From the NCBI GenBank assembly GCA_944470555.2, contig OX104129.1:48455998-48519997 (forward strand): DNA of 64,000 nucleotides, written 5' to 3'. Position 1 is the first letter of the stretch. Each line of letters starts with the position of its first letter. Origin of the DNA: Heterobilharzia americana (taxonomy: Eukaryota > Platyhelminthes > Trematoda > Strigeidida > Schistosomatidae). Of this stretch, positions 1 through 64,000 are shown one piece after another. A program made the translations under genes and the position numbers. The notes below the pieces were generated by a model that saw only the letters and a list, made by a program, of their open reading frames with translations, had not been told where the DNA came from and did no database searches.

Positions 1-440
1 CATTCTTTCCTTTTAGATTCATAAGCTTTCATACTCTACTTGTTTGGAATCACAATTCCTTAGCTCTTTAATGTTGATCCCCCATTTTGCCCACCCACTG
101 ATTACCTTGGGATGTTGGCTTTTGTGCCTTTATTTTCTTTGGAGTGCTCCTTCATGCGTATAGGTGGTGGACAGAACTTTCCTGGTAGGAGGTATGAATA
201 AACAGCTTCATGAAGACATTTCAAGAAGAAGAAGAGTGAACTTTACCTCCGCTCACTTATACCATGACATTCGTAATTGAAGATTATCTGTGAATTTGCG
301 CCTAAAAACGAAGACTAGTGTTTTATTGAAAGCTTTATCGCTGATAACTTCATATTATATACAACTCCTTCTAAACATCCATCTCTGAAATATTCCACTT
401 AACAAAATGAGTTGTTAAAAACCACCAGTGTGTTTCTGTG
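1..440. other. Non-coding flank, no gene seen
   Basis: No open frame of note and no protein motif was seen on either strand. A purine-rich patch (AAGAAGAAGAAGAG) lies near 222-236. The stretch may be part of an older repeat, but no second copy was identified in the window. Confidence 0.4.
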
Positions 441-441
441 G

Positions 442-962
442 CCAGACCAGAGTAATCTAAACACCTGATGGCCGTCTCGCTCGCCTAGAGTCAGTCTCAT
501 CAGTGGTGTGTTCGGAAAAATTTACTTCATAGAGCCGGATTTTTCACACCAACTGAATCTGGTGAGGTGACTAAAATGAACAAGTATATCTTGAATAGGA
601 TGATCAATCTGCAAACTACTAACCAATTACCCGTTCCATATTTCTCACAACTGAGTAGTTTCTTAACAACTCAACTGCAGTACCACACTTTATCTTGGGT
701 GTTTTTCAACGGAAATCCCTATTGACACCACGACTAGACATTTAAAAACTGCACAGCTATGAGAGATGTCAGTGTGGAGCGTGCAACTAGTCAGGTCATC
801 AAATTCAAGATTAACCTTCACATTCTAGTGACCTCATCACATTCAGCTGATTTAAAAAAGTCGGCTCCATGAACTGAATTTTTCAGAGCACACCACTGAT
901 GTGACCGATCCGAAATGAGTGGAACTGTCGTCAGGTGTTCAGATCACTCCAGTCTGACCAGA
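442..962. repeat. Imperfect inverted repeat (foldback element)
   Basis: The left arm, about 442-578, is matched in reverse complement by about 824-962. Both arms share a CTGATGNC block, a CATCAGTGGTGTG block, a GGAAAAATTYA block and a GAGGTSACTARAATG end. The spacer is about 245 bases and has no coding potential. This is the layout of a foldback transposon or of two inverted copies of one repeat. No transposase is present. The arms have diverged by perhaps a fifth, so the element is old. Confidence 0.55.
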
Positions 963-3900
963 GAAATCTACAGATAAGTATGAGTGGCTCCAAACTACTT
1001 ATTTTATTCAGTAGTATATTGCGGAGGAATATACAGATCAGCGTGCTGTTCAGTAGTATATTGCTTACAGCCAGTTCAGAATTTGTTTGTACTAAACTTT
1101 TTTCGAACATTAAAATTCAACCCATCGTACTAAAACGAAATGAAATAAACGTAGTCCATCATATAAGATTAGTATAATGGTACTGAATGGCCTATTGAGC
1201 AGAAATCGCAGTTTAATTATCACTTACACTACTTTTATCTATTCAGCAACCTTCAGGTTGTGGCAATGATAGTCACTTTTCATACTACATAAATCTATTA
1301 AATCCTTAGTTCTTTGAAGTTTCCTTAACCTAATAAAGTAGAAAAAAACGTTTTTAGGGAGAAAAATCTTGTTGATTGTTTTAATGATTTTGTCGAGACT
1401 TAACATCATGAGATTGATAGCTCTTCAATGGCTTATAAATTTGAAGATCCTACTTTAAATTTACATCAGAAGCTTACATCATACTAGTTTAGATTGGGAT
1501 AGTTTGAATTCTGCACTGAGTAAACCATAAGAATGTATCATATAGACGAACCAAGGATATGAGAAAGAAATTCATCGTGAGCACTTTTAGAGCTTTTATC
1601 TCGTATCACGTGATTTTGGGTTTCATTTATCACTCCAAATGAACCCACTATTAAATGCTCATGCGATTCTTAGTGCTGGCATACTTGACTTGCCCAAGGA
1701 TTAGTTTTACGATTTGTTCAAGTTCATCATGTAAAATAATTCACAAACATGGATGATTTTATGCTTAGAAAAGAGATATGTGTACAATAGTTAACCTTAT
1801 TTAATAGGCTGGACAGGAAACCATGAAGAAATAAGTGAGTGGTCACTGCTGAACTCCTTTACCTGGTTATGACGTAATACTGTAAAATAAATCTCAAGCG
1901 AAATGTCTTCCACAATAAAACAGTCACGCGAATTATGCTTATTTAGGTTCGTATTCGTCTTTCTTTGGCTGTTATAACAAGAATAAACAGAATTTGTAAA
2001 TAAGTACAGCAATTTTTTTCCTTTGATGAAACGTATCTTCACCTACTGATGTAAGAAAGGATTATCAGTTACAGTATCTCTAATCGATTCAGGGGACAAC
2101 TAAGTACGAAAACCGTATGGGTTAACTGAAATAAATCTTTTGGTGAATTACTAAAGATTTAAAAATAATTGACTTTACTTTCTGAATAGCCTGGATATTA
2201 TATTCTGGAAAACCTCATGTACGAAATCGCCGTCGAATTCTCGTAACTAAAGCATGTTTTAGTTGTTGAACCAATAAGTTTAAGCCAACCGAATCTTAAT
2301 GTTGAATCCAAATTTCTATCATCTCAGATTTGTACATTTTTGTTAGTGTGTGTGTGTGTGTGGTTTTTGGTGGTTAGTAGGGGATTGTCTAACATAATAA
2401 CAAGGAATATAAAAATTTTAACGCCCAAGGTTTTCTTCTCACTATCAATAGTAAAGATTCACCAAAATATGACAGGAATCATATTAAGATTACTAAGTTT
2501 GGATGAGGAGTTACGTAATATAAAATGTTTGTAAATTCATTTGTGTCTAGAAAGAGGATGAAGACAGGAATGAATAATAAATTATCTAAGAGATGAACAG
2601 CGCACAAAGACAGAGGGGATTTCAGTGACCTTAAATTGAGAGATTAGAGGTTACGAGGTTGACTACTTCTTTTTCGCATACAATGCTAAGGTTTGTTCAT
2701 CTGCATGGCAGACGGAACTCTTATCCAAAGGAAGTCATGTCTATGCGGTTCCTGTCATTTTTCGACCAATCTTCACCATTCATTATGAGCAAGACTACTT
2801 GCCTCTAGAACGAAATTGTCATGAAAAAACTCTTCGCTTAAGAACTTGTTCTAATTCCTTCATTTCCTGATGAGTATCTTCCGTACATAAGAATTCGTCT
2901 CCATGAAAAGATCCCATAAAATTAGTGTTTTGTACGGCTTATGTAGAATGACTACTATGAGTAAAAGTTTCATTACTCAAGCCGATGAATCATTAGAAAT
3001 CGGAAAACATTGTGGGATTCACTGATCCTAGAGCTGTCATGTTTAGCATTTTGCTTGTCAGTGCTTTTTTCAAAGCTTTACTTCAAAACGGTAACTTGGC
3101 TGTCCAGTTACGCTGCTTGCACAACAATGCCGACGATGACTGACCGTATCGAAGAAACTAATGCTTTAAGATAATGACTACTAGATTTCTACCCTAGGAC
3201 TAAATGGTGATCTAAAATTCGATGTCTTTGAAGGCGTTGGATGTAAATTACTAAGGGGCCCCAAGTCATAACATAATCTTTGCCTCTTAACATACTCCTT
3301 GCTTTCCGATCGTTCTTTGCTTGATATCAGTCTGCTCTTCATATCACTTTCTAAAATACGATTCAAACATTATTTGTACCACTGGATTTTGTCGGTAATT
3401 TCATCTTGGAACTCTAGTCATGAGAGCTTCTTTTTCTGACCTTAGCAAATTAAGTTTCGTTTTCTTCTATCATTTCAGTGTTAGAGCTGACTGTGCTCTG
3501 CTCTCATCTACAATTGTCTTACCTATTTAACCTAATGTTAATTCAATTTTGAGAATGACATCTGATTTCAATTCATTAACCGCTACATCGAAATTAAGGT
3601 CTTTTTCTAGCACTCTTACTTCTGTTGAGCTTAGGACTCTAGTTTCAGCGTTAGAATCCTAAGCTCAGCAGAAGTAATTACATCTTTCACACAAAAACAG
3701 ATGATAAATGTGAAGAGTGGATATGCTACTTGAAATATCCTCTTTATTTATGAACACTTCTCTCATGCGTATTTTCATGACATCGATTGTCAAATATAGT
3801 TATTATGTGAAGTCGATAAATAAATGATAGGCTGGAACTCATTAAAATTGTTTACCTATGTGTGTATATCTCTATCTAAGGTTTTGTATGTATCATGGGA

Positions 3901-5159
3901 ATATTTTGCTAGTTTTGGTGATATTTGGTTGATTGTTCTTTTTTTCATGATTTAATTTTTGAAATAAAATATTAAAACTATTTATTTTCTTTGGCTTTTT
4001 ATTGTCTTCTGAAACCTTTGTTACTATTTTAATTAAGTAAACAGTTCCAGCGCAGATGGAGAATGATACTGTTATGGTGGTTATTAGTTTTATGTGTATC
4101 CATTCACATAGGCGGAGTTATATGCTGCGCATACTCAGCACTTACTTAATTCTACGTCAATGTTTACTAAAATAAGAGTCAGATGAAAGAATGTCTCAAG
4201 ATAGTTGGTTAGGTTATGAAATACCACCAGTCTAACAGAAGCTACTGTTTACTATTTTGAATGGTTCATAGAGTGGTACATGCTTGGGGGTTTTGGGCTA
4301 CCTGGAAACGGAACGTAGTGTGTATGTCATCGAAAGTGTTTGTCTTAATAGTTTTCTCATGCTAGTTGGTTGGAGGCAATTACCAGGAAACCCTATTTTC
4401 ATGTTCACCTTCGCTCTAACGTTCTGGCATAAATGTTAGGCGAACATGTACTTATAGGTTCTTGTTTTCATCGTGTGGTGGGTGATGGCGTTGATCGTAG
4501 GGAGTTTTTAAAATTTTCATATTGTCGAAATGGCTGCTTTAATCCAAAACTAAGAAGCTAGTATCACAGTTAATAAATTGTTCTGTAGAGTTACTGAAGT
4601 AGCCAGTTCACATAAAGAAAACAGCCGGAATGGAAATTGATGAAATCGGACAGTTGTTTGTGGAAGACGTTCACTTACTCTTTCCAAAATGCAATGAAAA
4701 CTTAAATATATCATTTTGGAAAAATATTTTGTTAGTTTAGACTTCTAAGCAGTTTATAACTTTTTCTTAAGCTTGATGTCTATCTTCCACCAAAGTTATT
4801 TTCTGAGTTACTAAACTATTTTTTCTGTATGTGTAATCACACCGTTTGACATTAATCGACTATTTACAAATTATTTTCCAATTAATACTGATTATTAACT
4901 GTAATAAAGTCTTGCTGAGATTTTATACTAAACACTTCCAAAGCATTTTCAGATCAAAAGATACCTATCCATGTAGACAAGTGTATTGACACACGAGATG
5001 ATATAATAAACTTTACAAGAACTTATTTAATTAAAGTTTCACTTCTGCATTACTGATAGACCGGAAAAGCTCCCTGACATATTTATTTTTGTTATTTGTT
5101 ACAAAACTTCTCTATCATTTACTTATGAGTTTACCTGTGAGCATGGTTATGAAGTTCTT
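963..5159. other. Gene-free AT-rich stretch
   Basis: Nothing convincing is coded here; the short open frames at 935-1177, 1797-2042, 2340-2534 and 3181-3366 show no family motif and no splice-site context. A (GT)n tract lies at about 2346-2362. Two copies of TTCAGTAGTATATTGC occur near 1008 and 1049. A GTTGGTTGGAGGCAAT block at about 4367 recurs at about 27182, where it flanks a hammerhead-like motif, so a relic of that repeat is present near 4366-4400. Confidence 0.4.
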
Positions 5160-5910
5160 GATTGGCTTTCGCCAATTTATGCAATTTATAGTGCAACCGT
5201 GACACCGAATCGCCTATTAAGGGTCGAGTATACTGAACTTCATTTCACTCTGCTCTGCTATATGGTTGTGAAATATGGGTACTGAAGGTAAAGGACGTGA
5301 GGCAACTTCAGGTGTACAACCATCGTTCCCTATATATTATAGACCATGTATCATGGTGTCACCACATGAGTAACCAGAAATTTAGATGTAAACCTTTAGG
5401 GAGAGAGGAAAGTCAGTTAGTGAGCTTGTAAGCTTTCATCGATTTGGGTGACTTTGACATGTGTTACGCATGACTTAGTCTCTACCTCTCGCTGCACAGT
5501 GTTAGCTGAATTAGGCTGAGGCTGGAAATGATTTAAGGCTAACCGGACTAAAACGTTGCATGAATCTGTAAAGTCTTTTACTGTAGGCCTGAGCTTTGTA
5601 AAAAAATGTAGACTTTGGTTGGGGCTGGCCTGACAACAGAAACCAGTGGTTAAAGACTAGGTGATATGACTTAGAATCTGTCTCAGTGATGCAGATGTAT
5701 CCACATACTATCCATTCTCATCTTAACAGTCAAACTGAATTTCAGTATTCTCTTATTCTACCTTGCCCTTTTTTGATAAATTTTCTCCACTGTTGATTGC
5801 TTTCTTTGTGATTTCTTTATCTTCCATCTTTGTGTGTTCTCGTTTGATATGCTGATATGAGGTATGGCAACTTATAGTGTTACACAGTAGTACCTGATGC
5901 CATGTTGGTC
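5160..5910 (+). mobile_element. RTE-like LINE, 3' fragment
   Basis: The fragment aligns by eye with 59.53-60.28 kb, the 3' part of the longest RTE-like copy. Shared blocks include TTGGCTTT(C/T)GCCAATT, TATTAAGGGTCG, the segment for the C-terminal CETW-type motif, and the 3' tail ending in a Pyr-rich block and GGTATGGCAACTT. The reading frame is broken by stops, so it cannot make protein. It is 5'-truncated just downstream of the RT core. Confidence 0.75.
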
Positions 5911-6459
5911 TTTTCTGTCTATCTGTTTGTGGTATGCGTCATCCGCAAATGTGGACTTTGAGTGGCATCTATCGAATGAAGACTGGTAGTATTTTTCCCT
6001 TGTCACAACTTTGTTAGGTAAAGTGAGATTCTAACTTGCGCTCCTATAGTTGTTAACGTTAAGTTACTAAACCACAACTTCGATAGATTTACTAACATTT
6101 ACAACTCCTCTTAGATTAGTCTCGTTCTGAATAATCTATTGCGATCTTTAAATTATTTAGTTTAAAATTATATCTTACTATAGTAGAGACCTTATTTGAG
6201 CATTAACTAAAGACCTAGAAATCCGATATATAAATGGAATTTGATAAATTGGACGTGAACTCATGATTGCGAATGTAAATGAGTGATAAAATTGTCTACT
6301 TCTTTGCATTTATGTATCAAAAATACGCTTGGTTAGAATGTAGGAGATGAATTCCTTCGTTCTATTCTTTGTCTACGTATTCCACTTTGAAAAAGATGAT
6401 ATCGGTATCATTTCGATCTGATAATTTTATCGTTTTCTTCATGTTATAGCTTGTACATC

Positions 6460-6718
6460 TCCATCGTTGGTTGAACTGAATTGATCGACCACTGTTGATA
6501 TATAGGCTCGTGTGCGGAGGCCTCGATATTGCCGATATTTTCTCTTTTAATACTAGTGACGGATGGTGGCTAATAATGAGGTTCAGTTTGCGCTCTTGGT
6601 CGTTTTCCGAACTCATCAGCTGATTGTACCTGCCTCCTAGCGAGCGATGTTTTTCTCACTGACACAAACGCAAGACCGATCGCTCCAAACGCCAAAGCGT
6701 TATCTACGATGGCCACTC
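6460..6718 (-). repeat. Sm-alpha-like SINE with decayed hammerhead (minus copy of a pair)
   Basis: On the minus strand it starts with a tRNA-like head near 6718, followed by a body and the motif CTGATGAG (reverse complement of 6610-6617), then a 3' module that recurs in the minus copies at 52.2, 54.2 and 57.0 kb. The GAAAC half of the ribozyme core is lost. It sits head to head with a plus-strand copy that begins at about 6720. Confidence 0.7.
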
Positions 6719-6719
6719 A

Positions 6720-6865
6720 TTGTTCCTAGGTTTGATTCTTAGTGGGAACAGCATCCGCTAGCTGAGAGGCATGTACATCTGTTTGAAGAGTCCCAAACGG
6801 AACGAAATGCGCATCCTGGGTTCCACTGCTAGCCACTAGCTCTCACTGATAACTTTACCGTATGT
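6720..6865 (+). repeat. Sm-alpha-like SINE with decayed hammerhead (plus copy of a pair)
   Basis: It begins at a B-box-like GGTTTGATTCTT, lacking the A-box half of the head. At about 6779-6835 it carries TTGAAGAGTCCC, CGAAATGCGC and ATCCTGGGTTCCACTGCT, the Sm-alpha hammerhead region. The 5' core half CTGACGAG is mutated and the stem III palindrome has changed, so it is unlikely to cleave. The matching minus copy abuts it. Confidence 0.7.
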
Positions 6866-7361
6866 TGCTTCGTACAACTTTTTTACTTCTTTAAGTTTGG
6901 AATTCATTGCTGCCTTTGCATTTAAAACTCTTGAAATAAATACTTTCTTAGACCAATGCTGTAGATATTAGCTAAGAAACCGACTTCTTATAGGTGAAAG
7001 TGCATGTTATCAGTTTATTTAGTCAACTGGGGTTGTTGGAAGACCTATATGGTTGCTCCCTAGGGGATAAGGTTGCATACTGTTCTTTTTTTACAAAGCC
7101 TGAATGAGCGTCCTGTCCTCATTAGATAATTTATGAGCATGTTACTCTGTGAAATCAAGATGTATTATTGAAAATGAACGTTATGTTCTTAGAAAACTTA
7201 GTTCTTTCTTAGACCTCATGCTTTTTTAGTGTATATATCCATACTATTTTTAAATGGAATTTGAATCTCTATCCTAGATCTGTAATTTTCACTATAAATT
7301 ATAGAATAACAAAATGTTGGTACACAGTTTCTATCCGTGTCATTAGTCATCTGAATAACCC

Positions 7362-7600
7362 CTATCCACTAAAGGTATTATTTAGAAACAAATTTGACTG
7401 ACCACCACGAAAGTTCTCCCAATCTTTCGGGTTCATGTGATCTAAACCTTCTCCTTCTACAGAGATGAAGCGAACCCGTGCTGTGATAAAGCAGTGTTCT
7501 ATGTAGTCATCTATATAAGCTCTGAGACTTTCATCAACTTTGGATGAGTCAAAGTGATTCAAAAACTGGTTGTCGTTGACGAAAGTACCATTTAGATCAT
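7362..7600 (-). CDS. Possible terminal exon of an unrecognised gene
   Basis: The minus strand is open for 79 codons from a possible AG acceptor (CCAG, complement of 7601-7604) to a TAG stop at 7362. The peptide is mixed and protein-like, rich in Asp, Glu and aromatic residues (for example EGEGLDHMNPKDWENFRGG), with none of the homopolymer look of chance frames in this AT-rich DNA. No family was recognised and no membrane segment is visible. A pyrimidine tract precedes the acceptor. It could be the last exon of a host gene whose other exons lie at higher coordinates, or a relic of a mobile element. No further exon was identified. Confidence 0.33.
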
Positions 7601-7924
7601 CTGGTTTTTGGAAAGCGAATTATTAATTTGACACAGGCAACAGGTGTTCCCAGCATGACGGTACCATAGCTTGTTAATATTTAGTGAATTACCTTATCCT
7701 GCGTATCTATTTTGGAAACTGCTATTGTCTGTACAAAAGAGTTTACTGTAAGATTTACATACTTTTCTGTGATAAACAGATGATCATTTTTGTTACAGGC
7801 TAATTTCACGCAAAGTCTTTATAAATTATTTACCCTTAACCCATTCAAGATTGAATTGTCGTTTGATTGAAAACTTTTATCTTCTTAAAGGGAGTATGCG
7901 GATTCTGCTGATAGATGCGGTTTC

Positions 7925-8445
7925 TAACCCATAGGCCAGGCGATTGGTACTAGGAAAAACAGGAAAGTCGATTGGTGAGGTTGTAAACCTTCATCGACTG
8001 AGGTGGCTTGGAAATGTACTGCGCATGCTTATCTGCTGCCTACCTCAACGTTTGATTAGGTTGGAGGAGGGTTCAAGGTAACTAGACGAAGACATAGCAC
8101 TAGTCAATGAAGTCTCTTGCTATTGGTCTGAGTCGTGTGGCGAGGTGAAGACTGCCTACTTGAGGTCATGGAAACGATAGGAATCAGTGGTTTAAGACTC
8201 TTCTTGATATGGCTGAAAATCGGTCGCAATTGTGCATATGTATTCACTACTTGACATCGTCTAAAGTCTGAATATTCGCATTAACCTTTATCTTCAGATT
8301 GTTTATTCTCTCATACTACTTTGTCTAATTTGATATCGCTCTTTTTCTATCCACTTGTTCTTTGTATACTGCAATGAAGTGTGGCAACTTGAAGTATTGC
8401 AGTTGTATGCGATGTTCAGAGTTGATTTTTTCTGTCTGTTTATCA
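7925..8445 (+). mobile_element. RTE-like LINE, 3' end fragment
   Basis: It matches the last 500 bases of the RTE-like copy at 59.75-60.25 kb. Shared parts are the block for HRLRWFGHVLRMP (CATCGACTGAGGTGGCTTGG), the block for MKSL/CLTVGLS, the conserved GGAATCAGTGG run and the pyrimidine-rich tail. The frame contains stops. Truncation on the 5' side is severe. Confidence 0.75.
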
Positions 8446-10256
8446 TTTTTAATCCGTAGATTACTACCTAGGAACCCGTTCCATCTACAAATCTTTTATC
8501 ACTTCAATTCGTGGCTACTGAGTTAATTTTTTTAATAATTATTTATATAAGAGATGACAGAATACTATGTAGAAAAGTCTTTTTTTGAAAGATTTATGAA
8601 GTACAAAAGTATAACTTTATATTCAGTCCATTTGCTCAGATAGTAATAATGATATTTCAAGCCACCAGAAAACTTCCTCAATCCTTTCTATTCAAAAAAA
8701 AGACAATAATACGCAACTTTATCATGACGTATATTAGATTCTTCCACAGACTTAACTTCTAACAAGAGTGGTGGAAACAGTAATCTCTTTCTTTAGTGCT
8801 TTATGTTTTTGCCTTTTACCGTTCCTCCTAGGTTAATTTAGGAAAAATGCGATTACTGGTTTATCAAATAGTTTTTTAAAACTAGTTTTCGTTAACGTGA
8901 ACAAATACGTTTGGGTATTTTAGGCATTTAATACTTTTATGCAGTAAAATGTATGGAGATATGGATAACTGACTAAGTGGTTAAGCTACGAATTTTATTC
9001 AGACGTGGATTACTTTATCTTACTAAATCAAATATCGTTTTCTGGTTGACTTTGATAAGCTAAAAAGCCAACATCATCCTGACTAAGACGTTCTCATACT
9101 TCCTACTTGACGCTGTATATGCACAGTCAGTATTGGCTCTAAAGAAGGTTCTATTAATCAGTGAACATAGTTCTTTATATCTCCTCACCAAAGTTGAGAG
9201 ATAATTTGTAAGACAAGCTTCTACGTATCGTTCTATTTTAAGCTTGATTTGTCTCATTATGGTGAATCAACAGTTACGTCTCACATATTCGCATGAAAGC
9301 CAGAGAAAGCGCTCTGTGATTGATTAGAAGTTACAACCTAATCAGGAGCCGGCTTTTGTATCTAGGTTAGCAGAATGCGAGGATGCTTAACCCAAGGCCA
9401 CTACTTCGGGTCCTGCTTCCACCAAGCTTCAATCATCAGTGCATACCAAGGATCTGAAATTATTCAACTACACTGTGTGTTATCATTACTTGCTCCATAG
9501 TGCTACTTGAATCTAATGGAAGTTGTAAGTGTATCATACTGATATCCAGTAGCATAGTCTAAACCACTATCTAATCCATTAAGTTATCTTCCAGTAGTAG
9601 TTTCATTTACTTTAAAAGTAGTTCAGGTAAATCATTCCGGTAGCTTACATATGGAAATTTCTATATTATGACGTGATTTATTATCATTATCTACTGAGTC
9701 CACCAACACTGATCAGATTACAGTTCAAGAAATCGCCCAATGATCTATTTCATAGGCGAAGCCATTAGTGCTCATACCTTTATACTGCATAGCAGGACGA
9801 CATAATGTCTTCATTTGGTTGTATGTAGTGCATTTAATTATGGAGTTTGTTTTGGAATGAGCCAAAATTGTGATAAAATATACATCACCAATAAGAAATC
9901 AATGTAGGCGGGAAATGTGTTGACAAATAGACTGAACAACCAGATGAATAAACTGGTAAAATAAGTAAAGGGAGAAAGTAGGAGATTTATTGATACTGAA
10001 TATTTTGGCCATTGAAGTGTACTATTTAGTAAAGCTTGTATCACACCTAATAATCGCTAATTATAGCTATTTATTTCAAGGAACATGAGGATGGTTTTGT
10101 AAACGTGTATAAATTACTTCAAAAATATTCTCGAATCAAGTATGTTCTCATATAACGTAAACGGTTATCTTCTTCCATTGACTTTACTGTGTCACAGTTT
10201 CGCTAATGTCTTCCACAAGGCTGGCACAGGTTTCATGTGAAGTCTCGCCCTATCTA
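8446..10256. other. Stretch without a supported gene
   Basis: Short frames at 9060-9257 (minus) and 9838-10044 (minus) were read and show no family motif. The segment 9330-9440 contains a GC-richer patch unlike its surroundings (GGAGCCGG, AACCCAAGG, TTCGGGTCC) that may be the relic of a SINE head. Nothing else was identified. Confidence 0.35.
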
Positions 10257-10990
10257 GGTGTCTTGCTTAGCTGTTCAGGTCACGAATAATTTGTGTTTAT
10301 GTCCATTGAAGATACTTTATCGTGAAACCTGGTATCGTGTCCAATCTGTTGTAAAAACAGCGCTAAAGACGATAACGTACTCTCATAAAAAGAGCAAGAA
10401 AAGTCACTGGATCTCAGAAGCTTCTTCTGAACTAGGGAATACACGTAAACGCATGCTTATGGAGACTGCGAATGTACTGAAGAGTCGAAGCAACTTAAAT
10501 GTAAACTGACATTGAGTCTACTCAATGTGTACAGTGATGAACAGAGAAAGCTAAAAAAATGGAAAAGGTTAAGGTGATAGACAACAGAAAATAGCTGTTT
10601 ATACTTATTAAAAAGACTGAGATGAGAAAGTCAGTAGTTAGTGAAACTATTGCAATATAAGATGGGTCTGCTATTTATTCGCAAAGCAGACAACTGGAAC
10701 GGTGGACAGAACACTCTGAAGTATAGTCCAACTGACTTCCAGCTACTATTATATCCTCTACTATCCAGCCACATCCTTAATGGGACAGTGATATAGGGCC
10801 TCCAGTAACAAGAAAAGACACCAGGCCCCAATGGCATTACGCCGGATATGTTTAGGAACGTTGGACAGAGATCATTGATTAGAGTGATCGAAGTGTTAGC
10901 TGGTGTTTAGGAACTAAATGCTACATCCTCTGAATGGTCTCAACCACTGTCTATCCCAGACTCCAAAAGCGTAAGAAGTATTCTTGAAGA
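10257..10990 (+). mobile_element. RTE-like LINE, internal fragment
   Basis: The translation is recognisably homologous to the 57.77-58.74 kb element: a RETW..VQS.VKTALKT segment, then SHWISEASSELGNTRKR, then (in other frames) a GSAIYSQSRQLERW segment and PGPNGITPDMFRNVGQ, the equivalent of GPDGLPAEVYKDGG in RT. Stops and frameshifts break it throughout. This is the linker between endonuclease and RT plus the start of RT. Confidence 0.7.
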
Positions 10991-11150
10991 AGTCCGAGTG
11001 GGACTCTGGAATACCAAAACCAAGAAAACCAGGCAGGTTCCAAACCTAACTATGCGTGTATTGACTAAATATGCACCTTCTGCCAGGTTCTGGAACCCAG
11101 GCACACTTACCGGTGCTCGACACAAAAATATTTGACTCAGTAGTATGCTT
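10991..11150 (+). mobile_element. Possible LINE fragment joined to the RTE relic
   Basis: Just after the RTE match stops, one frame reads VRVGLWNTKTKKTRQ, which resembles the beginning of an apurinic-type endonuclease domain in non-LTR elements. The similarity is short and no catalytic residue can be shown, so this is tentative. Confidence 0.2.
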
Positions 11151-11489
11151 GTTTATGTCGTTGGCTCTTTAGATAAAACAACAGAGATGAATCAGCAAAC
11201 AAAAATAGCCAGTTTCTCAATTAGCAATGTCTTATGTTTTGTGGACTTCAACCTGGAAGCCTACAGTTCTGCTAATTACCCCCGTAGACAAACTTTCCGT
11301 GTAGTTATGTTTACTGTCTAGATTTCTCATTCAGCTTATGATGATACAAGTAGTTTCAGTGTACATTGATCAGTCATGTAGGTCGATTCAGACTTAAAAT
11401 AAATTTATTAGTTTATCCTCAATAACAAATATCCTGTACTCTAGTTTCAAAAGTTTTCTTGTTAGGTCGACATCAAGCAGAGACCCATT

Positions 11490-11705
11490 AAAAGCCTAGG
11501 AGCACTATACATCTAGCTGCTCGTAGTCCGAAACTTCTCAGTAGTTTAGAGCTACGGCCCTACACGGAATCGAACTCATTATCTTTAGGTCTCGTGGCAG
11601 ACACATTACCACTCAGTCACTGGGCCGGAATCAAATGACCGACGTTTTGCAACTTCTATCAATTCACTATACGGTGCAACAATCAGCGAACGCTATCGAC
11701 TAGTA
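11490..11705 (-). repeat. tRNA-headed SINE, family 2, decayed hammerhead
   Basis: The minus strand reads a tRNA-like head (B-box-like GTTCGATTCC, complement of about 11565-11575), then CTACTGAGAAGT at about 11525-11540 and TAGTGCTCCTAGG at about 11494-11510. These correspond to the 5' half of the family-2 hammerhead and to the region after its cleavage site. The GAAAC core is unrecognisable. Confidence 0.6.
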
Positions 11706-12113
11706 TTTCTCCTCATACCCGTCCTGATTGATGTCATAAATCATGACTTCTCGCTAAAACTTCATAAAATCCATCTTGAAGCAAGTCAATAGCGAACATT
11801 GGATTGTCATTCGGTTTTGATATTTTAGGGGGAATCGATTGGCTTCAAAACAGTTATCATCATAGATCGATATCTGTTACATAAGCATTTATAGCTTAGG
11901 AGTAGTAGATAGCTATTTCTTTCTAGTTTGGGATAACCTTCGGTTTAACAAGTCGCTCGGAAAGAAAATTTATCACACGTGAACGTTGTTTCGAAGAAAA
12001 TGGTAAAGTCCAGAGGCAGAAGAAGCCGTCACATCCAGTCTCTTATTTCGCAAGTTATCACAAATAAATCAATGACACCTATATTTATATGTTTTCTGAT
12101 ATCAGTTGATAAA

Positions 12114-12335
12114 GAGAGTGAGTGAGTGAGTGGGTGAGTGAGTGAGTGAGTGAGTGAGTGAGTGAGTGAGTGAGTGAGTGAGTGAGTGAGTGAGTGAGTG
12201 AGTGAGTGAGTGAGTGAGTGAGTGAGTGAGTGAGTGAGTGAGTGAGTGAGTGAGTGAGTGAGTGAGTGAGTGAGTGAGTGAGTGAGTGAGTGAGTGAGTG
12301 AGTGAGTGAGTGAGTGAGTGAGTGAGTGAGTGAGA
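12114..12335. repeat. (GAGT)n tetranucleotide array, 222 bp
   Basis: About 55 tandem GAGT units run with almost no interruption; the visible variants are a GGGT near 12131 and GAGAG ends. One strand is entirely purine plus T. Such arrays change length easily, so this would be polymorphic between individuals. Confidence 0.95.
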
Positions 12336-12869
12336 GAATAATGACTATGCTTTGTTTATTAATAGAAACTTAGTCATCTTTCTCGTCATATTTTCCTAAC
12401 TGAAGGGCATTTGTCATATCTAAAACGAATAAATAATAAAACGCCATTATAACTTAAATATCAAGACAATATCCTACTTGACAACGCACTTGAAGTAAAT
12501 GATGAATCTTAATATCATTTTCTTATAATCTTTACCATTTTCGTGAAATTCATGTTCTTACTATCTATTATAAAATGAATGAGTAGTGGAGAACATTTGT
12601 AGCTCCAGTGGATGGTCTTGGTTGTGTTCTCTGAGCTGAGCTCAGAAGTCAAGTTGAAAGTGACTGCGTGAAGCTTTAAATTGTCGAATGAATATCGCCG
12701 ATTGTATACGGGCTTATTTACAATTTTGACGATAATAGCTTTCTTTGATTCGATGGGAATTATTTCCCATATTATCGTCCCGCACTATTTGCTAGTTGTA
12801 AGGCTTTGCATGTACCTGCATTTTTGATTGAGGAAAGAATAACTGACATGAAATTCATACTGAAGTGCA

Positions 12870-13045
12870 CTTTGTGGCTAGGTTGCACACTCTAAAACCC
12901 TTTGGCGTTTGAAGCGGTAGGTACTGGGCTATAGTCTCAGTGGGAACAACATCACTCACTGGGGCCTAGTCACATCGAGTTGACGAGACCCAAATAGGAC
13001 GAAGCGCGCGTCCTGGATTCTATTGTGACTTACAAGCCACTGGTT
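12870..13045 (+). repeat. Sm-alpha-like SINE with near-complete hammerhead
   Basis: A tRNA-like head (GTGGCTAGGTTGC; B-box relic GGGCTATAGTCTCAG) precedes the ribozyme at 12972-13022: TTGACGAG, stem II GACCC-AAATA-GGAC, then GAAGCGCGCGTC and CTGGATTC. Compared with the known schistosome motif, two core differences are visible: C3 is T in TTGACGAG and GAAAC has become GAAGC. The A-to-G change falls in the invariant GAAA, which normally abolishes activity. Confidence 0.75.
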
Positions 13046-13324
13046 CGAGCCCCCCTCCACCCTACCTACCGAGGTTTGGGCAGCCATGTGGTATCACTAG
13101 CCCTCATAAAACATATGTGGCTCACTGCCTGCTACACGGCTGTGCACAAGGTAGCTGAGTGTGTTTCTTTCCGTAGCATGGTGTTAGTCTGTGCTTATTT
13201 CCCCCCTTATTCACTCTTAGCCTTTTCTGCTTCATCTTAACGGTTTCCTTTGGCTGTTCTTTGGCTTTTTCTTCCTGAGCTGTTTTAAATGAAGTAATAA
13301 CTTGTTGGATATACGGACCATTGG

Positions 13325-13545
13325 ATTCCAAACCAGGGGTTCAATGGTAACGTGTTGGTCACGGAATCTAGAGGCCCTGGGTTCGATCCCAGGCGGGGTC
13401 ATAGGTGCATACTGCTGAAAAGTCCCATAGTAGTGGGACAGAACGGCTGTCTAGTGATCCCACGTTTCCAGTGTTCCTCCAAATGATATCAATCTATGAT
13501 GATCACCAACTTGAAAAATCACTAAATCTTCATAAACCGCAAAAT
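13325..13545 (+). repeat. tRNA-headed SINE, family 2
   Basis: The head has a clear B box, GGGTTCGATCCCAGGC, at about 13379-13394, the best tRNA-like promoter in the window. It is followed by GCATACTGCTGAAAAGTCCC, a stem II loop, GGGACAGAACGGCTGTC and TAGTGATCCC. The tail is the family block ATGATATCAATCTATGATGATCACC. The hammerhead core is mutated in both halves (CTGAAAAG and AGAAC). Confidence 0.75.
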
Positions 13546-13869
13546 TCAATTTTCTTAACTAGTAAATTTTACAATAAAGTAATTTAGGCACTCCTCAGAT
13601 GTTATTTTTATTCACGAAAAGATTTATTTCTTAACGTTCTCCTTTACAGATAATATTGTATACATCAACTGATGAAAGTAATAATGACAGGTTTTCTCGA
13701 TTGCAGTTGTTACTTACTACCGAATAAAAAAGTTCATACACCTGTATCAACGCTTGATTAGGCTTGATAAACATACAATCCCGAATCATACATTTTGAGT
13801 TTGCCTGCTACTTAATTATCCACATGATTTCTTCGACTGCTTCCTTAATAATATCCAGTTTCAAAGCAT

Positions 13870-14115
13870 TCATCTCGAAGTGAAATCATTTTGAGAACCA
13901 CTGAAAAACGGGAGTCACTCAACTAGTGTTTCATCGCAACTCGAGACTCTGAAACGCTGCGAAAGAACAACCGTATGCCAGATCTAACCAAGGGTCGTGG
14001 GGTTTTCATAGTGACACATTGCTATTCAGTCACTCAGTTTCTATTCACTGGTTCATGTTCTTAAATTCTATCAATTCTCAGTATAGCTCCAACCATCATA
14101 TCACGTTATCATCAG
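13870..14115 (-). repeat. tRNA-headed SINE, family 2, badly decayed
   Basis: The tail module GAGAACCACTGAAAA (13891-13905 on the plus strand) and the head motif near 14015-14040 (TATTCAGTCACTCAG, complement of CTGAGTGACTGAATA) place a minus-strand copy here. The ribozyme area 13905-13960 retains only scattered matches. Confidence 0.5.
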
Positions 14116-16960
14116 TTGTTTGTTCCCTCATCTATCATAGTCGATCACACAGATCAAAGCTACTCACTAAAACTTCAGGAAAGCCATACAGAAGCCAACA
14201 ACTAACGGTTGCAAAACTGTCATTCACTTTGTGACTGTAATTGATGAAGGAATGTGTCAGTGTATAGAGCTGAATTGATGACAATAAATTCCCATTATGC
14301 TGCTTGTGAGAATAATGTAAAAACGAATGATGATGATAATAATAATAGTACTAATACACCAAATCAATCTGGACTGAGCGTTGTTGTTGGCATAACGATA
14401 ATGAAGATGAGTTTGGTGCTAAAAATAACTACAGGAGTCACCCTTTCCCCATACAGATCCCAAAATCCTCACCAAGTGTTAAGAAGCTAGAAAACTAATC
14501 GGCATTTACATTGCACTGGATAGACATGGAACATGAAATTGATTTTGACGGGACCAATATTTTTCTAAGAGGCTTCGGTTCATACTAAGAAAGATTGACT
14601 ATGGGGGTCCTACATACATGAAATACAAGAATTCCAGAAAGACAAAATGGAGTCCAGTTAGCTGCATCTTGGCAACTACTAATTAGCAAACAGAAAGGGT
14701 GACTCACATATATTCATTACCAGTTTCATCTTCATTATCTCCGCATCAACAAGATACAAACAGGATCGATTTGATGCATTATTATTATTATTAATTTCTA
14801 CTTCATTATGAAAATACAGTGGGAAAATTGATTAATATCAGTTACTCCTTACACTCTAAGATGTTCCCTCTAATGTCTTTTTACATGCGCAAACAACTAC
14901 GTAACAAATACAATTTTGTGATTATTATCGGTAGTTATTCTCGAAATGTCAAAATTAAAAAGTTACCGCTTTAAATATTCATCACAGAAATATTTATAGT
15001 GCATTGGTTGCGGTGTCATTTGTGACCTTTCCAGTGACTTTAGTATTAATAAATGAGTGACCTTGAAGTTCGCTCTAGCAACCTCTGACATAACCAGTTA
15101 GATTTCTTTGAATAGAGCGAGATCAACAGCCTCAGTAGAATAGCGTGGATCTATTTCATTTCTCTGTTTTTTTATCAATTGCTTACAACCTAAAATAATT
15201 TTAACATCGATTTACATAGATGTTTGCATACTTGAGTCAGTTTGACAGAAAACTGTCGACTTGAAATACAGATAACATCGGTATGGCATAATCGAAGGCA
15301 TACGAAATGAGTAAAATATAGAAAATTAAATTTCATATTTCGGCTAAAATATAATCTCTCATGAAATGAAGAAACCTATTCGGTTATTTCACTTGTTGCC
15401 TGGATGGCTTATAGAGTCACTCTTTTGGAATGAGACCATTTATAATTTTGCCAGTCACTTGTCTAAAATCCACTCATATGTTACAGGATTTTAGGATTAT
15501 CGGGCGAAATTTCGGGTGTTACATTAACAACCATCATTACAAGTGTCTTTGAACCCAGCCTAGCCTATGAGTCTTATATTCAAGGGGTATTATAGTGATT
15601 GCGTATTAGTTATTTGTATTGTATACTGACTAGCGCTATTAGTGAAATAGTTAGTAGATATACACTTTTATGCTTTCTCGTTGCATCTGCCACCATCTGT
15701 CATTACTACTTTTCGACGAGTTCACTTATGTTACTGTAGATACAACTACCCTTTGTGCGATACACATTTTATTAAATTGCTTTACGAAACTCGAAAGTCA
15801 AAGGAAGAAAGTAGGACCTTTACTGAGCTAAATTAACAGAATATGAGGGGCGAAAAATTCAATGAATGGAAGTCAAGCAGATCCTCAGAATCCTTTGAGG
15901 CCACCAGTCAAGCAACCAACATAACTCCTACTAGAAGTCAGAGACTTCATAATTTAGTTGCATATTCTTATCTGAACACTTTTTAGCTTTCCACTAACCC
16001 AATCCTACTTCGGCTAACATTGCTCATCGACGAAAGCAACACATTTTAGTTGGGAAACATACAATCTCATTGATATCTTACTTGGCTTGGATGGCATTCT
16101 GTCTTTTACATGAACATTATCTACCTAACAGTCTCACTGCATATGTGGATGTTTTAAGATATCTGTAATCAGCAGCATGTAGCCTTCATATACCTGCGGT
16201 TCTCAAGAGTTGTAACTCACAGCTATGAATCAGAGCAGAGAAAACTGCTACGCAATGAGGACAGTCGTATATTAAGTCTGACATCACACGTTGATCAAGT
16301 TGGTAAATGTCATACGAACCTTTCATATCCTGACCAAAATTTCCTTCCAAATAAATGGATTGGTTTAGTCTTTCAACTACTTCACTGCCTACCGTTTAAG
16401 CAGACATAGGTAAAGATTAGTCCTGAATGCTTCGTCGTGTAATTAGTTAACTGACGGAAATTGTATGCCAAACATCAATGTAGTACCATCTTAATACTGA
16501 GATAAAATTAAACACGATGATGCAAGACACTTTTAAAGATTTATAACAACACCTACTAATTATCTGTTTTAAACAATAGAAACCTGGTCCATTATATCCT
16601 CTCTATTATCTATTTTCTTCATACCCTTCCTGACGTAAATATTAATAATATCTCCATTAATTATATCAGTAACAACAGTATCAACAGTTATTTTATTAAA
16701 GCGAATGGTGCAAAATACAGATAAACGGAATATCACTTTTCATGTTGATATTTCCGTGTACTCTTTAATTCACTACTCCTCTCTCTCTCTCCACTGTTGT
16801 CTCGCTGGGATAGTAAATGTATGTTATTATACATTCAAACTTACGCTAGTAATGTTGAAATGTCCCCATATAATAGGTCATTTTGAATACTGATCATATG
16901 TACACAAATACATAACGGTAAAATAGTGCGTGATGATGATGAAGACAACGATAACCAATA
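14116..16960. other. Gene-free stretch
   Basis: No gene was recognised. A half copy of the foldback element (GAAGAAACCTATTCGGTTATTT to GGCTTATAGAGTCACTC) lies at 15355-15427. Short (ATT)n and (AAT)n tracts occur at 14331-14346 and about 14780. The segment just before 17030 would be the 3' flank of the GPCR gene on the minus strand and probably holds its untranslated end; no single polyadenylation signal could be chosen. Confidence 0.4.
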
Positions 16961-17029
16961 GGTTATTGATTGGATAGCCTGTTGTATGGTGATGCTGATG
17001 GGGATGTGATAGTGAGGTTGAATGACTTT

Positions 17030-17112
17030 TCAAGAATTGGATATATTACTGTTGTACAATATTTGATCTTTATTACAATTGATGCATTGGTTTTCAGTAT
17101 GAAAGTTAACAG

Positions 17113-17146
<34 letters not shown>

Positions 17147-20068
17147 GTTATCATTATTTTCATGATTATTATGACTCCTTTTATGTTGATCATTACATGA
17201 TGGAGTGGTTTGCTGTTGATTATGATTACGTTTTTGTCTATTACAATTTATAATCTGTGTACATTTTAAAAAGTATATAAATGCCTGTCTAAATTGGACG
17301 TTGAATAAAGCATATAATATTGGATTTATTGTACTGTTTACATAACCTAGCCATGTAACAAATTTACGTAGATCAGGTATATCTGGACATAATTGTTCAC
17401 CGCATAGTCCTCTTACTAAATACATTAGTGTAAATGGTATCCATGATAGAGCAAAGATAATAATTATCAATCCCATACGTTTTGTTGCACGTCTTTCTCG
17501 TTGTTCTATGCGTTCCATTACTTGATCTTGTTGTAACTGTTTTTGGTATTGTATTTGTTGCAATGGATCAGCACTATGTAATTGTTCATCTTGATGCTGA
17601 TTATTTTGCTGATATTGTTCTAGTGTCGTAGATGTCGTTGATAGTCTAGTTGGGCAGTCATCACCCCTGTCCACTCCTTTATTTCCTTCTTTGAAAATGG
17701 CTAATTGTTCGTGTTGCTGCTGTCTATATTTAGTTGAAGACAGTCTATTTAAAATTACTCTTTTATATTTAAATTTGTGCGCGTTATTCTTTTTTGTTAT
17801 TAAAACCGTCACTGTATCACAACTGTCACTACTTGGAGATGTAGCGACAGTAGTGGAAGTGATAACAAGAGGGGTTTCACTGCAAGGATTATTTAGATTT
17901 GTATTGTCACCGGCTTCGTCACTTTGTGTACAACGAATATTTTCACCGCTCTTGTCTAACATCTTATTGAACTTAGTTATTTTAGAACTATGTTTATCTA
18001 TGTTAGGATTGTTCTGTTTACAAGTGTCATTCAATTCCTTAACTTTTCGGCCGGATTTTTCTTCATTTTGATGATTATTGCTTATCTTACTAATCTTATT
18101 ACTATTACCTTGATTATCACAGTGATTATAAGGTGAAACTGTAGATGAAGTGTTGCTGATGACATAATCTAGCTCACTTGTTGTATTTAAACCGACAGTT
18201 GGACTAATTGGATAATGTTTTTGTCGTTCTACAGATAAGGAATGAATCCGATAAGAAGGCAGATGCTGATGATGAGGAGAATGGGAAGAGAAAGAAGGAA
18301 GAGAACAGTTTATACCCATAGTTCCTCTCGATGTAGACCCTGAAGAATTGTGTGAATGGGAATGTTTCTTTAGCCTTGATGTCGGTATTAAACCATCACT
18401 CTTTATGCATTTCAAGTGATTTTGATTTGAATTCGACCCAGATTTCAATTTATTCCTACTTACTCTTAAGGACTGATAAACTGAAGTTGGTGGATGGCAG
18501 GATGATGATGATGATGCAGAAGATGATGAAGATGCTCCTAATGAACGAGATGCTGAAGATATTGCTGAAGAAGAATTACTTGGTGAGGATGATGATGATG
18601 ACAACTTAAGTAGTGGAATTGATTGTAGAGTTGTTTTACTTTGTAAATCATCTTTATTTCCGTCATGATTTATATTTACAGTACATATTAGTTTGCTATT
18701 AATGGTACCTGTAGTATTGAAATTTTCACCATTGTTACTTATAATTTTACCAGGGATGCCAGTATTACTAACAGTATTCGTATTAGTCTCAGTAATAGTA
18801 ATGGTAGTAGTTGTAGTAGTAGTAGTGGTGGTGGTATTACTACCAAAATTATGAATATGTAAATTCCAGTCTGTTGTTGAATCTTTATTTGTATTGTCCA
18901 ATGTTGACGTCTGATAACAATGACAATAACGTTCACAATGATGGCAATAACACGAACAACCACACGTGCAACAACAACAACAACAACATGAATAAGATGG
19001 TGATATTGAAGATGGTGAAGATGCGGAACAGTGCTTATGACTAATTCCACTTACTGTATTCTCATTTTCAGCATTCACACTGTTTGTACTAGGTGTATTC
19101 ACGGCTATCTTAATGCCTGCCATTATTGAACTGATTGTTTTTGTTGTTTTGGTGGTGGTTGTTGTATATTTCTTGGAAATGTTGTTATTCACTTCAGAAG
19201 CCAATAATTGACCTTTACCAGTAATCATTTCGTCACTGATTTGATTAAACATTTTATCTCCGATAAGGACACCTAGTGCTGGCGGTGGCGGTTTACGTAT
19301 CTGTCTTGATTGTCGGATTAGACGTGTTCTCCTTTGAAGTATAATAAATATCTTGGTATATAATATGATCATAATTATTAGTGGGATTATAAATGAACCC
19401 ATAGCAGAATATACTATGTAATGAGCCTCAGTGAATAAAACACATTCATAACCATTTAATTCTGGAATATAGACATGAGTACTTGTAGATGACAGTTTTT
19501 GTTTATACCCCTCAGTCCAATTATCTGTTGTAGCAGAGAGTGAATATGATGCGAAGGAGGAGATTGAGTAGAGATGGGTAGAGTTCTTTTGAATATTATC
19601 TACGGCTTTACTTCCCCAACCTAAGAGACCTGGTAAACATATTAATCCAGATAATATCCATACAAATAGTATATAACAAATGACGCGTCTTCTACTTTGA
19701 TTTCCACGATACCATATTGGAAAGGTTGTAGCAGTGAAACGATCAAACGCTATTGTAACTAAACTCCATACTGATGCTGTGCAGTAAAAAACGTCAAGTG
19801 TCAACCAGAAATCACATAGAACTGGCCCAAATAACCATACACCAGTTGCATCAGTTGTTGCTGAGAATGGAAGTACCGTAATTGCCAATAAGAGATCACT
19901 TAATGCTAAATTCCCAATTAATAGATTCGATGTTGAACGTAGTCGTCGGAAGCGAAATAATGCAGCAAAGACCAAAGCATTACCAATTGCAGTTAATAAG
20001 GTGATTAATAGAAAAATTAAGGATATAATCACGAATAACCAATTAGAATATGTTACACTTATTTGCAT
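17030..20068 (-). CDS. Rhodopsin-family GPCR, biogenic-amine-receptor type, with very long third intracellular loop
   Basis: A seven-helix receptor, expected in the plasma membrane, of 1012 residues from one uninterrupted exon. Seen in the sequence: TM1 about 10-37 with N30; TM2 with NLALSD, D58; TM3 with C85, the amine-binding D92 and DRF at 109-111 in place of DRY; C209 in loop 2; TM5 with S221 and S225 at the two positions that bind catechol groups, and P229; TM6 with FALSWIPFT; TM7 with WLGYVN then NPILY. D3.32, the TM5 serines and W/Y/N of TM7 support a biogenic-amine ligand. TM6 has Phe-Thr after the proline where most amine receptors have Phe-Phe. Loop 3 spans about 245-860 and holds runs of Cys, Thr and Ser; the C tail has a long Asn run. 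The N-terminal tail is only about 9 residues. Ligand (dopamine, octopamine, tyramine or other) cannot be named from sequence. Codon-level runs are microsatellite-derived. Confidence 0.92.
17113..17150. repeat. (ATT)n microsatellite coding the Asn run of the GPCR tail
   Basis: About a dozen ATT units on the plus strand read as AAT (Asn) codons on the minus strand, inside the receptor's C-terminal tail. Length changes here stay in frame. Confidence 0.9.
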
Positions 20069-20629
20069 TTGATGGTACCTATTGATGGATAAAATTATTT
20101 TTTCTGATGTAACATATGTTCATTGTATGTATATAAGTTGTGTAAGTTAATTAAATACTTCGGTTTTAATACTTTTCCTGGATTTATTTACATTCTTCGG
20201 GAACAGTATACGATTGTTTTTTGCCGTTTCAAAAACTATCTGTCAACTTGATTTAACACTCATACAACTGGTTGACAAACTCACCAATCAGATTTTTTGC
20301 TTTCTTATTGGTGGTTAGCATTAGCTAGATTTTTCCTTTAACGTGACCCAGCGTAGAACTGTGTGCTAACGTTAAATGGAGATGCAGGCACATTAATTAA
20401 GTTCGTGATATAACCACTAAGCTAACTGAGGTATACTGTGATTGGCGCTGCATGTCATCACCAAATCTTTATTAAGTGCATAAACCACAGGTTTTACAGA
20501 GACTAGAGCTTAAAGATTTTCAAAAAAATAGGTTTTCTTGACAAATTTGAATAATGCAAGAACAAAGACATATGCAGAATAAAATGGGTTGTCTGCAAAT
20601 ACTCTACAACTGAATGAAGCTTTAGAAAT
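20069..20629. other. Upstream flank of the GPCR gene
   Basis: This is the 5' side of the minus-strand receptor. No upstream coding exon or clear core promoter was recognised. The part nearest the start codon is AT-rich; a GATTTTTTGC-type tract and the module TGGTTAGCATTAGCTAG occur without a known role. Confidence 0.4.
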
Positions 20630-20640
20630 AATAATGACAT
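20630..20640. repeat. Target-site duplication, left copy
   Basis: AATAATGACAT here is repeated exactly at 21712-21722, on the two sides of the truncated LINE. Eleven bases is a usual length for a non-LTR insertion. Confidence 0.75.
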
Positions 20641-21326
20641 TATTATTATTATTATCATTATTATTATTTGTCCCTTGGGTTCCTAATGGAACGTAGGGCT
20701 TCAGCAGCACGTCTCCAATGCGCTCTGTTCTCTGAAATCTTTTGAACATGGCTCCACGACAGCCCACAAGCTCTCATTTCCTCCTCACATGATCTCCTCC
20801 ATGTCACCCTCGGACGCCCAACTCGTCGCTTCATTTCGGGGTTCCACTCGAGGGCCTGGCCTGACGCGTGATGTCCCCAGTCGGCCTTCTCAGTACATGC
20901 CTAATCCATCTCCACTTCCTTCCAGTGCATATTTGTTTTGCGATAGGTTCTTGGTTCGTCGCCAGCCAGAGTTCCTTGTTGCTTATTCTTTCTGGCAATC
21001 CATCTGATCTTCAGTATCGAGCCAGCGTAGGCAGTTGTTGATGAATGTCTGTAGTTTGTTGGAAATGCATTTCGTAACGCGCCAAGTCTCTGAGCCATAT
21101 AGAAGCACTGACTTGACTGGATTGGTGTTGAAAATCCGAATCTTGTTCCACATGCTGAGTGCAGAAGATCTCCACACTGGTTTCAGGCTAATGAACGTCT
21201 GTCTTGCTTTTCCGATTCTGACTTTGACATCCTCGTCTGTGCCGCCTGTAGTTGAGACTGTGCTGCCCAGATAGGTGAAGGAAGCTACTTCCTTTAAGTT
21301 TCTCCCGTTGATGGTGATTGGAGCTT

Positions 21327-21357
<31 letters not shown>

Positions 21358-21711
21358 GTTGGGTATCTTCATCACTTCTGTCTTCTCTACATTCACTTGA
21401 AGGAAGTGCCGTCTTCGCTGCCTCTTCTGCCAACTTATTAGTTTTCGCCTGTAGATCTTCCAGTTTGTGTGACATCAGACACAAGTCATCTTTGGCGAAA
21501 TCCAAGTCTTCTAGGTTCTTTTCTGCGGTTCAGCGTATCCCCCTCTTCTCGCTCCTCACTATTTGTTGCGTGATCCAGTCGACCACAATCAGGAATATCA
21601 TGGATGATAGTAGGTGGCAGCCTTGTTTCACTTCTGTCTTCACTTCAAAATCATCACTGAGCTTCCCATTGTGAACTACTTGGTATATGGCGTCTTCATA
21701 TAGTTGTTGAA
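20641..21711 (-). mobile_element. 5'-truncated RTE-like LINE, second family, with (ATT)n-type tail
   Basis: Read on the minus strand, it starts inside RT with YEDAIYQVVHNG and EVKQGCHLLSSMIF (usually RQGCLLSPFLF), then DFAKDDLCLMSH, the catalytic box, in which a Lys splits the expected ADD. It continues through KTEVMKIPN, TYLGSTVS, a GSETW motif and the C-terminal CLRWL segment. The segments lie in different frames, so it is a dead copy. It ends at a run of ATT-type units (20641-20669), the short tandem tail typical of RTE elements. A (CAA)n tract inside gives a poly-Gln run near 21331-21357. It is a different family from the element at 57.7 kb. Confidence 0.85.
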
Positions 21712-21722
21712 AATAATGACAT
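21712..21722. repeat. Target-site duplication, right copy
   Basis: Exact repeat of 20630-20640, marking the 5' junction of the truncated LINE. Confidence 0.75.
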
Positions 21723-22034
21723 AACATACCTTAAATATGTAAACACAAATGAAGATTTGAAATCCAGGATTAACAATGAGATAGTGAATTGAGGGAAAAT
21801 AGGATTAATAATTATAGACCTTGGAGCTGTGGAAAAGGGGGGGACAGCATATAGATCGAAGTGTAAAACAAGAGGTTGTTGAAGAAAGAGGTAGTAGGTT
21901 ACATAATTACACTTAACCGGGAAGACAGATCGGCCCCGATGCGTTGGTCAGTGGCCAACAAAATCTCTACACCGATACAGAAGAATAGGTTGACTTTTAC
22001 CAACTTACCTCATCTGTGACACCCCCAAGATATC

Positions 22035-22750
22035 TGATTGTCTATTAAGGGCCACGTGTACTGTGTTGCAGTTTGCCCTGTTCTACTGTATAGCTATAAA
22101 ACATGGGCACTAAAGTTAGAAGATATCATAAGGCTTTTGGTATTTGACTACCGTTGCTTTTGTAGCATAGGCTGTGTTTCGTGGTGTCACCACGTGAGTA
22201 ACATAGAAGTCAGGTGTAGTGTCTTAGGTAGGAGAGGTAAGACAGTTGGTGCTGTTGAGAGCCTTCATCGACTGAGATGGCTGGCTGGGACATACGTTAC
22301 GTATACCTAGTCACCATCTGGCTTGTCCCGCAACGTTGTCTGAAGTAGGATTAGGCTAGAAAAAGCCTCAGATAGGGGGCGGCAGGCTAAAACATAGCAT
22401 CAGTGCACGAAGTCCTTGACTGTTGGTTTGAGCAATGTAACGTGATGGAGACTAGACGGTTGGGGTCCACAGGACAAGAGAAACAAGTGGTTGGATACTC
22501 TAGATGATATGACTCAGAATCTATGCCAGTATCGCAGGTGCAACACACATTATCTTCATCTTAACTATAATTAATCTTATAATTTTCTCATTCTTCCTTC
22601 CTCTTTTATTACTTTCTACTCCTACTTTCTTTTACCAATTTTTTTCTTTCATCTTCCATTTTATTACCTTGTTACTTGATGTGGCGGTATGAAGTGTGGT
22701 AAAGTAGACCGTTATGCAGTAATGTCTGGTCTTATGTCGATCTTAATGAT
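22035..22750 (+). mobile_element. RTE-like LINE, 3' fragment
   Basis: It matches 59.58-60.28 kb almost throughout: a VLLYSYKTWALKLEDI segment (CETW region), then CSIGCVSWCHHVSNIEVRCSVLG, then SLHRLRWLAG. The 3' end runs into ATGATGATG-like repeats at about 22743, as in the long copy. It is open for 90 codons, but it lacks the RT core and is truncated. Confidence 0.8.
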
Positions 22751-23820
22751 GATGTTGGTGACATAATTACATGAAAAAAATGGAAAAACGTCAGATTGGG
22801 TAATTAGCATTCAGTAAGTAATGAATGGAGAGATCATGCATACAAAATTGGCCTTGAAATAAAATGAGCTCATTTTATGCCGCAAATGCCCTTGTTCCTC
22901 CATGTTGAAATAAAGATTTGTGTTAGCTTAAAACGAATATATCCAATCCAAATTGTCTACATTCTTTTATTGTGAAATATTTCATAGTATGCGCTTTATT
23001 AGACATCTAGATTTATTCGTTTTCTACCGTATTAAGTATGTTAACATTGTTACTAACTTTCTCTTGCTTCTACCTGATGCATAGAAAGTTGTTCAAAATC
23101 AACCATTAATATCTTTTTTGTTTATTACTTTTCCCTTTGGGATTATTGTCGCTTGTGAGAATTTATTATACTCTAAATTTGGTTCGAAAACAAATGAACT
23201 AGTGATATCATTGATGTATGTTAACATATCACGTTTATGTTGTAACACAGGATATTCTAAAATTGGAATTTTTCTACGAAAGTGCTGAAAATTAATTGTA
23301 TCACTGAAATAACTGATGACGTATTGTTTTCAAGATCTAGAATGACAGTGTTCAGTCCACTAGGGATCCTAAAACTAGTCGCAATGAAATGAATATCATA
23401 ATTTCGCTCAAATCATCCTTAGCTTTTATCCAAACTAGACCAACCTCATTTATGAACTTTGTACACGTGTTTATATGATGAATAATGTACAGTAGTCAAC
23501 TGTTAGAAATATTACTCTTTGATCGTCAAACTACCTTTTCTTCCGGTTTAGCAGATTTTGAATAATATAACTGAACTCCGGAAAGTAATCTGTTCAGGTG
23601 TGTTTGCGAGAAAAAAGGTTGTTTTCTTTAAAACAAATCCTCAGTGTCAAAAGGAAGCATTGTAAAACCATGAATCAATGCCTCCAATATTTATTGAATA
23701 AAAAAATAGCCTACATTTTTGCACCGTGTAATGAACTGTAGACTGAAGAGTATTGACCAGGTAACTGGAAAAATGACCTGTGGTTTCTACGCCCTAATGT
23801 GAGATACTAACCTACGACGA
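22751..23820. other. Gene-free stretch
   Basis: No protein motif, repeat family or RNA gene was recognised on either strand. Confidence 0.4.
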
Positions 23821-23821
23821 A

Positions 23822-23824
<3 letters not shown>

Positions 23825-23903
<79 letters not shown>
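23825..23903. repeat. (AT)n microsatellite, about 79 bp
   Basis: Perfect alternating AT. It can extrude as a cruciform and is probably length-variable. Confidence 0.95.
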
Positions 23904-23905
<2 letters not shown>

Positions 23906-25000
23906 GAATATAGAGATCTCGTAGCACCCTTTACTCATCTAAACTTGCTACGGATGCTCGTTTGTTTTCAAGTGTTTGTTTTTTTCCTTCAGTCTTTGCT
24001 TTATTGAATTATGAATGTTTTCTATCGTTGTTGTTTTCGCTGTGGATGATATTAGTTACGAGAGGGATAATGCTTGTAACATTTTGTTTTATTCTATCAT
24101 TATTTATCTTTATTTTTCATGTCAACAGTATGATGAAGTAATCAGTGAATTGTGTCTATCGCTGGTTACTGTCTACAAATATGAAATTGTTTGCTCTAAT
24201 CGAAAAAGAAATTTTGGAAAACATTATTAACAAGATACTAAGAGTGATTAAAGTGACCAAACGTCTTTCATGCAGACATTTCATGAGCGAAATAAGACGC
24301 CAGCTGATGACTATAGATGAAGGTAGCGCTAAATGATGAATTGAAGTTGAAAAAGGTGAATTATTAGACTTCAACAACGTACTTACTGCAGCATCTGATG
24401 GTATTCCATTGTCTTGTGTTTGGAGGTAAGGTTAAGCCGGAAAATAAACAGAATAGCCACCCAGTAGTACTTGATTTTCATTACTTCTTTAGCGTGTCTC
24501 CAACTGATTACTAATTTAAACGCGTAAACCAGTCTATTAAGAAAATGTGCACGCCTTATTTTGACTGGTAGATATAACTGTTCTAAGACATTGAACATTA
24601 CAGACTCGAGTCGTATATGAAATATAGATTTCCAGGATATTGTTGGTGTAGTCCATCTGCATCAACAAGCATATTGTCCATAAACTTCTTAGTGCTTTCA
24701 GTCACTGAGGTAGCTTTTTGTTGCTTCATTTAAAAGGCTACTAAATGCTGGATCTTTTAGCGGGCCACAATGGGTGAATATAGAAATATTCAAAACCGGA
24801 GGCAGACATCACTATTGATATATGTGATTCTGGAATCTCCGCACTACTTATGTACTGTTTAGTGATGTTCACTTTCGAATTCTGTTTTATCTGCTATTTG
24901 GTTCGCTTCACTTAAGTAATGATAGATAACCTTGAAAATCATGAAGCAAACCCCTACTTAAATAAATAAAAGCATAAAAGTAGTATTCATCACAGACTAA
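23904..25000. other. Stretch without a supported gene
   Basis: A good splice-acceptor look-alike (TTTATTTTTCATGTCAACAG ending at about 24129) precedes two overlapping short frames, one rich in Ile, Lys and Glu (24145-24336). No family was recognised and no matching donor was clear, so no exon is called. Confidence 0.3.
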
Positions 25001-25004
25001 CAGT

Positions 25005-25120
25005 TGAAGAACCATGGAAAACCCCGGGGACATTGGGGAGAGCTTCTCAGCAGTGCGCACCCACGACCCTGCCAAGAGTTAAGCCCAGGAACGTCACGAT
25101 TTATAAACATTATTGGTCAA
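25005..25120 (-). repeat. tRNA-headed SINE, family 2, fragment
   Basis: The minus strand carries the tail block GGTTTTCCATGGTTCTTCAACTG, and at 25050-25075 GCACTGCTGAGAAGCTCTCC. The middle of the hammerhead, including GAAAC and the stem III palindrome, is deleted. Confidence 0.55.
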
Positions 25121-25564
25121 CTGACTGAAACCATTAAAAACGCTACACAAAATGAAAAATATTTGAGGTGATCTTACCAATAACGTACTGTTTACTTAGT
25201 AGTATCTCTAGGTCATCGGGTACCCATTAAATATAGTTCTGTGATTAACAGATACATTTTTGTTCTTGGTTGGAATTCTGTCTAACATTTTGCCAGCTTT
25301 TGTTCAACTGTTTATTCTCCACTCAAATATTTTTGACAGATGACAAAATGTCAGCTTAATTTCCTGTAGAAATTACCTGGTCAATATCACGCCACTATAA
25401 TTTTCCTTAGAAGCTAATAATTACTGAAGTTATGATCTTTGCAATCATCTCCAGAATCCAGAATTCCGTATCAAAAGAAACCCCTATCTTTTGGTATAGG
25501 CGTAGTGAAACCCCATATGAATGAAAAGTATACTACATTCCCCTACCTGGTTCTCACCGTTAGA

Positions 25565-25798
25565 TGTTGTCAGATTATTATCAGCTTGACTGTCTAAGAT
25601 AGCCTTAGTTTGGCAGACTTGTATTGATACTAGGTGATGTTTGAAGTTGAAATGAAAATGTGGGCTGCCACAAGACTCGAACCAGCTACCTCCGGATTGC
25701 TAGCCCTGGTGTTTTCTATCAGTTGAGCTACGAGATCCGTCTACTGACCAGCTTTTTATTTCACTTCAGTCACCATGGGCTTCGCCTGGCTGCTACGT
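25565..25798 (-). repeat. tRNA-headed repeat, family with the TTCGCCTGGCTGCT module
   Basis: On the minus strand, GTAGCTCAACTGATAGA (A-box-like) and GCTGGTTCGAGTCTTGTGG (B-box-like) sit at about 25665-25732. This is a good tRNA-like head of a SINE, but not a tRNA gene, since no cloverleaf was found. A CATCAG..GACTGTCTNAGATAGCC module at about 25577 recurs at 25908, in inverse at 25998 and at 28655. Confidence 0.6.
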
Positions 25799-26124
25799 GA
25801 ATTCGTGATGCGTTAGTATCACTTGATCGCTCTCACACTGGCTACTCAACCAGGACTTCTCATCGCAATCCAAACTACTTGAACTAGAAAGGAGTAGCTC
25901 ACATTGATCATCAGTTCGACTGTCTCAGATAGCCGTGGTTTGGTAAACTTTAATTATCACGCAGTATCAATACAAGTTTGCTAGACCACTGTTATATAAG
26001 ATAGTCGAACTGATGATCAATATGAGCTCCCTCTCTCTAATTCAAGTAGTTTGGATTGCCATGAGAAGTCCTGACTGGGAGGCCTTTGCAAGTACGATCA
26101 AGAGATAGTAACATATCACGAATT
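25799..26124. repeat. Large near-perfect palindrome
   Basis: The left arm 25799-25951 is the reverse complement of 25972-26124, with a 20-base spacer. Easily checked anchors are GAATTCGTGAT against ATCACGAATTC, AGGACTTCTCAT against ATGAGAAGTCCT, and CATTGATCATCAGTTCGACT against its complement. The left arm is the end of the tRNA-headed repeat just upstream, so the palindrome is two copies of that repeat in inverse order. Confidence 0.8.
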
Positions 26125-27160
26125 CATATGGCAGTTGAGTAAAACTCCTGGTGATTGAAGTGAAGTGGAAACCTGGTCAGTGGAAACCTTTATCCCCAAA
26201 CTATTGGTGTTTGAAAAGTCACCTGAAAACAGGAAGTTTGAATAATTATGATTTAAATCAATCCTGGGTAAAATGTAAGCCACTGAATACAAATTTACTG
26301 GTTCAACCATCCTTTTAGTATTTTATTGAGTTGCTACGATGTACTGGTTTGTGTTCATTCATTAGGTCACGGACTAGAATTCCACTCTACTTACCGAAGT
26401 GTAGGTAGTTCAGTAGCATACTAGCACTCAATCAATACTCTAGGTACATTACCCTGAAAATGGAACGTATATTTGGCTATCGAGTTCCATTACAAACACT
26501 ATGTTTTTTAGTGTTTGTATAATATATCAACTTGTGTTAAAATTTCGTGGTTATTTGTCCTTTAAAGCCATGATCATGAACCGAACATACACACGGAAAA
26601 GCCAATAATCTTCAAAACTTATCGCATGACATACTAGTTTGTTACGTCGTTTCACATTTGTAAAATTAAGTTGTTCTACGATGAAATATGATCCATTTTT
26701 AATTTGTTCTCGTTTTACGTAATCAACACCAAGTTGCTCCAAAAGTTTTCCATAGGTGTAATGTCAATATAGATGTCAATTTCAATTTTTCGCTTTTTAA
26801 CTTTCGACTGCTCTCTATTTATCATTCTCTAGGCTAATAGTTAGTGACGAAGAAGTACGTAGCAAAAGAAGGCGAAAAATAACAGCATCATATGCACTTT
26901 ATTCAGAAATGATAGGGTGATTTTCCTTTCCGCCTAAGTATGTTTCTCTTTCCTCTCCCATCCTCCTCCCTCTACTAATCCTAACTTAATTATAGAGAAA
27001 GTAATCAAATTGAATCGCTATCAACAACAAGTTATTGGTTTAGATACGTTAATGAAACTACTCACATTGATTGCTCACTGAAGAGCAACCAACTTCATGT
27101 TTGAATTCTATCGATTACTCTGCAATATGACCCTCAGGCTACGATACTCACCATCGCGGT
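26125..27160. other. Gene-free stretch
   Basis: Short minus-strand frames at 26116-26310 and 26551-26742 show no family motif. No repeats were assigned. Confidence 0.35.
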
Positions 27161-27164
27161 GCAC

Positions 27165-27330
27165 TTTTGGTAGATTTTAGTTGGTTGGAGGCAATCGGCA
27201 GGAGTCCGTAGACCTAAGTTTCGGTTTCATTGGCACTCATCAGCAAGATGTATCTGCAAATTTGAGAGAAGTGATGCCCCCTCTGAGATCCGAACCGTCA
27301 TCATCCAGTTTTGTAATCAACGACGTTACC
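27165..27330 (-). repeat. SINE-like repeat with a third type of hammerhead motif
   Basis: The minus strand reads CTGATGAGTGCC, then a short run, then CGAAACTTAGGTC and TACGG (complement of about 27208-27242). Both conserved core blocks (CTGATGA and GAAAC) and a GGTC cleavage-site triplet are present, and ACTTAGGT is one change from the palindrome ACCTAGGT. Stem II is poor. A GATCCGAAC-type B-box relic lies at about 27289. Only one other partial copy, near 4367, was noticed. Confidence 0.45.
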
Positions 27331-27875
27331 ATTCAGGTATTTGTACCGCTATTGACCTCCTGTAAGACTGCATTATATGATGAAGGGATCATTTATTTCC
27401 ACCACCGAAAACTGAACTAAGTACCTCATAACCTCACGTGATGAAATAAATCACCAAATAATGAATAAACCATGATATCGAAAGTGTATTTTGTATAACA
27501 TATAAGTAACTGTATTCTTGAGTATGTCTGTCACATAAATATTTGTTATGTTAGGCTGCTGCTTTAATTCCCTAGTTCGATGTTGAAATGTTTTCTATGC
27601 ATAACCTAAGCTGAAGAAGCGCTTTTACTTTGGAAATCTCCGATTTTGGTCATAAGTTAAATAAATTTTACTTCCTAACTGAATGCATTTATTTCGATGT
27701 GTCGAAATATATTTATACTTTTCGGATAGCTAAAATAAGTTAATATAATTGAGTTTTTGGGCTCGCGAACATAAAATCGCTTTTCTTTTTCTAAATACTG
27801 TTTCAATTGTGAAATGTTGATTTCCTCAAATAATGTTAAATGTTTCAAATTATTTTTCACCGTGGATCGATATTA
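27331..27875. other. Gene-free stretch
   Basis: Nothing recognised on either strand. Confidence 0.35.
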
Positions 27876-27879
27876 GATC

Positions 27880-28090
27880 AAGGACCACTAGAAATTTGAG
27901 AGCACTAAACGGCTGTTTCATCGTAGTTTGGAACTTCTCAACTGCAGGCGTCTAAAAATCCACAAAAGGCTGAGTCTAGGACTATCAGATCTCGCCGCAA
28001 GGATATTCCCATTCGACTACTTACATGGAATCCAGTGTTTCTGGTTTCCCTATCTAGTACCCAGAGCTTCTACATGTCCTGCCAACTAAT
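27880..28090 (-). repeat. tRNA-headed SINE, family 2
   Basis: The minus strand reads AGTTGAGAAGTTCC, a stem II relic, GATGAAACAGCCGTTTAGTGC (complement of 27903-27955). GAAAC is intact here and the stem III palindrome ACAGCTGT has become ACAGCCGT. The 5' core is TTGAGAAG, with C3 and G8 changed. The head near 27985-28020 is decayed. Confidence 0.6.
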
Positions 28091-29390
28091 AGCAGTTCTT
28101 GATAAAAGTCTCCATGAAATCAGTCAGTCTTCACATACCATCAATCAGATCTATATTATCTATCTTGTTTTTCGTAAATCTGGAGAAAAAGAAGGAATAT
28201 AATGTGCCCCTTCGTTTAAAAATATGTTTCACTGTATCCACGTCCACTGTTTCAGTTCATTACTAGTTGAAGTTTATTTCCACTTCGATATTTGTTGTGA
28301 CGTTCTTTACTAAGCTTGAACGGAATCCCCCTAGTTATTTTACTACAACAGTAATTAATATGCTCAAAGATACGATGTTGGACTTTCGGTATTTATCATT
28401 CGAGATCACTTCTAATCCCATTGAGATACACCAATTTTCACTAATGGATTTCAAAAAAAACCTGCAATCTTCTTATGACACTTACCTTCGTTATGCTACT
28501 TGCAGCTGTCACTACTATAAGTAATGTTGAGGCCTACTTTCACATCTTACACTAAACTTTTGTTTGAAACTGTAATCTGATTGAATGAATTTCAAGAAGT
28601 CAACGGAATGCTCGGATAACTGGTACTAGATAAAACTATATTAGCTTTCATTATCATTTGACTACCTGAGATAGCCCTAGTTTACAGACTAATATTTTAT
28701 ACTGGTGAGATGAAAATCTGAACCGCTGCCGGACTTCCATCTCACCTTCAGTCATCACCCAGTACATATTAGTTTTTATACTTAACTCCTTTTTAGTGTC
28801 ATTTAACTCCTAAGACGTGAATCATTACTACCAATATTAGTGCTGTCGTTTATCGTTCTTTATTGTTATTAATGACATCAACTGTTTACATTTCCTCTTA
28901 AAATCTACATCCTCCACAGATATCGTATTTATGTATATATCTTCGACTTGAAGATGAAAAAATGAAGAAAAAATGAAATATCTTCTCTAGACCTCTTTTT
29001 TGTTGTTCCCAAGGGAGTCGTTCACCTCTCATGATAGGATGTCTCAACATCTTGTTTAAATTTTACTCATTCTCTGTCTGTTATTTGCATTCATTCTTAT
29101 CTCTAGTTTTATTTCATTGAACCGTTAAGTATTATGGATTTGATCAGAGAAGTATTGTCATTTATCCCATGCTATTTATTCCCTTAGACTTAAGCTCTGG
29201 AAGGCTAAAACGATTATTCAGTTAGGAGGGAAGTCACTAAGAGGTGAAAAATATTTCACTAGATTAGTACAAACTAATTTAGCGAAGAAAATTCGCTTTT
29301 CTACAAGTCACAATAACTGTACTATGGTCCTTACATTTATATTTATTTGTATTATTGATTAGTCTCTCTATATCACCAAGTTGCAAGTGA
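28091..29390. other. Gene-free stretch
   Basis: A relic of the GACTACCTGAGATAGCC module lies at about 28660-28760. The frame at 28267-28524 was read and rejected. No other structure was found. Confidence 0.35.
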
Positions 29391-29394
29391 ATGC

Positions 29395-29665
29395 AAATAC
29401 TCAACGACGGCGTTGGATGAAAGTCGCCCTACATCGCGAGTTGACAGAAGTAGCAAAGTGTGGACCATTGAATTCCGACCCGGTGGGTCAGTGACAACTT
29501 GCTCGCCTCGAAACCTTGAAGGCTCAGGGTTCAAATACCAGTCTGATGACAGGTATACACTGCTGAGGAGCCGCATACTAGGATGGACCAGCTTTCCAGT
29601 GATCCCAGGTCTTTAGTGGTTTTCCAATTAATGTCAACTCGTAATGAATATCACCTTGAAAAAGG
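29395..29665 (+). repeat. tRNA-headed SINE, family 2, long copy
   Basis: The 5' module GACAGAAGTAGCAAAGTGTGGACCATTGAATTCCGACC is shared with the copy at 37.8 kb. A B-box-like GGGTTCAAATACC lies at about 29527. The hammerhead 5' half, CACTGCTGAGGAG, is intact at about 29557-29569; the 3' half has become GGATGGACCAGC. The tail TTCCAATTAATGTCAACTCGTAATGAA matches other copies. Confidence 0.75.
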
Positions 29666-30384
29666 CATGTTCAAGGAGGAAACAGCCATTCGTTTCTAGT
29701 ATTCGAAGAAGATTGCCTAGTCATAGGGCTTATAAGAAGAAAATATGCAGCCGATCATGATTGTGATTCATGATCGGAGTAAAATATTACGACATTTTAG
29801 TGGCAAATTGGAACTGGCACATATAAGGTGAGAACAATAACAATAATCAGTCGATCTTTCCAAAAGCATTTCTAGGCACTATCTTCCCTGACTGCTCATA
29901 GGAGGATACATGTCAAGCAACAGCCTCTTCTTGAACGGCTTAGTAAAATATGATCATGTCACTTCCCCAAAAACTTCTTTCGAAATTCTACACAATATCA
30001 AACAGAACGACCCGAAAGAAGTTGGGTTCGTATAGAAGGGGCGTTGGTAATCTAGCAATCAAAGCCCGAACCCTGGGTACAAAAGGCATATGACCAATCT
30101 TTTATTTTACTATAGCCACTATTTTTCTTTCATATCCTTCATTGCTTCAATATTCATCTTACTCTTATTGACTGGTTACTGTTACTGTTCTTACCTTATG
30201 GCTTACTTTTCTACATATATATGTCTTAGTTCCAACTTCTCATTATATTCTCGTAATATTTACCCCGATCATTAATTACTTTTCTTAACTTAGTAGTTAC
30301 CATCGTAATCGGCTACTTTTTTTTTCTTTACTGACTCCATGATTAGGCAATCTCTTTCTAATTCTGTTTCCTCTTTGAACCTCG
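29666..30384. other. Gene-free stretch
   Basis: No gene was recognised. TGATCATGATTGTGATTCATGATC at about 29753 is a short palindromic patch. The frame 30090-30275 is hydrophobic but has no known motif. Confidence 0.35.
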
Positions 30385-30640
30385 GTTGAAGGATCACTGA
30401 AAACCTGGGGGCACTGGACAACTGTTTTACCCTAGTATGGGACTCCTCAACTATGCGAACCTATGACTCCTTCAGGAGTCGAGCCTAGGATCTCCAAGTT
30501 TCACGGCTAGCATGTTGCTATTGAGCCACTGAGTCGGAATCCAGTGGTTCATATTTTCCTACTTCTGTCATTTCGCTATATAGCGTGAGCATCCAATTCC
30601 GTCACTAGATATTTGTGCCCACCTGCAACTTGGAGATGAT
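30385..30640 (-). repeat. tRNA-headed SINE, family 2
   Basis: The minus strand has head blocks GACTCAGTGGCTCAATAGC and CTAGGCTCGACTCCTG (A and B boxes), then GCATAGTTGAGGAGTCCC, stem II loop ATACTA, GGGTAAAACAGTTGTCCAGTGC and the tail. C3 is T and the G12 position is changed (GTAAAAC for CGAAAC); otherwise the ribozyme frame is easy to see at about 30415-30465. Confidence 0.75.
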
Positions 30641-31290
30641 GACCTAGCAAAGACTAACTAGTCAACAGTGGACTTACTTATCGTTAATATAAATACGATT
30701 GTACAGCTGTTGAAAATGATTTGTCAGAAAGCGATTTTTCTTCCTTTAGTTACTTTATGTTGTTTTGAATGGTTCAATGGGCTTTCTATTGTAGGTATTT
30801 AGACCCTTTTGTACACTGGTTTCAGTTTTTTCTTTCGATAATTATTTTTTAAAATTGCATTCTTCATATGAATCAGACATACTCAAGAATAAATTGAGCG
30901 CATATATGTATGTTTGTGACCGCTTTGTTAAGAACTGCTCTTGAGTTTGTAAATAACAGAATGCCTCAATAAATTTTTAGCTCATGAAGACAAATTTAGT
31001 TGTAATGTCTCCTGTGAATTGGATGATTTTGTCTGGAAGCCTTTAATTGTATTACCACTGTTTACGCTTATATGTATCTATTATCCATTCTGATGATGTG
31101 AACCTTGACCATGTTGTCGTTTCTCGTAGTTTTTAATAGTTTGTAATTTTGGTCTACTCCAATGTACTTATTAATTTTTGATTGACATGAATGTTATTAA
31201 TGGCAGTTAACTGCTAAACCTTTTTTGATGTTGATAATACTAGAATTTTATTGCAGCACTCACGTGATTATGATTTTCTATGAATGACTT
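30641..31290. other. Gene-free stretch
   Basis: Nothing recognised on either strand. Confidence 0.35.
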
Positions 31291-31434
31291 TAAAGGCCAC
31301 CCTAACAACAACTCATACAAGTAATCAGATTTATATATTTTATGAAAATCTCTCTATCCAGCCTAAATGAAGAAACCTAATTGGTTATTTCTATCGTTGC
31401 TAGGGTGGTCTTTAAAGTCGTCCTTTTGTATACA
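31291..31434. repeat. Foldback element, full copy (about 140 bp)
   Basis: The left end GACTTTAAAGGCCACCCTAACAACA is answered by the right end TCGTTGCTAGGGTGGTCTTTAAAGTC, an inverted pair. The inner arm AAGAAACCTAATTGGTTATTT is the inverse of the AATAACCAATTAGGTTTCTT module of other copies. No coding capacity. Confidence 0.75.
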
Positions 31435-32290
31435 CTGATTGTTTGATTATCCTTTCTGCACACTTACGGCTAACCTACTGGACTGAACACAAGATGAGAT
31501 AATCCCAACCCTTTTACCAACAGTTCTTTTTTCTGACTCACAGTCAGTGTGTTCATATACTTGAACAAAATGCCTAAAACAGAGACATTCAGGCTATGGA
31601 AATAAGGGACACGGTGTACAGTTATTTAATGGAGTACTTTCCAACTCTCCTAAAGAATTTAGTGCTGAAGATGTCAACAAGCCTGGTAATAAATAGAACG
31701 TCCATGACAAAATATCAAACTTCGAAGGACATCAAACCACCATAATGCCACATAATAATTATTCAGTAAGTTTTTTTCAAGGTAAATACAATAACTGACA
31801 AAAATATACCCCGTCAAAACTTATATTTGGTCCATTATAACACTGAAAGTTGGATGTTTAAGAACTTTATATTTTGTTTTCTTTATCCAAACTTTCCACA
31901 TTGTTCCTATTGAATTCATGCATACATTTGTTCACATCTGTTGATATTGGAAAAGATACGCTATGAAATGCAACGAGAACACTTCACCTGTTATCGGTAT
32001 AAGAACTTCCCATGTCATCAAGACAAGTTGCCAAAATGTTTTATGAAGAGGTTCTCATAGCTTGCTTTTTACTGAAATTCGTGTTGACGATGCTTTCGAG
32101 AAATATAAGGAAAAATTCACGGTCAAATCGTCTAACGTAAAGAACACAACACTGCCACTAACTCATAGCTTCCCTTAAAAACAAACCTGTGGTCTTTCAG
32201 TCAGTGGACCCGATTTTTCTATCTAATGTTTGCCTATAATGTTAATCACCTTAGTTTCATCTAACTACCTTTAAAATTGCTTTTTAACAG
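31435..32290. other. Probable intron DNA upstream of the SAC exon
   Basis: No upstream exon of the phosphatase was found here, although the family would predict one ending shortly before the acceptor at 32290. A TTTAAAATTGCTTTTTAACAG acceptor tract closes the stretch. Confidence 0.4.
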
Positions 32291-32489
32291 CCCAAGAAGA
32301 AAATCAAGAAGCGTTCAATAAGTATTGGTCAAAACACTTCCAAGAATATGAACGTATACTTATTGTTAACTTGTTGAGTTCTGGGCGTAAACATCGTGAA
32401 ACTATATTGACTGATGCATTCGTACGTCATATCTTACTATCAAAGAATGAACGTTTAGCTTACATCAATTTTGATTTTCATGATTTTTG
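32291..32489 (+). CDS. INPP5F: SAC-domain phosphoinositide phosphatase, INPP5F/SAC2-like, internal exon
   Basis: An internal exon of 199 nt between a TTTTTAACAG acceptor and a G|GTGAGT donor. It starts with two bases of a split codon, gives 65 residues, and ends with two bases (TG) that would complete a Cys codon. The peptide contains a HFQEYERILIVNLLSSG segment, then DAF-RHILL and AYINFDFHDF. In SAC phosphatases the FDFH(x)xC segment lies about 40 residues before the catalytic loop, and the spacing DAF..LL..Y.xFDFH matches INPP5F/SAC2 better than SAC1. The enzyme family removes phosphate from inositol lipids on endosomes and the plasma membrane. The product here is partial. Confidence 0.75.
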
Positions 32490-32847
32490 GTGAGTTATTC
32501 TGCTAATTTGTTTCACTGTATGGAGTAACATATCTATAATTTTACCTCTCTTATGCCAAGAAGCATATATCAGAATAACTTAGTGGTCACTGGCTTACGG
32601 GATTGGTTGAATTTACAGATAGAATTTGCTAATGACTGGTGAAAAAAGTGAAGTTTAGGTACTAGGTATCTTGATAATTACTTCTAACAGTGTAAGATCA
32701 CATGTATAAGTACTGCATTCCTAGTGGTTCTTTGAAATGTTGAATTAAAAAAGTACCATTTTTAATTGATTCTTTCAATGAACTAGAACTGTAATAATAT
32801 TTTCGCTTATATTTAAAGCAACGCTTAGTAATACTGAATAACTAATG

Positions 32848-32965
32848 GCTTTAAAGTCCATCTTAGCAACAGCTTAAATAACCAATTATTTTTCTTCATT
32901 TTAGCTGGAAAGACATATTTTCACAACGTAGAGAAGTCTTATTGTTCATTTCAATTGTAAATAAG
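32848..32965. repeat. Foldback element, diverged copy
   Basis: Left arm GGCTTTAAAGTCCATCTTAGCAACA with AACCAATTATTTTTCTTCATTTTAGCTGG, right end AAGGTGGCCTTTG. The right arm is incomplete. Confidence 0.55.
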
Positions 32966-33037
32966 GTGGCCTTTGTTATCATTCCTGATAACGTCTCTAT
33001 AAACACATAAATGTTCAAAGGTGGTTTGCATCACAAA

Positions 33038-33300
33038 CTAAAAACAGGTGAAGAACCACTGAAAATGGGGCACGCAAAAAACATGTTCCTTTCTAGTGTA
33101 GGATTTCCTAACAATGCATACTTTCTGTATCTAGGACATTCGCATATTGTATTGATCTCTGAGTCAGAATCTAATGCTTGGTACTTCTTACTTCAGTTTA
33201 TTCCCAGTGTAGGCTGATCCCCATCATGCAGCCTCATCGACAAGTTTCTGTCCACACATTTGACTTGACTAACATGTCACTAGAACTTTGAATAATCCAT
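33038..33300 (-). repeat. tRNA-headed SINE, family 2, badly decayed
   Basis: The plus strand starts with the complement of the family tail (GAAGAACCACTGAAAAT) and runs through CATTTCTAGTGT-like matter to CTCTGAGTCAGAATCTAATG, the complement of a head like that at 30.5 kb. No ribozyme core remains. Confidence 0.45.
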
Positions 33301-33771
33301 CTTGAAACAAATCGTCAATCATCACTGACTTGTTATTTGGGTTTGAGAACGAATACCCACTGTGACAAGTTGATAAAATTGGAGAAATGTGAACTATTGG
33401 ATTTTAACTGAGTGAGTGAATGCACTGTGATATTTATCAAACTTCTAAATCCCCGTATACGCATGAATATGGTAGCAACAAATTACTGTTCCCTAAGTTT
33501 CAAAAATTGTTTTCAGGTGTAAAAACCATACTTTTTATAAATGTATGCATTTGAATAATAAATGAAGTGATTTTGATTGAAATGTTAACAAATCGGTGAA
33601 CACAGACAACAGTAACATATCTGGACAAGTAGAACGGTATGGCAGAATAATGAGAACAGTTTAAGCGTTATAACAACTCAGCCTATTGATAGTTATCTGA
33701 ATCATATGACTTTCTAATTCATTTTCAACACTGACTTCTCATGTGACTAATTCCGTAGATAATTGCGACGA

Positions 33772-33870
33772 TTGACTCTAAAGGCCATCATAGCAGCAAC
33801 TAAAATAACCAATTAGGTTTTTCTTTTATTTTGGTTGGAAAGGTAGTTTTGTAATTACCATCTGTTGATA
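33772..33870. repeat. Foldback element, left half
   Basis: GACTCTAAAGGCCATCATAGCAGCAACTAAAATAACC and AATTAGGTTTTTCTTTTATTTTGG match the left arm of the family; the right arm is missing. Confidence 0.6.
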
Positions 33871-34124
33871 GGTTTTCGTGTAGCCTATAGATAGGTACGT
33901 TGTTGCAGGAAGGTACATAGAGCAGTGTGAGTTTAATGGTGACCACGACAATCTGGGGTGGGGGGGGGGAGAGGAAGAGAAAAACGTGAGCAGGCAAGTA
34001 CATAGGACGCACTTATATTTAGTAATAAAAGACAACTGACAAACGGTAGAGTTTGAAAACGAAGAGGTGAGACAATCTAATAATCGAGACTGGAAGATAA
34101 ATAAGATTTCAAATGTATTACAGC

Positions 34125-34330
34125 TTTTCAGATAATGTAAAAACCTAATTGTTTATTACGTTAGTTACTAGGTTGGTTCTTAAAAAGAGTGACTTTAAAA
34201 GCCACCATGCCAACTACCAAATTAACCAATTGGATTTCTTTATTCTGGTTGAACAGATGACTCTTTGATCAATCTAATACACCAAGTTAGCTATCATAGC
34301 AGTTTCTAGGGTGGTCTTTAGAGCGACTCA
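34125..34330. repeat. Foldback elements: right half followed by a full copy
   Basis: A right arm (AAAACCTAATTGTTTATTACG to TTGGTTCTT) at 34140-34186 is followed directly by a full copy 34189-34328: left arm GTGACTTTAAAAGCCACCATGCCAAC, right end GTTTCTAGGGTGGTCTTTAGAGCGACTC. Confidence 0.65.
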
Positions 34331-34504
34331 ATTGCAATGTCTCAAAAGTTATCTCATTTACAAAACATTCACTCGATTTCCCCTTCGGCTTTGCGCAATA
34401 GAAGACAAGTCCTATGCTCCCAGTCTTTTTATATATTTGTGACATGTTTATATGTAAATGAATTCTATGTCCGCAACGCACCATAGAGATGAAATAATGC
34501 ACAA

Positions 34505-34590
34505 TAATTAGCTTCACTTAGCATACATTTCGAAGCGAAAACAGCCGTTTCATCCTAGTATGGGACTTTTCACAGCAGTTCACTGGTACA
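34505..34590 (-). repeat. tRNA-headed SINE, family 2, ribozyme fragment
   Basis: The minus strand reads ACTGCTGTGAAAAGTCCC, ATACT, AGGATGAAACGGCTGTTTTC (complement of about 34525-34580). GAAAC and a near-complete stem III are present, while the 5' core half is disturbed by an extra base. The head is missing. Confidence 0.6.
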
Positions 34591-34889
34591 ATAGTATATA
34601 TAATAGTTCACCGTAGGTTATAAAACCGATTTAAAAAATGTAGTGACTCAGTTGTGACAGTCAAGGCTAATATCTCTTCTGTGCATAAAGATCTGGTTTT
34701 CACATTCAACTCGTATAGGCTTCTGGACAGTTAAACAGTCGGTATGCTTATTGTATTTATAGATAGACAAAGCAGGAAAATGGCTGTCTTATTGACATTT
34801 GACAGTTTAGTATTGGTTCTTTAATAAGCTATGAAAATATGATCAAAACATAATATCTATGATTCCCAGTAGTAACAACAGACACACTC

Positions 34890-35110
34890 AAGGTTTGACC
34901 AGAGAAAATACTCAGACTCATTGGCTGGACAATTAACACGTTCGCCGCTAGACCTAAAGTTCCTGTGTTCCACCCTCAGCAGTTCGTGGTTGTGTATCTT
35001 TGAGGAGTCTCATATGAGAAACAAGCAGCTGTCCGTTGCTCCCAAGTTCTCACTGGTTCTCCAACTGATGTCAGTCCATGATAAGCACTACCTTGGAATA
35101 TTGAAAAAGT
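34890..35110 (+). repeat. tRNA-headed SINE, family 2
   Basis: The B-box relic CTGTGTTCCACC lies at about 34962. The hammerhead region at 35000-35040 reads TTTGAGGAGTCTC, then GAAACAAGCAGCTGTCCG, so the palindrome CAGCTG and the GTC triplet survive but the spacing of GAAAC is altered. The tail CTCCAACTGATGTCAGTCC is typical. Confidence 0.7.
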
Positions 35111-35269
35111 CAGTATTATGAGTAAACGGAGATCGGATCGAATGGTTGTAAATTTGTCTCAAGGTGGAATATCGAATTGTCTAGTATTAGGTGAGCAGTG
35201 AAATCGATATACAGAGAATAATCATGAGATGAGGAGACAAAATTAAGAGATAATTCCATCTTACACCTA

Positions 35270-35415
35270 CCTACATATTGGTCTGGCATTTCAAACGATG
35301 GGCACTGGGTTCGAGACTCAAGGAGAACAAAACCACTCACTGATGTGCAGATATATCCAGCTGATAAGTCCCAGATAAGACGGAACGCGTGTGCTGGATC
35401 ACCAGGATCAATATA
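35270..35415 (+). repeat. Sm-alpha-like SINE with decayed hammerhead
   Basis: The B box GGGTTCGAGACTC (35308-35320) is good. The ribozyme region 35355-35402 reads ATCCAGCTGATAAGTCCC, AGATAAGAC, GGAACGCGTGTGCTGGATC. Stem I ATCCAG/CTGGAT is perfect, but CTGATGAG has become CTGATAAG and GAAAC has become GGAAC. Confidence 0.75.
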
Positions 35416-35809
35416 ACATGTGTGTATGTTTGTTTACTAAGGGTCAAATAATCATTATGTGACAACGGCTTGGATTTGTGTAAGTTGAAAAATTATATGA
35501 ATACGATATGATGTGTTACAGCATCAATAAACAAGTTCATGAACCTGATAAAGTATGAAAATAATAAACTTTTACCGATGAAATGAGAGAGACAAAGTTA
35601 AGGAACGGAATCAGATGAGTGATGAAAATGTGGAAGGAAAGTTCAGAAAGAATGTGTTAGTTCTATATTGTAGACTGGGATGCACAAAGTGGTTGCACAT
35701 AGTTTCTTTAAACACATCAGGTTTTATCTTGGTAATTCCTAAAATCTCTTCTATAAATAAGAGATAATCGTGCCCTTTTGATCGAAGGCAAGCGCTGGAC
35801 GATTGTCAT

Positions 35810-36000
35810 TAATTGTCACTGTGGTGACTACTGAAATAACCAATTGAACCTCTTTATTTGATGGAAATTCTCCTTTCCAATCATAATAATTAAACCTATT
35901 CTATTGTTTTAATCACTTCTAGGATGGCTCTTTCTCATGAGACACAAAATTCTAGTTGATTATGTCAGCAGCTGTTAAGGTGGCCTTTAGAGTTACTCAA
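35810..36000. repeat. Foldback element copies, overlapping
   Basis: A left arm (GTGACTACTGAAATAACCAATTGAACCTCTTTATTTGATGG), a right-arm relic (TTCTAGGATGGCTC) and a second right end (GCTGTTAAGGTGGCCTTTAGAGTTACTC) lie together, as though one copy was inserted into or duplicated from another. Confidence 0.6.
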
Positions 36001-36028
36001 TATGATTTAATGGCCATTAATTACTAAG

Positions 36029-36182
36029 TTGAGTGACTTTAAAGGTAACCATGACAACAACAACAACAACAACAGAAGTAACCGATTAAAGTTCTGCATT
36101 TTATGGTAAAACTGCCGTTCAAGTCGAAACAGAGAAACCTATTTGGTTATGTCAATCGTTGCTACGGTTCTCTTAAAGTTAC
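36029..36182. repeat. Foldback element, full copy with an (ACA)n expansion
   Basis: Left arm TGACTTTAAAGGTAACCATGACAAC, then an (ACA)n run, then arm AGAAACCTATTTGGTTATGTCAATCGTTGCTACGG and end TCTTAAAGTTAC. Confidence 0.65.
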
Positions 36183-36295
36183 TATATGCGAAAGGACTGA
36201 ACTATTTATCCATTTTGTATTTTCTTTGCCTAGCCAAATGGTTGTATATTACGAGCATGCTAATTAAGTACATCTGTCTGAAGAATATGAGAATA

Positions 36296-36428
36296 TGAGG
36301 CCTCTGTGACAACGACAGAAATAGTCAATTAGGTTCCTCTGTTTCTGCTGGAAAAGTGACTTCTATAAAATAAAGAAGCCTATTTGGTCGTCTTATTAGT
36401 TATGATGGCCTTTAAAGTCATTCAAGAA
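36296..36428. repeat. Foldback element, diverged full copy
   Basis: GAGGCCTCTGTGACAACGACAGAAATAGTCAATTAGG on the left; AAGCCTATTTGGTCGTCTTATTAGTTATGATGGCCTTTAAAGTCATTC on the right. Confidence 0.6.
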
Positions 36429-37710
36429 CAGTCGTTGCGGTGTAACTTTTTGTCAGCATATTGAAGCTACTAGTGATATAACGAATTAGAGATAATTTCT
36501 GAAATCCACTCAGAAAGCATATACACTTTCGTACAGTAAGCAATAAGTCAAACCTATTGCGTGTGGACTATTGATATTACCTGACTGTTCAGACCTTAAT
36601 AGGTGCAGCAGTCCTTGGACCATAGCTCATCAGTTAAAAACCGAGTATCTAAATCAAACTGACACAATCCCATAGGGAAAAGTTACTCACTGTGTATTTA
36701 TGAATTCAACTGCTTCCTGGAAGTTAGCTAAATAGGTTGTACTCATGGTGCTTTATCGATGTGGAATGAGTCCTGGGTTTCACTCCCGCTCATCCTATTT
36801 CTCTCTGGGTAACTTGAGAGTATCGTATGCCCTTACACAGTAAGTGTCTCATAGCCAAAACCATACATACACTCAACCGGTTGAGTTTCATGTACCTTGG
36901 TTGACCATTGCAAAATTGATAAGTAGACGGACCAATGAATATTGAATATCATTTCAGTGTGTAACAGTTCAGTTAGTCACACTGTGCAGCAGCGTAAAAA
37001 GACAAGGTATACGGAAGAAAGAGGATATTTTGATAAACAATAAAGATATGTGAGAAGGTATAACAAACAAAGGACAGATAAAATCAATAAGAAGCCCAAC
37101 CTTATCAGTTTTTGTCGTCAGTAGTTATTCAGTGGGTAAGACCCATACAGTTTAAGGTTATTTATCCACATACCTCCGAACCTTTCAAATTCGTAAGTCA
37201 CACACGTGAAGCTACATGAATTCAAGCTAAGTACAGGTAAAATGTATAGGGCGTTTATCTTTCCCTTAATCAAGAAAGACTTAACAAAACACCTTCCAAT
37301 TGAAAATTTAACTTCTTTATATGCATACTACTATATTCGGTTGGTCATACAACCTTTAATTTTCCTGAATCCTTGACCTACTTTAATTATTCGATTATTT
37401 GCATTCTCATTGGTTTTTGTTGTTCCCATCATCACGTACATAATGATTGCTTTTGTCATCATTATGATCACTATTACCATGATTATTCGCATAATTATTA
37501 CGGCCTATAAAAGTATGGTTTACAACACACATCAGTGACCTATAAATCATATTTATAGGTTGAGATACTGTGAATTTCAAATGATTAAAAACTGGATTTA
37601 GTTTTAGGTTTGTGGGAATTTGTTTATTTCACGGTAGCATTTATCACTGACTAGCAGTAATCTAGTGCACATTAGTGATATGATTCAGGGGGGATATATC
37701 AAAGTTCTAA
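36429..37710. other. Stretch without a supported gene
   Basis: A GAGTCCTGGGTTTCACTCCCGC block at about 36768 looks like a B box of an unassigned SINE; nothing else was recognised. Confidence 0.35.
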
Positions 37711-37714
37711 TTAG

Positions 37715-38015
37715 AAACCGTAACCTGTGAAGTCAACTAGTCGAAAGTGAAGCGGGCGGCAACTGAAGACTTTGTGGACAGTCTCACTATATCGAAAATT
37801 GACAGAAGTAGAAAACTGTGGACCATTCAGCTCCAATCTAGTCCCTGAATAATTAACGCGAAACCTGAAGGTCCTGAGTTCTACCACTGGTGGGATCTTG
37901 GGTGCTTACTGCTGAGATTCCCATACTAGGACGAATCAGCTATCAAGAGCTCCCAGGTTTTCAATGGTTCTCGAAGTGATGTCGATTCGTGATGAACGGT
38001 GCTCTGGGTTGGAAC
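37715..38015 (+). repeat. tRNA-headed SINE, family 2, longest copy
   Basis: It includes the 5' leader shared with 29.4 and 61.2 kb (GACAGAAGTAGAAAACTGTGGACC), the head, TTACTGCTGAGATTCCC, ATACT, AGGACGAATCAGCTATCAAGAG and the tail to GATGTCGATTCGTGATGAAC. In the ribozyme, the 5' half is CTGAGATT and GAAAC is GAATC, so the core is broken twice. Stem II is perfect. Confidence 0.75.
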
Positions 38016-38980
38016 TTTCACTTCAGCTTTTTCGAACCAAGCTGGTAAATGCTCTCGTATCTGAAGATTTATCTATCTGATCGTAAGCCCTATGTGACTA
38101 GTTCCACAGGAACAGCTAAATTGGTATATGGAAGATGAAGAGCTAGCGTAAATCTTACGTAATTCAGTTCCAGATTATATCCTGCCATAATGAAATACCT
38201 GAACTCTCCTTCTCTCAAATCTATGGTTCGTTTTGGTTTTTAAATACTATTCTCAGATTTGTTCTTATGTTTTAAGCCTATTTAATGGTGTTCAGTGTGT
38301 CAATACTTTTGTTGGTTAACTACTGAAATCCTCCTAAAATTAAGAAAAAAGCTGGTATACAACCTTACAAAATATACTACTAAAAGATCTTCATTCGGAA
38401 ATTTTCTAAAAATTTCATAAAAATATTATTCGTACATCGGATTGGTTTGTAAGTTAAAAATAATTATTTGATTCATTTGTCTAAGACATCCAACTTGTTT
38501 GTAAGCAGTACAAAAGTGATGCAACCCTTAATGCCCCATCTCATTCCTTGAAAAGAGAAAAGGTGGTAAAGAAACAGAAGGGATATTATATAATTTTGTC
38601 GCTTCAACCAATCTGATATTCACATACTGTATGATCAAGTGTCTTTTCTGAAAGCTCTGGAATATGTTGATTGATTGCGAAAGATTTCATTCTAGGATTT
38701 AGACAATAACACTGGACACAATAACAGAAAGTGACTCCCTTTTTTTAAAATTATTACAGACAAAATTCTTTCTACAGGTGATAAGCGTCTGGATAGACTT
38801 CTTTGAAAAATGATGTAGTTGAGAAGTCTTGAACGTTTCGAGTAGAATCTTTAAGAAAAATGAATGGATTCTCTAAAAACTTTACCGCCACCGTTTGGTA
38901 TAAATCCTAGAGCTTTTACATATTAACTGACTGACTAAACCAACGCAGAACCTCGCACACAGGTCCATCGGCTCAAGTTG
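38016..38980. other. Gene-free stretch
   Basis: Nothing recognised. AT-rich, with (T)n and (A)n runs. Confidence 0.35.
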
Positions 38981-38984
38981 ACTC

Positions 38985-39245
38985 ACTTCATACAATTACA
39001 CAAAGAACAGGTGGATCGAAAAAGTGATATCAAAGTAGGTAAAGTAGTGTGAGAGATAAAGGTTAGTACGAATATTCAGGTTTTACAGCATGTCAAGGAG
39101 TGAATATATCTCCACCACTGCGACCGATTTTCAGCCATGTCACCAAGAGTCCTCAACCACTAGTTCCTTTCATCTTTGGGACCCTAGCCAGGTAGTCTAC
39201 ATCTCCCCATACGGCTCAGGCCAACAGGATTTAGAAATTAATTAA
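38985..39245 (-). mobile_element. RTE-like LINE, 3' end fragment
   Basis: The minus strand matches the tail of the copies at 8.1 and 59.97 kb: GGCCTGAGCCGTATGGGGAG, GGAACTAGTGGTTGAGGACTC and the GATATCACTTTTTCGATCCACC tail. Only the last 260 bases are present. Confidence 0.7.
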
Positions 39246-40740
39246 CTTGTGACATGTGCTATATGCAAAGTTAACTGTATATAAATAATAACTGGACTAA
39301 TTATCTTGCATTCAACACATCCTCATCCCTTCGACTGCTGTTATAAACGTTAAGACTCAACGCGTGATAATGGGTTAAAGGCATCTGAGTTATAGCTCAT
39401 TATCGTTTCATTTAAAAGGTGAGTAACTTTTCAGCTATATGAGATTACCAACCATTTTAATCAGTGAACATCAAAAATAATGCAGTTTGCAAATAATTTT
39501 CGAAGTTTCCACTGAATTTGAGGTCCAGTCACATTTTTGTCAAGCATCAAACTAGAACGAACTGTCACTGGCTGCACAATTACTCAATTTAACTTAAATG
39601 TTTGCATAACTGACCATGCTTTAAGTAATACAACCATACCTTTTTATGACCTAAAGAAAGAAGTTAGCGGTGAATTGGAAAATAATCATTTTGAATGGAT
39701 CATAATCGCTAAATATGTTATCGAAAGTGTCTTCCTCTTTCTCACTAACAGTCAACTGATTAAATTAAACTCCCAATATAGTAAACTACCGGATTATTGT
39801 GTATACTACATGGGAATCTAGGTTTGTGTTATATCATTCCAACATTTCTAATAAGTTCGATGACTGATAACATGTGTGACACACTTTTGAAACTTCGCAA
39901 CAGTCAAACTAACAGACATCAATATAGAATGTAGCATTACTACGTAACAGCTCAACTTGCCACGCTTCATATCACCACAAAAAGGTAAAGGTTCAGCTGA
40001 CCTTTCTGTCTTGGTGTGACTTCAGGAAACAATTGTTCCGGCCAGTATACCTCGTTGGTTGACCGCGGTATGTGAACCCAACCACCAAGTTAGGGGAGCA
40101 GTTGTCACTTAGGACTTCTCAACATAGTTTACCATGGACTGCAAATGAAACTGAACCCGCTTTTCCCAAGTCTCATGGTGATTACTTTTCTACAACTCAA
40201 CCACTGGACCAGAATCTGGCGACTGATATTTGTACAACTTTAGTTGGTTCATAATATTAGGTGTCTGTCATCGGTAAGGATTTATTTCCGTTTCTGAATT
40301 TTTTAATCCCTAAATTAGAAATTCTTATTTCAACTTTTGACAATCTATTCTATAGTAAGCTGTTAATGAATTTTTACTCTTAGAGGTTTTTGTTAGAGAG
40401 AGTTCATATCTTTGGCTCACCTTGTAGAACTGACTACTGTATCTTCCCGAACACAGAGGTCAATTTTGAGTCTTTTGGTTGCAACAGCCTTGATAGACTG
40501 CACCGGATTGAATTTCCTTGAACTGTCAATCATTTCGAACGATACTGATATATCCATATTGTGTCCAGTGCCAAACAAGTTCGAAAGGATTGCGTTATTT
40601 AAAACCTGTAGACCTTTGAGTCTAGACTTCCTTAGGATATGATCAAAAATGTGAGTAATAACCCTGAACCTTGAAAGAGCATCAGGATTTTCTCCTCGCG
40701 GACAAGCGTGATACAACTAGATGAAAGTTATTATCCTGTT
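39246..40740. other. Stretch without a supported gene
   Basis: Two regions have unusually long open frames: 39537-39821 (plus, 94 codons from a TTG) and 40417-40716 (minus, 99 codons). Neither shows a known domain. The second reads like part of a retroelement protein but could not be placed. Neither is called as a gene. Confidence 0.3.
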
Positions 40741-40744
40741 GTCT

Positions 40745-40925
40745 ACCTGGGGGCTAGCAGTCGAGTCCAAGACACGCGTTTCATCCTACTTGGGACACAT
40801 CAGGTGAATATACCTGCACCTCAGTGAGTGATGATGTTATTTTCATTGGGGATTGAACCGATTAGACATCGTTTCAGATGCCAAAACGTTATCCACTAGG
40901 TCACTGAGACACGAGACCCCATCGG
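40745..40925 (-). repeat. Sm-alpha-like SINE with one core change in its hammerhead
   Basis: The minus strand starts with the head (GACCTAGTGGATAACG; B box relic GGTTCAATCCCC) and then reads CACCTGATGTGTCCC, AAGTA, GGATGAAACGCGTGTCTTGG (complement of about 40765-40807). GAAAC and the GTC cleavage triplet are intact and stem II closes with a G-T wobble. A9 has become T (CTGATGTG), and stem I is poor. Confidence 0.75.
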
Positions 40926-41634
40926 GACGTAACAAGAATCAATAAACAATGCTTGAAAGTCGCTTGAGAGTCGAAACATGATTAGCTTTTGAATTGCTCA
41001 AATGGTGGAATATTGTGTCCGAAATTTACAGATCTGAGTTTTTGTCTAAACCTCCATTAATTTCAGTCTTCACTCTTATCTATTAGCCTACAAGTCTGTC
41101 AGTGACAGGCTATCCTAGTGAAAAGCTTATTTATAACAGAAAAAACACCAGCAAATCAGTTATCTGACGAAAATACTGTGACAGATTTTACATTCTGTTT
41201 GCGACAATATCTCAATTGTTTATCAATTTAAATCAAATTTGGTTTGAGTAATGAAACACTTTTTCTTGTTGATACATCTCTGTTTCTTACTCTGTAGTCG
41301 TCTGTGTAGTATCGGAATTGGTAAAACAAATACGACATGGAAATTTACTATACTATTTGTGAATACACTTTGGTTGAAACTTGTGCATGTTTGTGTGTGT
41401 GTGTATGTATGGTTGTTTCTGCATGTTCAAGGATCCTATTGTATCTACTTCAACTTCCTATCCACATAAGAACAAAAATTGTCTACTTACAAGTATGCTT
41501 TTTACTTCATTGTTCTATTCATTCACTTTTCTATTTGACAGATTATCTTTTGTCAACAGACTTCCCCTCAGGAAAATAAATTTGTGCAAAATTTCCTACT
41601 ATTTATCATCAATTGATATTAGCCACATAACCAC

Positions 41635-41705
41635 AGAAAAGCACGGGGCACTGGGTAACTGTTTCGTCTCAGTTCAGGGACTCGTCAGTAGCGAGAACTT
41701 TTATC
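41635..41705 (-). repeat. Family-2 SINE fragment with intact hammerhead core blocks
   Basis: The minus strand reads CTACTGACGAGTCCC, TGAACT, GAGACGAAACAGTTACCC and AGTGCC (complement of 41651-41697). Both CTGACGAG and CGAAAC are intact, the only copy here with both. The cleavage-site triplet has become ACC instead of GTC and stem I is weak. No head is present. Confidence 0.65.
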
Positions 41706-41719
41706 TCCATAGGGAATCG

Positions 41720-42010
41720 CTCCTGTTTATTCCTGTGTTTTACCTGTCCTTCTCTGTTGTTCCCGTTGATCTTTCCTGGTCTAATAGAAAATGACCTTGT
41801 TATTTTGCGTAAGGCTTTGAAGGCTGTCATTAGGATGAGTTCTGTGCCATTGGCTCAACTGATTAACACTGTAGTTGACAAATATTTAAATTTTAACAGG
41901 CAACTAGCTACATTAATTTTAACTAACACTGAGCATCGACTTCATTCACAGCTCACTAATTACATACGACTGGATCTTTTGATGACGTAGAACTAGAACA
42001 CTAGGACTTT
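41720..42010 (+). mobile_element. CR1/SR1-like LINE, C-terminal fragment
   Basis: One frame reads LVILRKALKAVIRMSSVPLAQLINTVVD and later LTNTEHRLHSQL, closely matching VILRRILKAVSRVSVIPLAQLINAEVD and LTETEHLLHSQL of the minus-strand element at 62.5-63.1 kb. It has the RT C-terminal region only and ends in a stop. Confidence 0.75.
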
Positions 42011-43084
42011 CAAGTCTAGCTTCGATCATGGTAATATTGAACCAGTGAATGAAATTGAAAAATGACACCAAGTTTTTGAAAACGGCTAGAACAATACATT
42101 TGTCCATGGATCTTCAACTCCTTTTTTTACCTATGTAGGTGAACTACGTTTATAAAATGACATTTGTTTCCAACTTTGAAGGTAGACTGGTTGTTTCACA
42201 AAACATACCTTTTAAAATAATATTATACTGCATACAGCAGTATATCAAGAGTAGATGAACTTAGTAGCGTTTAGACTGTCCGATTAACAGTATCGTTATA
42301 GTGGTTATATCCTTGTGTAATCTACTCTCTTATGGGAACCAATCCTTTCGTGTTATTATCATTGAACTGTTCGTTCTCTCTCTCGCGTTCGGTAGTGCTT
42401 TCAAGTTTCCATGAGTAGAACATTTATAAGAATTAGGTAGATATAATGTCCGTAATCCCATTCACTGTTTTCATGCAGGTATCTTATTGTATAAAACAGT
42501 GGCTTAATCATGTGGGTTAATACAGTCCTTCTGTTTACTTACCTATCTTAATCATTGGGGTATTCTTAACCGTTGAGTAGTGGTGGTGGTGGAGTTAGGC
42601 TTTTAGTTGGCTTTCACTTTTAATTGTATCGACCAGTCGAATGACATTTTGCCGTCGAATAATCTGAAAGTAATTTCAAGATGTTATATACCTAATCTGA
42701 CGGGTTGGTCGTTGCTACTGATATTAAACTTTTTTGAGTTCCCTGTCGGGTCTTACGATTTACAGACTTAGGGAAATGACAAATGCTAGCCCTAACTATT
42801 ATTATGGTGCCGAGTTTCTAGACGTGAGTTGATCCTACTAACACCAGCTGACCCAGAAAGAAAATGAAGGTGGGTATAATACACAATTATATTTTATTAA
42901 ACAAAATATTTTGGAAAGTGAACAAGGCCTTAAGAGGGTAGGCGGTGTAATCAGATTGTCGACGTGTAAGAACAAAAGACAGACACGTTAAGGACATTCT
43001 TGATTGATTGGTTGTTACTCTCATTCTCACTAAATACGAATACAACAGAACTTGATTTACTATGCTCATTTCTTTTCATCATCA
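42011..43084. other. Gene-free stretch
   Basis: No gene or repeat recognised apart from a (GGT)n-like GTGGTGGTGGTGG at about 42580. Confidence 0.35.
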
Positions 43085-43300
43085 TTGAAGGAGAATGAAA
43101 ACCTGGTTTACTATAGGACTGGAGTCAGTGGCCTGCTGGTTACCGGCCCTGTGTTCCACGGACTGAGTTACAGGACTCATCTTCTGACCATGTCTAAATT
43201 TCCTTGCAGTCACCATTGTTTTTCGCCTGGCTGCTATGTGAATTTTCAGCACAACTATCCAGCTAGGTCCTTCACCCCGATTCAAATCCATCGAAAGCGG
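43085..43300. repeat. SINE-like repeat, same family as 25.57-25.83 kb
   Basis: GCAGTCACCATTGTTTTTCGCCTGGCTGCTATGTGAATTT matches CTTCAGTCACCATGGGCTTCGCCTGGCTGCTACGTGAATTC at 25.76 kb. Other parts have diverged. Confidence 0.5.
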
Positions 43301-45190
43301 ACAGTGATGACATTTCGATTAGGCAGCCTACGCTTTAGGGCTTTGTACGTTTAACATAGATTTCGTTAAATACCAATAATAAGTTCACTGTTATGGCGTA
43401 ACTACATAAACTCGTCTTCTCTCTCAGTCAGCCGGGTGTGACGTTAGTGGTTATATCGTCAACTTGCTATTGGCTCGGGCTCAAATGCTAACAAATGTGA
43501 AACCTAAGTTCGACAAATAGTGGAAAGAGGAGTCGTCATTTTCATTTCTAATTTTATAGCATAGTTAACTTGTGATTAGAAAATGGATAGTTAGCTTTAA
43601 TCGATTCTGATATCCATCAGTAGTACCGGCTTGCAACTATTCCAACGATTAAATCCATATCTCTCTGCACACTAATACTACCCTGCAGTTATGTCGGCTA
43701 GATTTAATGATTGGTATTTTCAATTTTAATCGCATTCCTGTTGTTGACACAATATACATATGGAGAGGTGAGAGTTTATTTAGTAGCTTACCAAACCAAG
43801 ACAGCGCAGTATTTCATAAAGTCACTGACTACTAGCCTGAACAGTGTAAATAGAACTGGACTGTTTCGGTTCCTGGAGATGTTAGAAACCTTGATTACGT
43901 AGACGGGGTGAGAGGGGCTAAAAATCATCGATGGTAAAATAGACATAATCACCTTCTTCAAAACTTAAAACATCTTACCACACTTTACTTATTGATCCCT
44001 CTTCCACCTACATCTTTCTTTTTATATTTTGTTACCTTTCCTCTTATAATTCCATTTTTATTGATTTATTAGATTTATCATAGTGTAACAGTATTGTTTA
44101 CTGGATTACGTTTTGGACATAATTTTACTGTCCATAGTCATATCAAGATAAATACACAACCTTGAGATATCCTTTATATAGTCCCAGTTTCCTCACCCCC
44201 TTTGTGATAAGGGTAGTAAGACTTTCCACATATCCGTAACTAGTGTTGAGTCATTCCCGTTGCATGTATCAAGTGTTCTTTCGATAAACAAAGATTCAGT
44301 TATCAATCACCCCCCCTCCCCACTCTGCAATGTTGGCTTTAAGGATTCTCACCCTGTCCTACCCTGTTTGTGGTTTTGTGTAATTGCATGCATAGCTATG
44401 GCTGAGCTTTTCTCTAAATTCGTTATCTTACTGGGTTTACAATTGTGGATGTAGTAATGTATAACTAAGTCGACTCTGGTTGGGTACCTCGACCAATGTA
44501 TTTGACCTCGTTGCAAAAGGATTCGTGGTAAAGTTATTCTGCTTAGTTAAACCAATAGCATATTTTAAACGACAAAGCTTATTTCTGAGTTTGTAGGTTT
44601 AAATGCGACTCTAATCCCAGCCAGCCTTAACAAGAATCCTATATTATGTATCTGAGTTGCATTCTTTGTGTGGTAATACTGTAGAGGTTTTTAATTTTCT
44701 CTTCACAGTGTTGCCACTATTTTTATTATTAACACCTGTGTTAATAATATTAGTTGTTTTTCTTGCGACCCCAAGGGAACTTATCAATAAATTTGGAAGG
44801 GTAATTATTCCTGAGCAAGGTGTTCTTAATGCATCTGATGTCTTGCCTTAGATCTTCTGTTTTACTAGTATGTTTTTTGGCCTTGTTACTTAGACATTTT
44901 ACCAAGCCAACTTTAACTGACTTACGGTGAGACTATTTGAAGTAACGATTTGAATGTGAGGGTTGAATGAAGGATATCTTAAACTTGTATAGTTCTCTTG
45001 ATACGACTATGGACAGTAAATTATATGCGAAACGTTGTCCAGGAAACAGTACTGTAACGCTATGTGGTAAATCTCATCAATCAATTAAAATGGAATTACA
45101 TTCTACCGCAATGCACATGTTTCACCGTTTTCACTTATGTTATTACTCTTTTTTGGTATTTGTGAACTTGCGTCATGTGTAGCGCCGGCA
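43301..45190. other. Stretch without a supported gene
   Basis: Frames at 43711-43902, 44260-44454, 44657-44851 and 44967-45182 were read. None has a recognised domain. The last contains CPGNSTVTLCGKSH and may be part of an old mobile element. Confidence 0.3.
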
Positions 45191-45194
45191 AGGT

Positions 45195-45825
45195 ATCCGG
45201 CCACCTATCAAAGGTCCAGTACACTGCGCTACAGTCTGTTCTGTCCTGTCATACGGGTGTTAGACATGACCGTTAAAAGTAGAAGACATGAGCCGATTAC
45301 TAGATTTCTATTACAGATGTCTTCGTAACATAGCTCGTATTTTTTGGAATCACCATGTGAGCATTTGGTGGGTCAGGAGAAGGGTACTAGGCAAGTCGAC
45401 TAACGAGTTTGAAAACCTTCAGCTACATAGGTGGCTTGAACATGTGATGCGCATGCCGAACAACCTCGAAGTGCCATGCAAAGGGAAGTTGGGTTGGAAG
45501 AGGGTTCATGGTGGCCAGACCAAGATGTGGCACCAGTCTATGAAGTCTTTGACTGCGGTTCTGAGCTGTGTATGGATATGTAGACTTCGCGGTTGGGGTC
45601 TGCATGACAACGGAAATCGATAGTGATTGGAGATTCTAGGTGATGCGACTCAGACCCACACTCAGTGGCACAAATTTTGTTATCATTTCATATCTTCCTG
45701 CCATTTCGGCTCCTTTCATCCTTATTTTTCGTCGTTTTGTCTTGGAGCTTTTTACCTTGACGTGCCGTCATGAGGTGTGAGGACTTGAACCATTGCACAG
45801 TAATTCCAGCCCCTATGTGGGCTGA
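45195..45825 (+). mobile_element. RTE-like LINE, 3' fragment
   Basis: The translated relic contains LHRWLEHVMRMPN and GWKRVHGGQTKMWHQSMKSLT, matching the C terminus of the element at 59.8-59.95 kb (HRLRWFGHVLRMP; GWKKAQDGQTKTWHQCMKCLT). The tail runs to GTGAGGACTTGAACC. Frames are broken upstream. An inverted copy lies at 46.4-47.0 kb. Confidence 0.8.
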
Positions 45826-46409
45826 CTGACTGACTGAGAAGTAGAAAACGCACATCACAAGATCGTCTAATTTGATGTAGTTATGATCTATGAAGACTAT
45901 CATATAGAGCCGCAGTATAACCAACCAGTTAACAAAGTACGATGATGTATTTCAACAATCTAAAGAAACTTTTCCTCACAGCTGCAACTATTGCATACAT
46001 TTGTGTTAATTTAAGTTAGAACAAAGAATAGGTCAAAGGCAGAATTGCCGGTCATTACTTTTGTTTTACCAGCTCGTCAAGGTATCATGACTTTACGATA
46101 GTGAACAGATAACTAGGATTCAGTTTCACTTTTATTATCTGTTTCTCATAACTGTCAAGTAAATGAAAAACAACATAACGCGACTATTCACCTTGATGCA
46201 AATCAACAAAAACTACACTATACCATGAAGTTCACGTTTGTTACAAGTAATTCAACATGTTTCTTTCGATATACTTGTAAATGTACCACATGGGATAAGT
46301 TTAGCATAAGCGTATCAAATAAAGACCAGGTAGAGTGCAGTGTGAATTGATTGTGTAAAACGTAGAGATCACCAAAAGATGTAGCCACTTAGTTAATATC
46401 ACAACGGGT
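45826..46409. other. Spacer between inverted LINE fragments
   Basis: No gene or repeat was recognised. Confidence 0.35.
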
Positions 46410-47050
46410 TCAAGTTTTCCTACCCCATGACGGCACATCAAGTTAGAAAGCTCCAAGGCAACACGATGAAAAATGAGGATAAAAGGAGCCAAAATGGTAG
46501 GAAGATATGAAATGATAACAAAAACAACGAAATAATGATGAAATTCGGTATGATGATTAGAATGAAGATAGTGTGTAGATGTATATATGCCACTGAGAGT
46601 GGGTCTGAGTCATATTGAAAGATGAAAGAAGACAGATAAGAAGGAAGGAATGTTCATTGTCAGCAAGTGCGACAGTAGTCGTTAAACATGGTACACTTTG
46701 CACTAAAACCGTCATTTGCATAATGTCCTTCATTTCCCTTTTTGCTTCTCTCTTGATTTGCTCTTCATACGCCTGCGTTGGCAGAATCCTTGCCCATTGC
46801 TGGTAATTCCCTTTGATTTCTGCCACCCCTCAACATATGCTACTCATGTCCATTCTTATCAGCAACGCCCTCTACAACATCACCTAGAGTCTCCAATCAT
46901 TATTGACTTCCGTTATCAGGTAGACCCCGACTGCAAAGTCTTCATATCCCTACACTGCTCAGAACCATAGTCAAAGACTTCAAGAACTGATGCTATGTTT
47001 TAGTCTGGTTACCTCCAAGCTTTTTTCAACCTAAAACTACTTCAGGTAAT
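46410..47050 (-). mobile_element. RTE-like LINE, 3' fragment, inverted relative to 45.2 kb
   Basis: On the plus strand, CATGACGGCACATCAAGTTAGAAAGCTCCAAGGCAACACGATGAAAAATGAGG is the complement of the tail at 45.71-45.77 kb. It shares a subfamily-specific tail with that copy and not with the others. Coding remnants are not readable. Confidence 0.75.
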
Positions 47051-49260
47051 GTTGGACGTTCGCACCTAGTTAGACGGTTATTAGACGCTCGTAAGACATG
47101 TCTTAGCTATCTGGATTGGTGAAGGCTTGTGATCTCATCGACTGACTTACTTCTTTTACTTAAAGCTGAACAGGTGACTTCAGTGTTAGTAAATTGGTAG
47201 TTTCACGATCCATGGTCAATGATACGAAGGCAACGGTGGTGGAACACTTGGAACCTTCTAATATCCTTTACTTTTAATGCCTGTGTTCCACAGCCTATTG
47301 TACTTCTTTCTAATAATCTTATCAGTGCAGTGCAATTCAGCATCTTATGTACGTTCTTACAGTAGGTAGTCAGCGACATCTATTATGTGAAGGTTTTTTA
47401 TACTTACTAATTACCTAGACATGGGTGTATCGAGTGGTTTTCGAACCCGTGACTTATTGATTGGTTGTCAAAGGCCTAGATCAATGAAACACAACCTTAC
47501 TACTCTCCATTCATTTGATTATGAAGTGCTCAGTCATATCTGCTGTACCTGTTAAACTTTGAATATATGATAAGAAATTCTAAAATCCCACTAACTCTCA
47601 GTCTCCGTCTTTCCTCTTACTCATTTACATTTAGGATGTTTAACTTCCCCTGATCCTAATACGTGCATCTGTATTCATTGTAGTACTAACAGTACTTTTC
47701 TACATATGCTTTGTTTTTATTCAGATTTGTTTTCTTAACTTAAGATTTTGTTCCTTGATGGTGTTGTTGACTCTGAGTATTCAAATGATAAATTCGTGTC
47801 GTTTTATAGTGCTCAAAATTCCATACAACCATCATAAAGCGAAAGACAGAGTTATAGCAATAAATGCCCAGTGAGTTGAATATCCTAAAAGAGAGAAAGA
47901 ATGATTGGCTACTGCGAATATTTATGAATCAAACGAATTTCAAGTGTAATAATGTAACGCCGATTCAATCAAGACCTCTGGATAATTTTATTACTTTTGG
48001 AACCAAAAAAAAAGGAGAAGTATAAGCTTGGTAAAATGACTAAATCCCAGAGTTCTAGGATTAATTTATTATTAACATTGAGCACAATTAAGGTATGAAA
48101 CATCAACTACTGAGTGGTATTGTACCTCCTTTATGAATTGTATCTAATCTGCAAAGTAGTGGAAAATATTCACTTATAGGTTACTTTGCTTTTATTATTT
48201 TCGAAATGATTTACTTTATCCCATTATATTATTGGTGTTGGTTGGATTGATAAATTGTTGTTTTTCTTCCGGTTGGCTTCTAGATTTCAACTAATAAGAA
48301 GCTACTTCCCTTTAAGTGTATTTAATTTGTTTACTTATTATTTAGTACCTGTCAACCAACGTCTTTTTATTTATTTAATTGTTTTTCAAAAAAATAAATA
48401 TTATTTATTTTATGTATGTGTGTATTTTTTTTTAACTTAAAGATATATTCACAATAATCGTTTAGTTGATGGGAAAATCACTTATTCCCTTTCAGTATAG
48501 CTCAATGCTGTAACATCCATTATGACACGATTAAGAATCTGTCACATGAATCCATTCACCCTATATTTTCGTCATAAATCTATATCTCCTTATTCTGTAT
48601 TTGACATGATGATCATAAATCAGGTTAAACTAACTGATCAACTGATCGTATCTGTGTGTTTTTATCATATTATTTCCACACTTTAAAATCAAAATATTTT
48701 ACTTTCTGATTAGTGAACAATTGAAGAGTTCATTTGTTTCATAGCCTTGAGCTTTAGATTTCATTGTTTACGGTACTTGTCAGTAAGACGTTAATATATT
48801 GTCAATTTACTTTACGCCTCTGCGTAGAAATGCTAGTTCTCAGCTGCTATCGAAGACTTTATGTAGTCTTCTTAGAGGTCAGAAACAACAGGAAAATTTG
48901 TAGGTATAATGGTCGTGTTCTTACTATACGGTGGTCAACCAAAAACGATATTTTTGTCAGAATCCAACACTTTCTTCATTTTATTTTCACGCTTGCTTTT
49001 GTTACACTTCATTCTTGAAGATGATTTGTCATTCGTTCCACTCCACTCTCTTCTATTAGTGTTTTTAAGTGTTACTTATTTGCATGTTTTATGAAATTTC
49101 TAGCTTCTTTTAATGTGTTCGCCTATTGAATGTACTAAGCTTAAGGTGTTTAGTATTATTTATGTATTTTTTGTCGATCGTAACAATATCCACTTGAAAC
49201 TCTTTCTGACTATTCTAGAATGTCTTCACCGATTCTGTTGGTATTTTTAATTTCCCGTTG
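47051..49260. other. Gene-free AT-rich stretch
   Basis: No gene or repeat family was recognised. Frames at 48255-48440, 48764-49018 and 48909-49094 are hydrophobic products of AT-rich DNA. Confidence 0.4.
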
Positions 49261-49265
49261 TTGAA

Positions 49266-49330
49266 CGCGCGTCCTGTATTTCACTACTAGTCACCAATAT
49301 GAACATAACATCCTGAATATTCGGCATCAT
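49266..49330 (+). repeat. Sm-alpha-like SINE, 3' half beginning at the hammerhead
   Basis: It begins with GAACGCGCGTCCTGTATTTCACTACTAGTCACC, the stem III palindrome, the cleavage site and the following 3' module. The CTGACGAG half is missing. The next unit begins about 100 bases downstream on the same strand. Confidence 0.65.
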
Positions 49331-49404
49331 CAAGGCGTCTGCATAGAAGCCTATCCTCTGACAGAGGTAGAGCACTTCAGCCTTGTATAAGAACAATTAC
49401 TGAC

Positions 49405-49600
49405 ATTCGTTGCACAAGAGACGGCTGTCGCGCCCCAGTGGCCTAGTGGATAGATTTCTGGCGATGGTTACTGGGTTCGAGTCTCAGTAGGAACAACATC
49501 AGTCACTGAAGTGCAGGTACGCCCAGCGGACGAGTCCCAAGTAGGACGAAACGCCTATCCTGGGTTCCCCTGCTAGTCACCAAGATGAATATAATGTTTT
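49405..49600 (+). repeat. Sm-alpha-like SINE, best-preserved hammerhead in the window
   Basis: Leader GCACAAGAGACGGCTGTCGCG, A-box-like TGGCCTAGTGGATAG (49439-49453), B box GGGTTCGAGTCTC (49473-49485), then the ribozyme at 49522-49566: CCCAGCGGACGAGTCCC, AAGTA, GGACGAAACGCC, TATC, CTGGG. Stem I (CCCAG/CTGGG) and stem II are fully paired, GAAAC is intact and TATC keeps U before the cleavage C. The one core change is U4 to G in CTGACGAG. Confidence 0.85.
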
Positions 49601-50171
49601 CACTGATGATTACCGCCTCAGTCCTCCTGAAAATTTAACGCACACGTGACTATGTGCCTTATTATTATTTCTCACTGTGGTTTTAGAAAATAATAGCTGC
49701 AACCGAAGATGAAATTCGAGTGGCTATTTACATCTTTCTTTCTCCCCTTATTTCTTCTTTGTTTCACTGTAACTCAATCATCTTGCTGTTTGCAAAGCAA
49801 TACAGTTAACCACTTGAATTCCGAACCATTTTGTGATACTGAATACTCGATTATATAATTACGCATCTAAGATGTTATGTAAACCTTTCATGTATTTTCT
49901 GTTGTTGAGACTGTCATGTGATATTTGAGCAATTGCAGACAGGTTGAAGCTAATTGATAGTTATCTGGTTTTCCCCGTTAAGGTGCAATCATTATATATA
50001 TATAAGTGCTAAGGTGTCACCTTAACAAAACAGCCATTTTCCTAAATCTGTTTATAAATTGTCAGTAGAACACCTCGTTCAACTGATGAACGTTAACTTG
50101 GTCGCAGACAATTAGTATGTATTATCCAACTGACTCATTTTTTTATTTGACAGTGCTCAAAAGATCAGAAA

Positions 50172-50312
50172 GCGTGACTCTAAAGATGACTCAAGCATCA
50201 CTGAAATAACCAATTAGCTTTCTTCGTATTGATGAAACACTAATCATCCGAGCGATATGAAAAAATTGATTGGTTATTCTAGTGGTTACTAGCATAGCTT
50301 TTAAAGTTAGTC
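50172..50312. repeat. Foldback element, full copy
   Basis: Left arm GCGTGACTCTAAAGATGACTCAAGCATCACTGAAATAACCAATTAGC; right arm AATTGATTGGTTATTCTAGTGGTTACTAGC with the end TTTTAAAGTTAGTC. Confidence 0.65.
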
Positions 50313-50549
50313 GGTAAAAATAGTTACTTTTTTAATTTGCAAGTTTTATCACACTGTGCTGCAATTGGCTCTGCTTGAAGGACGTGGGCGTAACGGTAAT
50401 CTGATTGGTTGATTTATTTTTCGCTGTTGACTTGGCGTCAGGTTATTTTTTTCTGATTTCAGTTCTGTTTGCTGTTTGAAGTGTCCGATACTCTAAGTTT
50501 TACTATACCATCCATGATTTGTTTATGGACTGAAATGACTTTTTAGCCA

Positions 50550-50610
50550 AAGTGAAGAAACCTAATTGGTTATTTTGATTGTTGCTAGAGTGGCTTTCAA
50601 AGTTGCCCGT
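50550..50610. repeat. Foldback element, right half
   Basis: GAAGAAACCTAATTGGTTATTTTGATTGTTGCTAGAGTGGCTTTCAAAGTTG is the right arm alone. Confidence 0.65.
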
Positions 50611-50697
50611 AGATTGTGAAATGGAGGAATAAATATGAAAGAACGAAAATCTTCCTTAATTTCATCAACATTCTGAGCAGATTTGCCACGGTGTCGG

Positions 50698-50838
50698 GTG
50701 ACTTAAAGGCCACCCTAGCAACTGATGAGACAGCCAATTACAACCCTCTATTTTATGGAGAACTTTTCCAAGCTAAATATTGAAACGTGATTGGCGTATT
50801 CAGCAGTTGCTAAGGTGGCCTTTAAAGTCACTCCTGTA
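50698..50838. repeat. Foldback element, full copy
   Basis: The ends are the best preserved of all: GGTGACTTAAAGGCCACCCTAGCAACTG on the left, CAGTTGCTAAGGTGGCCTTTAAAGTCACTCC on the right, inverse to each other over about 27 bases. Confidence 0.8.
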
Positions 50839-52185
50839 ATCATTCCAATTTTCATCTTACTAAAAGTAAAAGCTTATCATTGTTTATGCGTGTAAATATT
50901 CATTTCAAATCGAAAAACACAGTTTAACCAAATATACGTCGTCAATAGTCTCTTATTTAGTATTACAATCACATCTAAAAATTATTCCGCATACAATGAA
51001 TATCATTAATGTTGCTAGAATTTGAGTGTGATTGTACAAACAGTAAAGACGTTAGAGAACTATCGGAAAGTCATATAAGCTGTTCATATAACTTGGATAG
51101 TCAGCCATTGCAGATATGTAAGAAGATGGTACATCTTTGGGGCAACGGAGAGGAAGAGATCGCTTCGACATACCAGCTATATGATGTAGCGTTTGAATTC
51201 TTATTGAATTTTGAAACTAAGGGCGGAATATGACGATGGAATAGTCAACAAGTAAATATCAACTTACGATTTGGTATTAAAGCCCAACCATTCTAGTTGC
51301 CGCGCTACACAGCAACTTATAATGAGGTAAAGCACCAAGATGAGGGACAGAGAAATAAATAAAAAAATGGTCTGATGTAGAAAGAAGACATAAAAAGAGC
51401 AAAGGGTAAGACAATAACAGACTTTGATGTGACACAAAATTGACTATTCTGTATCAATGTTTCTGTCTGGTTTTTTTGAGTTTTCTATTCCCGATCTTCA
51501 CTTAAGCGCCCGATGACTATTGAACCTAGAATCTTAAACACTAAGTTCATACCGATTCCTGACGGCAATTTAGCGTCTTTAACACTGTTTTGGCAGCAGA
51601 CAGCAGACGTTCGGTATGAATTAACGACTTTACATTGAATGCATTTGAAGCTGTGAGACTAGTCGGAGATCACTGTTTTTCCGATGGAAACAGTTTCCGG
51701 AAGCCATTAACAAACGTATTCACATTCATCTTGTACTGTTTGTTTTTTGAAAATATAGTCTCAATTGATCAGTCCTAAGTTACGGTATATTCTGATTTTT
51801 TATTTTATGGTAATCCTTTCGTTAAATGTATTATATAACCGAATGATTCATTTGAATAATTTTATTCTTTTTAACAAATTGTGACAACTTACCTTCAAAC
51901 TGATATAAACAAATACCAATAAAATCCATTCTCTGTTCTTGACGGCAGGAGAAATGGAATACATTTCAGCGTCGTTTGTAGGTTACTTTACGAATAAAAG
52001 TAAATTAGGTAACTTGAATAAACACTGACATTTCATTTTATTCTCCTCCCCCCTTTTACCATAACTGTATGTATGATGCGATGGTGATGACGGTTGTTTT
52101 AGACAAGCGAGTAGGTAGAAGAAGAAGACGAGGAGTATGGGGGGAGGTGGAGTACAATACTGATGTCCTAAATATGCTGGTTATA
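50839..52185. other. Stretch without a supported gene
   Basis: The frame 51009-51233 (74 codons) has a mixed composition but no known motif, no splice context that could be defended and no link to the phosphatase, so it was not called. Nothing else recognised. Confidence 0.3.
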
Positions 52186-52189
52186 TTAT

Positions 52190-52481
52190 TTCCTTGTTGA
52201 TTGGACTGAAATGATCGGTCTCTGTTAGGATATGGGTTTCTATGCAGATGCCTCGATGTATTGCTTGTGTTTCAATTTTAAATTATTGATGGCTAGCATC
52301 TAGCAGTGGAATCCGGGACTCGCCTTTTATCCTATTTGGGACTCGTCAGCTGAACGTACTTGCCTCCCGTTTGACAATGTTGCTTCCACTGGGACTCGAA
52401 CCTGGGACCGATCGTTTCAAACCGTAGAGCCTTATTAACTAGGTCACCAAGTCGCGACAGCCGCTTCTTGTGCGACATGCA
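52190..52481 (-). repeat. Sm-alpha-like SINE, full length (minus copy of a pair)
   Basis: The minus strand has leader GCACAAGAAGCGGCTGTCGCG, A-box region GGTGACCTAGTTAATAAGG, B box CAGGTTCGAGTCCC (complement of about 52390-52403), and the ribozyme CAGCTGACGAGTCCC, AAATA, GGATAAAAGGCGAGTC, CCGG at about 52315-52353. CTGACGAG is intact; CGAAAC has become TAAAAG by two C/G-to-T/A changes. The 3' module continues to about 52190. Confidence 0.8.
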
Positions 52482-52493
52482 TAGTTTTTGTTT

Positions 52494-52545
52494 TTGCGCG
52501 TCCTGGATTCCACTCCTAACCACTATCCATCATTAACATGTTTTC
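52494..52545 (+). repeat. Sm-alpha-like SINE, 3' half, inverted against the preceding copy
   Basis: TTGCGCGTCCTGGATTCCACTCCTAACCACTATCCATCATTAA is the family sequence from the stem III palindrome onward. It begins 13 bases beyond the 5' end of the minus-strand copy. Confidence 0.7.
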
Positions 52546-52643
52546 TTTTTACTTCAACGTTTAAATCACTCATCATTAGAGAAGTGCAAGTACACTGACT
52601 GGATTTAGTTCACACATGTTTGTCTAATATTTGCAATCTACTT

Positions 52644-52663
52644 ATTATTATTACCATTATTAC

Positions 52664-52703
<40 letters not shown>
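52644..52703. repeat. (ATT)n-type microsatellite
   Basis: About 60 bases of TTA units with ACC and GTT interruptions. Confidence 0.9.
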
Positions 52704-54170
52704 GTATTACCTTGTTGTTTTACTGTAGATATTAGTGATAATATTGCTGTCTGTAGATTAGGTATTTAGTGATTATAAATGCCACATGACTGTCTCTTTT
52801 TTCCAGCATATAACTCTGAGACTACTAAATTTAACACAAATCCAGTGTATTGATTACTGATCTATGTCCACCGATCGAATTTGCAGTTTTCATGCCTAAT
52901 ATAATACACTACAGGTAGTCAGTCTTACTATGAGATTGAAGGAATGCAGGTTTGAATCTTTGTAGAAACACCGATTTCCTCCAATGTTGCAGATGTGCCT
53001 TACTAATGAAGATGGACGAGCTAGGAAACCTTAGGTGAAGCAAGGCTTGACCACTAGTACATAAATGTATTTACTCAGTAAGACAATGCTGAACTGGAAA
53101 GTAATCAAAGCGAGAACTGCTCACTAGTTGGCAGTGGTGGTGGTAGTGTGTAATGTATAAAAGAAAGATTAAATGGAAAGTTGGATATTAGTAATAACAG
53201 GGAAATTCTCATATATCTAATCAAAACTGTGATCGCAGACTGGTAGACAGACAGACAAATAGACACACACACACACACATTAATATAGGTGTAAAACTTT
53301 AGCACTGTGCTAGAATTTAATTCTATATTAGATTTGTTTATTTGATTTTTAACACACAGTGATCTAGTATTATTTACTTGATGACGTTTTGAGCATAAAT
53401 TATTGCTCATAATCATATCAATGTAATGTGACATTACGTTAGTCTTTACACAACAGGCGTGACCCATTGCCCGCTTCACAGATACTACAACTCAAAACTC
53501 CCCCATATTTCTAACTATTACATGCAGATTTATCTGGGTTTTTCAAGTTGACGTACTTCCGATAGACACAGGGACCGAAACTTCAACAAAAATCAAATGA
53601 CATTTACCAAAAGAAAATGTAGAAGGACATGAATGTCGGAAGAATGAGTCGATATCACAGTTAAGCGAAATGTGGTGGGTCCAGATAGGAAATCGAATTG
53701 ACCGGTAGCGTGTTCGATGAATCGATGCTGACGATAAAATATATTGATACGAAGGCCTTAAGTGAGCTGAGTTAAATTACAAATCAACACAAGTGGTTAA
53801 CACGGATCAATCAAAGATCATTAACTGATCAGTTAGTTTAGTCCCAGATTACCTGATTTCTGACCACCATACTAGATACACAGTTATGAGTAATACTATA
53901 AATTTTGACGAAGGTGAATGATGGTTGAATCTTCACTATTGTAGTCGAATTGTAGGTATCTCATCTAGGACGTGAAAGCATTGGATCTTCGCATTCACCA
54001 GATACTATGTTGGTGTATGGCTAGTCAGGGAGAATATTTTCATCGTACAGTGACATGATTGTTAAATACATATAGTTAGTCATTATAGTAAGAAACAAAT
54101 TGAAGGTTATTGGAACAAACTACTTATCCACGTAAATGAAGTTGCCTACAGTATTGATGTCACAGCTTGT
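52704..54170. other. Gene-free stretch
   Basis: A (CA)n tract lies at 53262-53279 and a purine-rich GGTGGTGG patch at about 53135. The frame 53105-53479 is not supported by any motif. Confidence 0.35.
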
Positions 54171-54174
54171 AATT

Positions 54175-54445
54175 TTTCTTTGTTGACTGGAGAGAATAGA
54201 TCGGCCACTATTGGCATATAGGCTGCTGCATGTATCCCTCGATATTGACAGTATCTTCGTTTTTGATATTAATGATGGATAATGGCTGGCAGTTGAATCT
54301 AGGGCGTTCGTTTCATCCTGCTTGAGACTCATCAGTCGAATCTATCTGCCTCCTAGTGAGTAATATTGTCCCCAGTGAGACTCGAGCCCAGGACCGGTCG
54401 CTTGAAGGACCACAGTGTTATCGACTGAGCTACGATATCCACTTA
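54175..54445 (-). repeat. Sm-alpha-like SINE, full length (minus copy of a pair)
   Basis: The minus strand has GTAGCTCAGTCGATAACAC (A-box-like), GGGCTCGAGTCTCACTGG (B-box), then GACTGATGAGTCTC, AAGC, AGGATGAAACGAACGCC at about 54300-54342. CTGATGA and GAAAC are both intact and stem II closes with a G-T wobble; the cleavage triplet GTC has become GCC. The 3' module (CAATATCGAGG) runs on to 54175. Confidence 0.8.
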
Positions 54446-54530
54446 CTAGGAGGCGGAAACATCCAACTGACGAGTTCCAAGTAAGACGAAGCCCGTGTCC
54501 ACTATCTACCAAGAACAGTATGTTTGTCTA
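54446..54530 (+). repeat. Sm-alpha-like SINE, middle piece (plus copy of a pair)
   Basis: It starts in mid-element at AGGAGGCGGAAACATCC and reads AACTGACGAGTTCC, AAGTAAGAC, GAAGCCCGTGTCC. CTGACGAG is intact; GAAAC is GAAGC. It directly abuts the tRNA-like head of the minus copy. Confidence 0.75.
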
Positions 54531-55615
54531 TGGAATCCGAATTCAACATGCTCATCAGCAACTGACTACTTTGATGATATGAAGCTAGAAACAAATTGAA
54601 TCTCCAAAAAGTAGATATTTTAATGAAATATTGTTACATATGTATATCATTATGTGTTGGTATCTTTCGAATGTACTAAAACGTGATTATGGCTTGATGC
54701 TGTGGTCAAGTCCTACTGATGTATTTTCTACAAATGATACTGGAATGTCACTCTCTCCGTTTACCGCCAGTTATCAGTTTAAGAGAAAGTTGACTTCTTC
54801 TTACTGCCTATTTTTCTTTTTCGCTTTCTTCGCCAACATCATCATCAACAACGACGACGATGATGACATATTCGTGCATAATCACGGTGTGGGTGTATGT
54901 GAACAGTCGAAATTCTCAATTTCAAAATGCTTCAGTTCTCCTAACTGGTATTGCAGATTTGTTTCGTAATTTCAAATACTGTTGGTAAGTTGTTATTACT
55001 GATAGTATGGTTATTCTTGTTGATTTTATTTTCAGGTTGATCAACTAAAAGACTAGGTGGAAAAGGTCCTTGCGACAAATATAAAGGTTGTTTTTAAAAA
55101 AGAACAAATGAGAATGTTGAATTTAGTTGTGATGAAAAGGCAAGAAGTAAAATCCTTTTGGGTACAGTAAATCTATATCTTCCATCAGACTAAACGTGTG
55201 ACTCATTGATGAGCACATGTCTTGTCAATTACTCAATCGGACTACAGTAGTCTATATGATTTTTTAACCTGTGGCATGATGCAACTTATTCCATCTTACT
55301 CACTTAACTCTGAAGAATCACAGCATTTAATCAGCGCTGCACGTACACATTCTCTATGAAGTGGTTATCAATGGCCATTCTAGTATTCAAATCAACGATA
55401 GCCATGACGCCAGTTATCTGTGTCAGTATTGCACTGCAAGAATATTTCTCCTCCCCAAGAAAATTATTATTCAGACTACATGAGGTGACCGTTGTCTGGC
55501 AGATTGGTGTTACTTTAACTGCACGATGATTACAGATCTGGAAGTGCAGCTAATGTAGCTACTTCAATTTGGAGGTTTATGGGGATTTATTGGTTTCTAG
55601 TTAGTATTCATCATG
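54531..55615. other. Stretch without a supported gene
   Basis: The frame 54631-54969 ends in a hydrophobic segment and an Asp run from a (GAT)n-like tract (54852-54868); no family was recognised. Confidence 0.35.
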
Positions 55616-55624
55616 AAATGACAC

Positions 55625-55790
55625 TATTTGCAGAACAGCTGGAAACCTGAGAACACTGAATAACTATTTTGCTCCAGTATGGGACTGCTCAGAATGCGCA
55701 CCCATGACCTTATCAGGGATTGAACGCAAGACCTTCAAATTTCTCAGTGAGCACGTTACCACTGGATTACAATGGCGTAGATGAACAACT
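55625..55790 (-). repeat. tRNA-headed SINE, family 2
   Basis: The plus strand shows the complement of the tail (CAGCTGGAAACCTGAGAACACTG), of the ribozyme (AATAACTATTTTGCTCCAGTATGGGACTGCTCAG) and of the head (GGATTGAACGCAAG). On the minus strand, CTGAGCAGTCCC and GCAAAATAG replace the consensus core. Confidence 0.65.
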
Positions 55791-55794
55791 TACT

Positions 55795-55960
55795 CCCCAA
55801 CGTCTTCTAAAGCTTGAATATTTGCACTAACAGTTATCTTCAAATACTTTATTCTCTCACACAACTTTTCCTACTTTAATGTTACACTTTTTCTGTCCAT
55901 TTGTTTTTTGTTTACTAACCACTGTGGACTGTGGTAACTTGAACCAGTGCACTTGTGTGT
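55795..55960 (+). mobile_element. RTE-like LINE, 3' tail only
   Basis: CTTCAAATACTTTATTCTCTCACACAACTTTTCC and GTGGTAACTTGAACCAGTGCA match the tail of the copies at 8.3 and 60.2 kb. It runs into a (GT)n microsatellite at 55953. Confidence 0.6.
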
Positions 55961-55979
55961 GTGTGTGTGTGTGTGTGTG
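55953..55979. repeat. (GT)n microsatellite
   Basis: Twelve or thirteen GT units, directly after a LINE tail. Confidence 0.9.
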
Positions 55980-56950
55980 AGGTTCTCCGTTGGTTTTGTC
56001 TATCTGGCTGCCTGAAGATGAACGGATAGCTAGTGAGCATACATTCACATGACAGCAGAACCCTCAGTAAGTGGAGTGAATTGAAAACGTGTTCAGCAGC
56101 CGAGTCTCGTAGATCAGTTGGTAGAACACCGGTCCGATATTTTTTAGACTGGTCGTCTGAGACCTGCTGCAACCCAGGTTATCATTTCAAGTTCAGTCAT
56201 CATCCGATAACTAAGTAGTTATCACTGTTTGAAAGTTAACTTCTCGTAAAAGTAATGTATGGTAGTCTAAGAACAGTTAGAATAGCCTTTACAACTATTT
56301 GCATATATGGATGCATATAATGATTGAAAATATTATTGTATATGTTAGTTTATCTGATCTAATCCTCCTGATTTTCACGCCTATATTTATGTCGATCAAT
56401 CAAAATTAGGTCTAGGGTTTCTGATGAACTCAGAGCAATGTGATCAGATCGTGTTATTATAGTACAAGATACTTTTTATAGGTCGAATCTCAGCAACTAG
56501 TTGTTGTTGAATATATCAAAACAGATATTATGATGTATGCGCAATTCTCGCTAAAATTTCATCCATCTCTTGTCCACTAAAGTGAGTGGAACCACTAGAT
56601 GTAAGAAGGAATAAATGGATGGGTATAATAATCTTCAAGTGTGGCACTTCCTCAAGGAAAATCACTGGATCAGTTATAAGTAGGGATCAGCAACGACTAG
56701 TAATATCCAAATAACTTGCTAAAAGTATACAATCTAAAATTCGAAGCTAGTCAAGTAAACGAGCAGATTAACCAAATGACCAAAAATACTGACAAACAAG
56801 TGTAAAATGTTGTCGATAGGCAAGCAGTATGAATCAAATACGTTGTCATGTTGATTGATCTAGAGGTCAATACAAACAGGTTACTGACTTGTAGGCCTTT
56901 CTTAGTAGGGTTGCTGAGGTAGTAAAAACTGGTCTTTGATGGTATACCTT
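55980..56950. other. Stretch with an unassigned tRNA-like segment
   Basis: GTCTCGTAGATCAGTTGGTAGAACACCGG at 56104-56132 looks like the A-box half of a tRNA, and AACCCAGGTTATCATTTCAAGTTCAG follows, so a SINE head is likely. A cloverleaf could not be closed. The rest is featureless. Confidence 0.35.
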
Positions 56951-56954
56951 GTGA

Positions 56955-57215
56955 ATATTTGTCGCTGGTTGGATATGGGCCCCTATGTGGATGCCTCAAT
57001 ATTGCCAGTATTTTTAAATTTGATACCAGTAATACATAGTGGCTAGCATTGGGATCCAGGGTACGCGTTCAGTCCTATTTGGAACTCGTCAGCTGGATGT
57101 GCTTACCTCCATTGAGTGATTTTGTTCCCACTAAGACTCAAACCCAGAACCTATCACTTCAAATGCTAAAGCGTTAGGTCACTGAAGCACGATAGCCACC
57201 TCTTATGCAACGGGT
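56955..57215 (-). repeat. Sm-alpha-like SINE, full length (minus copy of a pair)
   Basis: The minus strand has leader TTGCATAAGAGGTGGCTATCG, head GTGACCTAACGC, B-box relic GGTTTGAGTCTTAGTGGG, and the ribozyme CATCCAGCTGACGAGTTCC, AAATA, GGACTGAACGCGTACC, CTGGAT at about 57052-57103. Stem I is fully paired and CTGACGAG is intact; CGAAAC has become CTGAAC and the cleavage triplet GTC is altered. Confidence 0.8.
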
Positions 57216-57284
57216 ATTAGTTGATGCGTATTGATACATGTAGTTTTCCTTTGCTATACAGGGTCGAATTCCTCGATCTCTTTT

Positions 57285-57445
57285 AGCCTAGTGGATAAAG
57301 CTTTGGCGTTTGATGCAATGGGTGCTGAGTTCAAGTCTCACTGGGCACAACACTCACTGGGGTACAGGTTTATCTAGCCGACGAGTCCTAAATAGGATAA
57401 AATGTGCGTCTTGAGTTTCATTCGTGGTCAAAAAGATGAGTGTAA
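57285..57445 (+). repeat. Sm-alpha-like SINE (plus copy of a pair)
   Basis: A-box-like TAGCCTAGTGGATAAAG at 57287, B-box relic GAGTTCAAGTCTCACTGGG, ribozyme relic TAGCCGACGAGTCC, TAAATA, GGATAAAATGTGCGTC, TTGAG at 57373-57413. Core changes are in C3-U4 and in GAAAC. Confidence 0.75.
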
Positions 57446-57766
57446 CATCACTGATTCTGTTTATTGCAGAACAAAGCAACTGTCAACAGTCTACATATTT
57501 TACGAATGTCCTGGAAAAAGTCTAACGCCGAGTCCTACTTAATCACTATAAGAATGTACATATCTTAGCGCAATATATTACATTAAAATATACATTTGAA
57601 TCCACATGCTGGTCTCATTTATATGTCCTCATATAGTATTTGTCTAACCTTTCCACCTTCGGAATCCCGGCTGAACGTACAGATAACGGTGATCGCCTAC
57701 TACAACTGTGCTCAGATAACCGCCTATTTTTAGCTAGCTAGACATACAGAAAGACACTGTCTGAAG

Positions 57767-58879
57767 TTGCATCCACCGAGCTCAACTCAGCGATGGACAC
57801 AGATAGACTACATTCCTATTACTCATCGCTGGAGAGGACCGGTGGAAAACTACCGCTCTTTCTGGAGTACGTGTTTGGACAGCAACCACGAGTTGGTCCA
57901 AACACGTATATCCCTGCTTCTCAATGGACGTAAGAAAAATTTGACAACAAAACCACTACGAGTGCTGCTGGACAATGAAAACACCAAAGCTGTGTTCAGT
58001 GAGAAGTTGGCTAGGCAGCTATCGGAACAGAACATTATCACTCATCCAGAAGAAACTTGGTGTCATCTCCAATCTGCTGCAAAAGCAACGTTGAAGACCG
58101 TAGCCGACTCCGAAATAGTGGCTAAAAATAGCCAGTGGATATCAGCAGTTTCTTTCGAACTAATGGATACACGTAAACGCATCCCTGCAGGCTCTGAGTA
58201 CAATGAAGAGCGAGTGCAGCTTAAAAGTAGATTGAGAAAAAATCTACGCAACGACCTCGAACAGTGGTGGGCAGTGAAGGCTAAAGAGATGGAAAAGGCG
58301 GCGGCGATTGGTAACAATAGACAGTTATTTAGACTTATTAAGGAAACTGAAGGGAAAAAGTCAACAACAGTTAGGGAGGCTATAGAGGAGAAGGACGGAT
58401 CTGCGATTCACTCGCAGGGGAGGCGACTAGAACGATGGAGAGAACACTTCGAGGAACAGTTTAACTGGCCTCCAGCCACCAATGCGTTGTCTGCTATGCA
58501 GTCGGATCCTGAATGGAACATTGAGATAGGCCCCCAAACACTAGGAGAAGTCGAGAAAGCTGTAGGTAACCTGAAACGAGGAAGGGCGGCAGGACCAGAC
58601 GGACTACCTGCTGAGGTATACAAGGATGGTGGTAGAGTGCTCTTAGTCAGGTTGACGGAAGTGTTAACCAGCATACGGGAATCAAAGCCGATCCCCTCTG
58701 ACTGGTGTAAATCATTGACTATCCCAGTCTTCAAGAAAGACGAGATGTCCTCTTGTGATAACCACAGAGGAATCAGCCTGACGAGCATAGTGTCCAAGAT
58801 CCCAGGTTCTATAATATTTCGACGCCTGATTGGAGCTCGGGAACAGCAAGCCTGCGAAAAGCAGGCAGGCAGGCTTTAG
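57767..58879 (+). pseudogene. RTE-like endonuclease end, linker and RT N-terminal part
   Basis: An open frame of 370 codons from a TTG; the true start of the protein lay far upstream, so this start is arbitrary. Residues 11-23 (TQIDYIPITHRWR) and SNHELV at 39-44 are the end of the apurinic-type endonuclease; the family has SDH here and Asp has become Asn. Then follow a basic, Glu-rich linker and the RT finger motif RGRAAGPDGLPAEVYKDG near residues 274-291, then WCKSLTIPVFKKDE and HRGISLTS. The frame shifts within GCAGGCAGGCAGGC at about 58861-58874 and stops at once, where the family continues with GFRPGRGC. Confidence 0.9.
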
Positions 58880-58944
58880 ACCTGGCCGTGGGTGTATAAA
58901 CCAAATATTGACAATGTGCCACGTCCTGGAACATAGGCCTGATA

Positions 58945-59982
58945 ATAGCTGTATTTCTTGACCTGAAGGCGGCATTCGACTCCATGGATCGAGGAGTCTT
59001 ATGGAAATGTTCCTCACTGAAAGGTGTGTCAAGTAAGTACATCACCTTATTGAAGGCTCTCTACTCGAGCACCTGTAGGCGTGTTAGAGCCTATGTTGAG
59101 ATGTCCAGGGAGCTGTGCTCATCGGGTGGTGTCCGTCAAGGGTGCCCACTATCTCCATTCTTATTTAATTTTATCATAGATATACTTATGGAGGTTTTCA
59201 TCTCGTCACCCAATTACACAGACGTTGACCCAATCACAGGTGAATTTTCTTTAGATCTAGAATATGCAGATGACATAGTCCTGTCAGGTGAAGATGCTGA
59301 CAAGACTAAGAGTCTTCTGAACACTTTGAGTGGGAATTTGAGAATGTTTGGGATGAGATTTTCACCACCCAAATGCAAATTTTTGCTCCAGGACTGGTCT
59401 TCAGCGGTACCGCGGCTAACAATAGAGAGTGAAGTGGTTGAGTGTGTTGACCACTTCACTTGCCTGGGAAGTAGGATCAACCCTGTTGGGTTAGTTGCCG
59501 ATGAGATTTCTGCACGGATACAAAAGGTTCGATTGGCTTTTGCCAATTCACGCCATCTATGGCGCCACCGTGATATCCGTTTGTCTATTAAGGGTCGCGT
59601 GTACTGCACAGCAGTCCGGTCTGTTCTACTGTATGGCTGTGAAACATGGCCATTTAAAGTGGAAGATATGAGAAGGCTTCAAGTGTTTGACCTCCGTTGC
59701 CTTTGTAGTATAGGACGTATTCCGTGGTGTCACCACATGAGTAATGCAGAAGTCAGGTGTAGAGTTTTAGGGAGTAGAGGTAAATCAGTTGACGAGGTTA
59801 TGAATCTTCATCGACTGAGATGGTTTGGACACGTATTACGTATGCCTAGTTGCCGATTGCCTCGTCACATAATGTTGACCGAAGTATTCCTAGGCTGGAA
59901 AAAGGCCCAAGATGGCCAGACTAAAACATGGCATCAATGTATGAAGTGTTTGACTGTTGGTTTGAGTCATGTGGGGTGATGC
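58945..59982 (+). pseudogene. RTE-like RT catalytic core and C-terminal region
   Basis: Frame restored after the second shift: VFLDLKAAFDSMDR (RT motif A with catalytic Asp), RQGCPLSPFLFNFIID (59134-59181), EYADDIVLSG (YADD, 59263-59274, catalytic Asp pair), CLGSRI, then CETWPFKVEDMRRLQVFDLRCL and HRLRWFGHVLRMPS, the C-terminal region typical of the RTE group. The catalytic residues seen are intact, so the inactivating lesions lie upstream. It ends with VGLSHVG before TGA. Confidence 0.9.
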
Positions 59983-60359
59983 TGACTAGTCGGTTGGGTT
60001 CGGCTGGATAGGAGGAACCAGTGGTTGTAGACTCTAGGTGATATGGCTCAGAACCGATGTCAGTGACGCAGTTGTATACATGCATTGTCCTCATCTTAAC
60101 GAGGTAATACCGAATTTCACCATTTTTCCTCATTCTTCGTTTCTCTCTTTTCGTGCTTTAAATTTCTTTTGACTGAATTTTCTTATCTACATCTTGCAGT
60201 TCACTGCCTTTTTACTTGATGTACTGATATGAGGTGTGGCAACTCGGAGGGTTACGCAGTAATGCCTGGTCCTATGTTGATATTGATGGTGATGATCTAA
60301 CTTTTCACTTTGACTTTATCTATTTTGCTTATTACTGAACTTTAACAGTATTAATAACT

Positions 60360-60645
60360 CATGTTTGCCGTCTGACAACCGAAATCGGCGATTGGTGACT
60401 CAAAACAGATCCCAGTGGCTCAGATGAGTCAGTACATTATCTTCATCCGAACAGTCATATTCCATTTTAGTATTTGTTTACCTCCTCTTTCTATCTTCGA
60501 ATGATTTTCTACAACTTTCATTTGCATTCTTCTTCTCTATTCCTCAGTCTTTCGTCCTACTGCTCTATGTCTCTCGATGTATTGATTTGAGTCGTAGGAA
60601 ACTGAACCGTTTCGTAGTAATTCCAGATCTCACATTTGATATTCA
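60360..60645 (+). mobile_element. RTE-like LINE, 3' tail fragment
   Basis: ACAGATCCCAGTGGCTCAGATGAGTCAGTACATTATCTTCATC to GAGTCGTAGGAAACTGAACC is a second, diverged tail in the same orientation as the long copy just upstream. Confidence 0.6.
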
Positions 60646-60856
60646 TAGACTGCTTGAGACTAGCCGACTAAGAGGTTCCTTGCTGTCTAGCCAGAGTGAT
60701 CCCAATACATACACTTGTTCATTACCGTCCAATCACATTTTACAGTGGTTCATACTAATTTATAGCCGGTAATAAGTTGAACAGAAAGCAATAATAACTG
60801 CTTTGGAAATTCTTAAGAATATAGTACAGGGTCTTTTATGTTCTTATTTTGCCTAG

Positions 60857-60977
60857 GCTTACTCGTAATGGAATGATATGTGAACAGAAGTGGATATTTC
60901 ACGTGAATTGTTTAGACTGTTTAGATCGTACAAATTTGGTTCAATGCATGTTTGCCGTTGTCATGATTACAACTCAG
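60857..60977 (+). CDS. INPP5F: SAC-domain phosphoinositide phosphatase, INPP5F/SAC2-like, catalytic exon
   Basis: An exon of 121 nt between a TTATTTTGCCTAG acceptor and a CAG|GTGAGT donor: one base of a split codon, then 40 complete codons ending in phase 0. The peptide holds MICEQKWIFHVNCLDCLDRT followed by NLVQ, the SAC catalytic loop CX5RT (Cys-Leu-Asp-Cys-Leu-Asp-Arg-Thr), in which the first Cys is the nucleophile and Arg binds phosphate. FxVNC before the loop and the VVM..TQ helix after it favour the INPP5F/SAC2 branch over SAC1. All catalytic residues are intact. No following exon was found before 64000, so the gene continues to the right. An upstream AG at about 60830 is an alternative acceptor. 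Confidence 0.85.
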
Positions 60978-61202
60978 GTGAGTAATTTCTATGATTATTG
61001 TTATCCTACTTCGGCTGTTTCGAATATTATTCACAAGGGATGTTGTTTGAGCACATAAAACGTTAGATTTTATGTCTGTTAGTAAGAATTTATTGACTGT
61101 TTACGAGGATTTAATTACACATGATAAACTCCTGGTCGTCTGTAGATTGGATAATAATTATTTATCTTACTCGGGATGGATATCCCAAAGTCCTAATGAG
61201 AA

Positions 61203-61487
61203 GCAGTGACCTGTGGAGTCCACCAAGTCGGAAGTGAAGCGTATGCCGGCTTGTGATCTGGGGTGGTGACAAAAGCAGGGAACTGCAAACCACCGAACTT
61301 CAACCTATTACCGAACAGTTGACGCGATCACTTCTAAACCTGTAGGTCTGCAGTTCAACCCCTGATGGGGCGGGGTCGTGGATGTATACTGCTGAGTAGT
61401 CTCATACTAGGACAAAACAGATATTTAGTGTTTGAAGGTTTTCAGCGGTTCTCCAACTGGTGTCACTCCGTGATGAAAACTTCCGTG

Positions 61488-61489
<2 letters not shown>
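61203..61489 (+). repeat. tRNA-headed SINE, family 2, ending in (AT)n
   Basis: The leader (GTGGAGTCCACCAAGTCGGAAGTGAAGCG) is shared with 37.7 kb. The B-box region is GCAGTTCAACCCC. The ribozyme, 61391-61435, reads ATACTGCTGAGTAGTCTC, ATACT, AGGACAAAACAGATATTTAGTG: CTGAGGAG is CTGAGTAG, CGAAAC is CAAAAC and the palindrome is lost. The tail CTCCAACTGGTGTCACTCCGTGATGAAAA stops at an (AT)n run. Confidence 0.75.

Positions 61490-61539
<50 letters not shown>
61490..61539. repeat. (AT)n microsatellite
   Basis: About 50 bases of alternating AT, joined to the 3' end of a family-2 SINE. Confidence 0.95.
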
Positions 61540-61542
<3 letters not shown>

Positions 61543-61958
61543 GGTTGGCCATTCGATCCTTTGGTTTTCATTCACTTGGGTCTTAAAATAGTCACCGTTC
61601 GATCACAGTTGGCCAACTGTATCCAGTCGTCAGCTGAACTATCGATTTCTGCCACCTCGTCTAGTGTGTAACTAATGTGATATCAATACAGCGAATTCAG
61701 ATCATGCCCAGGTTACAGTTATAATCGGTATACTCTTTAGTGCGTCTGTACTTCTCTCCATCTGGTTATTGGTAAGTTAGAGTGCTGTTAGCTTACATTA
61801 GCTTTTTTGATATAGTAAGCTGTACATATTACTTTGACTACTATTTATAATTATGATAAATGTAGCTTAGTAGCCTATTACATGTCTTTTAACTAGGCTG
61901 TAAGTCACAGTTTACTTAAGAGGACTAGTTATTCCATTCAGCTGTGAAAACCTCAGTA
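61540..61958. other. Gene-free stretch, presumed phosphatase intron
   Basis: Nothing recognised on either strand. Confidence 0.35.
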
Positions 61959-62381
61959 GGTGATGTCATAGGCATTTATGGTTATAATAACAATTGAAGT
62001 GCGAATGATAACAAATAGATTATGTAATATATGGAATGGTACATAGAGAGTATATAACTCAGAAGAGGGTGAAAAAATTGTTTAAAATGGTAAATCAATT
62101 AAGTATTATGTAATGGCATCAGACCAATTGGACAAGATGAAGTCAATGTTTTCTAAAAGTATTAAGACAATTAAGTGAAACAACACCGGAAACTAGTTGA
62201 AGTGAAAGCGATTATAATAACAATAATAGTGATAAAGGAAGGATACAAAGGTTAAATTAATAAAGTGGGAGGGGGGGCTAATGGGGTGGGAGCTAATGTA
62301 CCATTCCATATATTACATAATCTATTTGTTATCATTCGCACTTCAGTTGTTATTATAATCATAAATGCCTATGTCATCACC
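61959..62381. repeat. Inverted repeat with 85-bp arms, about 98% identical
   Basis: 61959-62043 (GGTGATGTCATAGGC to GAATGGTACA) and 62297-62381 (TGTACCATTC to GCCTATGTCATCACC) are reverse complements with two mismatches by eye. The 253-base spacer has no coding capacity but holds GGGAGGGGGGGCTAATGGGGTGGGAGC before the right arm. Confidence 0.85.
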
Positions 62382-62444
62382 CGCTCTATTATTATTGTCA
62401 TCACCACATAGTGTTTAGTTTTCCTCACAGGATATAATTTTTTC

Positions 62445-62446
<2 letters not shown>

Positions 62447-62480
<34 letters not shown>
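62447..62480. repeat. (AT)n microsatellite
   Basis: About 34 bases of alternating AT, 50 bases before the 3' end of the CR1-like element. Confidence 0.95.
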
Positions 62481-62485
<5 letters not shown>

Positions 62486-62534
62486 CTACATTTCAAATAG
62501 TCTTATTATAAGGATTTAAGTAATACAACGAATA

Positions 62535-64000
62535 TTAATGACGAGAAAATTGATAAATAAGTCCTGTTCTTACACTTTTTTCTTCCCATAATACGCTTGC
62601 TGGATAAGCCAGTGTCGGGTTCATGTACTTACCTGTACAACCGTACAGTGTTATGTAATTTCCTCTTGTCCTCCCTGAGGAGATACAAGGAGAGAGTTGT
62701 GAATGAAGTAGATGCTCAGTTTCAGTTAAAATTACTGTAGCTACTTCCCTGTCAACTTCAGCGTTAATCAGCTGAGCAAGAGGTATAACACTCACCCTAC
62801 TGACGGCCTTCAAAATCCTACGCAGTATGACATAGTCCATTTTTAGTAGACCAGGAATGATCAACTGGGAACAATAGAGAAGAATGAGAAAAATGTAGCA
62901 ATTACTAAATCGTAAAAGTAGAGGCCGAGTTATACCAGAGAGCCTCAGTTTCTTTATGTAATACCTTAAACGAAAGATTTTCTTGGAAGCCAAGAGGATA
63001 TGAGGTGACCAAAAAAGATCAGAAATAAACTTCGATTCAAGATATTCAACACTTAATTTACTTTCTGTAGAAATACCATCAATACAACAGACATCATGAG
63101 ATTTAAGAAGCCCACACAAGTCTTGTTTACGTCTGAGGCAAAAATTAACAGTTTGACATTTAGAAGGGTTTAACTTGAGACGATTTGAGAGAGACTGTCA
63201 GTTAATTACAGACAAGAAACCATTTAGTTCAGAGAAATCCAAGTGAGAGTTAACTGGAACAGAGGCCATCAGGTCATCGGCATATTTAAGAAAATTAGGT
63301 TCAACAGAATAAGGTAAATCATGCAAAAAGAACGAAAACAAAACGGAGAAAGTACTGCAGCCCGAGGAACAACAGCTTTAGTAAGCAATGAAGTGGAGTG
63401 CCTCCCTTTATAGAATACAGTCATTTTGTAACCCATGGCTCAGTATGACCCATTCAAGCTTATTTAACAAGAGTGGTCTAGGAACAGAGTAAAAGACTGA
63501 TGAGTAATCCAATAGGGCACAACGAACATAACACCTTTGTCGAGCCTAGAAACAATACTATGATACAATACAGTGACAGCATCTAAATTACTTCTCCTGT
63601 GTGTTTGTAAGCAAATTGTTTCGGATCTCTGAAAGCCATCAATGAAGCTTCAAGCACAAGAAGTGATATCTCCACTGTCTTCAAAAAATGGGAAGTTATA
63701 GCGATGGGTCGAAACTTAGTATCTGATCCAGAAGATGACTTAAGCATAGGTACAACTTTGATCTCCTTCCAAGCAGTGTGTGTTGCATTTTCAGAAAGCA
63801 ATGCACTGAAAATATAAGTAAGTGAATGACATAAAATATGTGCATACTTTCTAAATATAATACTCAAAACAGCATAAGGACCCAGGTTTTGGAATAGATT
63901 CAAGCATTCAAGACATCTAAATAAGTTCTTTGTATAATAACAGGAAAGCAGCTATCCATTTGACTATGAACACTAGGAAGATGAAATTAGCTTGCTGACG
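62535..64000 (-). mobile_element. CR1/SR1-like LINE, RT region, partial (runs off the right edge)
   Basis: On the minus strand, starting at the edge: WKEIKVVPMLKSSSGSDTKF-RPIA (63.7 kb), an RT finger motif of the CR1 group; then FAYKH; LKYADDLMASVPV at about 63255-63291 (YADD, catalytic Asp pair); KLNPSKCQTVNF; and the C-terminal part with LILLYCSQLIIPGLL and RRILKAVSRVSVIPLAQLINAEVD. Stops and frameshifts separate these parts (open pieces are 63903-63583 and 63119-62535), so the copy is dead. The family's endonuclease would lie beyond 64000. A fragment of the same family lies at 41.7 kb. Confidence 0.85.

Follow-up and report, generated by a model that had tools for sequence, protein, structure and literature searches.

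Decayed copies of two hammerhead-bearing SINE families with a self-complementary stem III in a 64-kb window of the Heterobilharzia americana genome

The window, by which we mean the whole analysed stretch of 64,000 nucleotides from Heterobilharzia americana, contains two interspersed families of SINE-like elements with hammerhead motifs, lying on both strands from about 6.48 to 61.5 kb. Sm-alpha is represented by 10 cores, one degenerate copy and two truncated tails, and a second family, here called family 2, by 12 cores and three partial copies. A preliminary description of the same DNA had counted about ten and about fourteen units and had spoken of several SINE families with hammerheads, of which two were found and no more. 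With the Rfam model Hammerhead_1 (RF00163, gathering score 34 bits), five of the ten Sm-alpha cores scored above the threshold and five further cores below it, while none of the 12 family-2 cores reached it. The whole-window Rfam scan lists a single family-2 core, 30411..30456 (-), with 22.6 bits, and two family-2 copies scanned singly also stayed below 34 bits (22.6 bits, E 0.0018, 171 bases; 16.5 bits, E 0.2, 181 bases). Family 2 was searched with a 40-nt core consensus built by eye from the window, allowing up to 16 mismatches, and this query gave 12 sites in the window against 1, 0, 0, 0 and 0 in five first-order Markov shuffles. Profile searches of the window added the degenerate Sm-alpha copy at 6475-6731(-), the truncated tails at 49263(+) and 52496(+), and the three partial family-2 copies. 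A family-2 fragment at 28051(+) was dropped as too weak a match (E 0.006). The Sm-alpha features are as follows.

6475..6731, minus: copy whose hammerhead is degenerate; faces the 6777 copy head to head (nhmmer E 3.9e-31)
6777..6821, plus: core, stem III ATGCGCAT, core broken (RF00163 40.9 bits)
12974..13018, plus: core (RF00163 44.1 bits)
35355..35399, plus: core (RF00163 43.7 bits)
40765..40809, minus: core (RF00163 33.6 bits, just under the gathering score)
49263..49354, plus: 5'-truncated tail starting at the palindrome of stem III (ACGCGCGT at 49265) and followed directly by a full copy (nhmmer E 3.6e-7)
49521..49565, plus: core, with an upstream B-box-like stretch at 49474-49484 (RF00163 33.8 bits)
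52311..52355, minus: core (RF00163 40.9 bits)
52496..52539, plus: 5'-truncated tail starting within the palindrome, head to head with the 52311(-) copy (nhmmer E 1.3e-5)
54297..54341, minus: core, head to head with 54461 (RF00163 24.1 bits)
54461..54505, plus: core (RF00163 26.1 bits)
57054..57098, minus: core, head to head with 57372 (RF00163 42.8 bits)
57372..57416, plus: core (RF00163 31.1 bits)

The family-2 features are given below, where "both" stands for the 40-nt core query and the profile.

11502..11541, minus: core; element about 11399-11673 (both)
11902..11941, minus: core, stem III ATAGCTAT (both)
13415..13456, plus: core, stem III ACGGCTGT; B box at 13380 (both)
13837..14083, minus: degenerate copy (nhmmer E 4e-15)
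24953..25132, minus: partial copy, ribozyme mostly deleted (nhmmer E 3e-13)
27902..27941, minus: core (both)
29563..29602, plus: core (both)
30411..30456, minus: core; B box at 30475 (RF00163 22.6 bits)
32971..33142, minus: 5'-truncated copy (nhmmer E 1.7e-9)
34534..34573, minus: core, stem III ACGGCTGT (both)
35000..35039, plus: core, stem III GCAGCTGT (both)
37911..37950, plus: core (both)
41648..41688, minus: core, CTGACGA and GAAA kept, U16.1 lost (40-nt query)
55653..55692, minus: core, stem III ATAGTTAT (both)
61392..61431, plus: core (both)

Eight B-box-like sites were found in the window with the motif GGTTCGANTCC, allowing at most one mismatch, and five of them lie in element heads (13380, 49474, 30475, 52392 and 11566). 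Of the sites outside heads, 13042 is in an Sm-alpha tail, and the others are at 25673 and 45781. ARAGORN runs on the window and on four heads assembled by hand gave no tRNA, and the Rfam tRNA model had no match in the whole-window scan or in the singly scanned copies. In S. mansoni the Sm-alpha head is described in PMC2770079 as related to tRNA-Gln-TTG.

By consensus, the sequence around stem III reads GAA, ACGCGCGT and C in Sm-alpha, and GAA, ACAGCTGT and C in family 2. The preliminary description had set the palindromic 8-mer as a block after GAAAC, which has to be corrected: it spans A15.1, the last A of GAAA, to U16.1, and the literal strings GAAACACAGCTGT and GAAACACGCGCGT given at that time are absent from the window. 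The family-2 plurality over 15 copies is ACAGCTGT, and the Sm-alpha plurality is ACGCGCGT or ACGCGTGT; since position 16.3 is divided among C (5), T (5) and A (1) in 11 copies, ACGCGCGT is only weakly the local consensus. The exact 8-mer occurs in none of the 15 family-2 and none of the 11 Sm-alpha full copies; ACGCGCGT occurs once in the window, at 49265 inside a truncated tail, and ACAGCTGT once, at 30703, outside the family-2 cores. No copy of either family (0/15 and 0/11) combines intact CTGANGA, GAAA, U16.1 and H17, and all copies in the window are dead. At the level of the plurality consensus, the core is intact in Sm-alpha, and in family 2 it is intact except for G8, where the 15 copies have A (7), G (6), T (1) and C (1), so that the strict plurality is broken at this position. 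The common design claimed earlier, namely CTGANGA, GAAAC, palindrome and C in both families, thus stands for the consensus, G8 of family 2 excepted, but not for single copies. A family-2 consensus without an intact core, which the preliminary description had named as speaking against its reading, was seen in part, at G8 and within the window only.

A protein search revealed translated relatives of family 2 in Schistosoma haematobium, S. bovis and S. margrebowiei. The query that found them carried the Arg-Pro state at 15.3-16.3; when the translated family-2 consensus of the window served as protein query, no candidate was returned. Core positions were read via translation in 16 of 18 matches, those that cover them. 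Phe (A14 and A15.1) is present in all 16, the second Leu (A6) in 15, the first Leu (A9) in 14, and the first Ser (C3 and U4, if the codon is AGY) in 13, and position 17 appears as Gly for C17 in 12 and as Glu for U17 in four. G8 falls at a silent codon position and is unreadable in these Schistosoma relatives. The pair 15.3-16.3 reads as Arg-Pro (G-C) in 12 of the 16, a count biased toward this state by the query, as Arg-Leu in two, and as Gln-Pro and Arg-Ser in one each. In the window, 15.3 is A in 12 of 15 family-2 copies and 16.3 is T in 13 of 15, giving an A-U pair. The A-U pair here against G-C in most relatives would be a compensating change, and as read from these sequences it lends modest support to pairing; it amounts to one event, read through translations. 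The majority of the relatives also differs from the window family-2 consensus at two loop II codons. Exact family-2 core strings had no match in viral contigs or in prokaryote genome contigs, and short core strings had none in a text search of the literature. Family 2 is not new: it is shared with the genus Schistosoma, and a second hammerhead SINE of S. mansoni is in print. The window adds no new class, and no working ribozyme lies in it.

We then consider what the palindrome could do. The self-complementary stem III and loop III, a trait of dimeric hammerheads, are present by plurality in both families. The modelled hammerhead dimer of family 2 has -35.9 kcal/mol against 2 x -10.0 kcal/mol for monomers, and that of Sm-alpha has -34.9 against 2 x -8.4 kcal/mol, with eight intermolecular pairs across the palindrome. 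The lowest-energy monomer fold differs from the hammerhead in both families (-21.3 and -18.4). These models agree with the earlier claim that the palindrome would pair weakly within one molecule and fully between two. That hammerheads with minimal stem III may act as dimers, also mentioned in the preliminary description, is in print together with the palindromic stem III (PMC7229834 and PMC3088659), and this combination is already known. The further claim, that the palindrome is selected for cleavage in trans or in tandem transcripts, fared less well. When stem III double changes in the window were compared with a neutral-decay simulation, 2 and 1 were observed against 2.2 and 1.2 expected; 6 of 13 family-2 copies keep all four stem III pairs against 2.9 expected, a value near 0.05 that we do not count as support. 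The simulation thus showed no clear selection on the palindrome among the window copies, which decay approximately like neutral sequence.

Based on these observations, we suggest that the units are probably old, inactive insertions of two schistosomatid fluke SINEs, Sm-alpha and family 2, whose source ribozymes could fold alone or as a double hammerhead, with the extended pairing kept in the source elements of family 2. In each element the type I hammerhead would lie shortly after a head containing a B-box-like stretch, with a family-specific tail behind it. RNA polymerase III probably transcribed the source elements, and the transcripts would be cut at the hammerhead GUC. Within one molecule the minimal stem III would have two pairs, closed by a 4-nt loop, but between two molecules eight pairs would form, and it is this self-complementarity of the 8-mer that would allow both folds; the source ribozymes may have acted as dimers. 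The difference at 15.3-16.3 suggests that the extended pairing was kept in family 2.

It is also quite possible, although we lean somewhat against it, that the 8-mer does nothing more than provide a two-pair stem III and its tetraloop, that its four inner bases are free and owe their palindromic order to descent or chance, and that both ribozymes act only in cis. The window copies fit this reading: double changes are not in excess among them, and kept pairs not clearly so. A review (PMC7761336) holds that, in invertebrates, most type I hammerheads need no second motif to cleave efficiently, and of the W25.2/W36.2 candidates three of five cleaved during in vitro transcription, the other two having changes in the core or at the cut site (PMC8490949). 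In addition, the cleavage rate of Sm-alpha hammerheads is given as very high in PMC6155905, so that the palindrome seems unneeded for cleavage there. However, both families are palindromic by consensus despite different inner bases, and the stem III difference between lineages preserves complementarity.

Another reading concerns the arrangement of the copies. Four head-to-head pairs of Sm-alpha are present in the window against 0.1 expected. SINE RNAs might dimerise via the palindromic stem III, and LINE machinery might copy both from two nicks of one target site with the 5' ends joined. If true, this would explain the head-to-head pairs, and the palindrome would serve retroposition by bringing RNAs together, in addition to forming a ribozyme stem, and would be maintained through changes like A-U for G-C at 15.3-16.3. 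We regard it as improbable. A target-site duplication was sought at the four pairs, and a single candidate, matching at 14 of 16 bases, lies at 6418/6846 (P 0.015, uncorrected for the four tests) and may overlap an element tail; none was found at the other three. Separately, we rejected the idea that truncated copies start exactly at the ribozyme cut, as the two Sm-alpha tails start at the palindrome, 7 and 11 bases before the cut. Slightly less probable still is the idea that the palindrome is kept for a role at the DNA level or in the opposite strand, such as a binding site, rather than for RNA pairing: a compensating change in a perfect palindrome would not by itself separate RNA-RNA pairing from DNA symmetry, but the 8-mer coincides exactly with the place of stem III in both ribozymes, and its sequence differs by family while its symmetry does not.

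The stem II GTCC/GGAC is common among natural hammerheads. Both families have this stem II by consensus and both have B-box-like heads, which could suggest that family 2 is a divergent Sm-alpha subfamily; the wide distribution of the stem, however, makes it no proof of close kinship. The family-2 profile gave three weak matches to Sm-alpha copies (E 1.7e-4, 9.5e-4 and 0.006) and the Sm-alpha profile one match to family-2 copies (E 0.008), but these were confined to head and ribozyme, and no match over head, ribozyme and tail was seen with the window Sm-alpha copies, the tails being unaligned in these profile searches. Moreover, the distance from the start of the B box to CTGA is 35 bases in a family-2 copy (13380) and 53 bases in an Sm-alpha copy (49474). 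We therefore hold the subfamily reading to be very unlikely, and the comparison supports family 2 as a lineage distinct from Sm-alpha, as had been proposed. The least likely reading is that family 2 is a piece of a Penelope-like element or retrozyme and not a SINE: minimal type I hammerheads are described in both, and an S. mansoni repeat is depicted among putative metazoan retrozyme RNAs in the retrozyme paper (PMC4918200), but family 2 occurs in the window as scattered single units of about 230-260 bp, in which the ribozyme follows a B-box-like head, and terminal repeats were not seen around them; the short tandem repeats typical of retrozymes were not found, the sole abutting tandem in the window being the Sm-alpha tail at 49263 with a full copy directly after it.

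Two families with one palindromic design in a single lineage, and one matched change between fluke lineages, make it testable with public schistosome genomes alone why SINE ribozymes persist and whether a tiny stem III serves work between two molecules.

Sm-alpha was reportedly described by Ferbeyre in 1998 as a SINE-like element of Schistosoma mansoni. Its hammerhead is of type I as in the window, where ten cores match RF00163, a comparison of the ribozyme alone; the window, however, holds decayed copies from another fluke, in which the amine-receptor region shares 73-77% identity with that of S. japonicum and S. mansoni. Sj-alpha of S. japonicum, said to have been reported by Laha in 2000, is by description likewise a SINE-like element with a hammerhead. 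A second hammerhead SINE named for S. mansoni, the 'Sm element' (PMC4350168), resembles family 2 by description in being small, noncoding and found beside Sm-alpha, and may be family 2 itself. The S. mansoni W-element families W25.2, W26.2 and W27.2, as presented in PMC8490949, carry hammerheads of type I that weakly resemble Sm-alpha; their stem III is extremely short, and cleavage has been shown for some of them. By description they are satellite-like, unlike the window families. Finally, the minimal hammerheads of amphibians and those associated with Penelope elements have a very short stem III with a palindromic loop over which two copies pair, according to PMC7229834 and PMC3088659, but they lie in tandem satellite or Penelope contexts, whereas the units in the window are dispersed and carry a B-box-like head.

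The window, which has 64,000 bases and an N count of zero, contains ten Sm-alpha-type matches to the Rfam model Hammerhead_1, five of them above the curated score, and these are the same ten places that are picked out when up to 15 mismatches to the model's consensus are allowed. A profile of the Sm-alpha copies added one degenerate copy and two truncated tails. The 11 copies show identities of 0.68-0.86 to a hand-made consensus, and their core is intact by plurality. Both 5'-truncated tails start at the stem III palindrome, an 8-base self-complementary block; the tail at 49263-49354 begins 11 bases, and that at 52496-52539 7 bases, upstream of the site of ribozyme cleavage. They might, for instance, have arisen where reverse transcriptase halted short of stem II.

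For family 2, the second hammerhead-bearing SINE family, we searched with a 40-base core consensus built by eye from the window copies, and at a cut-off of 16 mismatches or fewer it was found at 12 places, versus 1, 0, 0, 0 and 0 in five shuffles; a profile, circular for its own members, added three partial copies. The independent Rfam model detected one family-2 copy below the curated score, with 22.6 bits and an E-value of 0.67 in the whole-window scan, and the same score gives 0.0018 with a search space of 171 bases. The unit of about 230-260 bases runs from a head with a B-box-like stretch through the ribozyme core, which begins about 35 bases past the first base of the B-box-like stretch (as at 13380 and 13415), to a tail where likeness between copies fades near TTGAAA, and the 15 copies are 0.60-0.81 identical to the consensus. 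Other features of the window are as follows:

12116-12334: about 55 GAGT units in tandem, adjoining the head of the family-2 copy 11802-12060
17033-20119, minus strand: amine receptor of octopamine/serotonin type (standard-code reading frame)
25740-26184: inverted repeat, arms of 216 bases, 77% complementary, 13-base spacer
57734-59976, plus strand: non-LTR reverse transcriptase-like pair of adjacent standard-code reading frames (motifs judged by eye)
15359, 31360, 34128, 36122, 50545 and 50770: six copies of a further interspersed repeat, 64 bases or longer

Residues 20-300 of the receptor are 73-77% identical to the four best of 27 matches, S. japonicum and S. mansoni among them, and 61-63% identical to Fasciola, Echinostoma and Paragonimus proteins within the same 27; its middle holds a very long S/N/T-rich stretch. 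By these identities the DNA comes from a blood fluke close to S. japonicum and S. mansoni, though probably not from within those species.

The preliminary description of two hammerhead SINE families with a shared design was mostly correct: both families are seen, each in a decayed state. The palindrome register it gave was off, since the block actually begins at the last A of GAAA. None of the 15 family-2 or 11 Sm-alpha copies in the window has an intact core, and the exact palindrome is absent from every full copy of either family. In the family-2 window copies the core positions are kept by plurality except for G8, where A (7/15) exceeds G (6/15). G to A is the most frequent change from G in the window copies (0.206), and because the A8 share exceeds that rate, an A8 subfamily is possible. 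A8 may be the mark of an inactive subfamily, or decay.

When we simulated neutral decay from the consensus with divergence set copy by copy and substitutions following the observed spectrum (20,000 runs; 13 usable family-2 copies of 15, two being gapped at the palindrome, and all 11 Sm-alpha copies), all four pairs were possible in 6 family-2 copies versus 2.9 expected (P 0.049) and in 5 Sm-alpha copies versus 3.0 expected (P 0.15). Pairable cells were 39 of 52 versus 35.7 (P 0.19) and 33 of 44 versus 31.5 (P 0.37), and double changes were 2 versus 2.2 (P 0.66) and 1 versus 1.2 (P 0.71), respectively. Since the single 0.049 stands among six tests, the window copies show no sign of selection on stem III pairing and do not support the earlier proposal that the palindrome is selected, as expected for dead insertions.

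A protein search with the window's own translated family-2 consensus gave zero matches; the productive query was a translated consensus drawn up for the Schistosoma counterpart. It returned 18 protein matches, including one from S. haematobium, two from S. bovis and one from S. margrebowiei, which we take as SINE sequence swept into predicted proteins, and family 2 is thus shared with Schistosoma. Proposed earlier as a separate lineage, it holds as a separate family, one that the translated matches place in other schistosomes already. The partner positions 15.3-16.3 within the palindrome, read from second codon positions of this frame, are Arg-Pro (G-C) in 12, Arg-Leu in 2, Gln-Pro in 1 and Arg-Ser in 1 of the 16 matches covering the pair (that is, all except P0044 and P0045), and the window copies have A at 15.3 in 12 of 15 and T at 16.3 in 13 of 15, the Gln-Leu state. 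Across the 21 codons that run from KPGSTG to SSAHP, the 15.3 and 16.3 codons are the only ones at which the query consensus departs from the window consensus frame; the majority of real matches also departs from the window consensus at two codons of loop II, with individual matches deviating at still other codons. The matched change would be a modest trace of the kind left by extended pairing, being one event, spotted post hoc with a query already carrying one state. It is the one comparative case for a palindrome kept with compensating changes; the window gave none.

When we modelled the folds with RNA parameters, the hammerhead with a two-pair stem III had -10.0 kcal/mol in family 2 and -8.4 in Sm-alpha, and the nested double hammerhead with eight intermolecular pairs had -35.9 and -34.9, values that leave out concentration and tertiary contacts. 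Variants of the modelled double form were weakened to -26.5 by one A-C mismatch pair type and to -20.6 by a broken Sm-alpha loop, and the unconstrained monomer fold is not a hammerhead in either family (-21.3 in family 2, -18.4 in Sm-alpha). We suggest that the copies are probably old inactive insertions of two SINEs, whose source hammerheads could have folded alone or as double hammerheads. That the palindrome has no role beyond the two-pair stem III, both ribozymes acting in cis only, is a tenable reading to which we give somewhat less than an even chance; the window copies are compatible with it, and the 15.3-16.3 change would point to longer pairing.

Sm-alpha units form tight head-to-head pairs:

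6475 (minus)/6777 (plus): whole pair 6475-6932
52311 (minus)/52496 (plus): whole pair 52204-52558
54297 (minus)/54461 (plus): whole pair 54190-54606
57054 (minus)/57372 (plus): whole pair 56951-57527

Four pairs have heads 80 bases or fewer apart versus 0.1 expected, and four were reached in 0 of 20,000 random placements of 13 units (11 copies and 2 tails), with manually entered head coordinates and an 80-base limit that was set after the pairs were noticed. Family 2 has a single such pair among 16, one of its members being doubtful, versus 0.15 expected. The junction point varies from one Sm-alpha pair to another, and one candidate outer target-site duplication (6418/6846) may overlap the plus copy's tail; none was found around the other three pairs. 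By eye, the longer tail form in each pair is the minus-strand copy. The pairing could come from preferential insertion beside existing heads or from joint insertion of two RNAs; the bolder case, in which SINE RNAs dimerised by the palindrome were used together in retroposition and compensating changes kept the palindrome, is improbable. Re-examination of the 15.3-16.3 evidence slightly lowered the weight given to the main reading and to this bolder case, and slightly raised that of the cis-only reading.

Among known systems, PMC2770079 describes hammerheads of Sm-alpha and Sj-alpha, gives about 38,500 and 5,000 candidates in two genomes, treats tRNA-Gln-TTG-like genes as Sm-alpha-like SINEs, and derives about 650 of the 951 tRNA pseudogenes of S. 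japonicum from tRNA-Pro-CGG. Other sources describe a hammerhead structure in both 'SmAlpha and Sm elements' (PMC4350168), variants of W25.2 and W36.2 that include active hammerheads (PMC8490949), an Sm-alpha cleavage rate (PMC6155905) and a drawing that shows an S. mansoni repeat as a putative retrozyme RNA (PMC4918200). In S. haematobium, 16 small-RNA clusters are hammerhead-like, of which 7 fall entirely within SINE/tRNA and 2 within LINE repeats (PMC5993326). The portions available of PMC3653858, PMC3409120 and PMC4465651 add nothing on family 2, and in the literature within reach, which excludes most subscription papers, we met no statement of compensating change keeping a palindromic stem III in schistosome SINEs. 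Palindromic stem III and dimers are treated in the Fig. S8 legend of PMC3088659, a palindromic tetraloop with dimer action in axolotl in the accessible text of PMC7229834, and weak helix III with dimers, together with metazoan retrozymes as SINE-like, in that of PMC7761336. Because they are already described in print, the palindromic stem III design and the dimer idea are not new, and family 2 is probably one of the families already published.
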